From Tribonema minus (lineage: Eukaryota > Sar > Xanthophyceae > Tribonematales > Tribonemataceae): a DNA stretch of 64,000 bases. Below are positions 1 to 64,000 of this stretch, in pieces. A program made the position numbers and the translations under genes. The stretch spans positions 124,001-188,000 of the forward strand of contig JAFCMP010000018.1 of the NCBI GenBank assembly GCA_017506865.1, read 5' to 3'. Numbering within the stretch: position 1 is the stretch's first letter; each line of letters opens with the position of its first letter. The notes beneath the pieces are model-generated. The model was given only the letters and a program-made list of their open reading frames with translations. It searched no databases and had not been told where the DNA came from.

Positions 1-280
1 AAGGGGTATGTCATTATGTATGTTGAAATTAAATTGAAGTATGTGCGCAGCACAATTGAACATCCACGGGTTTGATTTGACAAGCTGAGAAACAACCGTA
101 TCGATTTCAATCATTTGCGTTATTTGAAGTTCATGCGAGGTACAACTTCAAGAATTATGATACTTCAGCCTGAGCAAAGAAGGGGGGATGACGGTGCTGG
201 TCATGACTTGAGTTTTGTTTATTCAGCTAATTTGAATACATCATCACACTTTTTGCAGAGTATGCGGACACGCTTTTCAC

Positions 281-2136
281 CTGAAAGGGAGCTTCCGTCC
301 TGGTCAGTCTCTTCGACGCTCAGCGCCGGCTCCCCCGCCTGCGCCACCTCCATGTTGCCCATCACGGCAATGCCCTCCGGGGCCTCACTGAGTCCACTCT
401 CTGAGGTGATCATTGCTGCGCATCAGAGCCCAAAGCAGATTCTTCAATTTGATGACGCCTGGCCAGTAAACACATCAATGAATCTGATTCTACACAGATC
501 GATCGGAACACAACTGCAAAAACCAAATCATCTGATTCAGAGCCCAAAGCAAATCCATTAATGACGCCTGGCTAGTACACACAGGTACATAGATCGACCA
601 AAACACAACTGCAAATAAGTGCCATGCAACTGGCGATAGCATCAGACTTGTTTCATTACATAATGCAACAATGAATACGTAGAAGGACTGACGACCATGC
701 TCACGGTGAGAGCTGGCCAAAAGTGATCAGAGCTGTCGACTGGGCATCGCGCTGAAACACGATCTGTTTTTTTGCCAAGCGAGGCAGACTTGAGGAATGC
801 CTTGTGTGGTGCAGAGCACAGGCACATCCAAATACCAAGCTGATGGCTGTAATTTGGTCTTACTTTGGTAGCATCGCTCCACCAATGCAATGATGCCAGC
901 CTCACGTTGCCGGCTGCATGGACGCATGAGCGTCAAGTCCACCTTGTCCCCTGCACAAATACCGCGATGCAATCACCAGCACGCACTGAGTAATTGCATT
1001 AAAATGTTTTTGTGCCCCTACGTCAAGTCCGATTATTCCGCAATGGTGCGTGAATACTTCAAGCTGCATGTGCAATTTCTGTGCTGGTGCCTGAGTAAAT
1101 AAAATCACAAGCCAATCTGCACCATGGCAGCCAGCAAATAAATACCAGTGAAAGTAAACTTGCCTTGGTATGTCTCCATCCATGATGAGAAATCGGACAG
1201 CGGAAATCGGCCCACCAGTTCCTCATTTGGAGGCAAGCTCGCTGGCAGATTTGCAGTGGCAGCAGCCTGCATATACACATGCATACAGAGCACACAATGT
1301 CATGCAGTCAATGTGACGCAAACATTCAGTGTGAACAATGCCAAGGGGCACTTGTTCAATGCACTAGCTCGTAGTCGATATGCTATTAACAAACGAATGA
1401 CGCACCTGTTGCTGCTGCTCTGACGTGGAACTGGCGCCACTGCCGCTGCCGCCCTCAACACCCACGCCGCTGGCCAGGACATGCAAGTTCTTGTTGAAGA
1501 TACTGATGCCAGCGGCTGATGGGTCACTGACATCCGAAAATGTCACTGTGCTCTTAGGGCCAGTAATTTTCCGCACACTTCCTCGGCGACCCATATGCTG
1601 ACCATTCACGACAATCACCGCTTGGTTAAGTGCTGATGGCTCAATCTGGTCATCTTGAAGATTTATTGGCACCACACGCAGCTGCGCACATTGCACCGCT
1701 CGCTGACGTTGCTGCTCTCCTGGCCAAGTCACATCAGCTGACCCGTTGTCTACCATCTGCAACAGAGGAACATGCAGCCAAGAGTGAAAATCGAAGCTCT
1801 CAATTCAGTCAGCTTCTGCGTGCATGCAATTACACCGCTCCCAACCCCGCAACACAGTTGTACAAGCAGTACTTGGCTCACCGTTGTAACAGTGCCGATC
1901 CTCTGTGGCTTATTGTGATACACCACAGGTTTGCCGACAGCTATCGTAGGCGTGTTTATAGCCGTGCCCCCCACCCGAGGCGGCGTGTTTGGCTGATGGA
2001 AGTTAGGACCACTAGGAGGGGCAGGCGGATGCAGGGCCAGATCTGTGCCGCGTGAACTCGCATCAGGCGCCCTTGGACACGAATCTGTAGCTGTCAGCAA
2101 TAACAGGACGCCCGCAGCCGCACTCTTGTCGTCCAT
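281..2136 (-). CDS. KOW-motif protein, 3' part of gene, runs off left edge
   Basis: Minus-strand exons: 2136-1882, 1681-1406 and, less surely, 398-281, where a good donor ends the visible part. Exon 1 closes with a donor at ACAACG|GTGAGC and exon 2 opens after GTGCGCAG, both in phase 0, so the reading continues ...RIGTVTT-LRVVPINLQ... across the junction. Exon 2 holds a clear KOW-type segment (AVIVVNGQHMGRRGSVRKI followed by a beta-rich stretch), the RNA- and protein-binding SH3-like fold of Spt5, GPKOW and ribosomal L26/L24 proteins. The preceding GKPVVYHNKPQRIGTV may be a second degenerate KOW or SH3-like strand set. Exon 2 ends in Gly/Ser and a Gln run. The ATG at 2136 is the first in-frame Met, but an upstream exon is possible because the residues before the conserved part are low in information. 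Spt5-like is a guess from the KOW character; no NGN domain is visible. The third exon is acidic and has a weak acceptor. Confidence 0.5.
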
Positions 2137-2399
2137 GACCCAACAAATTCAAAAGTGGATCCAAAGAAGATGCTGGTCCACGTCAGCAGGAGCTGTTTCT
2201 ACAGCGCAGCGAGGACACGTAAATGTTCGCAAGCACTTACTTTGTCAGTACACCGGCTTATGCGGTACGTCTCATCCACGCTCAACCGCACCAGTCGCAC
2301 ATGAGTAGGAATGACAATCGAGCGCGCAAGCACCCTGGGGGTTTCGGTCGGGGGTCGGGGGTAGGGGGCGTAAAGCTGGGCGACCGGTATGTGTTATGG

Positions 2400-4608
2400 T
2401 GCCTTTGGGAGCCTCGGCGCGTTGAAACGACGTACATGCGTGCAGTTGCCGAAGCTGAGCGCCTTGGCCTTGGCGGGATGTTGTATAGGGCAGGAACGAG
2501 CATGCTCATCCAGGTGAGGTCCATGTCGCCCGATACAAGAACTCCGCTCAGTGGAAAGATAGACTCGGGTTCATCTGAAGCCTCTGCCCCGACTTTGCTG
2601 GGGGCGATTGCTCACCCTCTCTGCGTACGCCCAGAGCGACTTTGAGCATGCATGCATCGATTACATTGATACTTGTGAGATGCTGCGACAGGCGTGAAAT
2701 GCTGCGACAGGCAGACCGAGGTACTGGACGTGACGCGTGTGCGTGATCCAGGAAAAGTAGTGCATGAAGCAGACTCTGACATGTCTGCTTACCCAGGCCT
2801 AAATATCTGTGCTTGGTGCTCTCATCTTCACTGTTTTTCAAAAGAAGAATTGCCCCAGCAATGCCGGTCACAGTGATATGTGTGTCTACCCGATGCTCGC
2901 CAATTTACTGCAGATCTACCGCGGTAAACTTCACTCTGCAGTGGCTCGGCATGGAGGTACACTGTTGGTCATACGCTGGCTGGAACTTGCTGCCTCGGCG
3001 CTCGCCCGACGAGGACGAGCACTTCATCAAACATTTGCAGCGGCACTCTGCATCATGATGCCACAATCAAACTTTGATAAGGCAAGTGTCTTGAAATCAG
3101 GCATCCACTTCATATGTTGATCACGCATGTATGCCTGTTGAGTATTTGCTCGTATTATACGCAAGCCATGAGCAGCAGCATGTGGTGGGGCAGCTTCAGC
3201 TCAGATTGGCAGCAAACTTGACTTTGCGTGTGTGTCGACAAGCCATGAACAGTAGGGTTGCCCAGGAAATGAGTGCTGTCGGGCATCTGTATTTAGATGA
3301 GCACCGCAGCCACCATTAGTGTCTAGCGCGTGAGCTACTTTACCCGCCAACGAGAAAGGGTTTCAAAATGCCTTGCAGGCTTAACCAGCTCGGCATTTTG
3401 AAATGCCTTAGAGGCCTTGGGATTCGTTTCGGCAGCACTCTAAGGGTCGCCATGACGCTAAAGGCAGCCTGATTTGCGGGTTTCTTGCGCAGTGGCATCC
3501 TCGAACAGTCTTAGGTGATGCCGTAGTGTACTGTTCATGGTTTCTTGCGATCGCTGACAGTACAGCCTGCTGCGGTCACTTGCATGTGCATTGTCTTGTC
3601 TCTCACTGTGCGTCGATAAGCCATAGGCAGTAGGGTTGCCCAGGAAATGAGTGCTGTTGGGCATCTGGATTTTGATGAGCACGCGCAGCCACCAACCGTG
3701 TCTAGTGCGTGAGCTACTTCATCCGCCTGCAAGCAAGGGTTTCGAAACGCCATGCAGGCTTAACCAACAAGGCGTTTTGAAACGCCTCGAGGGCTTTGGA
3801 CTCGTTTCGGCAGCACTCTAGAGGTCGCACGACGCTAAAGGCAGCCTGATTTACAGGCGTCTTGCACAGTGGCATCCTTGAACAGTCTTAGGTGATACCG
3901 TAGTGTACTGCCATGTGCTTCCCGCCAGCATTGTGTGCATGATCAGCACTTGTGCTTGCCTGTCTGTCTGGGGCTGCTTCAATACATGCTGCTGCTTTAT
4001 GAGCTGCTCCTTCATGTTTGGCTTGTGCACCCATCATCGTTTGTATGTATGTCAAGTCACGTTCAAATGCTAATATGATACCACATTCTAGTTTGCTAAT
4101 GGTGCAGCTACTGTGGTCTCTGTACAGCAGCTGTTCGCCAATGATGTCATGCCATCAGAACATGAGGGATTATGTTGTTGATCACAACGTGTAATACATA
4201 CTTTGTAGATTATAGCTGTCGATATTAGTACTGCTGTATGCACACAGGGCGTGCATTAACCACGTCTGATGGCCTCCTTGTCTGTTGTCCCCTCCCGCTT
4301 TGAGGCGCTTGCAATGGGATCGGTCTGCTGCGCTTGATGGGAGTGGATTGGAGCGCTGTAAGCCTCCGCCAGAGCGTCTACCTCTCATGGTAAGCTACTC
4401 TCTGTTGCACCACAGGCATCTCTCTGTGGCGCAGATAGGCATGAGTCCTGTCACAACAGCGCGTGCTTGCTCTGTGCTGACTATCTGAAACCAGGAGATT
4501 GAGCGCAGAATACATTCATGCGTGCAGCATGTAGGCCACTGCCGCCGCTGCCGCCTCGCCATTAGACCATGTGAATGTCTTTGCATGCTGAATGGGACCG
4601 CGGCCGCC

Positions 4609-4654
<46 letters not shown>

Positions 4655-5115
4655 ACCTGGCAGATGCCACGAGTGCAGCCCATGGCAGGCGCCAAGTCCT
4701 CTGTGTGCAAGTCGACATAGACATGGACCCCGATGAGCTGGTGCGCACAGCGGCAGCGGCGGCAGCGCGCCAGCGAGTGCTGCTGCCGTCGTCACGGCGG
4801 CACATGGAGGCAGCACTGCTCATCCACTGGTGGCGGCGGCGTGCGGAGCGCTGCCACTGTTGCCGCTCCATGGGGATGCATTCGCCACGTATGACTTCAA
4901 CGTGCGCATCGCTGCCGAGCCCACGGCGGCGGTGGCGACGGCGACGGCGGCTGTAGCGGCGGCAGCGGCGGCGGCAGCAGCGGCGGCAGCGGCGGCGGCA
5001 ACGACGACGGTGGATACATCACCAGCGACGGCAGCAAGCACGGCAGCGCCGTTGACACAGTTGTTCGGAGCGTTGAGCGCTTAGCGTGCTGCTGACTGCA
5101 ACGCGCGCAGCGCTG
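2400..5115 (+). repeat. Left arm of a large imperfect inverted repeat
   Basis: This stretch aligns, as reverse complement, with 8085-11180. Checkpoints: 2500-2640 pairs with 10920-11090; 2950-3110 with 10470-10600; 3130-3230 with 10340-10440; 3910-4030 with 9540-9660 (long, nearly identical); 4233-4300 with 9285-9350; 4850-5110 with 8100-8400. By eye, identity ranges from about 70% to over 90%. The arm contains two direct copies of a unit of roughly 370 bases (3233-3600 and 3604-3920), a (GCT)n tract at 4610-4650, and at 4850-5060 an inverted copy of the kinase C-tail exon that lies at 12248-12639. No independent gene is convincing here; the ORFs are Ala/Arg-rich translations of GC repeats. 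The arms probably arose by duplication and inversion of DNA downstream of the kinase. Confidence 0.75.
3233..3920 (+). repeat. Two direct copies of a ~370-base unit containing a hairpin
   Basis: Copy 1 is about 3233-3600 and copy 2 about 3604-3920. Both start near a Ser/Arg-free stretch reading 'GTAGGGTTGCCCAGGAAATG', share the block 'CGTTTCGGCAGCACTCTA', and end in 'TAGTGTACTG'. Each holds a 12-base inverted repeat, TTTCAAAATGCC/GGCATTTTGAAA at 3361-3372 and 3392-3403, and TTTCGAAACGCC/GGCGTTTTGAAA at 3740-3751 and 3771-3782. Two further copies lie inverted in the right arm at about 9650-10030 and 10040-10340. No ORF in the unit resembles a known protein, so this may be a non-coding repeat family or a degraded mobile element. 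Confidence 0.7.
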
Positions 5116-8084
5116 CGCTTCTGCAGGACCGGGCTCAACCGACAGGCCGCCCGTATCGAGCCCCCCGTAGCAGTGCTCTGTGCCATCTTGCACACACCTC
5201 ACGACAAAGAGCTGATGAGGACATCTTCAAAGGCGTAGTCCGGGCAGCAGTCAGGGGGGCCGGATGCTCAGCTGCTGGTGCTCCGGAGACAGCGATGCGG
5301 CGGCGGCGGCGGCAGCAATGCAGCTGCTGCGCCGCGGGCAGTCGCTGCAGCAGCGGCCGTGCGCCCTTGTCACGTGGATGCAGGCGATGACGGCAGCAGC
5401 AGCAAATGGAGGCAGCAGAGTCGCAGTATCGGCACATGCTGTCATCGCACAGCTCGGTACGGTACATCCCTGCGTGCGCAGTGGGGGGGCGTGATTGCAA
5501 GGGCAGCAGTGCGCTATGGCATCCCTACAGTGTATACAGCCATATTCCCCACTGCTGACGCAACACGCATGTGACTTGCCTTGTGGTGCCTGCCTTGCTC
5601 TTGGCTGCACCCACGCTTGTTGGTGCATGCGTGATGGTATATGTGCTTGCCGAACAATAAAATGACATCAGTGCAAGTATCACTACGCAATGTACACATT
5701 CGTCGCAGCCATCTTCCTGCTCAAATCGCTGAGGTGTGGTTGCGCTCTCAGGCTGCTATGCATGAGGTCAAGCACAGAACGCGTTTTGAAGTGATACTAG
5801 CATGACAACCAAGTGCGCGGTTGTTGCCAGCATGACACGACAGCGCACATATGCGCAAGATAACGCATACTTTGCCCCTGCTGAACTGAGATGTCTCGTC
5901 TCATTGTTGAAGTGCCCGGCATTACTGCAAGCCACAGCGTTCATGATGTCTTCTACGTTCGCCTCGGTACGGAGGATCACAAAGGTTGCAGTGAATGACT
6001 AGCTTCAGCTTACATGTAGGTGCTTTCTCAGACGCTTTCACTTCCAAAGCACTGCGACCTTCTCAAGCGCAGGCGTCTGGTGCCTGTTGTGCGTCGCCAT
6101 CACCTCTGACAGAAAGGTGCAAGCAACTTGCCCACGCCCTGGATTTGCTACAGTTGCATTCACTGTCGACATTACAGCACTGTGTCAGGAGTAGTTGAAG
6201 GCTGCCACATGAAGGTCTAAATGGCACGAGCACCATGGAGGGGTCACAATGTAACAGCGCACAGCGCTGTGGTACCACAGAGAGCACACCTCCTTGTGCA
6301 CATGAACACAAGACCGCAAACTGCAAACATATTGAACCTACTAGGCCACGAGCACGCTGCAGCACAAGAAATGAAGCAGACGGCTGCGTGCACGTTGGAA
6401 GACATATGCCAGCACCAGAACACATCTGGGTTGTTTGGGTTATGCTGCTGCACATTGCAAAGCACAAGCCGAAGAGCACAGCAGGGCAAGACTCATGACA
6501 CAGTGCGCAGGCGAAGCTGAAATAGTAGTATCTCGGAGCTATATTGAAAGTGGGCGATGCAAGATGGGATTCTCTGCCCCCCTGGGGCAGGCACGGCCTC
6601 GTACTGACTGCCATGAAGCACGACACACCTATCGTCTATTAACTACGGAGCCCCGGGAGCAAAATGACTCGTTAGCGATACGTCGCGTACTGTACATGGC
6701 AGCAATAGCGGGCACGAAAATTACCTAGGACAAACGGCGGCCTGCGCTGTGTGAGCGCTAATCACAACGCCGCCCACAGGGCGCAGGACCTACAAATCAC
6801 GAGCTGCTTCTAACCTACGCTGAATTTTGAGTGAGAGGGGGCTCACTGTTTTGACGACTGACGCGCACTCTATACAGGCCGTCTCTTGCTGGACATTAGG
6901 GCGCTGGAGCTGCGGGCTGACGCCGAGGAGGGCTTGGCTCGCAGCGGAGCTAACCTTGCGGGCAAGTGAGTCTTGAGGGCCATGCTGTCTACGGGCGGCG
7001 CAACTGCAGAAGCGCCGGCAGGGACGCCAATGATGGAGGTGGACGCGGCTAGAGCGCAGGCGGGGACGACGAGGAGCAGGCAGAGCTTCATGTCTTGAGG
7101 TCTCCGGAAACCTTGAGCAGCAGCCGAGTTGTGTGTTGCTTCAAGCAATGCCGTCGTGAAGTTGTGGAGGAAGTCCAGGCAGCGAGAACAGGGCTCTAGA
7201 TGCAGATGTCGGAGGTGCGCGGCCACCGTATAGAGCGATAGTGTGCCTGCTTGCTGGCTCTCTGTCCTGCTCTATCCGTGTGACTGGGCTTGGGACGGAA
7301 AAACACGCAAAAAACACGCATGCGCTGCGAAAGGACACAGGATGACGTCAAGTTGTGGTCAGGATTAAGGGTTAGGGTTAGGCTAGGGTTTAACTGCCCC
7401 CAGTTAAGGGGTGCCGACACTCACTCGCCACGCTCGTCAAGCGAGGCCTCACATGAGTCATTCGCGCCAGTTTGCTTGGGAGCAAATCGTCGCCCGAGAT
7501 GTCCTCCATATCGTAGCATGTAAAGGAAAGCTTGCTATGTACCAGCAGTTAATTGTGTGTGCCTTGTCAAAGGGTGACTTGTGGCTCAGTAACACCCCCT
7601 TCCGCGCTACACAACGCAATTCTAGGTTGGTAAGCTCAAGGGCCACAGCAATGCCAGTGACGAATACCCCCCCTTGAGAGGGTCTACTGGCTCGCATTAG
7701 ACATGCAAATACTTGGTGTGATCCTTCTGTTCGAGAAAACACAATGTTGGCATTTGCATGCAAGCTGGCACTTGACTCCATGATGCACATCATGTGCGGC
7801 ACAACAGGTTTCTAGCATGACCACATGATGTAGCGCACACACAGACAGCATCACTTTGGCTCGCAAACCATCCTGTCAAGTATATATGCTCTGATGTTGT
7901 GCCATTCAAAGCCCGATGGCGTAAATCAGCCTAGGAGGAAGTGCCAAAGCAGCCGCAGCATCGCCGCCGCCGCCGCCGCCGCAGCGTACCTTCACAGCCA
8001 TTCTCATCAGCTCTAACTGCGAGGTGTGTGCCATCTGGCGTGGCGCACAGCTAAGACCTGCCAAAAGGGCATGGCCGCGCTGCT
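5116..8084. other. Spacer between the inverted arms, no confident gene
   Basis: This 3-kb segment separates the two arms. I could not pair it with itself. It holds Ala/Cys-coding GCN-rich DNA at 5260-5450 and a short TTAGGG-like stretch near 7366-7390. The only coding candidate is the signal-peptide exon at 6955-7091, listed separately. The rest shows no recognisable protein. Confidence 0.5.
6955..7091 (-). CDS. Possible first exon encoding a signal peptide
   Basis: On the minus strand an ATG at 7091 opens MKLCLLLVVPACALAAS, a textbook signal peptide: basic n-region, Leu/Val core, and small residues for cleavage after ALA. It is followed by a Pro/Ala/Val-rich stretch. A plausible donor, CCCGCAAG|GTTAGC, closes the exon at 6955; without splicing the frame stays open for about 30 more residues. 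I found no downstream exon that I recognise, so the product is unknown. It lies in the spacer between two inverted-repeat arms and could be part of a gene or a remnant. An ORF this short could occur by chance; the hydrophobic core is the main support. Confidence 0.3.
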
Positions 8085-11000
8085 GTCGCCGCGCAGCGCC
8101 GCGCGCGTTGCAGCCGGCAGCGCGCTCAACGCTCCTGACACTGTGCCAGCGGTGCCGCTGTGCTCGCTGCCGCCGCTGGCGCAGTAGCCGCCATTGCCGC
8201 CGCTGCCGCCGCCGCCGCTGCCGCCGCCGCCGCTGCCGCCGCCGCCGCCGCTGCTGCCGCCGCCGCCGCCGCTGTCGCCGCTGCCGCCGCTGCCGCCGCC
8301 ACCGCCGCCGCCGCCATCGCCGCCTCAGGCTTGGCAGCGATGCCCATGTTGAAGTCGTACATGGCGAACGCGTCCTTAACGTGCGCATCTGCGACAGCGC
8401 TCTGCATGCTGACGCCGCCGCCGCCGCCGCCGCCGAAGCGTCGCTGCTGCCAGGTGGTGCTGTGCGGATGGCAGCACTCGCCTGCGCGCTGCTGCCGCCG
8501 CCGACTGTGAGCACCACTTCATGGGGGTCCCACATCCAGCGTGCTTCTATACAAAACGGTGCGTGCTGCATTGCTGACGTCAACGCCTCTGCTGCTGGCT
8601 GCGCTTGTGGGATCTGTGACGGTTGGCAGCAGCAGCACCAGCACCAGCAGCAGCAGCAGCAGCGGTCCCAATCAGCCAGAGATGACATTCGGACGGTCTG
8701 ATGGAACGGCGGCGGCGGCAGCGACAGCGGCACGCACATACGCACAAAAAACGGCAGCACTCCATACAAGCACGCGCCGCCAGTGCAGAATGGCTTTTGG
8801 AGCACACACAAACAGCAATACCCGTGCGCCGCGCAGGCGCCACAGTCCCTGTTGTGGCCATCGCAGGAGGTGCCACCAACGGCACAACACCAATGGGCAC
8901 GTAATTCCGCCAGGGCAACGGCGGCAGCAGCGGCGGCAGCGGCGCTCACCTACATCCACTGGCGGCGCTGAAATGCTCTTCTCAAGCTCTGCTGCATCTT
9001 TTGCTTCTCACCTCTGTGGTTCAGATAGTACAGCACACAGCAAGCTCGCACTATTCTGACAGACCTTATGCCTGGTCGCGCCTCAAACGCCGCACAAAGC
9101 AAGCTCGCGCTGCTCTGACAGGACTCGCACATACTTGCGCCACACACAGTTGCTTGTGATGCACCAGAGAGTAGCGCTTACCAACAGTGGGTGGCGCTCT
9201 GGCGAAAGGCTTACAGTGCTCCAATCCACTCTCCTCACGCAGCGGCAGACCTATCCCATTCCAGCCGCCTCAAAGCAGGAAGGGACAACAGACAAGGAGG
9301 CCATCAGACGTGGTTAATGCATGCCCTGTGTGCATACAGCAGTACCAATGTTGACAGCTATAATGTGCAATGTATGTATGATGAATAACGGAGTCCATCA
9401 TGTTCGATGGCAAGACATCATTGGTGAACAGCTGCTGAACAAAGACCACAGTAGCTGCACTGCCCCTTAGCAAACTAGAATGTGTTATCATATGAGCATT
9501 TGGATGTGGTTGGACATATCTACAAACGACAATGGGTGCACAAGCTGAACATGAAGGAGCAGCTCATGAAGCTGCAGCATGTATTGGAGCAGTCCCAGAC
9601 AGACAGGCAAGCACAAGTACTACTGATGCACACAATGCTGGCAAGAAGCACATGGCAGTACACAACGGTATCACCTAAGACTGTTCGAGGATGCGACTGT
9701 GCAAGAAACCCGCAAATCGGGCTGCCTTGAACGTCATGGCGACCTCTAGAGTGCTGCCGAAACGAGTCCCGAAGGCCAACCAAGGTGCTCCAGAAACCCT
9801 TGCTCGTTAGGCGTGCATGGCGTTTCGAAACCCTTGCTCGACGGCGGGTAAAGTAGCTCACGCGCTAGACACTGTTGGTGGCTGCGCGTGCTCATCTAAA
9901 GCCAGATGCCCGACAGCACTCATTTCTTGGGCAACCCTACTGCCTATGGCTTATCGACGCGCAGTGAGACACAAAACAATGCACATGCAAGTGACCGCAG
10001 CAGTCTGTACTGGCAGCGATCGCAAGAAACCATGAACAGTACACTACGGCATCACCTAGGACTGTTCGAGAATGCCACTGTGCAAGAAGCCCGTGTTCCA
10101 GGCTGCCTTTAACGTCATGGCGACCTCTAGAGTGCTGCCGAAACGAGTCCCAAGGCCTCTAAGGCATTTCAAAATTCCCAGCTGGTTAAGCCTGCAAGGC
10201 ATTCCGAAACCCTTTCTCGTTGGCGGGTAAAGTAGCTCACGCGCAAGACACTGTTGGTGGCTGCGGTGCTCATCTAAATCCAGATGCCCGACAGCACGCA
10301 TTTCCTGGGCAACCCTACTGTTTATGGTTTGTCGACAAAAGCAACACCAAATTTGCTGCCAATCTGAACTGAAAACGGCACAACACTTGCTGCTGCTCAT
10401 GACTTGCTCACAATACCAATGAATACCCAGAGAGGCTACGTATCAACATACTTTGAAGTGGATAGCTAACTTAAGACACTTGCCTCATAGAAGTATGAAG
10501 TTTGGTGGTGGCACCATGCAGAGCGGCGCTGCAACTGTTGGAAGAAGTGCTAGTCCTCGTCGAGGGAGCGCCGAGGTAACAAGTTCCAGCCAGCGTATGA
10601 CGCACAGTAAGCCACCGCGCTGAGCCATTGCGGAGTGATTTGAGGCTGGTCAATCTGCAGCGGATTTGCAAGCATCGCGACAGACACCGGCAGGCATGCT
10701 GTTACTTGTTGTGATGGGTCGATTTCTTTTCAAAGAAGAGCTGTGAAGCTGAGAGCACCCTGTACAGATTTAGCGGTATCGAAACCTGAGCAAGCACACA
10801 TCATCAAATGTCACGTGCACTGCACTTCGTGAGAGCACAAACACGTTACGTCAAGTACCTCAGGGATTCGCTGAAGATGCCTGACGCAGCATGCAGCAAG
10901 TATATCAATGAATTCATCGCACGCATGCTCAAAAACACTGTGGGCGTACGCACAGATCGCGCGCCCTGCCAAATCGGGCAGGTGAGGCTTCAGACGACCC

Positions 11001-11180
11001 CCGAATAATCAACTTGCTCACAGCGAGCAGAGAGTCTTGGACCTGGGACGGACGGTCTCTCACCTGGATAGGCATAGTCGTTCCTGACCCAGAAGCCATT
11101 TTCGCCAAAGGCCAAAAACGCTGTAAGCAGCTGATGCATGTACACGCACTATCACCGCCAGCGCACCGCCAGCGCCAGCC
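8085..11180 (-). repeat. Right arm of the large imperfect inverted repeat
   Basis: Reverse-complement partner of 2400-5115 (alignment checkpoints are given there). It is somewhat longer than the left arm, mainly through extra GCC-rich DNA at 8160-8330 and 8600-9000. At 8126-8560 on the minus strand it carries a degraded copy of the kinase C-tail exon: WMWDPHEVV and DAFAMYDFNMGIAA are recognisable but lie in different frames. The same exon is intact at 12248-12639. Two direct copies of the ~370-base unit lie at about 9650-10030 and 10040-10340. I see no functional gene. Because the kinase-tail copy here has the same orientation as the kinase and lies just downstream of it, this arm probably began as a duplication of the kinase 3' end. 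Confidence 0.7.
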
Positions 11181-12247
11181 CCTAGCGAGCCCTCCTTGAA
11201 AGTAGGAAACTTGCGCGCAAGTCAGTGGGGAGTGGCTGCGAGATGTCAGGGCGGCTGTGTCAACATGCTGGAACTTCACCTCTTTGAAGTTTGAGTAATG
11301 GTTTGAAGTTGCTTGATAGGGTTTACAGCAATGTGGACATGCTACCGCTGCCGCGGCTAAAATGGACGAGTCCGATTTGGATTTGAACGAGGAGGACATG
11401 CTCATGGTGACAATCGTGACAGCTAGTAGCGCCCAAGTCCCTGGTGTGTGTCTAGCTTGCTGAAAGATTCTGGCAGGCCAGTAGAGACAGGCTAGTGGCT
11501 CTCTCTTGCTTGGCCTTGACAATGATGTACTGTAGGACCAACGACATACAGACTGCACTATTGCAATGTACATGACACTGAAATGAGGTGCAAAAATCCA
11601 ACCTGGCAAGTGTATACATGTATTTATTCTGGTGTGTGTCATTTGAAAACCGAAGGTAGGAATCGGGCAGCTAGCAGGAATGGAAATGCCGCACACGCGG
11701 GAAGCACACTGCTGCCCTCGCGCGCACGGAATATGCGCCCCGCAACGCACCCGGAATTGTTCGCTAGGCGGGATTACAGCCATTTCAGGCCCCTAGCTGT
11801 GGTATGTAACTACATGTATAGGAAAAGGAGAAAGCGGCACAATTCATACCCGGGGGAATGCACATTCCAATGGCACTGTGGGGGGGGGGGCAGGGGGAGG
11901 GGGGGGAGGGTAGGAGAATTGCCCATCGCCGGGGCGCAACTATGTCAGTGCTCATAAACCGCCTCCACTGCTGCTGCCACCGTCGCATCGACCATGGCAC
12001 ACAGCCGGCTGATGGGCACCACTGCCATTGTGGCGGGCTGCGCAGGTGCTGCATTGCCTCCGCTGCAGCCTCGTCAGCGGCTGACTCATCGACAGTCTCT
12101 GATCTGCTCTCACCAAGGTGTGCGCCACGAGGCACAGCGCACTGGTCAGAGGGGAATTTGATGCCGCCAGTCGCACGAGTGCTTCCGCCGCCGCCGCGCA
12201 GCGCCGCGCCAGTTGCAGTCGGCAGCGCGCACGACACTCGACGCTCC
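11181..12247. other. Region 3' of the kinase gene, no confident gene
   Basis: Between the right arm and the kinase stop codon. It contains a poly-G run at 11880-11910 and a GC-rich stretch at 11950-12240. Long ORFs on both strands across 11785-12250 are Arg/Ala shadows of GC repeats. It would include the 3' UTR of the kinase; no polyadenylation signal is obvious to me. Confidence 0.4.
11362..11406 (+). CDS. Possible tiny first exon on the plus strand
   Basis: ATG at 11362 opens MDESDLDLNEEDMLM and meets a donor-like ATG|GTGACA at 11406. The acidic composition and balanced codons look like a genuine N-terminus. No following exon was identified, and the minus strand has a longer but unrecognisable ORF (11783-10929) across it. 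This is a hint only. Confidence 0.2.
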
Positions 12248-15200
12248 TCACGACTGTGCCAATGGCGCCGCAGTGCTCGCTGCCGCCGCCGCCGCAGTAT
12301 CCGCCGCCGCTGCTGCCGCCGCCGCCGCATCTGCCGCCTCCGCCTCTGGCTTGGCAGCGAAGCCCACGTTGAAATCATACGCAGCGAACGCGTCCTCACC
12401 CAGCGGCGACAGCGCTCCGCACGCCGTCGTCGCCGCTGCAGGCAGCGCGGCGCCGCTGCCTGGCGCCGCCGCGCCGGTGGCAGCAGCGCTTGCCTGCGCG
12501 CTGCCGCCGCCGCTGCTGCCGTCCGCGCGCACCACCTCATCCGGGTCCCACGTCCAGGACGGCTCACACGCGAATGACGCGGTGCGCGCGTCGTTGATGA
12601 CGCCGGAGCCCCTGCCGTTGGCTGCGTTTGCGGCGTCTGCTGGGGTTGGCAGCGGCGGCAGAAGCAGCAGCAGCAGCGGTTTCAGCGGCGTGAGATGGTG
12701 GATGCTGGGCTGGCGCCGCGGCGGCGGCGGCAGCGGCAGCAGCGGCGGCACATATGGGAGCTTTGACAACGGCAACCTCTGACCAAGCACACTCCGCCAG
12801 TCGACAATGCAGCAATATGCGCATGGCGCAGGCGTCGTAACCCCAGTCGTGGCCACCGTTAGGGGATCCGCCGGCAGCAGCGCGCGCGCGCATTAACAAG
12901 CACGCGGCGCCGCCAGGGCAGCATCTGCAGCAGCGGCGGCAGCAGCGCTCACCCGCTGCGGCATCTGGCGGGGGCGGCGGCACGAACGGCGGCGCCGCGT
13001 GCGCGAGCAGCGCCCAGTGCAAACAGAACCGCAATGCGCGCATGGCACAGGGGCGTCACAATTGTACTTGCGGTCACCGCTAGGGGATTCGTCGGCAGCA
13101 GTGCGCATGCGCAACAACAAGCCACACGATGCCGCGGCAGCGGCGCTCACCGGCTGCGACGTCCATCGGCGCCGGCGCCGGCACGAACGGCGGCGCGGCG
13201 TGCGCGAGCAGCGCCCAGTGCACGGGCGCGAAGAACGCGTGGCGCTTGATCTCGGCGGTGCCGCGGCGCGTGCCCATGCGCAACGCGGGCTCCTTCTCCA
13301 GGAGGCGCGCGATCGCGCCGCGCGCCGCCGCCGACAGGCGGCAGTCGGCGCCAAACTCCAGCGGCTCTTGCACGATGGCCATGAGCGTGCGGCGCTCGCG
13401 GTCTTTCGCGGCAGCGGCGGCGGCGTCGGCGTCGGAGGAGGTGGCGGCGGCGGCGGCGAGGTCCGGGGCGGCGGCGCGCGCGAAGGGCGTGCGGCCAAGC
13501 ATGAGCTCGTGCATAAGGATGCCCTGGCCGGGGCGCGCAGAAGGGGAGAGCGATGAGATCCAATTACTCATCTCAAGGAGGGGGGGGTTGAGCCTCAATG
13601 CAAAGAGTGCAGTTGCAACAACACAAGGGGGGGCAGGGGTGCAGCAGCATTGTCTGGTCAGCTTCATGCTGTAGAGGGAGCGCGACGTGGTTCCTTTCAC
13701 CATCTCAAGGGGGGGGGGGGGGTTGGGCCCCAAAGTTCCTCTCAGGGGGGGCTTGAGCCTCAATGCAAAAACAATTAATCGCAACGATACGCGGGTCGTA
13801 CAGGGGGGTACGGCAGCATTGAGGCCCGGATAAGGCTCACGCGGCTTGCTTGCGAGCCTCTCTGGTCAGCTGCTAGCTTTAGAATTTCAGATGACAACAG
13901 GATGGTCAAATGATCACGGGCCGCCGGCGTGCTTGCGCCCACAAGGGGCAGGGGGGGCGTGGCGGCACCACTGCCGCTACCGCTGGCGCCTGAGGCACAG
14001 CCTGCGGAGCGCTGTCGCGCATGTGACAGTTACGCACGCGACAGTTACGCACCAGTGCCCACCAGTCCATGGCTGCAGTGTGGTGCGTTGCGCCCGCAAA
14101 GTCATGGCATGGCAATGCTACTGCGGCTGACATCAAGCACGCTGCTGCAGGGATGCCATCAGCAGCTGCGCCGCCGCTGCTGCGGGAGCGCTGCCGCGCA
14201 TTGTCACAGTTACTCAACTGACAGTTACGCACGCGACAGTTACGCACCAGCGCCCACCAGTCCATGGCGGCGGTGTGGTGCGTCGCACCTGGTCACATCT
14301 CAGCTTCGCGCCGCAGCTTCGCGCCGCTGCTGCGGAGTGCTGTCGCACATTGTGACAGTTACTCATGACAGTTACATACGCACGCGACAGTTACGCACCA
14401 GCGCCCACCAGTCCATGGCGGCGGTGTGGTGCGTCGCACCGGTCACCATCTCTGCCGACAGGTACTCGAGCGTTCCGATAAACGTGTTGCCGTCTAGCGC
14501 TACATCCACGCGCACGCTGCCGCGCCCGTTGGCGCGTGCCGCCGCGTGCCGCCGCCGCGCCGCCGCCGCGCGCCGCCGCCGCCGCTGCCACCGCCGCAGC
14601 CCACGCACGGGCCTGGGGGGGGGGGTGCAGGGTGGGGGGGAGGGGAGGTGGGGGGGGGGGAGGGAGTTATGGCAATGGGCAGGTTTAGAGCGAGGGTTAG
14701 GACAAGCGTAGGTAGGTGTTGGAGCATATGGCACTTATATGCTCTTCCCCTTTGCACGCTTGATGGTTACGGCAGTTACACTTGCCAGTGGACAGACTAC
14801 GATACATTCACTTCTAGCAGCACACGGCTGGCGTCGGTCTTCTGTTGCAGTTGTCACCTTGATGTCTAGCTCTGCGGGTGTGGTGCAACAGGGCAGTGAG
14901 CAACAGCTCTCTACGTTGCAACAGTGGGCAGCATTGGCAAGGCCGGGTCACAGGAAGGGCCAGTCCACAGCAATACTCAGGAAGGAACTCAGAGCCTGGA
15001 ATTGGGCGACACATGCCGCTGCCTTTGGAGGCTGGCGCCGCTGATGCCGGTGCCGGGTGACAGAGGAGGGCGTGCAACGAGGGCAGGTATGTAGCAGCAC
15101 TGAAACACAGGCCACAAACAAGAGCAGTCCACAGTGAGGCCGTGCAGGGAGCCAGAAGGCGGGAAATGATGGCCCATGCCGCTGCGACAGCAGCGCCATA

Positions 15201-16162
15201 CTGCATGATGTCTGAATTCCTGTCACAGCAGGTACCGTAGTGATGGGCGTAGGCACGAAAGGGGTGCGCGCGCGCAGCATGCGCGTTCACGAGCGCAACT
15301 GCCACGCATCAGTCTCACTCAAGTTGCATGGTGTGCGCAGCATGCTTCTGTGGCGCCGGCTACAGCTGGCGCCGCTGCTGCCGCCGCCACCAGCACGCTA
15401 GGCGGCGAAGAAGGCATGCTGCTAGTCACAGGGAGAGCAGGTATAGGGAGACTTGTGTGTACTGCATGATGGATGCTGCGTAACGTACTGCATGCTTTGA
15501 AGTGCACTGCTTCTGGCCGCACCAGCGAAGCCCGTTCGCTGCACCACCGGCTCGCTTTCCCAAGATGCTGCGCAATGGCACTCACGCGCTGGCGGTGCGC
15601 CCCACGCGCCGCGGCCCCACTACTGGCCGCACAGACTATGACCCACCAACACATTCAACACATTCGACAAAACCCCGTGCGCCGCCGATGCTGCACTTAT
15701 GCGCTCACGATGCGCCTACAGTGCATACCTACAGTACGCATGCATACCGCTACTACAGGACACACGGACTGTCCGCTGCGCTACCGACACAATGTTTCCT
15801 CTTCAACGGCGCTGCCGCTGCTCTCACGCGCTGGCGATGCGCCGCGGGCGCCTAACTCTGACCCTAATCCCATACCGCTTTGACTTCCGGCCGCGCAAAC
15901 TGTCCACTGTACTGGCAATACAATTCAACGGAATTCAAATCTCACGCCGCCACTACTGCACTCACGCGCTGGCGATGCGCCGGGCGCGCCGCGCCGCACG
16001 CGCCGCGCCCGTTCGCGCCCGCGCCGCCCCCCCGCGCGCCGCACCGCCGACGCGGAACGACAAACTGCGCGCCGACGATCCCTCCGAAACGCCGCCGCCG
16101 CCCGCGCTGCTGCTGCCATCCTCGCTCGGCTCCTGCCGCACCATGATGCGCACTGCGCTGCC

Positions 16163-16194
<32 letters not shown>

Positions 16195-19100
16195 CGCCAG
16201 CGCTCAGAGCGCCGCCAGTGAGGCCCGCGTCGCGCAGGCGGCGCCGCGCGAGCTCCGCGGCAGCATCGGCGCCGATGCCGGCAGCAGCAGCGGCGGCGGC
16301 GGCGTCGGCGGCGTCAAAGTCCTCGTCCGGCGGCGGCGGCAGCTCCAGCAGCTCGTGGCCGCGCTCCGCGGTGCCGAAGTCACCGAGCAGTATGTGGCCG
16401 CTGGCGTGGACGAGGACGTTCTCGGGCTTCAGGTCGCGAAAGACCTGTGCGCGCGGCGCGGCGGCGGCGGCAGCGGCGGCGGCGTGAGCGCGCTCATCGG
16501 ATACGGCTGGCAGATGTGAGAATAACGCGACAGCAACAGCGGCAGCGGCGGTGTGAGCGCACTCGCCGGACACCGATGCCAAGATGAAGGGAACGCGGCA
16601 ACGGCGGCGGCCAGGGATGACGACGCGGCAGCGGCTGCGGCCAGGGGTGATGGGATCGCGGCAGCGGCGGCGGCCACGGTGGCAGTGGCGGCGGCGTGAG
16701 CTCACTCGCTGGACACTGATGGCTACAACACAGGTGATGGAAGCGCGGCAGCAGGAGGGCAGCAGGCCGTGTAACGCCACAACCTAACCCTAACCCTAAT
16801 CGCGCTGATCTGCACATCGCTCACAAAGTACCTTCAAGGTATGCATCAAGGGCGAAAGCGCACCATCGCGGCAAGCGCTCAGAGTTTGGCGTTCAACAAA
16901 ATCTAGGATGGTTGCTGGCGTCAGTGTTGTGCGTTGCGACGCGGCTGTGAAAGCACGTCAGCTGTTATTCCGGCGGTACATGGCCAGCGCTTTTGAGCAC
17001 AGCACGGCGCACAGTGCAAGAGCACTCCTCAGTAGCTCCCCCCCCCCCCCCCCCCCGGTCGCCAAACACATGTGGCAGCGGCGGCGACGACGACGGCGGC
17101 GGCGTGAGCGCACTCGCCGGACACCGGTGGCTACGACACACCCTCCCACCACCCTGCAGCCCCATGAACCTGCCCATGTTGACGACAACTACGGACCACT
17201 TGCGGCCCGGCAGTTACGGGCAGTTACATCCCCATGGCGGCAGCGCTCACCACGCCGTTGACGTGGACCCACTCGCGTGTGACGATGATGTCGCTTGCGT
17301 ACAAGCGCATCTCCGCTTCTGTGACATACCCACCTCTACACTGTACTTCTACACCACACCAACGTACCTTTTGCAGCGTGTCTACCGCACGGCACCACAG
17401 CAGCACGAGCACCTTGCCGCAGACCGTTCCGGACAAGAGTGGCGGACAGTTACAGGCTGCTACAGCCACACACATCGGCAGCAGCGCTCACCACGCCGTT
17501 AAGGTGGACCCACTCGAGCGCAACCACGATATTGCTCGCGTAGAAACGCATCTCGACTCCGTATACATACATGTACCCACCTAAGAATCGCATACTTCAG
17601 AAGTATAATACTTCTACTTGGAAGTACCAACATAACTTTTGAAGCGTGTCTACTGCGCGTCACAGCACAAGCACCCCGCCACAGATCGCTACGGATAAGA
17701 ATAGCGGACACTTACAGCCTGTTACAGTTACACACATCGGCAGCGGCGCTCACCACGCCGTTGAGGTGAACCCACTCGAGCGCCACCACGATCTCGCTCG
17801 CGTAGAAGCGCATCTCGGCCTCCGTCAGGCAGCGCTTGAGGTGCGTCGTCACGAGCGCCGCCATGTCGCCGCACGCCGCATACTCCAGCACCATGTACAC
17901 GTGTCGCGCGTCCTGAAATGCCGTGTATAGCGAGCAGACGAACGGGTGGCTGCGCCGCCGCCACCGCATTGGGGGGGGGGGGACAGGGGGGGGTGCGTGT
18001 GCGGGGGGGCGGAGGGGAACACGGAGCGCGAAATGAGACCATGTACACGTGCCGCGCGTCCTGAAACGCCGTGTATAGCGTGCAGACAAAGGGGTGGCTG
18101 CATGGGGGGGGTTGGTGGGGGCGGGGGGGGGGCGTGTGCGGGGGGGCAGTGGGGGACACAGAGCGCGAGTTGAGGGCCATTACTGTGTGCGTTCAGCGAG
18201 AGGGGGAGCAGTAAGAGCCATGTCGCCGCAGGCCGCGTACTCCAGCACCATGTACACGTGCCGCGCGTCCTGAAATGCTGTGTACACCGAGCAGACGAAC
18301 GGGTGGCTGCACCGCCGCCGCCGTACGGGGGGGGGGGGGCATACGCAGCAGGGCAGGGGGGGGGGGAGAGGGGAACACGGAGCGCGAGTTGAGGGTCACA
18401 TAGTATGTGTTTGGAGAGGGGACGAGCAGCGAGAGTGGTCATAGCACGTGCTCGTTAGGGTTTGGATCACTCGCGAGGGACGGCCCTCCCAGAGCAGCGC
18501 GTCAAGCGGCGCTCCCTCGTCAGCGGCTCTCGCGCTGCGCCCGACCGCCGCCGCCGCCCGCCGCCGCCGCAGCCCGCCGCCGCCATGTCCTACAGTCAGG
18601 GTTAGCTAACTCTAACACTGACTCTGTGTGCTCGCGTGCACGAAGAGTGACGGAAGAGCGTGACCTGCACTGGGGGATATGAGACCGCACCTGCTATGAA
18701 CCCCCCCCGGCTGGACTCAGCCAGGGCGCTGACTCGGTCACTGCGCTGGCTGGCGCGCTACGGAGCGGCGACGTGACACCGGAGCGCGCCGTGCGCACAC
18801 GTGCGTGCGCCGTTTCGCGCCTAGCACTGACCCGTGCACGAATGCGCTAGCACGACAACGGCGCAGCCCTGCACGCACGACACCAGCCCTCTCACGCTCG
18901 ACAGACGAGCGCTGACGCGCTGGCCGGCGCTACAGAGCGGCGACGTGAACACTGGAGCGCGCGCCATGCATACACGCGCGTGCGCCGTTGCACTAGACGC
19001 GTCGAGTGCTGACCCGTGTTCGCACGCGTCAACATGGTGGGGCACCGCCGTGCATGACTCCAGCCCTCTCACGCTCGACAGACGAGCGCTGACGCGCCCG

Positions 19101-19709
19101 GCCGCCGCTCGTCTGCGCGCTGAGCAGCGCGCGCCCGCTACTGTAGCTGGCGCTATGGCGCAGCGACGCGACGTCGCATCAGGAAGCGCCCTGCACTCAT
19201 GTATCAGTGAATCTTTTGATACATGAGCAGAGTTTTCAGGTCATGTTGCACATGGCAACCTGTTTGCGAAAACCTTCGACACGTCCTACATTTGCATGCG
19301 CATGGACTCATCGAGCACTGACTGACCTGCACGACACAAACGTCTCGTGCTCGATGAGCGCGCGGCGAATGCGCCCCTAACCCTGACCCTCACCCTAACC
19401 TTAAACCCTAGCCCTTGACACGTTGAGCGCTGCTGCGTTAATGCGGAGCACTGACCTGCACGACACGAGCGTCTCGCGCTCGATGAGCGCGCGGCGGATG
19501 CGCCCCTCCTTTATGCGCATCCTGTCCTTGCGCTGCACCTTGAGCGCGAAGAGGCGCCCGTTTGAGCGCTGACGCACGAGGTACACGAGCCCGCAGCCGC
19601 CGACGCCCAGGAGCTTGATGCGCTGGAAGTCTTGGCAGCTCGTCTTGGATGGGTCGAACTTGTGCATGAGGTTTAAAGAGGTTGCGGAGCGCTCCAGCTG
19701 GGGCAGTGC
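12248..19709 (-). CDS. AGC-family serine/threonine protein kinase, six exons, 5' end not found
   Basis: Minus-strand exons 19709-19456, 17949-17754, 16444-15966, 14612-14399, 13523-13151 and 12639-12248 join in phase into 635 residues. All junctions have GT and AG. Visible parts: glycine loop GVGGCGLV, ATP-binding Lys in FALKV, alpha-C region IERETL, catalytic VFRDLKPEN, metal-binding DFG, activation segment NTFIGTLEYLSAE (APE present as SAE), DWWAL/GILMHELMLGRTPF, RMGTRRGTAEIKRHAFF, and APPFVP at the start of the C-tail. The tail ends with DAFAAYDF, matching the AGC hydrophobic motif FxxF-S/T/D/E-F with Asp in place of the phosphosite. The closest feel is S6K/RSK/PKG. About 170 low-complexity residues sit between DFG and the activation Thr, as in Greatwall-type kinases. 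Five introns carry partial copies of exon edges. The start is unresolved: exon 1 begins after an acceptor, and no upstream cyclic-nucleotide or other domain was found before the plus-strand neighbour at 22189. Confidence 0.88.
12953..13022 (-). repeat. Truncated copy of kinase exon 5, 3' edge with donor
   Basis: Encodes HWALLAHAAPPFVPPPPPD and a GTGAGC donor in the same phase as the intact exon 5 edge (13151). It has no acceptor or upstream exon body, so it cannot serve as an independent exon. Confidence 0.8.
14053..14290 (-). repeat. Two truncated copies of kinase exon 4, 3' edge with donor
   Basis: At 14290-14249 and 14099-14053 the minus strand repeats ATHHTAAMDWWAL followed by GTGCGTAACTGTCGCG, the same donor as the intact exon 4 edge at 14399. 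Neither copy includes the exon's 5' part. Spacing is about 150-190 bases. Confidence 0.85.
15586..15852 (-). repeat. Truncated copies of kinase exon 3, 3' edge with donor
   Basis: At 15852-15827 and 15612-15586 the minus strand repeats the exon end RRIAS (CGCATCGCCAGCGC or a close variant) followed by GTGAG. A weaker copy lies near 15712-15696. The intact exon ends at 15966. Confidence 0.75.
17251..17561 (-). repeat. Two truncated copies of kinase exon 2, 3' edge with donor
   Basis: At 17561-17492 (MRFYASNIVVALEWVHLNGV) and 17325-17251 (MRLYASDIIVTREWVHVNGV) the end of exon 2 is repeated with its GTGAGC donor. The nearer copy is better preserved. The intact exon ends at 17754. Confidence 0.88.
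18038..18306 (-). repeat. Two truncated copies of kinase exon 2, 5' edge with acceptor
   Basis: At 18306-18218 and 18097-18038 the minus strand repeats the acceptor and exon start HPFVCSLYTAFQDARHVYMV, then breaks off into intron sequence. C-rich tracts (G runs on the plus strand) precede each acceptor, as they do before the intact exon at 17949. Confidence 0.88.
18742..19110. repeat. Imperfect tandem repeat of ~177 bases in kinase intron 1
   Basis: A block starting with 'GGAGCGGCGACGTGA' and ending with 'CTCACGCTCGACAGACGAGC' occurs from about 18742 and again from about 18919, with a third start near 19095. There is no coding signal. Confidence 0.65.
19331..19375 (-). repeat. Truncated copy of kinase exon 1, 3' edge with donor
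   Basis: Repeats RIRRALIEHETFVSC and the donor TGCAG|GTCAGT seen at the intact exon 1 end (19456). Upstream of it the sequence turns into TTAGGG-like DNA instead of exon body. Confidence 0.8.
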
Positions 19710-19804
19710 CTGCGCGGCGGCGCGGCAGACGGCAGCAGCGATCGGTTTAGACAGTATGTAAGGTATGTGTTGGAGCACGTGGCAGTTACATGCTCATTGG
19801 CCGG

Positions 19805-21283
19805 AAGTCCTGGCAGGGCGTCTCGGACAGGTCGAACTTGTGCATGAGGGTGAGGGAGGTGGCGGCGCGTTCGAGCTGGGGCGACGCCTGCGCAACGGCG
19901 CGTGGCAGCGAGCAGCAGAGGGTATGTAAGGTATGTACTTCTATGTAAGTAGGGTTTGGCTTGGATGGGTCGAATTTGTGCATGAGGTTTAAGGAGGTCG
20001 CGGAGCGCTCCAGCTGGGGCAGTGCCTGCGCGGCGGCGCGGCAGACGGCAGCAGCGTTCAGTTTAGGGGGTATATGAGGTATGTGTTGGAGCATGGGCAG
20101 TTACATGCTCATTGGCCTGGCAGGGCGTCTCGGATGGGTCGAACTTGTGCATGAGGGTGAGGGAGGTGGCGGCGCGTTCGAGCTGGGGCGGTGCCTGCGC
20201 GGCGGCGCGGCGCGCGGCGGCAGCGAGCAGCGCAGGTTGTGTGAAGTATGTGTGAAGGATTTGGGTGAGTTTCGCTCAGGGCGCGGAGCAACCCAGATCA
20301 TGATTGTCGCGGTTGCTGCGAGGGGAGTCAATACCTTGTCACATGATGATAAATTGCTTAGGGAGGTGGCGCCGTTTGAGCGCTGCCGCACGAGGTACAC
20401 GAGGCCGCAGCCGCCGACGCCCAGCAGCTTGATGCGCTGAAAGTCGTGGCAGCTCGTCTTGGATGGGTCAAATTTGTGCATGAGGTTTAGAGAGGTCGCG
20501 GAGCGCTCGAGCTGCGGCGGCGCCTGCGCGGCGGCGCAGCGCGCATGGCGGCAGCAATCAGCACAGGGCGTGTGACGTATGCACCTAGATGTACTTCAAA
20601 GCGTGTAGGATTTGATCAAGTCTCGCCCAGCAGCTTGATGCACGGCAGCTCATCTTCGACGGGTCGAACTTGTGCATGGGGGTGAGGGAAGTGGCGGCGC
20701 GCTCGAGCTGCGGCGGCGCCTGCGCGGCGGCGCGTGGCAGCGAGCAGCAGGGGATATGTAGAGTATGTATGCAGAATTTGGCTAAGACTCGCTCAGGGCG
20801 TGCAACGGCCCAGATGATGATAGTCGCCGTTGCTGCGAGAGGGGTCAACATCTTGTCAACTGCACAGGGAGGTGGCGACGCGCTCGAGCTGCAGCGGCGC
20901 CTGGGGGGCGGCGCGGCGTGCGCATGGCAGCGATCAGCTGAGGGTATGTAAGGTATGTGCATGCACGTGCGGTTCATCATCGCTTTTAAGAGCATGATGC
21001 TCAGCGTTACACTTATTGCAGCAGGGGCCAACATCTTGTCACTGACATGACACGCTGCTGACGAAGTGGCGGAACGCTCGCAGCGGCCGCAGTGCCTGGG
21101 CGGCGGCGCGGCGCGCGTGAAGCCGCGAGCAATGCAGGATGTGTGAGGTATGAAGGATGTATTGAGTCTTGCTCAGAGTGCACAAGGGCCCAGATACTCA
21201 GCATCGCCCTTGCTGCGAGAGGGGTCAATACCGTGTCAAAAAATGCTTACAGAGGTGGCGGAGCGCTCAAGCTGCGGCGGTGC
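19805..21283 (-). repeat. Array of eight truncated copies of kinase exon 1, 5' edge with acceptor
   Basis: On the minus strand, edge copies begin at about 19887, 20024, 20193, 20522, 20719, 20900, 21095 and 21283. Each has a CAG acceptor followed by a version of A(L/P)PQLER(S/A)ATSL; most continue to MHKFDPSK, and the copy at 20522-20363 runs on to GVGGCGLVYLVRQRSNG before breaking off. The breakpoints differ. The intact exon 1 (19709) is the member nearest the rest of the gene. Copies are 140-330 bases apart. Two, near 19770 and 20085, adjoin a small hairpin element. No copy reaches the exon's donor. Confidence 0.88.
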
Positions 21284-22188
21284 CTGAGCGGCGATGCATA
21301 GGTGGCAGTGAGCAGCAGGATTTGGAAGGTGTGCATATATGTGTTGTCGGTGCTCGGTCAGGGTGGATAACAGCCTATGGTCAATGACAATGACATAAGA
21401 AGGGCGACCGTTACTGTCTATATTATGTAGCGCACAGCAAAAATTGTTGTATGGTTAATGAAATCGACTTTTGCCAGCTAGTATGCCAAACTATGCATTA
21501 GGTCACCTGTTTCACTGTACTTCAACTACTGCGGCCACCAACAGACAGAGACGAGCTGACCCCATAAGTTATCACAAGCGTCAACCACTACCGATAAGTC
21601 ATCAGAAGCCTGTGCCAGGGGTTTCTAAAAACACTCACTGCTGTCCCGGGGCTCTGACTGGTCTGCGTCGTGTGTCGGCCTGCGCTCCATATTTTCAAGC
21701 CTCTGCCTTCCTCAGTTCGCCTCTTTCCCGCCGCCGCCTCTCCTGCAACGCCATCATGAGTTCGCCTCATCGCGGTGGCGGCGGTCTCTGCGCTCCTGCC
21801 TCTGTCGTCGCAGGTCAGCTTGCGCATCATGCGAAATGGAACTGCGTCTGCACTTTTGGCCTGCATCAGCACACTGAAAGGGCAGGCAACTGCTACTGCG
21901 GGTCTCTTGGAGATAAAAAGCTTGCATCGACGGTGCGCCGCCCCCGCAGCTCCCGATGCATGCTGTGTCAGCTCTACTGCTCTCACTTTTTTGCGAGCAC
22001 TTCAACCTGCAGTTGAACTTGTAGCTAAACTTCCCATCTGAAGATCCCGACACCTAGAGCGAGAGAGAAGAGTGGGGCAAAAGTGCGTTACTGAGTGTAC
22101 GTTGAGCACAGCGCTGTTGTAATGGCTCACAGGTCGCAGCAGGATCACCAACATCGCTGTGGATCTTTCAACAACATCAGCACCAGAC
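21284..22188. other. Between the kinase echo array and the SWSAP1-like gene, no confident gene
   Basis: It should contain the promoter and 5' UTR of the plus-strand gene at 22189. Overlapping ORFs at 21471-22041 exist in several frames. One plus frame has a Cys/His-rich stretch (CVC, HQH, CYC) that fits no zinc-finger spacing I know, and another ends in a short hydrophobic tail. Neither is convincing. Confidence 0.35.
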
Positions 22189-23973
22189 ATGCTCGCCAAT
22201 GGCGAAAGCGGCCATGACCCAACTGGTAGCAACAGCCCAGCCCCCGGACCACAGCAGGCGCCGTCAGGAGAGGATGCTTCAATGCTGGAGCTCTGCTATG
22301 GAGGAACGCCGCAGCGCCTTCTGCTTCGAGGCCCCCCTCGCAGCGGCAGGAGCAGCCTGCTGTTCGACCACGCCTACCGCCTGGCGCGCAGGGGCCTGCG
22401 CGTCACCTACATCTGCATGAAAGCGCGCATCGAGAGGCAGCTGCCCCTGCAGTGCGCCCAAGCGCAGGAGCCCCACGACGCGCCGCAGGGCTGGGACCCG
22501 GCGGCCCTGGAGAGGATAGGCATGAAGTACGTGGCGAGCAGGGAGGATCTGCTATGGTTTCTCGGCAGCGTCCAGATGCTGCGTAGAGAAGCTTTCCCGT
22601 GCGCGCTGCTGGTGGACGATATCGACGTCATCCTCGGAGCCAGCGCCATGGCGCTAGACGGCGGCATCGGCGCGCAGGTGCGTGACGTCAAACTGCTGAT
22701 CACTGCCACCTCACCCCTGTGCACTCAGCGTCCGCTGCCTGTTGGCGCAGCGTTCAACTTCAACGGTGCTCTTGGCAAGAGGCTACCGCCTTGTTCTTCC
22801 GTTTGGCAGTGCGGTGATTCTGCGGCTGCACGCAGCGGTGCACTGCTGACAACTACTTAGTCTGAGTGACCGGTGCGTGTGCGTGGACGCGAACGCGCCA
22901 ATGCGTCCACGAGGAAGTGGCACGTGTGAGCAGGGTAGCACCCCTCCACACTGCGAAAGTTCACAGTCGATGCGCGTCACTTTTTGAATGCATCGAAAAC
23001 AGGACGTGCTCTGTTGGCACTGACGTCTGCCTGATGTTGATGGTCAAGACAGAATACTGCGCAGTGTGTGTGCGGAGCTACGACCCGCCCTCATGATTTG
23101 AAGAAGGAAGCACGCGGGCATGCATAGCTTCGCGGCCTCCTGCTTCCTCTTGTCAACGCGCCAGAAATACGTCATGTCACTCCCGGCCATGAGCTGAGCG
23201 CTGCTGCGTCGCTCGCGGACAGCCGCACTCCGGCAGCTGACCGATGTCCGCCGCTTTGGCTTGCACACCTCATTGCGTAAAGGCCTTGCCACAAGCGCCA
23301 CATGCCACGACCGCAGTGAACGCCGCAGCTGCCAGTACACCTGCTTACAGCGGGCACTGCCTGCAATCATCATCTCATCATAGTCGGCGCCGCCACCCAA
23401 GACCGCGCGTGACAGACAACGGCGCTACCGCATCAGCCACGCTGACGAACGAAGCGCCGCCGTTGCCAAACGCTCCCGCCGCAGGCCGCGGCGTGCGACG
23501 CGCGCGCGGCGCTGTACGCGCTGGCTATGCTGGAGGACGCCGCACGCTTCCTCGGCGCGCACGTCGTCGCCGCCGCCGCCGCGGCGGAAGCGTCCCTCGA
23601 GCCCGGCGCCGCCGCCGCATTCGCGCGCTACTTCCCGCAGCTGCTGCGCGTCGCTGCGCATGGGGGCGGCGGCGGCGGAGGCGGCGGCAGCGGCGGCAGT
23701 GGCGGAGGCGGAGGCGGAGGAGGAGGTGGGGGTTATGTGCTTGCGGATGAGAGCGCTGTGCAACTCGGCGGCGGGGGGGGGGGGGCGGTGGAGTACCGGC
23801 TGCGCGTGCGGCGCGCACACGGCGACGATTTCTTTGAGTGCGCGGTGCGGCAGCGGCCGCAGCAGCAGCAGCAGCAGCAGCCGCTGCTCCCGCCGCTGCC
23901 GCAGCAGCAGCAGCAGCGCCGCGCGCAGCATCAGCAGCAGCTGCCGCCGCCACCGCAGCAGCAGTACCGATAG
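22189..23973 (+). CDS. SWSAP1: SWSAP1-like RecA-fold ATPase (SWS1-associated recombination factor)
   Basis: Two exons, 22189-22677 and 23485-23973, join in phase 0 into 325 residues. Exon 1 has a P-loop, GPPRSGRSS (about residues 48-56), and a Walker B strand ALLVDDIDVIL (about 139-149), with GMKYVASREDLLWFLGSV between them; this matches the human SWSAP1 order of P-loop, KIRFQYPPSTRELFRLL and LLLLDGLEEYL. Exon 2 continues with a helix ALYALAMLEDAARF, then RYFPQLLRV and a final beta pair near VEYRLRVRR, as in SWSAP1 (RYFPAQCWL, then EWWVTF). In animals SWSAP1 pairs with the SWIM-domain protein SWS1/ZSWIM7 to help RAD51 in homologous recombination. The P-loop Lys is Arg here. Gly, Gln and Ala runs enlarge the C-terminal half. 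The start is the first ATG in the open frame; another Met at residue 32 sits just before the domain. The intron (22678-23484) shows no clear edge copies. Confidence 0.8.
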
Positions 23974-26255
23974 GATGACAGTGTGCAAAGAGTTTGCTGT
24001 CCCTGCAGTGCGTGGTCCATTGGCCGGCTTTGTATTCTACACTGCACGGCAGAACTCTTGACGCACCTTGGAGCTCGGTGCCGCACAGTGGCACATGCAG
24101 GCGTCGCGCACGATTCGCAAAGCGCGCTGCAGCACCGCCGCTGCCGCATGTACATACATTCGTTGTGAATACAGCTGGACACACAGGGAACACATCTGGT
24201 CCGAATTTCGTACTGCATGTACTGTGGTGGATCTGCTCAGGGGGGCAGGCAATGTCGCGACGCTGCTGCAGTGCCAATGTGGCTTGGCTCATCCTGCATC
24301 AAGGCTGATTGAGCGCAGCGCCTCGCGTGTTGCGTGTGCAGCACGTGCCACCGCCCGCATGTTACCATCTGCATGGTTGCAACCACTGAGGATGCAGATT
24401 GTGGAAATTGGACGCGGCTGAAGTTCAGCGGCATCTGCATGTCTGGGCCACTCTGGGCTCTTCAAACGCGCAAACTTCAACTTCATTGCGGGAGAGGACC
24501 CACTGCGAGTGAGTCGAGTCCTGGGTACGTGAATGGACGTGAACGTGCGAGAAGGAACGGTTCTCTGATCTTCACGCACCGAGGGTGTGCACCTCATGTG
24601 ATTTACGCTTGAGTGATGTACGAAGCAGCACCTTCATTCGCTCACGTAGTTCATTCACCGCAAACTCGTGATTTGCAGCGCCTGCACCGCTCATGCACCC
24701 CCCCCCCCCGTCCCGGAGGGGGGCGTTAACTTAGCTCGCATGCGCTTTACCTGAAACTAAAGATATTTTAGCCACCAATGAGCTGACAAGAATAAGGTTT
24801 GCCGTGCCAGTCGAACCCTGCCTAGAATGTCCCCCCCGCTCCCCCCCCCCCGGAGGGCGTCTCGCTTCGCGCACAGCCACGGCCTGTACAACAGCAGCAC
24901 CTGCTCTTATCCACAAACACAGATTTCAGATGAATGCGTGCTTGACCGCTCAAAAGGTTAGCCCCCTGAAGTCGGATGTGCTGTGCGGGGGCCTAACTAT
25001 AGTATAATAGGTTTGCCCCCCCCTTCCCCCCCCTCCGGAACAGGGCGGCGGGGGGGCATCGCACGCAGACATGGTCTCACAGACTGCGCCTGACGACCAG
25101 ATCTGCACCTAAACCTGACTGTCCAGCCATGTGTCGTTAAAAGTTAATAAAGTAACTTCAAGTTCTGGGGGATAATCCCCAACGGCAAAATGTTTGTCAA
25201 AAACAAAACAAAAAGCAGCCCCTGCTGTCGTCCACAAACACACATGCAAGTGCGTGATTGCAGTGCAACGTGCAACATTGGCCAACCAGCGTGATCCGCC
25301 CCCCCGCAGTTGGCCAACATGCCCCCGATCCGGGGGGCCCCCTTCGAAATTCCTGTGTCTCGCCAGCGCGCACTCTCACAGACTGCGCCTGACACACACT
25401 GAGATGAGACGCGTGATGGTGCAGCAGGGATCTTCACCACTTGCTTCATGGACTGCCAGAAGGATGCGGTCGCGCGTGCAGCAATACGACGCAATCCCCT
25501 CTTCTTGCGAAAGAGGGCATTTTTTTTCGGCTGTCATAATTTTTCTTGGAGACCTATGAGCAGCGCCATGGTATCACCAAGATGGCAGCAGCGGCGCTGC
25601 ATCAGCCAAGAGAGTCAGTATCATAGCGCAAATTGACCATCAGCGCTGCTGCAGCTTGTAAGCTTCCCGACCGACAGCGTGATGTAGGTCGCACTTTGTT
25701 CTCACACTGTAGGGTTCTTGTGCACCTCTCTTGGACAGCGCCGTGGCTACAGCATGGCGCTTGACTCCGATCTCGTCATAAGGTTTTTAGAGCCGACCGA
25801 CCGACCTGACACCAGCTGTCAGATCGCTCGCGCGTGCAGCAGGACAAAAGCGAAAAGGTGGGGTGGGATGGGGTGATTTAATCTCAGGGAGAGTACTAAC
25901 GTACCCAGGAAATGGTGCTCTTGAAGTTGAGTTTGTGTGCGGGCACCAGAGGAACCGATCATAGCGTGGGTGCTGATACGAGGCCAGGTAAGCGTGTGCA
26001 ACCAGCAGTTTGATTCGTGGCTGTATCGCCCCTCCAGCTCACCAACATGCGAGATGTACGCTGTGACCCGCAGCAAGCTGCGCTGCCTACAGGGTCTCGG
26101 CAACACACACTGCTGCAGCCTTGACAGTCATCAGCACGCGATAACCCGAGAATTTCAGCAAGCAGAGAAGCACAGCAAGCTTCATTCAAGATGATTTGAT
26201 ATGTGGTGATAGCCCAGACACCACCATTCTGATGAATTGCGTGCGAGATCCCTTT
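23974..26255. other. Intergenic region with repeated C-rich segments
   Basis: No gene recognised. At 24690-25400 there are imperfect direct repeats: 'CTCACAGACTGCGCCTGAC' occurs at 25077 and 25376, 'CCACAAACACA' blocks occur near 24909 and 25232, and runs of 8-13 C are followed by CCGGAGGGG-type sequence near 24700, 24840 and 25030. ORFs in this part are short and do not resemble proteins. Confidence 0.5.
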
Positions 26256-26765
26256 CATCTGCGCTCTTCGCACTCGCAGCAGGTTTGTGGGTGTGTGTGC
26301 GCACCAGCCAGACTGCAGCAACGCGTCGGCTGCACATCCTGGTACACATATCTGTGATGCATCCATCACCGTGTATTCTACACGCTTCACGTTGCCTTTA
26401 AATTGCCAACATGTACCTGTTGTGTGTCTCGCAGGCGCATCAGGCGTGTGTGCCACGAGGGGAGCGTCAATTTTTGACCACGGTGCAGCGTCGCTCGCCC
26501 GGCATACGGACATCTGCGCTCTTCGCACTCGCAGCAGGTTTGTGGGTGTGTGTGCGCACCAGCCAGACTGCAGCAACGCGTCGGCTGCACATCCTGGTAC
26601 ACATATCTGTGATGCATCCATCACCGTGTATTCTACACGCTTCACGTTGCCTTTAAATTGCCAACATGTACCTGTTGTGTGTCTCGCAGGCGCATCAGGC
26701 GTGTGTGCCACGAGGGGAGCGTCAATTTTTGACCACGGTGCAGCGTCGCTCGCCCGGCATACGGA
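26256..26765. repeat. Perfect tandem duplication of 255 bases upstream of the Noc2 gene
   Basis: 26256-26510 and 26511-26765 appear identical base for base. The unit length is a multiple of three, so ORFs on both strands pass through both copies (85 residues each). Each copy contains a good acceptor-like TGTGTGTCTCGCAG on the plus strand, so the unit may include part of a 5' UTR intron of the following gene. Perfect identity means a very recent duplication or an assembly artefact. Confidence 0.9.
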
Positions 26766-26906
26766 CACCGCCACCAGCCAGCTTGATTGCAGCCCTGCTG
26801 CGCCCACCTTAACCTTAAGTACGAGAAGCCGCCACCGGCTTGTTGCAGACACCCACCCTAACTCAAGTACTAACCAACCTCAAGTACCCACCCGCGGAGC
26901 GTCACC

Positions 26907-29087
26907 ATGGGCAAGCCCGCCAGCAAGCGCACCAAGAAGTTCCAGAAGAAGGGCGGCCTCGGCGGCATCCAGAAGAACCTCGACAAGAAGAAGCAGGTCA
27001 AGGCGATCAAGCGCAAGCAGGCGGTGCGCGCGCAGACGCGAGAAGAAAAGGCTTCGGAGGCGGAGCGCACGAGCGCCGCCGCCGGCGCTGCTGCCGCCGC
27101 GCAGCGCGGCGCCGCGTCGCAGGCGCCGCCGCTGCCCGCCGCCGTCGACCTCGACGAGTTCATGGAGTGTCGCTCCCTGTACGCAGCAGTTGAAGTTGGC
27201 GGCAGCGGCGCAGAGGAGTACAGTGTGGAAATCGACTTTGCAGGCCTGGAGGAGGCCCTTGGCGCTCGCCAGAGGAAGAAGAAACGGGCAAAGCCGGGGG
27301 CGCCAGCAGCAGACGCGGCGGCGGCGGAGTTGACGGTGGAGGGCGTAGACAAGCTGCTGGCGCGCGTCGCCGCCGACAGCGGCGGCGCCGCCGCCGCTGC
27401 TGCCGCGCCGCTGACGTGGCTGGCGCACGCATTCCGCGCAGCAGTGCTCGGCGGCGATGCTGCAGCGGCGGACGCGCTGCCGGCGGCGCTGCGCGGCGCG
27501 CGCGGCTCCGCTGCCGCCGCGCACCTCATCGGCGCGTGCCTCGACGCACTGCCGGCGGCATTCGCAGCGCAGCTGCTGCCGCAAGCCGATGCGGCGGCGG
27601 CGGCAGATGGCGGCGACGGCGAGGCTGCTGCCGCCGGCGTGCGCGCCGCGTCGCGCTCCGCCTTCCTGCAGCGCCACGCCAAGATGCCGCGGTCGGAGGC
27701 GTGGCCGCGGCTCGCTGGCGCGCTGCGCGCATTCCTGGAGGCAGCGCCGCACGCGCTGCTCAGCGCTGCCGGCGCCGCCACGGCGGAGGTCGCGGCGAAG
27801 GCGGAGGCGGCCGCGCGCGCGGCGGCGCCGCTCATGATACCCTTCCCGGAGCTGGCGCGCGCGGCGCTGCGCAGCGCGGCGGACGCGCTCGCGGCGGCGC
27901 GCAGCGCGGCGGCGGCGGCGCGCGCGGCGGCGGTGCTGCGCGCCGTGGCGCTCTCGCAGCCGCTGCCGCTGTTCCACACCGCCCTGCGCGCCGCGTACCG
28001 CGCCTATCGCCTGGCGGTGGAGCGGCTGGACGGCAGCAGCGGCAGCGGCGGCGGCGGCGCTGCGGCGGTGGCGACGATGGCGGCGCTGCGCACGGGCGTC
28101 GCGGAGCTGTACCGACACGAGCCGGCGGCGTCGCAGCTGCACGCCTTCGTGTTCCTGCACACCATGGCGGCGACGGTGGAGGCAGCGGAAGAGGGGGGGA
28201 AGGCGGGGGAGGCGGCGACCGTGGAGGTGCGCAGCTGGCCGTTCCTGCAGTGCGTGCTGCTGTGGACGCGCGTCGTCGCCGCCGGCTGCAGCAGCGGCGG
28301 CGGCGGCGGCGGCACGGGCGGTGGCGGCGGCGGCAGCGGCAGCGAGGCGCCCATGGCGCCGCTCGTGGCGCCGCTGGCGCAGATTATAGAGCGAGCCGCG
28401 CGCGTTGCCCCCGGCGCGCCGAGCCTGCCGCACCGCCTCGCGCTGGCGCGCGCTGCGCAGGACCTCGCCGCCGCCGCCGGCGTGTTCCTGCCGGCGGCGT
28501 GGATGGCGATGGGCGCGCTGGAGGTGGACTCGCTGTACGCCGTACGCTCCGCAGCAGCAGCAGCAGCGGCGCCGAATGGCAGCGGCGGCAGCGGCGGCGG
28601 CGGAGGCTTCGCGCTGGCGGCGGTGGCGCGCCTGTCGCGCGACGAGCTGCGCGACGCCGCCGCGCAGCGCGCGCTGCTGGCGGAGGCGGCGGCGCTGCTC
28701 GCGCGCGAGGCGGCGCTGTACGCGCAGTCGCCCGCGCACCCCGACTACGCGGGGCGCTGCGCGCGCGCGCTCACCGCTGCGGCGGCGCGGCTCACCGGCG
28801 GCGGCGGCGGCGGCGGGCGCGCCGACGTCGCCGCCGCCATGCGCGCGGCGGCGGAGGCGATCGAGCGGCGCGCGCGCGACGTGGAGAGGGCGCGGTCGCG
28901 GCTGTCTACGCACCCCGCAAATGTGACCGCGCTGGAGGCGCTGCGGCCGATCGACGGCGCGCCGGCGGCGGCGCGGCTGGCGCTGCTGGACGCGCGCGCA
29001 GGTGGCGGCAGCGGCGGCGGCAGCGGCGGACAGAAGAAGCAGAAGGGGAAGGCGGGAGCACCGCCTGCACGGGCATTGAGACAGTAG
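26907..29087 (+). CDS. NOC2: Noc2-family nucleolar complex protein, ribosome biogenesis
   Basis: A single open frame of 726 residues with no intron and a good start context (TCACCATGG). The N-terminus is strongly basic (KRTKKFQKKGGLGGIQ, then KKKQVKAIKRKQ), fitting a nucleolar signal. The C-terminal half follows the Noc2 fold: HAFVFLHTMAATV, SWPFLQCVLLWTRVVA, APLVAPLAQIIERAARVAP, HRLALARAAQDL, GVFLPAAWMAMGALEVDSL and later LYAQSPAHPDYAGRCARAL, matching the order in human NOC2L (LYPLAQVIIGCIKLIPTAR, GAFIPVLPFILEMFQ, LHSQAHCIGFPELVLPVV). Noc2 pairs with Noc1 and Noc3 to move pre-60S particles from nucleolus to nucleoplasm. Long Ala and Gly runs break up the helical repeats, and the acidic tail of animal and yeast proteins is missing. 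Its 3' end converges on the minus-strand gene at 30834. Confidence 0.85.
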   Translation: MGKPASKRTKKFQKKGGLGGIQKNLDKKKQVKAIKRKQAVRAQTREEKASEAERTSAAAGAAAAAQRGAASQAPPLPAAVDLDEFMECRSLYAAVEVGGSGAEEYSVEIDFAGLEEALGARQRKKKRAKPGAPAADAAAAELTVEGVDKLLARVAADSGGAAAAAAAPLTWLAHAFRAAVLGGDAAAADALPAALRGARGSAAAAHLIGACLDALPAAFAAQLLPQADAAAAADGGDGEAAAAGVRAASRSAFLQRHAKMPRSEAWPRLAGALRAFLEAAPHALLSAAGAATAEVAAKAEAAARAAAPLMIPFPELARAALRSAADALAAARSAAAAARAAAVLRAVALSQPLPLFHTALRAAYRAYRLAVERLDGSSGSGGGGAAAVATMAALRTGVAELYRHEPAASQLHAFVFLHTMAATVEAAEEGGKAGEAATVEVRSWPFLQCVLLWTRVVAAGCSSGGGGGGTGGGGGGSGSEAPMAPLVAPLAQIIERAARVAPGAPSLPHRLALARAAQDLAAAAGVFLPAAWMAMGALEVDSLYAVRSAAAAAAAPNGSGGSGGGGGFALAAVARLSRDELRDAAAQRALLAEAAALLAREAALYAQSPAHPDYAGRCARALTAAAARLTGGGGGGGRADVAAAMRAAAEAIERRARDVERARSRLSTHPANVTALEALRPIDGAPAAARLALLDARAGGGSGGGSGGQKKQKGKAGAPPARALRQ

Positions 29088-30833
29088 TGCCGGCGTACTG
29101 TTGTAAACCAAGTTAAATGCAAAGAGTACATCACTGCTGTTGCCTGCCGCGGTGTGCGCGCGAATGCGCTTGTTTTTGTCAAAACGGGCGAACTTGCAAG
29201 CAAGTCCTTGGCATTGTCGGCATTTGGTTGCACAGTGGGAGGCAGCCCGCGCGTAAGCGGCACGTGCCCAAAGCGCACCAACCACCCACTGCGCTGTGGT
29301 GTTCCTGGTGAAATACATTGAGTTGTTCGCAGTGAGTCCACACACCAGCAGGACAGGCTGGGCTTGAGTTGAGCTGAGGGGGCAACTGTGTGATCTTGCT
29401 GCTGCTGCCAGTGGGCGCTAGCACTGGCATTTGCGGACCACGGCTCATACAGTGCAGGACGCGGCGCAGCGCAGCGTCAGGCGCGGGGCGTGCGCACTGA
29501 CTTTGCACTGCGAAGGTGACAGATCACCATGTGCGCTGCAGACACCGTTGTAGCAAAGCAGAGGCAAGCAAAAACCTTCCCAGTCAAAGTACTTGTATGC
29601 GTATGCTTTCCGGCGTGTCATCATTCAAGGGACTGTGCACAATCGAGCTTCGCAATAAATTTACAGCTTTGCGCAGCCAGCGGCACGCTCTTAACTGTCG
29701 CGCAAACGCCTCCAATAGCACAATTTCGATGACACCGTGTGTACGGGTGTAGTTTGTATATTGGAATTGTGTACGTGTGTGTACGCTCGCGTGCGCGCTG
29801 GCGGGGCAACGGCTTCGAAGGTTATTCCAACGGCGAAGCGACTGAACACCATGGCGCCGTTGCCTGTCCCGGCGATGCACCAGATGGTGTCGCGCATTCG
29901 CGTCTGCAGGCCGCATGCATTGCGCCGTGTCGCGCACGTTTTGCCGCGCCGACGGGGCTCAGGGCCGATGTACATATATGTCGAAGTATACATATATTTG
30001 TACGCCGCATATCTCTTGCGTGATTCAGGCTTGGCAGTATGGGGTCGTGCGCCGCTGTCGCCGCCGCTCCGCGCTGGCGCGGAGGGCGCGCAGCAGCGTC
30101 CACGTGCTGCGGCCACGACGCCCTGATGGCTTTGCGCAGCCATGCGCCGAGCACGCGGCAGCAGCGGCGGCGCGCGGCGGCACTACCCCTATCGCGCTGC
30201 CGCTTGCACACGCGCGTGCCGCGGCAGAATGCTCTCAGGCCGCGCAACAGACGGGCATGCGCCAGCACGCCGGGCGCCGCGGCATTGCTCAGCAACGCCA
30301 TCTCCGTTCGCCGCGTGCGCGATGATGTGATCCTTGCAGCGCGGGCTGGAGGCGCACCAGCAGCAGCAGCAGGTGAGCGCTGCCAGCGACGCGTGTGTCA
30401 GCTCGGCGGCAGGGCGGTCATTCCTTGCGCGCACAGCCACTGTCGCCGCTGCTGAGAAAAGGTGTTGCCGCCTCGAACTTCTTCGCGTGCGCATCGCCTC
30501 CGTCCGGGGCCTCGGAGGCGGCGGCGCATCGGCGGCGCTGCACGCTCGCGCTGCGGCGCCGCTCTGCGCAGCAGCCGCCGTTCCGCATTTGCGTCGCTGC
30601 TGGGCACTGCTTCGCCTGTGAGCACAGGTGTCATGTTCTGTTGCGGTCGAGTGCGCGCCGGCCAGCACACCACCGCCACCGCTGCCGCACGTTGTGGCAA
30701 TGGCGCAAACGCGGCGCCGCGTGCCGCAGCTTGGCAGGAGCGCGCCGCACGCACGGCGCTGCCGCGGAGCAGTGAGAAGTGCCGGCCGCCAAGTGCTGCC
30801 GCGTGCGCCGCCGCCGCCGCCGCAGCGCGCGAA
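29088..30833. other. Convergent intergenic region, no confident gene
   Basis: Between the 3' ends of the Noc2 and PH-like genes. 29088-29900 is ordinary intermediate-GC DNA. 30040-30800 is GC-rich with overlapping ORFs on both strands, for example one of about 159 residues on the minus strand at 30301-29822 with several Ala/Arg-rich helices. None matches a family I know, and no frame has convincing splice edges. It may hold an unrecognised minus-strand gene. Confidence 0.4.
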
Positions 30834-31879
30834 TCACGAGCGGTTCGCCATCGCCATCGCCGTGTACTTGAGCCCGCCCGCCTCCGCCATGAAGCGCGCC
30901 TTGCGCGCCTCGGCGTCGCGCTTCGCCGCCTGCAGCTCTATGGAGCGCTGCGCGAAGTGCTTCTGCTTGAGCGCCGCCTCCTTGACGCGCTCTGCGACGC
31001 TGCGCGACGCCTCTGCGCGCTGCGGGTTGCGCCGCAGGTCCTCCGTGAGGTCTGTGAGCGCGGCGTGCCACGCGTCGCGCTGCGCGGCGGCGGCGCCGCT
31101 GCTGCCGCCGCCGCCGCCGCCGGTGCCGCTGTCCATGTCCACCTCCAGCAGCAGGTCGCCGCGCCGCGACACCAGTGCGAGTCCCGTCTCGCCTGCGACG
31201 GGTGCGTACGCGTGCGCTTTAGAGATGCGCTTGAATGAGAAAAGGCATGGCTGTTCAGCACAGTGGCGGAGTGAAAGGGGTTTTCATCAGTGTGATCGCG
31301 TCACATGGTTTACGGTCTCTGTCAACGCCGTGCATCTGTAGCGCGCGGCACTCTGGCTTGAAAGCTTACAGCGCTTCTCACCTCTCTTGTCGACGATCTT
31401 GACATCGGTGAGGTCGATGTCGGTCCACGCCGCCTCGCCGCCGCCGCCGGCCTCCTCGTCCGCCGCCGCCCTCTGCCACTGCAGCACCGTCTCGGACTGC
31501 GCGCTCAGCCGCACTGTCACCTTGTCCGAGCGCGACCCGAACCCGAACCTGCGGCGCGCGCTCCGGTGGGGGGAACGACATGAGACAAGTTCTCAAGACA
31601 CAACGCGTCGCAGGGCAATTGCCGCGTGTGCCTGCACCCTGATTTTGCTGATACGAGAAAGCCTAAAGATGCGACAGCGAACTGCAGCCATGTCGTATGC
31701 GACTACGAGACGGGAACGGACGCGTCATGTTGAGGGAATGCCACCGACCTGCTGCTCTTCTTAGTACAGACGGTGCCCGCGACCATCATGGCCTTGTCCT
31801 GCCGTTTCTGAGCATCCGCTGCCCAGCCGTCGAAGAGCTTGGACAAGCAGGGGCACAGGCCAGATAAGAATTGCTCCAT
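30834..31879 (-). CDS. Small PH-like domain protein
   Basis: Three exons, 31879-31749, 31548-31382 and 31192-30834, join in phase into 218 residues ending in a stop. Junctions: CAGCAG|GTCGGT to CCGCAG|GTTCGG, and AGAGAG|GTGAGA to GTCGCAG|GCGAGA. After an N-terminal segment, MEQFLSGLCPCLSKLFDGW, the protein reads as a PH-type beta sandwich: KVTVRLSAQSETVLQWQ, then WTDIDLTDVKIVDKRG, then TGLALVSRRGDLLLEVD, and a final helix QRDAWHAALTDLTEDL (the conserved PH Trp helix). A charged helix (about residues 155-205, KQKHFAQRSIELQAAKRDAE) and the tail GGLKYTAMAMANRS follow. PH domains bind phosphoinositides or proteins; the ligand is unknown. CPC near the N-terminus could be a lipidation site. Introns are short (200 and 189 bases) and lack edge copies. 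Confidence 0.75.
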
Positions 31880-31989
31880 AGGCGAGTGAGTGCCGCAAAC
31901 GTCGCTTGCTTCTCACAAAAAAAACGTAAGTCGTTGTTGAAGTTTACAGTTGACCTTGGGGAGGAAAAGCCTAAACAGCGCGTGCAGTC

Positions 31990-33007
31990 ATGCGGCGAGG
32001 CTTCGGGGCGGTGAGCATGGCGCTCTCCCTGTGCCTGGCCTGCCTGCTGGCCGCTGCTACTGATGCCGCGCGCACCAGCAACACCAGTATGGTGAACTGC
32101 TCTCCCTGCATGCAGAAGGTGCTGCGGATAAGAGGTGGGGTCAAGAAGCCGGGGCAGGGCAAGGCGTCCAGCAAGGTGGGGCACACTGTAGCATGCTGCA
32201 AATTTTCTGTGGCATCGCAGCCTGTTGTTGCTTCTAGCCTTCCTGCTGGCCTTCCCCTCTTCAAGCCTGTTTGACGCGTCCGCGTGTTGCATTCACCGTC
32301 GAGCAACAGCCGAAGCTATGTTGTTTCATGTACCACAGACTTCGTTCCTGCAAGTCTAGCAGCAGTGTTTTCGTTTAGAACTCATGGTGCTGAGCATTGT
32401 CTGCGCTGATGCAGCAGGGAAAACACTGACTTTCAGCTGTCAGTCCAGCCAGCAGGACTTGTTTTGGTTAGAATCCATGTTGCTGCGCAAAGTCTGCTGC
32501 TTATGTGCAGTCGTGCGACAGGAAGAAACCTGACTTCAACTGTCAGCTCCTTTTGCAGTCCGCAGCATCAGTGTGACATGGCTTCAAGACAGTCAGACAC
32601 AAAGTGGGACCTCACCCATGGCTGCATGGTGTTAGCTCGTTAGAACTGACTGCGCTCGCTGAAGTCCCTCTGTGGTGATACTTTTGCAGTTCGCAGCACT
32701 AGTATCTGGGTACAAAACAGTAAGACATAAGGTGGCACCGCACCATGGCTACATGTCGTAGCTTGTTGGAATGGACTGCGCTCGTTGGAGTCACCATGTA
32801 TGTGGTGATACACACGTGAGGCCAGGAAGAAAGACGTGCAGGGCTCGTACCCTCCTTTCACAATTCGAGACTGGTGAAGAGTCAGTCACCAGACGCTACT
32901 GCGTTGGACAATCGGGCAGATACCATTCCCGACAATAGCTCCCGCTCGATCAACAGCTTATCAATGACTTCCTCTTCACAATAAGTGTCAGCAGTCGCTG
33001 AGCACAT

Positions 33008-33065
<58 letters not shown>

Positions 33066-33349
33066 GCCGTGCAGGCCAAGAAGGTGTCAACAGTCGCTGA
33101 GCCATTGCCATGCACGTAACCCCTTCCCCCCGCCCCCCTCCCCCCCTCCCCCTCCCCCTTTCTCCCCCCCATATGCAGGGCAAGAAGGGGACGAAGGCCG
33201 CCAAGAAAGTGAAGATCACGCCCGTTTCATACGTAAAGGCGTTCTTCGCCAGCATGCTGGACCCCTCTTACGACGAGCAGTTCATCGAGAAGCCCGTGCA
33301 CTCCGCGAGCGGTGCTGCAAGCCTTAAGAAGGGCAAGAAGCAGGCATAG
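31990..33349 (+). CDS. Small signal-peptide protein with LRIRGG motif and Lys-rich tail
   Basis: Exons 31990-32175 and 33179-33349 join in phase 0 (AGCAAG|GTGGGG to ATATGCAG|GGCAAG) into 118 residues. The N-terminus MRRGFGAVSMALSLCLACLL followed by AAATDA is a clear signal peptide. Residues 45-50 are LRIRGG, resembling the ubiquitin C-terminus (LRLRGG); similar motifs just after signal peptides occur in many predicted haptophyte and stramenopile proteins. The second exon reads VKITPVSYVKAFFASMLDPSYDEQF and ends KKGKKQA, a dilysine-like terminus that could mean ER retention. No enzyme domain is visible. The 1-kb intron holds a (CA)n microsatellite at about 33003-33060 and a long C-rich tract just before the acceptor. 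Function unknown. Confidence 0.65.
33003..33060 (+). repeat. (CA)n microsatellite in intron
   Basis: About 28 CA units with one CAAA interruption, inside the intron of the LRIRGG gene. Confidence 0.95.
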
Positions 33350-34654
33350 CGGCGCTGCGCGCTGCGCCGACCGTCCGCTGCGTACGCCTGCATTTTCCCC
33401 GTCGACAAATAGAATAATAAATACATGGACGCGTTGCCTTCAGTCATGATAGAGTACACTATATGTGCCTTTTCTGTGAAGTGCTCTCGGCCCTTTCGCA
33501 ATTGCCTCGTGTGACTGCTTTGCTACGCCGAGCCGCTCGGGTGCTGCAAGGCACCGTTGCACTTCTGACGTTGCAAACCGTGCCACAAAATGGGCAGCAC
33601 TGTGCCTGCAGGGGGATGCTTTGCAGTTGCAAAGGTGGGTGTTTCGGCTTGTCTCAGCCCTTCGCTGCCTTCCCACTTACCGCAGTGCACTTACCCCTGG
33701 TGACAGAGCCTATGCACATCAAGCGACATGAGTGTATTGTATATTGCTCTCGCTTAGGAGACACACAACATGTTGGTTGATGTCGAGCTCGCTATCTTGC
33801 CCTGCAGCTGTACGCAGTTTTGCTTCCCTATGTCCTGCAGAATAAGATGACCCTGTGGAGCTTCATAGCGGCTTGTGGCGGGTTGCATCATAATTAATGT
33901 TGGTCCGTGGCTACGCTCTGTATAGAGTCAGTACTGAGTTTGACAAGGTCAAAGTACACAGAATGCACTGTGCAACCTTGCGGTCCAGCAGTTCTGCATT
34001 GCGCTGCGCGACAACGACGGAGCACCAACACCGCAGTGAGCGCAGTCACCGACATCTGCTATTACTGGCGTGCAAATGATATTTTCAAGGCCAGTCAAGA
34101 TCAGACATAAAAGCCTGCACAGTGCACGTCCAAGCCATGCTGCAGCAGCAGTTGCAGCATGCAGCAGGGAGAGCGGGCATTCCCGCACAGCAAAAGCGTG
34201 AACGTTGTTGCATGCGCCATCACGTGTGCTCACGCGGCAGTGTAACAACTGTAACATACATTTCAGTCCCAGGAACGTCAACACCTGATAACTTCAACAT
34301 GAAAACTTCAACATGCAGGCCGCCCGTCCACTCAAGAGTGGGTGTGCCAGCGCAATAAATCTGGGACAGTATGCCTTATCATCGTCTGAGGCGTGGGCAA
34401 CATGCTGCAACAATTTTGTGTTGGCTCACACACTGGACATGGCTCGATCGAATGGACTCAGCACTGCTGCCTAGTTACAGGCTGCAAAGTGTCCACTGGG
34501 CTACTTCACTTCAAGTTGATGTGACACTCCAGGGTTGATTCCGCCCCGCAACTAGCCAGCTGCACGGCGCGGGCAGGCCAACATACTGCGTGGTCCATGG
34601 CGCACGGGTTCATCAGCAGTTTAGCCAAGTACATCAGCAGTACACTCGGGTCCA
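33350..34654. other. Intergenic region between convergent genes, nothing recognised
   Basis: This is the 3' side of both the LRIRGG gene (plus) and the LamG-like gene (minus). An A/T-richer stretch at 33400-33430 (AATAATAAATA) just after the plus-strand stop may be its polyadenylation region. At 34605-34665 the string CATCAGCAGTA recurs three times in short succession; it derives from the 3' end of the LamG-like coding sequence. Confidence 0.5.
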
Positions 34655-36251
34655 TCAGCAGTACAGCCGGTTGCGCAGGATGTCCAGGTTCATGACTTCG
34701 TCGTGGATGAGGGCGCGCAGCACGGAGCCGCCCTTGTCAAACTTCTTGATCTGCGCGGACGGCGCAGACGCGGGCAGCGGGAGGCGTGTGCAGTTTACGT
34801 CTTAATGTATTTGGGCGCAGAAAAAAAAAGATGCATTTCTACAGTATGTTATGCAGGGCCCGATCTCTTGTCGTGGTCAGTTGTAGGCGCCATTAACTCA
34901 GCACTCCCAGACATCTTATGCTTTTACTTTGTTTCTCCTCCTTCAAAGGGATCAGAACTTGAAAATCCAGCATACAAGAAATCAATACTTCCAAGTACGT
35001 TTACACATTCCAAGTACAGCACAGCAGCGGCCCTCAGTTGCCTATGCACATCACGCAATCATGACGAGCAGCCAGGTTGCAGGCGCTACTGCCGTCGCTT
35101 GTGGTGGCGGCCCGCTGATATGCAAGAAAGTGTATTTCCGCTGACACGGCTTGTCAGTTGCACGCAGGCCTCATCCGCACCGATCTTATGTCCAGCGCCC
35201 CCCCCCCTCGATCGTCGCTGCTGAGCGCATGGCGCACCAAGAGCAAGACATCGGATGATGCCAGATTGGTCGCCTCGTAGCATCGGCAAGGTGCGTAAAC
35301 GCAGGCACAGCGGGTAGCGGTGCACTGCTGCACACAGTCAGGCATGTAGCCGAAAGCAGATCTATTCACCGCTGCCAACACATCCGCTGCGCTTTGTCAT
35401 GCTGGCCTTCACAGCGAAGGGGCATGCCCCCCCTCTCCCAGCTACGCAAGACCACGGTTGGTGTGTTGTGCGCAGAAGCTGTGAGCTTTCGTACCTACTC
35501 TGCGGCGCTTCATGGTCAAGCTATGTACTGTCCCAACCCCTGATTGCACACCCACTGACCTTGGCCATGCTGGCCTTCGTGGACCGTGGCTATTTTTTAA
35601 ATGCAAGAGCTCAGAGTGGCTATTTTTTTTCCATGCAAGAGCTCAGAGCTGTTGTGCCCGCTCTGCAGTGCTGTCTCCAAGCACGATTAAACCAATGGTC
35701 TCCCCTGATCACACACCAGACTATGGCCATGTCTTTTGACGCAAGAGCGCTTTCGTGCCGTCTCTGCAGCGCTGCCTGCATGTGTGGCTACAAGGTGAGG
35801 GTTAGGATTAGCTTAAGGGTTAGGGTGAGCCCTAGCCCTAGGCCTAATCCTGAAGTAAAATCCACGTGATCTTCAACGCCCCCTGATTACACACACACTG
35901 ACCTTGGCCATGCTAGCCGTCACGGCATCTTCCCACTAAATCTAACCCTAGCGTAGCCCTAACCCTAAGCCTAAGCCCTTCTTCTGCTCTCTTTATGCAG
36001 GGTAAAACCACATAGAAGTAATCATTAACGCCCCCTGATCGCACACGCACTGACCTTGGCCATGCTAGACTTCACGGCATCGTCCCACTGGTACCGCCGC
36101 CGTATGTCCCCGCTCGCAGGGGGGACCCAGCTCTCGATGCGCCCCTTGATAGGGCACAGCGGCGCCGCTGCTGCCGCCGCATCAGCAGCGCCGGCAGCGT
36201 TGCTTGCGCCGCGGAGTCCATCTGCCGCCGTGAACTGCTGCGGCTGCTGCC

Positions 36252-36295
<44 letters not shown>

Positions 36296-38609
36296 GCGAG
36301 TAGCGGCTGCTGCTGCCACTGCTGCTGCTGGAGCTGGCGGCACCAGTGGAGAGAGGCAAATCAGGACACAGTATTGTGAGGGCGGTGCGGAGGGGCATCA
36401 GTATATTGTAATTGTCTACAACTAAGCCCATTGCACGAGTTTGTTTATGAGAGCGAAAAAAGGGGGGTGGGGCGCCACTAATAGTTGGAGAACAAAAGGG
36501 TGGGTGCATTCATATTTGAGCCATTTTAGCTCATCTAACACCATCATGAGGTGCCAGCATGCTTCCACGCCGCTCCTGAAACTGGTTCAACTTTGGGAAC
36601 TGACTCTCGGAGACTTTTACAATTGTGGGTTTGGCTACATTGTTAGTTGCCTTTCTGTCTGCTCTGCACGTTGCTGACAGCGCATGCAGGTGCACACATA
36701 ATGTGGTGAAGTAGCATGAGGCACTGAGTGTGCATAGTACACGTACGCAGAGTACACGCAGGCAGAGGGTACATGGTGCGTATGCATGTGAGAATGAAGG
36801 GGGGGCGCACATTTTCTGAGCGAAAGTTAAGGGTGGGGCGTTATTTTATGAGGGCTCGGAAACTCATGAAAACTCGCCCCAAGGGCTTAATTATAGATAA
36901 CACGGCACTTAGAAGTACAAAATGCGACACTTTCAGACTGTCATACGACATGTAGATTCTTTACAGCTGATTGCCAATCATCTGAGCTTTTTCGCGCCCT
37001 GAGCGAGAATTAATAAAAAGTACAAAATGTTGTGCGCATTGCGCGCCACGTGCATGACAGCGCGGCACGCACGGCGGCGCCGCGAGGCGCGCCTGTTACG
37101 CCGCTCTATGTGCGTGTTCAAGTGCTTCTCCAGCCAGCAGGCGCGTGGTGGCCCTGGCATCTAACCCTAACCCTAACCCTAGCCCTAACCCTAACCCTAA
37201 CCCTAACCCTAACCCTAACCCTAACCCTAACCCTAACCCTAACCCTAAGCCTAACCCTGGCACCCTGGTATTGTGCTCGGCATTTGGCGCTTCTGCTATT
37301 ATTGTGCATATTGAAGTTTTGTGCGCCACTATGCTGACCTGCACGGGATGCCGTGCAGGGGCCGGTGCGCCTGGACGTTTAGTAGCGCACTTGAACTCGC
37401 AGCATTTTGTGCGCCATTTGATGCTCCTGGTGAACCACATGCAGCTTGAAGCATACACAGCTGCTGACGTGCACATTGCGCAAACTGAAGGCAGGTTCCA
37501 TCGCCAAAGCGGTTCCTTACTTCTGGAGCGTCACAGATCCTGCTACATACCCCTGCCCACCAGCTACCTACCCTCACCCCAATACCAACCCCTACAGCAG
37601 CAGTGCTCAATGCACGCACCTGCTGCTGGTACTGCTCGCGCGCCGCCGTTGCCGCCGCCGCAGCTCCGCCCTGCTGCTGCTGCTGCGCGGCGTCTCTGCG
37701 CGGCGGCGCCGCCGCCGCCGGCTGGTGGTGCGCCGGCAGCGGCGCCAGCGGCCGTGCTGCCACGATGGTGCGCGGCGGCAGCGGCGCATCCACAGGCAGC
37801 TCCCATTCGCGCCGCTGCACGCGCTGCGCGGGCTGCGCTGCCTCGGCTTGTAGCCGCTGCTCGCCCTCGCTCTGCGGGGTAGTGAGTTGGGGGGAGGGGG
37901 GGGGGGGCTCAGCTGGGATTGGGGGGGGGGGGGGAGCTGTGCGCCCAGGTGTTGTCGAGACGACGCGTCTCGGTACCTATAGGTGTTGTCGAATCAACGC
38001 ATCTCGGTACCTGTATGACATTGAGATGTGGTGTATTGACAACACCTGGGCACATAGGGCTCACAATATGGGTATGTAGAGGGATACGCGCGTGGTATAC
38101 CATCAAGGCTCGTCAGCACGCGCCGTGCACGTCGGTACCTATGCGACCAGTGCTGCCAGTGCAGAAGGAATGATGAACAGAAAGCAACTCACAATTCACA
38201 CCAAATCACCGTGCGATGCATTTGCACAGATGTGCTGCGCACCTCGGCACCCGCACAACACAAGTCTCGTACAGGCATCAAGATGCGTCGAGGAAACCTA
38301 CGCGCACAACACCATACATACATACCTCTTGCTCCGCCGCGCCCACGGCGGCCCTGAGCTCCTCCGGCGTCGCGGACAGTTGAGCGCTGCCCCATCGTCG
38401 CGCCATGTACTGCATGACGCGGCTGGCGTCCACCTCGTCCAGCGCAGACCTGCATTGGCCAGTCAAATGTTGAAGGGTTTCATTAACTTGCGCTTGAGTG
38501 GCATGCGGGGCTCGCTTCATGCGCGTGCGGCAGCTCAGCGCGCGGCGGATGTGACCGCCGCCGCAAAGACAAGTACTTTAAAGCAAAAAGCAAGGTGTGC
38601 GCAGGCAAG

Positions 38610-38640
<31 letters not shown>

Positions 38641-41600
38641 CACCAGCCGCAGTCGCCGCACTTGCGAAGGCCGCAGCAAGCGCGCCCGCCGCTGCTCAAT
38701 AACCAGCAGTAAGCGCGCCCACCGCTGCTCGATGCCCGGACGCCAATGCATCTCACTGCTCTCGCGCCAGCACCAAGGCACCAGTATACTGAGCGCTGTC
38801 ACAGCGACCCCCACCTGAACGCCAGCACCTCCCCGATCCCCCCGTAGTACCCGCATGCCCCCCCCTCAGACCCCCCAACGGTCACCGACCCCCCCTCCAC
38901 AAACCCGGGGCCCTCCCCCTCCAGGCCCAGGTCTTGCCAAGGTTTGCCGTTGACGGAGGCCCAGGCACGCCCCCCCTGGGGGGCCCCGCTGAAGCGGTAG
39001 GCGATGGTGACCAGGGTGTTGGCGGTGAGCGTCTCTGCGGCGGCGCCCTCGGAGCTCTCCGCCTGCGTGCAGACCGGATGGTGTACTCATGTCAGAGCGA
39101 TGTCACGGTGACAGCTTCAGCGCATTGGCGTACTTCTGGAGGACAGCGGTGCTTGGCTTTGAGGTTTTACGACACGTGGCGTCGAAGCTTTTGCGCTAGT
39201 CAGGGTGTGCGCTTCTCTGCGAAGATGTGCTCATAGGCCGGGGAGGGGGGGGGGGGGGTAAAGCGGGGCATCAGGGGCGGCCGTTAACAGAGGCCCAGGC
39301 ACCCCCCCCTTGGGGGGCCCTGCTGAAGCGGTAGGCGATGGTGACTAGGGTGTTGGCTGTGAGCGTTTCGGAGGCGGCGCCCTCGGAGGCCTCCGCCTGC
39401 GTGCACACAAAGGGGAGGGGGGCACTGAAGTTAACGTGGTGTTGCGGTGACAGCTCCAGCGCAGAGAAGGTAGAGGACGCTGGTGCTCTGACTTGAGAGG
39501 TTTTACTACAGGTAGCGTCAGAGCAAGCAACTTGAAGTTTTTAGGCAACGTGAAGCTGTGACCTCAGGTCACAATGTACCTCAATCGCCCCTACATACCT
39601 TGATCGCATTGCTGGGTGTTCATCCATGACTCGCAGCTAGCCGAAGGGGCATGTACCAGAAAAGCACTGGCCGGGCACCTTAACATCAAGGTTCTACTTT
39701 GAGAACGAACAAGTGTAACAACTGATAAGCTGCTGCGGCCCCTGGGTCATCATGTACCTTAATTGCCGGGTGCCCATCCATGAGTCGCAGCTGGCCCGAG
39801 GGGTATGTACCGAAGAAGCGCTGGCCAGGGGCGTGCGGGCCCCTGCCGATCCACCCCGGCGCCAGCGCAAAGAACAGCGTCATGTCCTCCGACATCTGCG
39901 CGGGAAGGGGGGGGTAGGTAGGTATGCGGCGGTGAGCACTGCTGCTGCAGTGAAGGCATGCAACGTCGGGACGGGGTCGTGTACAGAGAGGTCGAACAGT
40001 GTCATGTCCTTCGACATATGCACAAAGTGGGGGGTAGGTAGGCATGTGGTGTTGAGCGCTGCTGCTGTAGCGAAGGCATGCGGCGTCAGGACGGGGACAC
40101 GGCGTTGTACAGAGAGGTCGAACAGTGTCATGTCCTTCGACATCTGCACCGGAAGGGGGGTAGGTAGGTAAGCGGCGTTGAGCGCTGCTGCTGCTGTAGC
40201 GATGGCATGCGGCGTCAGGACGTTGACAGGCTGTGCACAGACAGCGCGACAAACAGCGTCATGGCCTCCGACATCTGCGCGGAAAGGGGGCGGGAGGTAG
40301 GTATGCGGCATTGAGCGCTGCTGCTGCTGCTGCTGCTGCTGCGAAGGCATGCGGCGTCAGGACGTGGACATCTGCTGTGCGGAGGGGCGGAAGGCGACGA
40401 GGAGCTGCTGATGGGTAATGGCGTGATGAGCACTGTTTCGCTGTCAGTTCATGTCAAGGATGATGTGTGTGTCATTTTTACTGTATTTACATCCGTTTGA
40501 AGGGCGGAAACCCTATTTCCCACCTTGTCGTACAACGGTGTAGAAGTACAACATTTATGTCCCTATTAGCACGTGCAAGCTTTCGAAGTTTCCGGCTGGG
40601 ATCAACACTCACAAAGGTACCTACAAATTCAGACGAGTTAGAGTTAGGGTAAGGGGTAGGGTTAGACGGGGCCTCATCCGCCGCTGCCCTCCATGTATGT
40701 TTTACCTGTCACATGAGTGCAGCTGCATTCTCCGCACTTTCGCACGGTATGGAATAGGTATGCAGTGCTGAGAAGCTGCCGGTGACGGCCTTGTACACAT
40801 AAGGGCTTCGTAATTGTTCATTCACGCTAATCACGCTTCTGTGTGGCCTGTCTCGAGGGGGGGGGGGGTCAAGCTGCGCTGCTAGGGGGGGGGCACAGAA
40901 GTGAGCTGCGGCCTGGGGGGTGACTGTATCGCCGTTCCGAGCACTCAGCAAAAGCGCATGCGGCCGCTGCACGCGACACACAACGGTCATTCACGCCTTC
41001 TTGAAGCCACAATAAACAAGCGAACACGCCTTCCTGAAGCCACGATGAACAAGTGAACACAAATACGGCGTGAAGGGGGGCGGGGAGTGAGCTACAATGT
41101 TTACTTCCACTTGAGGGGCGTAACCCCCATCCGCACCACATCGTGTACAACGCGTATTGCCCCTGCTGAGCTCATGGACGCTTTCTCTGCTGGGATGGCT
41201 CGAGCATACACAACCACTCTAAGAGCTGTCTACACATGGGGCAGGTGCGGCCTCCTCCGCCGCTGCCCCCGAGCCCACTCGAAGAGCTCACACTTGTACT
41301 TTACTTGTATTTAGTTTTGGTTGCGGGGTAGAATCCCTCTGAAAAGTGCAAGATATGCAACTCTCGCGCTCACATCATCAAGCGGTGTGCTCATACGCAT
41401 CTGTGACCGCAGTGGAGCACAAGGCACTATCTACACACTCAACGGCCACTGACCGCCAGGCCAACTACACATGGGCATTCTACAATATATATAGTAATTA
41501 TTTATCAATTCAAAGTAGGACGAAGTCGTCTGCCTCAGAAACCCCCCTACCGCCCCTACGAGGGGGCGCCGCCAGATACGCCACCGCTCGCTGAGAACTC

Positions 41601-44600
41601 TATGTAGACCCTGGCCCTAACCCTGACCCTACCCCTTAGCACTACCACTGAGCACTGTGTCTACAGGCCCCCACCTTGAACGTGTCGCTGGACAGGGAGC
41701 ATGGGAACTTCAACACCGGCAGGCTGGTGCGCCCATTGCGGTCCATCACGGGCTAGGGTCGGGGTTCGGGTTAGAATTAGGGTTAAGATCCAAGGACCCA
41801 CCTTCACCGTGTGGAGAGGGAGCACGGAAATTTCAACATTGGCAGGCGCATGCTTACTGAGCAGTGTGGCTACAGGACCCACCTTAAACGTGTCGCTGGA
41901 GAGGGAGCACGGGAACTTCAACAGTGGCAGGCCGGTGCGTCCGTCGCGGTCCATCATGGGGCCCCGCGCGGGGCGCTTGAGGCCCACGGGGGGTGGCAGC
42001 GCTCCGGGGTTCATGGCCGTGTACTCCAAGACCTCCGTCTTCAGCTGCAAAGACGCATGGCAGCAGCAGGGAATGTTGATATGATGTGTTTTGAGATGGA
42101 TGTACCTGAACAAAGTTTTGAAGTTGCACCGGGGGTGGCAGCGCTCCGGGGTTCATTGCGGTGAACTCCAGCACTTTGAGCTGCAGAGACGTATGCGGGC
42201 AGTCGGGATGAGGGTATGTAGTGGATACTTCTTTATACTTGAAGTGTATGTACCCGTTGCCATATGATGTAAGTGAGCTGCATGCATCAGGTATCAGATT
42301 ATGCTTCAAATTCTAGTTGAACACACGGGGGGTGGCAGCGCGCCGGGGTTCATGGCCGTGTACTCCAGCACCTCTGTCGTCAGATGCAAAGATGTGAGCA
42401 GTCGGGAGGGTATGTTGTTACAGTCTGCTTGTATGTTGTTACAGTATACTTGAAGTATATGTACATGTTCGCATGTTGAGGTATTAGTATAGTGAGCTGT
42501 GTGCAACTGTAAGTTTCTGCCTTAAATTCTACTTGAAGGCAAGGGCGGCGGCAGCACTCCGGGGTTCATCGGCGTGTACTCCAGCACATCCGTCTTCAGC
42601 TGCAGACAACGCAGCAGGGTATGTTGGTCTGATATGCTTTGAGATAGATATACTTCAACTATGTTTTGAAGTTGCACGGGGGCGGCAGCGCTCCAGGATT
42701 CATGGCTGTGTACTCAAGCATCTCGGTCTTCAGCTGCGAGATCTGGACAGTTGGGTGGGTATGTTGTTGTGATAATGAATACTCAGAGTAAATAAACATT
42801 TGCATTGCGGTATACTCCAGCACCTCGGTCTTCAGCTGCAAAGATGTGGGCTGTCGGGACTTACAGTATACTTGAAGTCAGTCAGACTAGGTATGTATTT
42901 TGCACTTCTGTAAACACGTACCTTTGAGAGCGCATCGGCGGGCGCCGCAACAAAGCGGTGGTGGTCTCGGTCGCCGCTTTCCCACTCATGCACAGTGCCG
43001 GTGCTGTAGGGGGGGGGGGGGCATGCAGCAGGTGGGGGGGGGGTGGAGGAGACTGAGTCGACTCGTGAGTCACACGACTAGTCACTTGGCGAAGTGATGG
43101 CAGCTATGAGAGCCACCAGTCATGACTCACTTGAGAACTTGCAAGTCACTCAATGCGGCGGGCGCGCATGCAGAAGGCGACCTGTCGTCAACATCAGGCA
43201 ACGAGATGTTTCGAGACGATAGGGTGTCATGGCCGACCGCATGTTATTTTTCTGCGGGGGAGTCTGCAAATACTGTATCAGCTGTGTGTCATGAAATACG
43301 TACCAGACAGCAACTGCGCTGATAGGCGCAAGTCGCATGGTGAGTCAAAGTCGCGACTCAGTGCTCGTCATTGTACATCCTCCAACTGACCACACCAGTG
43401 ACGTTGAACCGATGAAAGCTGAAACTTATGGCAGCTCGCTCTCTGCAACCTAGCACGCTCTGTTGAAGAGCAGGCCAGACTTGAACATTTGGATACAGTT
43501 TACTTCAACGAAGTGCCTTACTGCTAGGATACGGTATACCTTACTGTTGCTACCAAACAGAATGAAAACCTCAGCCCGACCAGTTGAAGTACTGCTCACT
43601 GGAGTATCCCTGCACTAGAATTAATGAGTAGCCACAGTGCCGCCTGCTGTTCCTGCACTGCCTACACCTTAGGGTTAGGGCCTAACCCTAACCCTAACCA
43701 CGTTCCAATGCTTGGAGTCAAGAGCCCTACCTCAGCCTGCCTCTACCTTGCACCCGTACTTCAAGTTGATTCCAAACCGTCCCACCCCCGGAGTGCAACG
43801 CGCCCTTAGGGTTAAGGCTAGGACTAGGACTAAGGTTCGGTTGATAGCTTGGGTTAGAGTCAGGGAACCTGCTCATCATGCGAAGTTAGTGTGAAGGTTA
43901 ACGCTAAGGTCAGGGTGAGGGGTTAGGGTAAAGGGCTCAACTAGGGTTAGGGTGCCTGCTCATCATGCAGCCTAGGGGTAAGGTGAGAACTAAGGTTTGG
44001 GGTTAAGGATAAGGGTGAGGGTTAGGCTACCTGCTCATCCGCACGCCCATGTCAGCGCGCAGCCACAGCGCCGCCTGCTGCGCCAGCGACTCCGGCAGGA
44101 CCTCTGTCCCAATGCCGAGCGGCGCACTGAGCGCTGCTGCCTGCGCTGCCGGCGCTGCCACCATCACTGGCACAGAATTCTCCGCCGCTGCTGCTGCTGC
44201 CAGCGTTGCTGATGCTTCCGCTGCCGCTGCCACTGCGCTGTCCCGTTGCGCGGGTGCCTCAACTGCCGCTGCTGCACCAAGCGCTGCCGCACGGTGCGCA
44301 TGCGCCGCTGCAGCTGCCGCCGCCGCTGCCTCTTGGGTCGCCGCAGCAGCAGCAGCAGCAGCAGCCGCCTCCTCCTTCTCCGCTGCTGCCGCGCGCTCTC
44401 GCGCCTGTGCGGCCGCCGCTGCCTCCGCCGCACGCTGCTGCGCCGCTGCCGCTGCGGCTGCCGCCCTCGCCCGGTCCGCCGCGCGCTCCTCCTCTGCTGC
44501 CGCCGCCCGCTGCTGTTCTGCCGCAGACACCAGCGCGGCTTGTGCCTCGACAATTTCGGCAGCAAAGGCAGCGGCAGCGGCGGCGTCGCCGTCAGCAGCA

Positions 44601-47600
44601 GCGGCGGCGTCGCGCTGCGAGGCTGCGGAGACTGGCGCAGCACCGGCGGCGCCGCCACCGGCGGTAGCAGCAGCAGCAGCAGCAGCAGCGTGCGCGCGGG
44701 CGCGCTGCTCACTCGCTTCACCCGACACTGCCGATGGCGGCGCCGGCTGCGCAGCCGCTGCTGCGGCGACAGCATGTGCATGCTCCGCAGGCGCGGCGGC
44801 GGCAGCGGCGGCGGCAGCGGCGGTGGCAGCGGCGGCGATGTCGGGCTTGTGTGCACTGAGCACTGGCACATCTGCGCGCGTCGAGGGCGCCTGGAGCGCT
44901 GCCACTGCTGCCGCTGGCGGCGGCGGCGGCGCTGCTGCCACCGCTGCTGCTGACGTTGCCGCTGGTGCTGCCGCCGGCAACTTGGGCGCGTTCTGCTGGC
45001 GCTGCTGGTGGCGCTGCGGGCGCTGCCGCGGGGGCTGGACGTGCTGAGCATGTTCCTCTTCTATGGAGCCAGACTGCCACACCTGCACGCGGCGTCGAAA
45101 GAACAAAACGCATGCAGGGTGAGCGGTGTGGCGACGAGCGATGTGGCTGGGGGGCGGTGATTGAGCCGTTGCATGCGCTGGTTCAATGGTTGAACGTCAA
45201 CAAGGTCGCGTCAGTGTCGATTGATTTCTGGCTCTTGCCGGATTTGAATGGCCATGTTGAGCCAAATCTGTTCTCGATTTCAATGGAGCTTTAGTCAGTG
45301 CTAGCATGTTGACTTGAACACAGCAGTGCCCCCCCCCCCCCCATCTGCCAGGTCGAGCGTACTGCACCGGCAGTCCACTGGCAGTCCAGTGAATGTCTGC
45401 AGGAGCTGCATGACGCTTCTATAGAAGTACCTCAGAAGTATACTTCATATCGTCCCGCTCAGGGGGGGGGCACCACGTCGCAAACAGAACGTACTCGATG
45501 AAACTTATCAGGGCTGCACGCGCGTCTCTGTCTCACCTGGAGGCGCGGCAGGTCTAGCACACACACACGTGTTTTTGCACACACGCGCGTGCATGCACGT
45601 GCAGAGGAGCCATTAAGAAGCTCGAAAGCCGATAGGTCGATGTTGCAGTTGCTGCGCCGCTCGGTAACTTGCTCGTGCAAGCCGCCTCCGCGACAGCTGA
45701 TGACCTGGTCCGCGTCAGCCGGTGCGCGGTCCCCGTATTTTTTTGAATGCAAGGAAACGTTTCTGTTTGTTTCTACGTTTGTGTGTGCACGTCCGCAGAG
45801 GCGCGCTGCTGGGCGCAACAAACGCCAATCGCTTGCATACATACCTACGCCACCTCTTATGCATATCTGTACGCAATCAGAGAGAGAGCAGGTCGCGCTA
45901 GTGCGCGCGCGTTGAGCACTGCTGCGACAGCTGACCTCGTCCGCATCGCCGTCGCCGCCGCCGCCGCCATCCATCGCCACCGCCGCCGCCGTCGCCGCGG
46001 CGCGCGCCGCGACTTCGCTGGAGTCCAGGTGACGCTCCGTAGCCACACGCTATTGAAGTTGAAGTTTGAAATCGTAGTCAGGTGTCAGTAAAACAAGTCG
46101 TCCAGGCGCCACTGCGTGGCCGCGTGCTCAGGCCTCCTCAAGTTCAATGCCGAAGTTCGGATTTCAGCTCCAAGGTAAAGGTTTTACCAAACGCCAAAGT
46201 CGATGTGAATCGGAGCAAGTGTTGCAGCACTTTGGAGAGTGTGCGCCCTCTGAAGACTCTCTTTGCGCTGTGCATGGAGCGTTGCTGCGCATGCACGCAC
46301 ATCACGTGTGTACGCACGGCACACATGTAGGAATCGACAAGACGGCAGCAACGATGATCGGTGTGGCGGATGCTCAAGTACTGGCCGCGAGGACATGCAG
46401 CATGAGCGGTGCTGCACGCTGCCTTATGAGCACTGCTGCATGCTGCCTGATGAGCGCTGCTGCATGCTCTCTGATGAGCGCTGCTGTGTGCTGCCTGATG
46501 AGCAATGCTGCGTGCTGCTCGATGAGCACTGCCGCGTGCTGCTTGATGAGCACCGCTGCGTGCTGCTTGATGAGCACCGCTGCGTGCTGCCTGTTGAGCG
46601 TTGCTGCACACTACTCAATGAGCACTGCTGCAAACGCTGTCATGTGCTGCCCGACGAGCACTGCTGCCCGGTGAGCGCTGCTGCAAGCTGCTCAAAGAGC
46701 ACTGCTGCGTGTGAACGCCTGCACGCTGCTTGACGAGCACTGCGCATCGCGACCTACCTGCACGCCAGCGCCAGGCAAGGGCACGCTGCCACTGATGAGC
46801 ACTGCTGTACGATGAGCACTGCTGCTGCTGCTCAATGAGCGTTGCCGCACGCTGCCTGGTAAAAACTTCTTTGCGCTGCCTGCTTGACGAGCACTGCGCA
46901 GCGCGACCTACCTGCACACCAGCGCCAGGCAGCGGCTGTGTCACGCCGCCGCCAAACGGCACCTGCTCCAGCTGACGCTCCCCTTTCATTGGTGACACTG
47001 CGTGCGTAACAGAAGGCAAGGGAAGACCAGGAGGGTCAGGTCATGCTTGCAGTTAGGGTTAGGGTTAGAGTCAGGGTTGACGTTAGGTTTAAGGTGGGTG
47101 CAGGAGCACTACGGCCGCGTCACCGTCAGAGTTCACTGCGTGCGTAACGGAAGGCAAACGAATATGACGAGGGTCAGGGTCATGGTCAGGGACTAGAGTA
47201 CAGGTGTAAAATGAAGCAAAGTAGCCTTCCCCGCACATTGGGACGCTTGCATGTCCGAAGGGCGCAAGGATGGTGTCCATTGCCGCTTTAGCAGAGCCTC
47301 AGCATCGGACAGTATTGTCTTCTGCGACGACGTGAAATGGCAATCCTGCACAATGGGAGATGACAATTCTACATGTTAGTGTGGTGAGACATTCCTGCCA
47401 GTCACAGATAGGGCCTACGAGAATGGAGTTCATAACGCGTGCACTGATATTGCGCTATGGAGGAATGCTCAAGAGCCAGCAAATGCAAGGCACGCCAAGG
47501 CGTGTGCACGTCCTTCTCGTAGGTTCAAGGCCACTTGATGTTGCGGCGTGTTGCAGGCGCATACGGACTGTGAAATGCATTTTGTAATTGCATCATCTTA

Positions 47601-48434
47601 GCCGCAGAAAGAAGCGTACAACAACCTTGAGCTGCTGTCTTCATGAAAAAAAATGGGCCTCCCGCGCTGTGTACACACAGCCGTGATGCGCTGCACAGAG
47701 GCGCGGTGCAGTCTGAACAGCTCGGAGCAGCCGCTTTGATGCTTGTCATACAACAGTTTGAGATACTGTAGCACAGCTGCATCCATGTCAGCTGCATGGT
47801 TGGAGCCATTAGCCAGCGTCTCTGAGGGCCCAGTAGTACGCTTTGAACAACGTACACTCCAGAGTTCTGACATTCTATTCTGTTCCCCATCAATCAGTGG
47901 TTCAGAATGCGGTCAGTGATTTTCTGCGTCAACCGCTCTCGTTCTTTTGCCATCTTGTTCACTTAGTCGCCTAGGTACTCGAAGTTGTGGTCATTGTATT
48001 TGTGCTAAACACCAAAACAAAGGGCCGTGTGAGCGAACCAGCTTCAACTAAGATTACGCAAACGAATGGGGGCAGTTGAACTGCAGCAGGGTGAAGTGCG
48101 AGTAAACTGGCGCGGGGCGGCATAATCCTCCACACTGCTGACAGGCTGCTTGCGCAGCGTGTGAGGGCACGTACAGTCCTTCAGTCATGTGTCGTCTGTC
48201 ACAACGGGGCACCTCACCTACTTTCACGGTGGAGTAGACGACGAAGGCAATGGTCGTCATAGCCATTACCAAGGGCACATAGCTGCGCCTGCGCAGCTTT
48301 GTCGCGGCGCGAGGGGCTACTCCATACAGCAGAGGGTGTCCGTGCCCTGCCTCCTCGTCTGGCCTCGTGCCCGAGCCATAAGGATTGTTGACGCCCGAGG
48401 CACGCCTGCTAGAGGGGTGCCGGAGCAGCGACAT
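34655..48434 (-). CDS. Type II membrane protein with concanavalin-A/LamG-like ectodomain, twelve exons
   Basis: Minus-strand exons: 48434-48218, 46997-46912, 46034-45936 (weakest acceptor), 45082-44031, 43003-42922, 42044-41883, 39895-39758, 39062-38815, 38449-38326, 37871-37620, 36333-36055, 34750-34655. They sum to 2835 bases, 944 residues, with every phase matching. The start is ATG 48434 (CCACCATG). A basic cytosolic head precedes one membrane segment, YVPLVMAMTTIAFVVYSTV (residues 52-70). Residues about 140-470 are an Ala/Glu/Arg/Gln-rich, probably helical stalk. Residues about 474-736 form a ConA-like domain of the 'LWLRADxGV' type: ALWLRADMGV, VHEWESGDRD, GRTGLPLLKF, MTLFFALAPGW, LVTIAYRFSG, AWASVNGKPWQ, YYGGIGEVLAF and EVDASRVMQYMARRWG. 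Such domains bind sugars in surface proteins. The C-terminal part is Gln-rich. At least seven exons have edge copies in the flanking introns. Confidence 0.78.
35573..35942 (-). repeat. Truncated copies of LamG-like gene exon 11, 3' edge with donor
   Basis: At 35942-35907 (WEDAVTASMAK, donor GTCAGT) and 35595-35573 (KASMAK, donor GTCAGT) the end of exon 11 (WDDAVKSSMAK at 36055) is repeated. Weaker fragments lie near 35720 and 35410. Confidence 0.75.
37161..37258 (+). repeat. Interstitial telomere-type array (CCCTAA)n
   Basis: About 16 units of CCCTAA with two variants, in the intron between exons 10 and 11 of the LamG-like gene. Shorter, degenerate TTAGGG/CCCTAA stretches occur near 7370, 16785, 19380, 35800-35970, 40640, 41610, 41770, 43669-44020, 47050 and 56540. 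Confidence 0.95.
37939..38055. mobile_element. MITE-like element, copy 1
   Basis: 117 bases with terminal inverted repeats, GTGCGCCCAGGTGTTGTCGA at the left and the complement of TGTGCCCAGGTGTTGTCAAT at the right. The internal part has CATCTCGGTACC-type blocks shared with copy 2 at 63840-63957. It is non-coding and lies in the intron between exons 9 and 10 of the LamG-like gene. Target-site duplication is unclear here. Confidence 0.75.
39280..39400 (-). repeat. Truncated copy of LamG-like gene exon 8, 5' edge with acceptor
   Basis: Repeats the acceptor TGCACGCAG and about 41 codons of exon 8 (ETLTANTLVTIAYRFSRAPQ), then ends after AWASVNG in a poly-C stretch. The intact exon begins at 39062. 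Confidence 0.88.
40002..40278 (-). repeat. Three truncated copies of LamG-like gene exon 7, 5' edge
   Basis: Tandem units of about 130 bases. Edges at about 40278 (MSEAMTLFVAL), 40148 (MSKDMTLFDL) and 40024 (MSKDMTLFDL, acceptor AG changed to AT) repeat the start of exon 7 (MSEDMTLFFAL at 39895), then break off into CGTCAGGAC-type intron sequence. Confidence 0.85.
41668..41856 (-). repeat. Two truncated copies of LamG-like gene exon 6, 3' edge with donor
   Basis: At 41856-41805 and 41745-41668 the end of exon 6 is repeated (LPVLKFPCSLSSDTFK with GTGGGG in the farther copy; a slightly shortened version in the nearer one). The intact end is at 41883. Confidence 0.85.
42121..42840 (-). repeat. 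Five truncated copies of LamG-like gene exon 6, 5' edge
   Basis: Edges near 42840, 42735, 42603, 42386 and 42181 repeat (L)KTE(V/M)LEYTAMNPGALPPP after a CAG acceptor (lost in the 42386 copy), then break into intron sequence. The intact exon begins at 42044. Spacing is 105-220 bases. Confidence 0.88.
43669..43699. repeat. Head-to-head TTAGGG/CCCTAA junction
   Basis: TTAGGGTTAGGG meets CCTAACCCTAACCCTAACC directly, a palindrome around one central base, in the intron between exons 4 and 5 of the LamG-like gene. Degenerate TTAGGG-like DNA continues to about 44020. Confidence 0.9.
46400..46690. repeat. Minisatellite, ~27-base unit
   Basis: About ten imperfect units of TGATGAGCACTGCTGCGTGC-type sequence in intron 2 of the LamG-like gene. 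Both strands stay open through it (MLIKQHAAV-type repeats), but this follows from the unit and is not evidence of a gene. Confidence 0.85.
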
Positions 48435-49671
48435 GGTGGGGCCCCCGTCCAGCTCCACTCCTCGGTGAGGCCAGTCCCCTGCCTTATCGTCCTGTCACGC
48501 TAGCGGATCTACAAAGGTTAGCTCTGGCCCTGTCTGCTGCTGCTGCTTGCGGTTCTGTCTATATGGTGTCTATTTGGGCAGCTTTTGTAACTGTCGTGGA
48601 ACGGCGGACGTGCGGGGGTACGGGAAATTTCCCCCAAAAAGCGTCGTGGTCCTCAGATCAGCCATGGCACATATGTGAAGTAGTTGGCGTCAAATGGTTT
48701 TAGTACTCCCTCAAGTGTCCAGAACATCGGCCAGGACGTGCCGGCCTATCATCAGGGCTTCAAACTTCGTGATGCTGACAGCACTGAAGGACGCCATATG
48801 TGCATTGGATGCAGCGGAACCTCAGCATGGAGAGCACTACGTTGCGCGTGCTGGATTGCGTGATATGCTTACATCAAACATGAAACCACATCTATGTGGT
48901 ATACATGATGTCCCAGAAGCAGTGCAGCTGCCCAGGGCTCAAACTTCAAGTTGCGCGTGCAAATGTCCTGAAAGCTTCATTTGCTAGTAGCCCATAAGCT
49001 GCGGCAGAGGCTGTCAGGCATGAAATGTGCGCCGTTGAACATTGAACATCCTGTAAGTTGTTGAGCCCAGGGCCTTCTCCCAGCAAGCCGTGTTTTTGTA
49101 AACCTCGTACACGGAACCATACACATGTATGCGCTGCTATAATCTGCACCAAAAGCGCTCAAGGCGTTTGCAACCCCATTGTCTGGAGAGCACTGCAACA
49201 CACAGCAGAAGCAGCCGCGCAAACGCACACTTTATACGTGACATTGAGAGGAGTCGTATTAGGTTCTTTGTTACTATTAGGTTGGGAGCCCAAGTTAGTT
49301 CTCATACCCCCAAATGCCACACCAGCACCCGCTGAATTGCCGCAATACCACGACTGTCGCACATGCACATCGCTGCAACGCTCAAACTCGCACGGCGGCG
49401 TGGAGCGCTGCTGCGCACTTGCGCTCACTGCCATCCGCCTATGTATTGAAAGCACATTCCGCCTCTGCACCTTGGCATCAGATCCATGAGTACGTATACA
49501 TGTACATGCATTCAGGAGGTGGTCAGGAGCGCGTGCGCGATGCGCATCTCACAGGGCACGAAGGACAATCACCGGGGGGCGCTTTTGCCCGTGCACCCAC
49601 TTTCAGGGGCTTTGCCCCCCCCCCCCCCCCCCCCCTCTTTCCCCCCCCATACTAGCCTAGCCTAGCTGCAG
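48435..49671. other. Intergenic region upstream of the LamG-like gene, nothing recognised
   Basis: It should contain that gene's promoter and, on the minus strand, the 3' end region of the TPR gene. A poly-C run sits at 49616-49635. ORFs are short and unremarkable. Confidence 0.4.
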
Positions 49672-52600
49672 TCACCGCTTGTGCTGCTTGTCGTCGCGGC
49701 GGTCCCCCCTGTCGCCCCCCTTGGACTCGGCAGACTTGCCCTCGTCGCTCTCTGAGCTGTCCCCTTCGCACTCCGAGTCTTCTTCGCTGCTGTCCTCCAA
49801 AAATCTGCCAGGCGCGCATGGAGAAGATGACGCAGTACGCGTGTTATAATATACTTTGTATGTTTATAAATAAACAAATAAACGAGTATTATACTCATTG
49901 AAGTACAATACCCCTTGAAACGTTCTTGAAGTACCTCGGAGGTATCACATATGCAATCAGCCAAAGACAGCCGATCAAGAGCTGAGCAAGACAAGGTGTT
50001 CTCAGGGTCCCCCTCGCTGCTGTCCGGAGGCTCCAAGAATCAGCCAGGCGCGCACGCAGTAGATGACGTTGATAATGCGACGTACGTTTGAGTCCACATA
50101 CATACATGCCATGAAGTTAGCACCTGTTAGTGTTAAATGGGTATGTATGTATGCCAGCAACGACGGCGTGCACAAGACCGCAGCGCCGTCCAGAACTCGA
50201 CGACGCCGCGCTGCGTGCACGCGCACACATACATGCCATGTAGTTAGCACCCATACATAGCGTCGTTGGGTAACATAATTATGCCAGCGGGGAAGCGTGC
50301 ACAACCTCAATAGCAGCACACGTGTTGTATACATCGTGATGTAGAATACCCCAAGGGTGTCCGCCCCTCAAGCGGCAGTAAATCGAGTGCTTTAAGGACG
50401 CTGATGTCGTTCAGGAACCTGCCAGACGTGCACGCGTTAGGGGGCATGGTATTGCATGTGTTGGTTCAGCAGACGCGATGCACCAACCCCTGCAGCTACA
50501 CGACAGCGATACCTACGCGGGCACCAACAGGCCATTCCTGTGGAATGAGAGTTGAGCCAAACAAGATTCTGCACGGAGCTCGAAGACGGCAGGCGACAAT
50601 GGGAACAGAACCAGCAATCTGCTCCTGAATACTCCACATACTGTCTTTAGGGAGCCTGCTGCGCATGGGTGCCAAGGCAGGATGGGACGTGTTCTGCATT
50701 CGTTAAAAAATCTGTCTGGAGGCTCGACAAAGCGCAATTATTGATGTCAAGCTTGCTACCAGACTCTACACACACCTTTGCGGCAGAGTGTCTCAACGCT
50801 CATCGACAACAACTTCAAACATCGCCACATACAGGCATGGTGCTGTGCATTTGATTCTCGCTTAGGACGCAAGAAAAAAAAAAAAAACATGTTAGGTGTC
50901 CAGCTTGCCAACAGAATCTGCATGCGCTTTGTGAAAACTTGAAAGCGTCTCAATGCGCATCGACGATCACCTCCAAACGACACTGCCACACGGCATAGAG
51001 TACCCCCACTGTACCTCTTCTCAGCGCCGCTCTCGAGCTGCCACCCAAGTCGCGCCATATACAAGAACGACACGCATCACTGTACCTCTTCTCAGCGCTG
51101 TTCTCGAGCTGCCGCCCCAGGCGCGCGAGCATCTTGGCGGCGCGCTCGCGCAGCGCACCGGCGCGCTCCGCGTCAGCGCTCAGCGCCGCCAGCTCCGTCA
51201 GCGCCGCGCAGTGGTCCGTGGAGTCGGCGCGCGGCAGCGCGGCGTGGATGCGCAGCAGTCGCTCGTACGCGGCGACGGTGAGGGCGCGCTCGCCGCCGCT
51301 GCCGCCGCGGCGCGCCATGACGCGCGCGAGGTGCCCCAGGCAGCTGCGCGCACGCAGGCGAACGGACGCGCACGCACACAGTTCAAATGGACACCGTTGG
51401 AGCTTTGGGCGGTTACATGCTCATTGTGCGTGTGTGCGCAGCAGGCGTTCGTACGCGGCGACGGCGAGGGCGCGCTCGCCGCCGCCGCGCCGCGCCATGA
51501 CGCGCGCGAGGTGCCCCAGGCAGCTGCGCACGCGGGGGCGAACACGCATGCACGCAATGTGGATCGTATTGTGATGTACTTGGGATTGATTCTTGCGTAG
51601 GCGCAAAGGAGCCCCAGGCAGCTGCACGCACGCATGCGAACGGACGCGCATGCATGCGGTACGGATCGCGTCAGGATGCGCTTTGTATGGGTGCTTGCGT
51701 GCGGCGCGGAAAAGCCCAGATGGTGTGTAAGCGCCCAGCTTGCTACCAGAATTCTACAGTGTCATGCGCAGCAGTCGCTCGTACGCGGCAACGGCGAGGG
51801 CGCTTGCCGCCGCTGCGGCGCGCCATGACGCGCGAGAGGTGCCCCAGGCAGCTGCGGCACACACGGTACGGATAATACTACAAGGAAGGCAATCAATTGG
51901 ATGGCTGAGCACACCTGGTCACCTAAAGCTCTACGGTCTTTAGATTCGTTTCTACGGTGAATTATATATACTTCGAAGTACTTTTGTTCAATTCTCGCTT
52001 AAGGCGCAAACAAGCTCAGACGATGGATGCCCAGCTTGCTAGCAGAGTTTACATGTATCTGTTGAACACGTTATTGTGTACTCCCTGCTGCGCGCACGTG
52101 GGCGGACGCGCACGCACGCACGCACGCACACATTACAAATGGCACCTGTTGGAGCACATGGCGGTTACATGCTCGTTGCCGTTTGCACGCTTGACAGTCT
52201 TGCTAGCAGTTGCGCTCGCAGGTAGACAGTCCACAGTGCACTCACTTCTCAGTAGCAGCGCACAACTGGCGTCGGTCTTCCGTTGCACTGGGCAGCTTGC
52301 CGCCTACCTCTGTTGGTGTGGAGCATCAGGCTAGTGAGCAGCAGGCTTTCTACACTGCAAAAACTTCAAAAATTCATACGAGGCTCGGGGCGGGGCGTCG
52401 TAAGCTGAGACGCACTGTTGCGCATCGGCGGCGCAGTGCAGCGCCGAAATGGCTGCCGAGAGCGCGGCAAGCTCAGACACGGAATTGCGTTGCGCGGGGC
52501 TGCTGCTGATGCGTGTGATGCGCCACAAGGGGGATTTGAGCGGCAGCCCAACCGCTTGAAGACTGGTATGCCAACAACAACACAAACCTGATTTTCCAGT

Positions 52601-53321
52601 GACAATGCACGCCGCGGTTTGCAATGGCTGCCGAGAGCGCGACACGCTCGGACGTGGAATCTTAGGGCTAGGGATATGATTACGGGTACTGCGCCGTGTT
52701 GACTGGTGCGTGTGACTCGCTGGGGACTCGCGCTATCCGTCACAGCGAGCGCCTCCAAAGTGCTCTGCCGACGCCAGTGGCTGCACTTTGTACGCGCGTG
52801 GTTTGTCCCCCAGTCCTCAACAACGACTATGTTGGCCAGGAGGGCATGTCCACTGGCCACGTCCGCGCCAAAGTGGACTGATGCATTTGACTACGGCATG
52901 TGGCAGTGCCTTGTGCACCCAGGCGGCAGGTGCCGTCTCCAGAGCCGCAGCTCTCACTGTCTGGTCTGTCGGACAAAAAGTCTGAAACGCTCCCGATGAC
53001 CTTTTCTGTTGACCACATGCATTGCTGCGACATCGACTCACAAGTTGGGAAGTCGATAGATAATGTTTGATCGTTGACTTCAAAAATCTTCGTGCCACGC
53101 ACTGTTGCGCTGCCACCCACAAAAGAGAAACGAGCAGCAGCATCGAAAGTGTCATGCGCGCATGCAGGCGGGCCTCACCTCGCCGTGACCACATCCCGCT
53201 CTCCGTAAGTCGAGACAGCCATGTCCACAGCCTTTGCGTAGCACTCCTCTGCAGTCTCTAGGTCATCCGCCCTGAGTGCATCCAGAGCGTCTTCCAGCTG
53301 CTCATTGATCCTGCCCTGCAT
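49672..53321 (-). CDS. Tetratricopeptide-repeat protein with acidic/basic tail
   Basis: Exons 53321-53179, 51343-51086 and 49804-49672 join in phase into 177 residues ending in a stop. The first two junctions give ...TAEECYAKAVDMAVSTYGERDVVTA-SCLGHLARVMARRGG..., a run of TPR helices of the kinesin-light-chain or tandem-TPR kind (A-E-CYAKAV, LGHLARVMA, ALTVAAYERLLRIHAAL, HCAALTELAAL). The last exon is FLEDSSEEDSECEGD followed by a Lys/Arg/Asp-rich end, DRGDRRDDKQHKR. TPR proteins act as scaffolds; the partner is unknown. ATG 53321 is the first in-frame Met, but the frame is open upstream and more TPR exons may exist. Edge copies surround exons 2 and 3. The intron between exons 1 and 2 has a dispersed ~200-base repeat (52140-52340) also found at 14705-14900 in the kinase gene. 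Confidence 0.7.
50012..50422 (-). repeat. Truncated copies of TPR gene exon 3, 5' edge
   Basis: Edges near 50070-50012 (acceptor altered to CTG, then ATTCTTGGAGCC) and 50422-50405 (CTGGCAG|GTTCCTG) repeat the start of exon 3 (CTGGCAG|ATTTTTGGAGG at 49804). They are degraded. Confidence 0.65.
51015..51858 (-). repeat. Truncated copies of TPR gene exon 2, both edges
   Basis: Upstream (5') side: edges at 51858-51775, 51630-51603 and 51532-51432 repeat the acceptor GCAG|CTGCCTGGGGC and the start LGHLARVMARR through AYERLLR before breaking off. Downstream side: 51050-51015 repeats the exon end RLGWQLESGAEKR plus donor GTACAG. The intact exon is 51343-51086. No copy is whole. Confidence 0.88.
52140..52340 (+). 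repeat. Dispersed repeat shared with 14705-14900
   Basis: Both stretches start with TGTTGGAGCAYATGGC and share a Y-TTTGCACGCTTGA block, a CACTTCT...AGCAG...CACA block, GGCGTCGGTCTTC and a GTGAGCAACAG-like end. Both lie in introns (TPR gene here, kinase gene there), in opposite orientation relative to nothing but the plus strand. No ORF. Confidence 0.7.
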
Positions 53322-53891
53322 CCTCCCTGTGGCCTGCCCCAGTCGGTATTCTTGTGTTTGTCTAGGCCAGGCACCAGACAAAGGCTGTCGACAGTCGACA
53401 CTCGCTGCGTGGCTTCACGTTGCTGCTCGTCTTGTACAAAATCACTTCTTCGGTGATGAACCAGAGCCAACACCACGGTGAAAGAGAAGAAACCCCCCAA
53501 ATGCGTCGGTTATGCAGCCGTTACGATCGTTGAAACTTCACCTTCGCGCACCGACTACCCAGCAGGCCCGGCTGTGAAGGCTGTGAAACCAGTCAAGAGT
53601 AGCGACACCAGGATGGCGTCTGGTATCGCAGAGGCAAGCGCCAACAATTATTTAGCACTCACCTTGCCCTTACGTGGTGTGTGAGCGCATAATCATGCCG
53701 GTGTCAGCGATGTCGAGACACAGCTGTGTGTGTAGTGCCGAGGCCCTGTCGCACATTTGCCGGCGCATCGTAGAACATCAGGCAGCACTCGAGTACCGTC
53801 GGTCGCATTTTGATCTGCCACTGCGCATAGGCACTGATGGGGATGTGCTATGCAGTTGAAGCACCAATGGCTCCTAAATCACTGACGCGTG
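53322..53891. other. Divergent intergenic region between TPR and HMG genes
   Basis: A short region from which the TPR gene (minus) and HMG gene (plus) diverge; it probably holds both promoters. No clear TATA box or other element is visible to me. Confidence 0.4.
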
Positions 53892-55936
53892 ATGTCTGTC
53901 AACGGACTGAAGCAGGTGATGAGCCCATGGACGCCACCACATGCCGGCAGCGTCCCCCATAACCATCGCCAACATGCCGAGCAACACAATGACTGCAATC
54001 ACATCCAAGCTCACGGCGAAGCTGCAACAGCACCCATGGCCACGGTAGCGCGCACCGCTGCAGCGGGTCCGGCGGCTCCGTCACCAGCACCGATTGGAAG
54101 TTCGCCGCTCTTCATGTTCGCCATGCAGCAGCAGCAGAGCTCCGCAGCGATGCTATATACTGCCAGAGCAATGGCGATGCCAGTGCAGCAGGATCAGTCG
54201 AAGAAGCCACTGTCTGAGCAACCGGCGATTGAGCCGCCGTCGCTGCCGGCGTCGTGCTACATGATCTTCAGTGCGGAAGTGCGCGAGTCGGTGTACGCGT
54301 CCCTGCCACGCAATGCACAGGTGAGCCCTGGCCGCTCGCTCATAGATCGTCACTGGTGCGCATCTGCGCAAAGACTCCACATATACTTCAACTTGAAGTT
54401 TGTTGTTGTACTTCTTTGAAAAACGAATCAAAAGATCGTTGAGCTCTAGGTGACAAGGGATGGTTAGCCGCAAGTGCCTTCCACCAATAACCGTGATCGC
54501 CGCTATATAGTATATGTATGGATTGTGATGCGTGGGCGTGAGTGCTGACGTGCACGCTGCTGTGGATGGAGAGGGCAGGGGGACATGCGCGTACTTGGTC
54601 ATCGCACAGGCAGCCCGCGTGATGACACTTGCACTGCACCATTTTCCCTGCATGACTTCCGAGCGGACAGCATCGGCGCGTGTCCGGCTTGGGGCAGCAC
54701 GAGCGCTCGTGGTGTGTTGCCGGCCCGCGCCGCGCCTCGCACGTGGTCGTGCTCTGACACCGCAAGGGGTCTTTCACAGTGCTCACATCTGCATGTGAAA
54801 TATCGTTGCATCATGCTTCAGTACCTTCCAGAAGTAGAGATAGAACTTCAATGCCCTGGTCTGTCCGACATCGCAAGTAGGCTTCCCCGGTGCTCACTCC
54901 GGCATTCGCGCTTTTCCTGCGTACGAGCTTTTCCATTGCATCGAGCTTCAGCTATTCGTCCAGAAGTAGGTGTAGGACTTCGAGTACCCCTTGTACGATC
55001 TTTTCCATTGCATCGAGCTTCACCTATTCGTCCAGAAGTAGGTGTATGACTTCAAGTATCGCTTGTGAGGTGCACTGCGCACCGCGCGACGCAAAGTCAG
55101 CGGAGCTGCGCGCCGCGCTCGCACACGCTTGACTGTCTACGAAATGCAAGTTGGCATTCCTAGACGAGCAGTGGACAGAGAGGGCCTGTTTTGGACCCAA
55201 GAGAGCGTCAGCGCCCAGCGCTGGAGTACATTGGAAATACTGTAGCCATGCATAATGTTTGTCAGCAAGGAAGCCAACGGAGGATCATGACGGAGGATAA
55301 CGAAGAAAAAGCCGTACTGCAAGGAAGATGCCGCTGTTGCCGCTGGTGGACACCACCTCAATGCACTATGTTCACCAGGTCTCCGTGCCTCACGCGCGCG
55401 TCCCTCCGCACCGCCGCGCTGGTGAACGACTCCTCAATGCCCTATATTCATTACGTCTCTGTGCCTCGTGCACGCGCCCCCTCTGTGCAGCCGGCGGAGC
55501 TCGCGCGGCGCACCGCGGCGCAGTGGCGCGCGCTCGACGACGCGGGCAGCGTGCCGTACAGAATGAAACAGATGTCGCTGTTGCCGCCGGTGTACAGCTC
55601 CTGGATGCACTATATTCACTACATCTGCGTGCCTCATGCGCGCCGTCCGCCCCTCCTCCCTCCCTCCGATGCACTTCTCACTATGTCTTCGCACCGCTCT
55701 CACCGCGCCGCCGCGCAGCCGTCGGAGCTCTCGCGACGCACCGCCGCGCTGTGGCGCGCGCTCGACGACGCCGGCCGCGTGCCCTACATGGAGCGCGCCC
55801 TGCGTGCGAGCGAGGGCTACACGGAGGCGCTGCGCGTGTACGGCCAGGCGCTGCTGCGGCGCGCCGCCGCAGCGTCCGGCGCTGCCGCGGAGCGGTGGGC
55901 GGCCGCCGCGGCTGCCGCTGCCGCTGCCGCCGCGCC

Positions 55937-55968
<32 letters not shown>

Positions 55969-58016
55969 TGCAGCGGCTGCCGCCGCCGGTACAGCGGCCG
56001 GCGCCGCCGGTGCAGCGGGCGGCGCCGCCAGCGCAGCGCGCCGCTGCCAAGGTCCCTGCCGCCGCCGCCGCCGCCGCCGCCGCGCGGCCGGCGGTGCCCG
56101 CGCCCGTGCGACTCCAGGTCACCGCCGTCGACATGTTCAAGGTGAGCGCGCATGGTGAGAACTGACATGTTCATTGCGTGCATCAATATGGTGAGCGTGA
56201 CTGCGTGTGGGCGTGATGTGGTAGGTAGTGTCAGGCATGGCCACGCGGTGTGACAATCCCTGCGCGCGAGGGCCGCAAAGGCGGCGCGATTGCGCGGCAG
56301 TGCGGCACACGCGCCGGCGCTGCTGACCATGCATCAGGCGCTATTTACATAGTGTTCTGACTTGAAGAAGTTGCGCGCGCTGCGCCCGCAAAGCGTGACG
56401 CACCGCCGCCTCGTGCAGCTCCCTTGCGCAATGCGCCACCGCAGCGCTCCACGCTTCTATCCTCAAGAAGAGCGCTGCTGCTTTTGCCGCGCGGCGCAGG
56501 CGGCAGCGCGCCCGGCCACACACGGCACCTACCCTTTCCCCAACCCTAACCCAAACACGCGCGCCGGCGCCTCACGCAGCCCCTGCGCACTGAGCCGCCT
56601 CAGCGCTCCGTGCCTTCATCCTCACGACGAGCACTGCTGCTTTTGCTGCGCGCAGACGGCGGCGCGCCCGGCCATGCGCATCGCCTACCCCAACGCGACG
56701 AAGCTCAAGATCGCAACACTCGTAGGGCAGCTGTGGATGCTCATGACATCCGAGCAGCAGCGCCTCTACGAAGACCTCGCCGCGGCGGAGGGCGAACGGT
56801 ACACGAGAGAGGTAGGGAGTGCTTCTGGTGGCGTAAGGATGTTGATTGGAAACGAATCAAAAGATCGCCGAGCTCTAGGTGGCAAGGAGTGGTTAGCCGC
56901 AAGTGCCTTTCACCGATAACCGTGGTTGCCGCTGCTGCAGTCATTGGCCACAAGTCAAACGGTATCATCATACCCGCAGTAGTCAAAAGACTTCTGCGTC
57001 CAGGCTATTTAGCGTTTGAGGGCTTGATCATAAGTTACTCACACAGCGTCTTGGAGGTGGGCTAGGTGTCAAGGTGCTAGGTTCAGTAGTGTCATCTGGC
57101 CTGTTGCCGAAGCTTGCGGACCTTGCCGTACAGGAGAGAGGTAGGTATGTAGGGTAGTGGCTTTCTTGCGGGCCTCATGCACCTTTTGGCCACAGCTACA
57201 TAAGTAGCGCGGCGGTAACCTGTACATGATTCACATACTTTGGAGTACATCGCTAAAACCAGGTGCCCGCCTCTCTAGTGGAAGTGGAGGCCGAGCGGTA
57301 TAGGAGATGGGTAGGTGTGTAACGTAGTGGCTTTTTTCAGGCCTCATGCACCTTTGCCCGCAGCTAGCGTGGCGGCAAACTGTACATATTTGACGTACTT
57401 TGAAGTGCGTCGCAGAGGCCGGGTGCCAGCCCCTCAAGCAGAAGTAGAGTTTCGGCGTCTTTCCCGAACTGCATTCCCCCATGAGCGCGTGCTCTGTGAA
57501 TTTTGCATACTTTGACGCGGTATATACGTGCTTCAAAGTATATTGCTTGGGACAGGGTATATGCCCCTCAAGTGGCAGTAGTTGAAGTACAGCCCGCTCG
57601 GGTAGTACACACGCGTGTGCGGACCGGTGTGAGACCCCCTGCCCATCGTCCTGCATGTGGCTGAGGTAAGAACAAGGACTAAGTACTGCTAGGATCAGGT
57701 GGTAGGGCTAGCTTTACCGCATTGCTCAGATGGCTCGTGCCTGTCACAGGTGATCATGACTGTATCTTTCGGTAAACTGTGCATACTGTGACTCACCAGT
57801 TGCTGATCAGGTCAGAATCAGGGGGCCAGCAGCTGTGTGATGACGATGTTCAACGCTGCCTTACTTCAACTCATTTTACGGCAGGTGGAGTCGTGGGCAG
57901 CAGCAAGGGGATTCGGACGGGGGTGCGGTGACGGCGCAAGTGTACGGGCTGGGAGGGGGGTCAGCCCGCCAAACGGCAACGAACAGGGTCCTGTGACGTG
58001 TCAAGCGCGGTGGTGA
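53892..58016 (+). CDS. Two-HMG-box DNA-binding protein
   Basis: Exons 53892-54320, 55719-56141, 56656-56811 and, tentatively, 57885-58016 join in phase 0 into about 379 residues. HMG box 1 spans the first junction: SLPASCYMIFSAEVRESVYASLP, then SELSRRTAALWRALDDAGRVPYMERALRASEGY. HMG box 2 spans the second: TAVDMFK, then TAARPAMRIAYPNATKLKIATLVGQLW, ending MTSEQQRLYEDLAAAEGERYTRE. Both keep the helix 2/3 pattern (LW or LWRAL, E/D-PY or RLYE). Such proteins bend DNA in chromatin or in mitochondrial/plastid nucleoids; no targeting peptide is visible. A long Ala/Pro/Gln linker (about residues 190-270) joins the boxes. The final exon (VESWAAARGF to a TGA) rests on a good acceptor only. The start is the first ATG of the open frame. 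Introns contain edge copies of exons 2 and 3 and a ~80-base repeat at 54423-54505 and 56848-56930. Confidence 0.72.
54922..55062 (+). repeat. Two tandem ~71-base units in HMG intron 1
   Basis: TACGAGCTTTTCCATTGCAT followed by CGAGCTTCA and a TATTCGTCCAGAAGTAGGTG block occurs twice in a row with few differences. Further imperfect repeats of a 'CTATATTCAYTACRTCTSYG' type occur at about 55365, 55440 and 55608. Confidence 0.8.
55493..55565 (+). repeat. Truncated copy of HMG exon 2, 5' edge with acceptor
   Basis: After TGTGCAG it reads PAELARRTAAQWRALDDAGS then VPYRMKQ, against PSELSRRTAALWRALDDAGR then VPYMERA in the intact exon starting at 55719. It breaks off after VPY. Confidence 0.88.
56497..57307 (+). 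repeat. Truncated copies of HMG exon 3, both edges
   Basis: 5' side: 56497-56545 repeats GCGGCGCAG|GCGGCAGCGCGCCCGGCCA and then ends in CCCTAA-like DNA. 3' side: 57105-57124 and 57283-57307 repeat the exon end (GCGAACGGTACACGAGAGAG type) and its donor GTAGG; these two sit in tandem units of about 178 bases. The intact exon is 56656-56811. Confidence 0.78.
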
Positions 58017-58993
58017 CGAGTGCCAGCGGCACAACTTCAAGTTGACGCTCTCTACGGCAATTGCGGCGGCGGAACAGTGGCATCAGGCGAGGAGGACCGC
58101 ACGACGACCATGCAGAGGACTACACATAGAGTTCACATTGTTTCGCAATACGTGTGGCCCATCAATGAACACATGACTTGACGGCAGTCAGGTTTGTTGT
58201 TGTGGCCTGCGTGTGTGCTGCATTGCGGGATATCTTGCATGTTCCGGCATTACGTGATGTCGAGCACTTGCAGCAGCATGGCACTTGCGTATCATATGAA
58301 GGCCCTCCAAGCACTCATTTGCTTATGTAAAGAGCTTCGGGGGGCTCATTACGGCAGAGCCCGGCTGCAGATCAGTCGCATACTTTCAAGTCCTTCTGTG
58401 CAAGGACGTTGGAGAGGTTGACAGATCACAGGCATTGGCGGCAGGCAACCTGTGGACCAGACCACAGCGCGCACCGGGTAGAGCTGCAGCACCATCTGCA
58501 CCCCTACTTGCGCGCATCTGGTCTGCAACAGCATGCTACGCTGCGGCACCATGACCTGCATTGTGTGCGAATAATGCGTGCTGAACAACGGTCATGCACT
58601 TGTTGGACGACATGTCGCGACATCATCATCTACACAGACACCCTGCCGAGAGGTTTGTCGAGACACGGTCGTCCAGACGACAAAGTTGCTAGCAGCAGCA
58701 GGCGACACATGTCGTGCACCTGCAATACATACGCATGTCACGACATGGTCTCAACACGTAAATTAGCCAGGAACGACTTCGACTTCCCGGGCAGGTGCGT
58801 CGATCCGGGAACAGATGCGGATCCAGCCTTCTCCCTTCACCCCAGCAGCCAATGCAGAGGCTGCTGCCTTGTATCAGTATCATCCAGTTGTGTTGGTGGC
58901 CGCACACAGACCTGAATCTCCACCAGCGCATCATCTGCACTAGTTTTGAGCAAGTTTGGCGGGCACCACGATCTTGCTGTAGCGTACCATGCC
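58017..58993. other. Intergenic region upstream of the pentapeptide/WD40 gene, nothing recognised
   Basis: Overlapping ORFs of up to 190 residues exist on both strands at 58400-59260, but none looks like a protein family. On the plus strand the frame of the next gene is open from about 58913 without an ATG until 58994. Confidence 0.4.
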
Positions 58994-60740
58994 ATGGGCT
59001 GCAGCGGATCCAGAGCTGCTGCAGCCACAGCATCTGACACCACACAGCAGACGTCGCTGAATCCTTTGGATCCTGAAGCCGCTGGCGGCGTAAATGTGCC
59101 AGCTGCGCCGTACTGTGCAATCTCAACATCATCAGCGGCGGTGGGAGCATCGCAGGCTGCAGACGGCGCGCATGATGGCTCAACACTGTGCAAGGCAGCT
59201 TCACCCACATCTCCTGCCTGCAGGCCAACTGCCGAAAGCCGGTCACCAGCGGCACCAGCAGCACAGCAGCACTTGCACATCAAAGGCGGCAGCGGGCAGG
59301 GCAGCCCGACCGCTCCCAGCAGTGTGCCATGCTCGGATGACGGCAGCTGCTGCAACAACGTCCGAGATGACACAGCAGCAACAGACGCTCACACCACGTA
59401 TGACAGGCTCATGCTGCGCAGCAGCTCCGCGCCCAATGCCCGTGCACCTCCGCCTATATCGGCGGCGGAGAGTCGCCCCCATCAGACGTGGCAGGCGCAC
59501 TACTCCGCCGCCTACTTCAACTGCGCGCCCGCAGCAGCAGCGACACCGGCACGCCGCGCTGCCACGGAAACAACTGCCAGCAACAACGGCTCGCGCTCCC
59601 GTAAGCGCATGCGCAGCGGCGGCGGCGGCGGCGGCAGCGGCAGGCAGGTCTCGCCTTCGAGTGGCGCCTTCGTGCGCGCCGTGCAGCGCAGCGGCGGCGA
59701 CGGCAAGCGCGCCGCGTCGCCGCCGCGCGCGCGGCCGCCGTGGCTGCGCCCCCTCGCCCCGCCGCTGTCGCCGGCAACATCCACATCCATCTTCCGCCGC
59801 GCGGAGGACTTCGCGCAGCGCTTCGAGGCAGCGGCGGCAGCAGCGGCGGCGGGCGATGACGCTGCGGAGGAGGCAGCGCTCGGCGGCGCGGCGCTGGAGG
59901 CGGCGGCGTCGCCGCGCGCAGCGTGCGCGCTGCACGCGCTGGTGGTGGCGACGGCACTGGACACGGGGGCGAGCGCGGCGGCGGCGGCGCGCGCGCTGAG
60001 CGCGCTGGCGCGCGCGCGGCTCAGTTTGGCGGGCGCGGATTTGTGCGGCGTGCGCGCGCGCGGCGCGGATTTGCGCGGCGCCGTGCTTTCGGAGGCGCGC
60101 CTGCGGGGATGCGATTTACGGGGCGCGGATCTGCGGTGAGTGCGGCCGCTGCGCGTGCTCACGTCGCGGAGCACTGCTGATGCTCGCATGGGTGCTATGT
60201 AGGCAGGCGACGCTGCGAGCTTGGTGCGGTGTCTGGCGTGGTGGTCTTGGGGGCTTGCCGCGCGTGAGCTTGTGGCAGTGGAAGAGGAGGAAAGCGCCGG
60301 CAGCAGCTATGAGAAGGCCGAAGAAGAGGAGTGCTGTTCAGGCTAGGGGCAAAGCTACAGGCAGTAATGCCCCAGCTGTGTGCGCGTCGCAATCTGCTGC
60401 TGCTGCTACGAACACTTGTCCGCTGTGCTCAATGGTGACGCAGGGGCACTCCAGGCTGTGTTGTGTTGAACAATAACGATGTGTCTCAAGATGGACTTCT
60501 GTGCACGCGGTCCGGCGGCGTGAGCGAAGCGGTGCTGCTGAAAGGGCGCCTGCTGCTGCTGCCGCCGCCGCCGCTGCCGCTGCTACATCTGAAGCTGTAG
60601 GCACGCATGAGTGCCCTGAGCGAGGTAAGGACCCTCTGCTAGCCATCGACATTCCTTGGCTGAGTACATGAGCAGCTAGGCATCTGAGGACCTGCTGCCG
60701 CTGCTGCCGCTTCTGCCGCTGCTGCTGCTACTGCTGCTGC

Positions 60741-60786
<46 letters not shown>

Positions 60787-61533
60787 TGTCTAAGGCTGCT
60801 GGCCGACTGCCTCGTGGGTGGCTGGAGCCGGCACGTCGCCTGGGCACGCCCCGCTGCCAGCACTCCCAGCGCTGCTTGCGGAAGGGACCGTTCTTCAGCA
60901 AAGCAACAGTGCTGCGCACTTGCGGCGTTCACCTCTCCAATGCAGATGACCGACTACTGATCAACGATGCACATCCACCCCTATCCGCAGCGGCGCGTGG
61001 CTGGTGGCGGCGGACTTCTCGCACGCGCGCCTCGACGGCGCGCTCTTCGGCGCGCTGCCCGCGCTGCCGTGCGCCGCCGTCACCGCCACCGCAGCCTGCA
61101 GCGCCGCCATCGCCGTTGCAGCAGCAGGCGCCATCGCGCTGTACGCGGCGGACGGCTCGTGGGCGCCGCTGGCGCCGCCGCTGCTGCCGGCGGCAGATCA
61201 GCGCTCGACAGCGGTGATGTGCCTCGCGGTGCGCAGCCGCGGCGGCGGCGGCGGCGGCGGCGTCGATGTGGCTTACGTGACGCCGGGTGCGAGGCGCGCG
61301 GGCGCTGATATTATACATGTTGTGTCAGTGATGTTTCCGGAGGCGGGAGCGCATGGCACTGGCGAAGGTTTTGGCGGCGGCGGCGGCGCTGCTGGACGTG
61401 GCGGCAGCGGCGGAGGTGAGGGCACAATGACTACTGTCGGCGGCGGTGAGGGCTGCACGCTGTTTAGCACTGAGGACGGCTGTGCCAGCGCTGGCACCAG
61501 CAACAGCGGCGCTGGTGACACGGCGCCACTGCC

Positions 61534-61572
<39 letters not shown>

Positions 61573-63791
61573 GCAACAACAGCAGCACCGCATTGAGCTC
61601 AATGGCACGCACACGTCCCGTGTGCGAGCGCTGGCCTTCGGCGGCAGCGGCAGCAGCAGCGCAGGCGGCGCGCCGCTGCTGGCGAGCGGCGACGCCGACG
61701 GCCGCATCGTCGTGTGGCGCTTTGACATCACCGCGGCAGCGCCACAAGCCGCAGCGTTTTCAGCGCTGCTAGCGACAGCGCCGCCGCCGATGCGCAGCGC
61801 GCCTCCAGATACAGCACCGGCACCTTCACCGCCAGTTGCCGCGGCGCCGGCGGCGGCGCCGGCGCCGCAGGCCGCGCGCGTTCTGTGGTCCACGGAACCC
61901 GCCGCGGCGCCCGTTCTCTGCCTGGACTGGTCCGAGAACGGTCTGCTCGCGGCGGGGTTCGGCAACGGCGCGGTGCGCGTGTGGTCTGCGGACGGCGCCG
62001 CCGCCGCCGCGCCGCCGCGCAGCAGCAGCTCCGTGGTGAGCATCAGCATCAGCTGCTGCGCCGCCGCCGCAGAGCCGCCGGCGGTGCGGCTGGGCATCTG
62101 TACGGGGGATGGGGAGGGGGTGGTGTGGGTGCGCGGCGCGGCTGCGGCGGCAGCGCCGGTGGCGGCGGTGGCGGCGGCAGCGGCGCAGTGGACGGAAGCA
62201 ATGAGGGTCAGAGGGCGCAGCGGGCGGCTCACGAGCGTTGCGGTGCTGCCGGATGCGCGCGTTGTCGCAGGTGCGCGTGCGCGGCGAGTTCGAGGACTCC
62301 AGTGCTGAGAGTATGAGAGTCTGACTATGTTCAGATGCGCAGCTGCTGAGCGTTGCTGCAGCAACCACTGCGCAAAACCTTGCACGCATGCGCCGGCAAC
62401 GGCTGTGGCACCTCAAATATCATCGATGGGTGTGCTGGCATCACGTGGTCTGCTTTTGATCAAGAGTGAGCCTCCTACCCAGCGTTTGTGCCCTGTCCGC
62501 TGGTGAGTCCTTCGCGATAGCTCAGAACGGCCAGCGTCTCTCCACTTCACGCATATGAGAAATGCTCCGTTCCATGCCATCAACGCACACGACTCGGACA
62601 TGCACTGGTGGTATGTCATTAGCTATGCATACCCAGTGACTCCCGCATTGGTGTGCATAGTGCTGCACCGCTGCGACGCCTGGATCACATGCCCCGTTGA
62701 CGCAATGCTGTGCTGTCGCGCGCATCTCCTTCGCGCAAACAGGCTGCACAGATGGCGCCGTCTATGTGTGGGACAGCGCGGGGCGCTGCATCGACGTTAT
62801 TGACCAGCACCTGGGACCCGTGACAGGTGCGCACTCCACCTGCGCCACACCATGTGCGCCCGTGCGCCCGTGCTCAGTGAGCTCCTTGTGAAGTTCAAGT
62901 CGTGGAACTGTCTAGAGGCAGCGTGCGCGTGTGCAAGTATACTTCGAACGCTCGTTTGTCCTGCGAGCGTGGGTGCGCCGTGCCGCTGCAATTTCCTCGC
63001 CACCTCTTACACCATGCATTTTAACAACAATATGCTGACACAGTACAGGCGGAAACTTCAAGTGTGACTCTCCACCGCTACCCCCCGCCGTTGCCGTCGT
63101 GTCTGGCACCACTGTCGCGAGTGTACTTTCGGTGCTCATTAGTCATCCGAGTGTCGGTGTGCCGTGCCGCTGTACCTTCTTCGTCGACTCATGCAGCGTG
63201 TAGCAAATGATACAGCAGCACAGTACATACAGGCGAGCCCGCACAAACTTCAAATGTGACTCTCCGCGTTTATGCCGCAGGCGTCGCCTTCGTGTCTGCC
63301 ACCTCCGTTGCAAGTGTCCTTCTGTTGGTCGTTTGCCCTGCAAGCGTGGGTGCGCCGTGCCGCTGCACCTTCGTCATTACCTCACTAGCACAGTACAGAC
63401 GAAACCTGCACAAACCCTCCACCGCCACACCGCAGGCGTCGCCGTCGTGTCCAGCGCCACCGTCGCGACCACAGCCCGCGGCGACGCGGTGCGGCTGCAC
63501 GCGCAGCCGCCGCCGCCGCCGCCATGGCAGCAGCAGCGCTCAACACCACACGTCGTCGCGCCGCTGGCGCTGCTGGCGCTGCACGAGGGCGGCGGCGGCG
63601 CGCTGTGCGCTGCCGCGGCAGCGAATGGCGGCGCTGTCTCCGTGAGGGACGCGCTGACGGGCGTGGAGGTGTGCTGCGTTGAGCCATGTGGTGGCGGCGG
63701 CAGCGGCGGCGCGGGCGGGGGGGGGCTGGGGGGCTTGGAATTTTGCGGCGGCGGCAGAGGCGAGCCGCAGCTGGTGACGTGCGGCGCGGAG
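58994..63791 (+). CDS. Pentapeptide-repeat plus WD40 protein, incomplete at right edge
   Basis: Exons 58994-60135, 60991-62270, 62743-62826 and 63436-63791 join in phase; the last ends at a donor (GCGGAG|GTGCGT), so the gene continues beyond the window. The start ATG 58994 has a strong context (GCCATGG) and gives MGCSGS, fitting N-myristoylation plus a palmitoylatable Cys. Residues 1-340 are Ser/Ala-rich and probably disordered. Pentapeptide repeats follow and run across junction 1 without a break: GADLC, GVRAR, GADLR, GAVLS, EARLR, GCDLR, GADLR, GAWLV, AADFS, HARLD, GALFG. WD40 blades come next, for example LLASGDADGRIVVWRFD, LLAAGFGNGAVRVWSAD, RVVAGCTDGAVYVWDSAGRC (across junction 2) and VATTARGDAVRLHA. 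A Gln run lies near 61538-61580. It is probably a membrane-attached scaffold. Intron 1 holds a (GCT)n tract at 60730-60783; intron 3 has edge copies of exon 4. Confidence 0.8.
62950..63350 (+). repeat. ~190-base tandem units with truncated copies of WD40 gene exon 4, 5' edge
   Basis: The block GCGTGGGTGCGCCGTGCCGC recurs near 62968, 63150 and 63347. At 63271-63318 a copy of the exon 4 start follows a GCCGCAG acceptor (GVAFVSATSVASVL against GVAVVSSATVATTA in the intact exon at 63436). A weaker copy without the AG lies at 63074-63125 (VAVVSGTTVASVL). Confidence 0.82.
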
Positions 63792-63839
63792 GTGCGTCAC
63801 CTGACTTCAACTTCAGTGAACCGCCAGTTCTGGTAAATC

Positions 63840-63957
63840 GTGCGCTCAGGTGGTGTGGATGCGACGCATCTCGGTACCAGGTGTTAATGATGCAGCGTAT
63901 TTTGGTACGATGTATCTCGGTACCGTGATGCGTTGTATCAACAACACCTGGGCGCAC
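63840..63957. mobile_element. MITE-like element, copy 2, with target-site duplication
   Basis: 118 bases. Ends GTGCGCTCAGG and CCTGGGCGCAC, with inverted-repeat similarity reaching about 38 bases inward to GGTACC. It is flanked by a perfect 5-base direct repeat AAATC (63835-63839 and 63958-63962). It shares its ends and internal CATCTCGGTACC with copy 1 at 37939-38055 and is non-coding. It lies in the intron after exon 4 of the pentapeptide/WD40 gene. Confidence 0.85.
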
Positions 63958-64000
63958 AAATCGGCGCGAGAGTCAGCGAGCTGGACGGCGCTGCTGCTGA

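Follow-up and report, generated by a model that had tools for sequence, protein, structure and literature searches.

Why should introns in one stretch of the Tribonema minus genome hold fragments of their neighbouring exons, and what kind of process would leave each fragment on one particular side of the exon that it resembles? An earlier note on this window, the whole stretch of 64,000 nucleotides analysed here, had described tandem partial copies of exon edges, referred to below as echoes. Echoes upstream of an exon were said to carry its acceptor and first part, those downstream its last part and donor, with the intact exon innermost in each series. Indeed, comparison of the window with itself returned the claimed direct repeats, as did the same comparison gene by gene. 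For the kinase gene, whose exons were placed on the minus strand by Pfam and PDB-sequence matches together with splice sites, alignment of exon edges on the expected side gave 14 echoes surrounding four of the five placed exons (six at the acceptor and one at the donor of E1, two at each edge of E2, two at the donor of E4 and one at the donor of E5). A two-sided search with the whole of E1, E2, E4 and E5 returned the identical 14 copies, 14 of 14 on the correct side, and revealed no wrong-side or whole-exon copy of these exons. Upstream of E4 the two-sided search also gave two matches flagged as low-complexity and one inverted match. The E1 and E2 units found no match elsewhere in the genome except short, mostly intronic pieces, in a search that skips very common words; their origin is therefore local, and a paralogue origin was rejected.

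Similarly, acceptor-edge copies were found in the other genes of the window. At a score of 36 there were eight (five for the 'LamG' exon, one each for the 'TPR', first HMG and WD40 exons, none for the second HMG exon), and at a score of 44 with both sides searched there were four for LamG, two for TPR (one flagged as low-complexity), one for the first HMG exon and none for the second HMG or the WD40 exon, the last giving nothing besides one flagged low-complexity match. Additional copies at the second HMG, TPR and WD40 exons appeared in the DNA self-alignment only. At the thresholds used, the window thus holds about 22 echoes (14 in the kinase gene and 8 at other acceptors), fewer than the 35-40 counted before. 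As for the gene names, Pfam matches back the kinase, HMG and WD40 labels, the second HMG match lying below the Pfam cut-off and the exon at 63436 being probably part of the WD40 gene; the LamG and TPR labels drew no Pfam match at E<=0.05, in a scan that could miss short exon pieces (one is cut by a scan boundary near 42,000). Repeat arrays at 38946-40380 and 41647-41960 are present as well and are not tied to an exon.

Table 1. Exons and exon-edge echoes placed in the window.
Feature	Positions	Strand	Basis or remark
Kinase exon E1, intact source exon	19456..19709	-	CAG acceptor, GTCAGT donor
Kinase exon E2, intact	17754..17949	-	Pfam, PDB and splice-site placement
Kinase exon E3	starts 16444, end not settled	-	exon placement
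Kinase exon E4	ends 14399, start not settled	-	exon placement
Kinase exon E5, intact	13151..13523	-	exon placement
E1 echo, first part + acceptor	19800..19882	-	exon-edge alignment, two-sided search
E1 echo, first part + acceptor	19960..20025	-	exon-edge alignment, two-sided search
E1 echo, first part + acceptor	20118..20194	-	exon-edge alignment, two-sided search
E1 echo, first part, longest	20368..20518	-	differences 1:0:10 by codon position, 145 nt
E1 echo, first part + acceptor	20624..20714	-	exon-edge alignment, two-sided search
E1 echo, first part, outermost	21247..21283	-	exon-edge and DNA self-alignment, two-sided search
E1 echo, last part + donor GTCAGT	19327..19378	-	exon-edge alignment, two-sided search
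E2 echo, first part + acceptor	18217..18306	-	exon-edge alignment, two-sided search
E2 echo, first part + acceptor	18038..18097	-	exon-edge alignment, two-sided search
E2 echo, last part + donor GTGAGC	17492..17562	-	exon-edge alignment, two-sided search
E2 echo, last part + donor GTGAGC	17251..17322	-	exon-edge alignment, two-sided search
E4 echo, last part + donor GTGCGT	14248..14304	-	exon-edge alignment, two-sided search
E4 second echo, last part + donor	14053..14094	-	exon-edge alignment, two-sided search
E5 echo, last part	12949..13021	-	alignment ends 13 bases before exon edge; GTGAGC follows
'LamG' exon, acceptor-edge echo series	42127..42859	-	exon first base 42044; DNA self-alignment and exon-anchored tests
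'LamG' echo positions	42127-42170, 42324-42383, 42540-42599, 42678-42733, fifth near 42803-42859	-	
'TPR' exon, acceptor-edge echo, flagged low-complexity	51428..51523	-	exon first base 51343; self-alignment, two-sided test
'TPR' exon, second acceptor-edge echo	51764..51851	-	self-alignment and both exon-anchored tests
First HMG-box exon, acceptor-edge echo	55491..55560	+	exon first base 55719; self-alignment and exon-anchored tests
Second HMG exon (56656), weaker upstream copy	56399..56534	+	DNA self-alignment; negative in exon-anchored tests
Probable WD40 exon (start 63436), upstream copies	62932..63375	+	self-alignment; one passes exon-anchored score 36, none at 44

Outside the window, ten Cpn60/TCP1 loci held 59 direct copies, which lay in 30 of 102 exon flanks, and the controls at these loci gave no inverted copy, none in reversed sequence and none against another locus. 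Counted per side, 31 copies were downstream with the last part of the exon, 26 were upstream with the first part, two were mid copies (one of which results from an HMM core that is too long) and none was whole. HMM rows from four families, taken down to E of about 0.6, gave 15 intact-copy pairs with correct polarity, none with the wrong polarity and none whole, after two echo-echo pairs and one mis-split exon had been set aside from the 18 pairs listed; the tally covers rows other than kinase rows. Wherever they were tested, the polarity (14 of 14 kinase copies, 57 of 59 Cpn60/TCP1 copies), the innermost place of the intact exon and the lack of whole-exon copies (0 of 59 Cpn60/TCP1 copies, 0 of 18 HMM pairs, 0 in the window) were therefore as the earlier note had described them. 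The exon-anchored scan found no copies at three of the ten Cpn60/TCP1 loci (L032, L034 and L036). Among 20 kinase loci (L009-L028), chosen as partial, hence multi-exon, profile hits, the final scan found six core copies in three (L013, L014, L022) and no core copies in the other 17. In an earlier BLAST scan of these kinase loci L013 had stood out, L009 had done so weakly, and L022 had contributed a 38-bp piece. GC content is 60% in the window, 50.5% and 55% in the echo-rich loci L035 and L029 and 60.3% in the echo-poor L031; judged by eye and with no statistic, neither GC nor G4 content was supported among the ten loci as a predictor of echo-rich loci. This GC-rich genome also contains a CTAACC repeat and dynein matches, features that together with the GC content would suit an alga-like source. 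One chaperonin exon scored higher against bacterial-type GroEL chains than against Chaperonin 60B1 (5cdi), from Chlamydomonas.

The anatomy of the copies is consistent from case to case in several respects. Their exon parts measure 25-141 bp at the Cpn60/TCP1 loci (median 62 bp), and copy distances are mostly 80-265 bases. The exact exon edge was reached in 10 of 13 junction copies and approached within one base in 11 of 13 (85%), two of the 13 being weak. Splice sites travel along: the acceptor CAG is kept in 18 of 19 echoes and the donor GT in 14 of 18. In most of 37 echoes the intron-derived portion of the copied unit lay above the 95% level of shuffled sequence. Likeness is usually greater in the exon-derived than in the intron-derived part, also when echo is compared with echo. 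The coding exons themselves appear intact: where neighbouring exon cores follow each other almost without a gap in the profile, 26 of 31 pairs are predicted to join in frame with GT-AG (four gave no join, one low-scoring join was dropped, and for L038 the acceptor ranked second was used, which lies 12 bp from the top-ranked one). The figures for exon-edge reach, kinase exon-edge alignment, splice-site retention and codon positions at one echo per junction and between echoes come from searches of the expected side only; close-pair spacing, repeat coverage, HMM rows, the Cpn60/TCP1 and kinase-locus scans and the whole-exon search of the window were two-sided.

The copies are direct, local and polarised, carry splice sites along, and occur in several gene families and contigs. 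At a probability of about 0.72, we take them to be the outcome of frequent local direct copying in introns together with selection for intact exons. Stretches from some tens of bases up to a few hundred would often be copied within introns, in direct orientation and mostly over the distances given above, presumably by unequal exchange or template switching. Where such a stretch runs across a splice site, the only outcome with an intact exon would be an intronic echo consisting of the splice site and the adjoining exon part, with the real exon innermost. Copies that split the exon would be removed by selection, and whole-exon copies would be rare or removed. Some of the divergence between exon and echo may, less surely, have arisen at a time when the two copies were both still coding, for instance as different alleles. 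Several observations stand against local copying in its simplest form. More duplication families touch a junction than expected (17 of 25 against 9.9). In many close pairs the copies are shorter than the distance between them, which clean tandem duplication by itself would not produce, and the word 'tandem' in the earlier description was only partly right. The greater likeness of the exon part and the excess of third-position differences are predicted by neutral one-time copies in neither case. Finally, three of the ten Cpn60/TCP1 loci and 17 of the 20 kinase loci lack copies, and GC gives no account of the difference among the ten.

The codon positions suggest a refinement. With one echo per junction at 16 junctions, exon and echo differ 16:7:55 by codon position (71% at position 3), and echoes differ from each other 13:3:41 (one pair at each of 9 junctions); CpG mutability was rejected as the cause of this bias. 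Our own rough estimate of the upper bound for neutral snapshots is 0.46, a figure that may be an underestimate if third positions evolve quickly in real exons. Such counts are consistent with echoes that arise when diverged alleles recombine unequally, whether in meiosis or during repair between homologues, a reading that would refine local copying and not replace it, and that predicts exon parts differing as alleles do, mostly at third positions, and intron parts differing more. Indeed, the assembly contains one kinase gene twice, as L007 and L017, which are 95% identical and show coding differences of 6:1:28, and the kinase rows of C90 and C179 match in order and spacing, as might be expected for haplotype-like contigs. 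However, the bias was weaker in new sets (14:4:29, 52:36:114 and 6:9:14, summed 72:49:157, with position 3 at 48-62%) and absent between echoes at L029 D3710 (49:36:36). L007 and L017, moreover, differ at 10.9% of third positions against 3.7% of non-coding DNA; real exons may simply change fast there, the echoes being snapshots. A second allele was sought in the assembly for the window kinase stretches and for L030, and found for neither, while L016 gave partial matches only (70-88%). Perhaps some echoes do come from diverged alleles, and as a general origin we hold such exchange to be a tentative proposal.

A process that targets exon-intron junctions, for instance through breakage at splice sites, template switching there or RNA-DNA hybrids, and thereby prefers junction copies, appears improbable to us. 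The earlier note had argued for a junction-acting process from the polarity; the polarity holds as an observation, and the argument from it does not follow, since any local duplication spanning a splice site gives the same polarity provided that the protein has to stay intact. On geometry, a protein-sparing local duplication across a splice site must look so and would need no junction-specific machinery. The 17 families that touch a junction include one (E3 acceptor) of GC-rich low-complexity sequence, and the expectation of 9.9 comes from one simple random-placement formula over 29 introns, uncorrected for detection bias. In favour of targeting, four of the other eight, intron-only families end about 15 bp or less from a junction (L029 5586, L031 1014, L032 3055 and L038 961), and some copies align solely from the splice site inward. 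Repeat coverage in 26 resolved introns, however, has no junction peak (0.23 within 25 bp, 0.27-0.38 at 100-250 bp and 0.05 beyond 500 bp). Part of the excess is also expected because a family with one copy in a conserved exon stays recognisable longer, and a junction preference is therefore neither shown nor excluded by these counts.

Functional echoes, with splice sites in use and exon parts under coding constraint, would agree with the mostly intact splice sites and the codon-phased divergence, yet they seem very unlikely, given that an echo has neither the second splice site nor the rest of the exon and that four of the six distances in the kinase E1 array are not divisible by three. Least credible is an assembly artefact that set haplotypes or repeats wrongly side by side: the assembly does hold diverged near-duplicate contigs, but an artefact would also split exons and disregard polarity, and the copies show many different divergences, form series and lie in several contigs.

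How, then, does local copying with selection for intact exons relate to known systems? Tandem exon duplication copies whole exons with both splice sites, locally and in direct orientation. The echoes are likewise exon sequence copied locally and in direct orientation, and differ in that none of the copies counted above is a whole exon with both splice sites. Introners, as the consulted parts of PMC9860276 describe them, are repeated intronic DNA with splice sites that copies itself into many genes; the echoes share the first property, whereas the kinase E1 and E2 units, on which this comparison rests, have no counterpart elsewhere apart from short pieces that are mostly intronic. In intron gain by tandem genomic duplication, according to the consulted parts of PMC3443670 and PMC2891723, an exon-internal AGGT is duplicated to give a new intron. 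There too exonic sequence and splice-like signals are duplicated locally, whereas here the DNA is added to introns already present, and copies keep to the side of their own exon. That model predicts an intron start like the downstream exon and an intron end like the upstream exon; among the 59 copies, 57 lay on the side of their own edge and none on the other.

The closest known thing is the exon or sequence stuttering that PMC12954441 (Genome Biol Evol 2026, evag038) describes on chicken dot chromosomes, and the echoes are a further case of it in another lineage and not a new kind. That paper, the single one found to report the phenomenon, locates it in its consulted parts on the dot chromosomes of birds, mentions gerbils in an unpublished note and treats mechanism as speculation. 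In both cases a lateral exon part and the adjacent donor or acceptor are copied into the neighbouring intron as imperfect local repeats, and the coding exon stays intact. The source lies at most one base from the exon border in >90% of chicken cases and in 11 of 13 here, exon parts span 20-187 bp in chicken and 25-141 bp here, and imperfect local clusters may also be purely intronic, as in eight families here beside the 17 that touch a junction. In chicken, stuttering is linked to unusually GC-rich genes, and the introns differ in length from one individual to another. The setting here is a GC-rich genome with no known dot chromosomes. Density is apparently higher (30 of 102 exon flanks at ten loci against 190 of 5,572 chicken dot-chromosome introns, by different methods and with different denominators), the median exon part is 62 bp against 36 bp, and the third-position bias of 16:7:55 stands beside a source whose consulted parts contain no codon-position counts. 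Echoes show one source of intron DNA, and their arrays of near-perfect splice sites can mislead gene prediction and spliced-read alignment. Speculatively, exon stuttering might be a general, convergent form of intron growth in some genomes and not a bird peculiarity, with copies captured from diverged homologous chromosomes and not by same-strand slippage; introns would then serve as an archive of exon edges from different alleles, partly constrained by coding and with splice sites that still work. A second, unrelated-looking genome in which echoes are dense in some genes would, next to the bird dot chromosomes, allow the hypotheses based on GC, recombination and repair to be tested by comparison.

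Comparison of the window (C18:124001-188000; 64 kb, 60% GC) with itself on the direct strand, within an assembly of 158 Mb in 554 contigs, revealed repeats of ~20-500 bp, mostly 64-96% identical, in the five gene regions that the earlier note had named. We located the exons of the kinase gene, which lies on the minus strand, using Pfam and AGC-type kinase chains in the PDB and then read them off the sequence, with the points where E3 ends and E4 starts left provisional; the E1-E2 junction is in phase 2, E2-E3 in phase 0, and the reading runs through the expected kinase motifs. Alignment of each exon edge to its adjoining intron, on the expected side only, yielded 14 echoes (broken copies of an exon edge with its splice site), and a search with whole exons in both flanks of E1, E2, E4 and E5 recovered the identical 14. 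Every one was either an upstream copy of the first part of the exon or a downstream copy of the last part, and no whole-exon copy appeared around these four exons, as the earlier note had described. Upstream of E4, this two-sided search additionally returned two matches flagged as low-complexity and a single inverted one. CAG was kept in all eight acceptor copies measured and the donor hexamer in all five donor copies measured.

Positions of kinase exons and of other repeats in the window
Feature	Start	End	Description
Kinase E1	19709	19456	
Kinase E2	17949	17754	
Kinase E3	16444		
Kinase E4		14399	
Kinase E5	13523	13151	
Inverted arm 1	2488	4477	2 kb; 80% identity between arms; internal ~300-bp direct repeat
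Inverted arm 2	9092	11089	as arm 1; structure ~8.6 kb across
Shared ~210-bp sequence	14717	14921	kinase-gene stretch
Shared ~210-bp sequence	52147	52360	TPR-gene stretch
Tandem duplication	26256	26767	255 bp, 100% identical; directly upstream of Noc2-like ORF
Dispersed ~100-bp repeat	36923	37024	80-95% identity; also in kinase loci L014, L019, L020, L024, L026
(CTAACC)16	37161	37258	TTAGGG-type array, contig-internal
Dispersed ~85-bp repeat	54421	54504	further copies in kinase loci L009, L014, L027 (76-96% identity)
Dispersed ~85-bp repeat	56850	56933	as preceding

Edge alignment at a lower score threshold added eight copies at five further acceptors of the window, and in most copies there CAG shares one alignment column; the WD40 copy drops out at a stricter score, and an exon-anchored search of the acceptor of the second HMG exon found no echoes. 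Among the other repeats, the tandem duplication is either a very recent event or an error of assembly, the inverted arms are possibly a large mobile element, and a short piece of the ~210-bp sequence turns up again in other contigs as well as next to the echoes of kinase E1.

Outside the window, we examined ten Cpn60/TCP1 loci (L029-L038), which carry 55 of 56 Cpn60_TCP1 rows at E<=0.001 and in which a GT-AG, open-frame join was possible for 26 of 31 neighbouring exon-core pairs. Direct copies were present in 30 of the 102 flanks of 51 exon cores, 59 copies in total, with exon parts of 25-141 bp (median 62). The side matched the exon part in 57 of these, the remaining two being mid-exon by the cut-off chosen; none was a whole exon, and the same flanks gave no inverted copies and nothing in the reversed-sequence or other-locus controls. 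The polarity by side extends beyond the window. Flanks with copies numbered eight in L030, six in L033, five in L029, four in L035, three each in L037 and L038, one in L031, and zero in L032, L034 and L036. An exon-edge copy occupied the adjacent intron at 13 of 52 edges, ten reaching the exact edge, and self-BLAST spanned 8 of 52 junctions with at least 9 bases either side, never on the wrong side. Core copies were present in only 3 of 20 kinase loci. In a protein-level count (302 HMM rows from four families, some weak, with 131 kinase rows left out), 15 of the 18 pairs listed were an intact exon and a truncated copy of the right polarity; two were echo-echo pairs and one a mis-split exon.

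Such polarity is what one would expect from local duplication if the protein must stay intact. A duplication across an acceptor would leave the intron end and exon start present twice, and the first copy would become an upstream echo because the second must serve; a donor-crossing duplication would be the mirror image. Exon-internal duplications would be harmful, and short units would seldom span a whole exon. Repeat coverage in resolved introns showed no maximum at the junction. Across 29 introns, 17 of 25 duplication families touched a junction versus 9.9 expected by a simple formula (17 of 26 versus 10.3 at a looser threshold), an excess that is ambiguous because one member sits in a conserved exon and stays recognisable longer.

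Whether an echo was compared with the real exon or with another echo, the exon-derived part was usually more similar than the intron-derived part. Differences fell mostly at third codon positions (56:34:132 for 37 echoes against the exon; 119:76:196 between echoes), including when each of 16 junctions contributed a single echo (16:7:55) or each of nine a single echo pair (13:3:41). CpG context does not account for this bias. It was smaller in previously unused sets, namely other window genes (14:4:29; 9:2:11 with one echo per junction), new chaperonin junctions (52:36:114) and kinase loci (6:9:14), and was absent between echoes of the D3710 array in L029 (49:36:36). Two near-copies of one kinase gene (L007/L017) differ by 6:1:28, with a non-coding difference of only 3.7%; real exons may therefore evolve quickly at third positions, and the bias can be explained by echoes taken from other, diverged alleles, which we favour only mildly, or by echoes that are snapshots of an exon still changing at silent sites. 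Separately, kinase rows match in order and spacing between contigs C90 and C179 and between C144 and C223 (L007, L017), which suggests that the assembly retains diverged haplotype contigs; C179 and C359 each match L007 at 95%.

Similar copies, termed exon stuttering, occur on chicken dot chromosomes, where the excerpted text of a 2026 paper gives 115 genes with 1,345 hits in 236 introns and over 90% of sources at most one base from an exon border (PMC12954441). In the literature searched, exon-stuttering terms returned no second paper, no title found was an algal report of such copies, and the excerpted Haematococcus genome paper held none (PMC7617258). Therefore, as far as this literature shows, the Tribonema echoes add a case of exon stuttering from a different lineage, where it is dense in certain genes. 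For an association with GC the picture is mixed, with the window at 60% GC, the echo-rich loci L035 and L029 at 50.5% and 55%, and the echo-poor L031 at 60.3%. The echoes share the other defining features of exon stuttering that were tested here.
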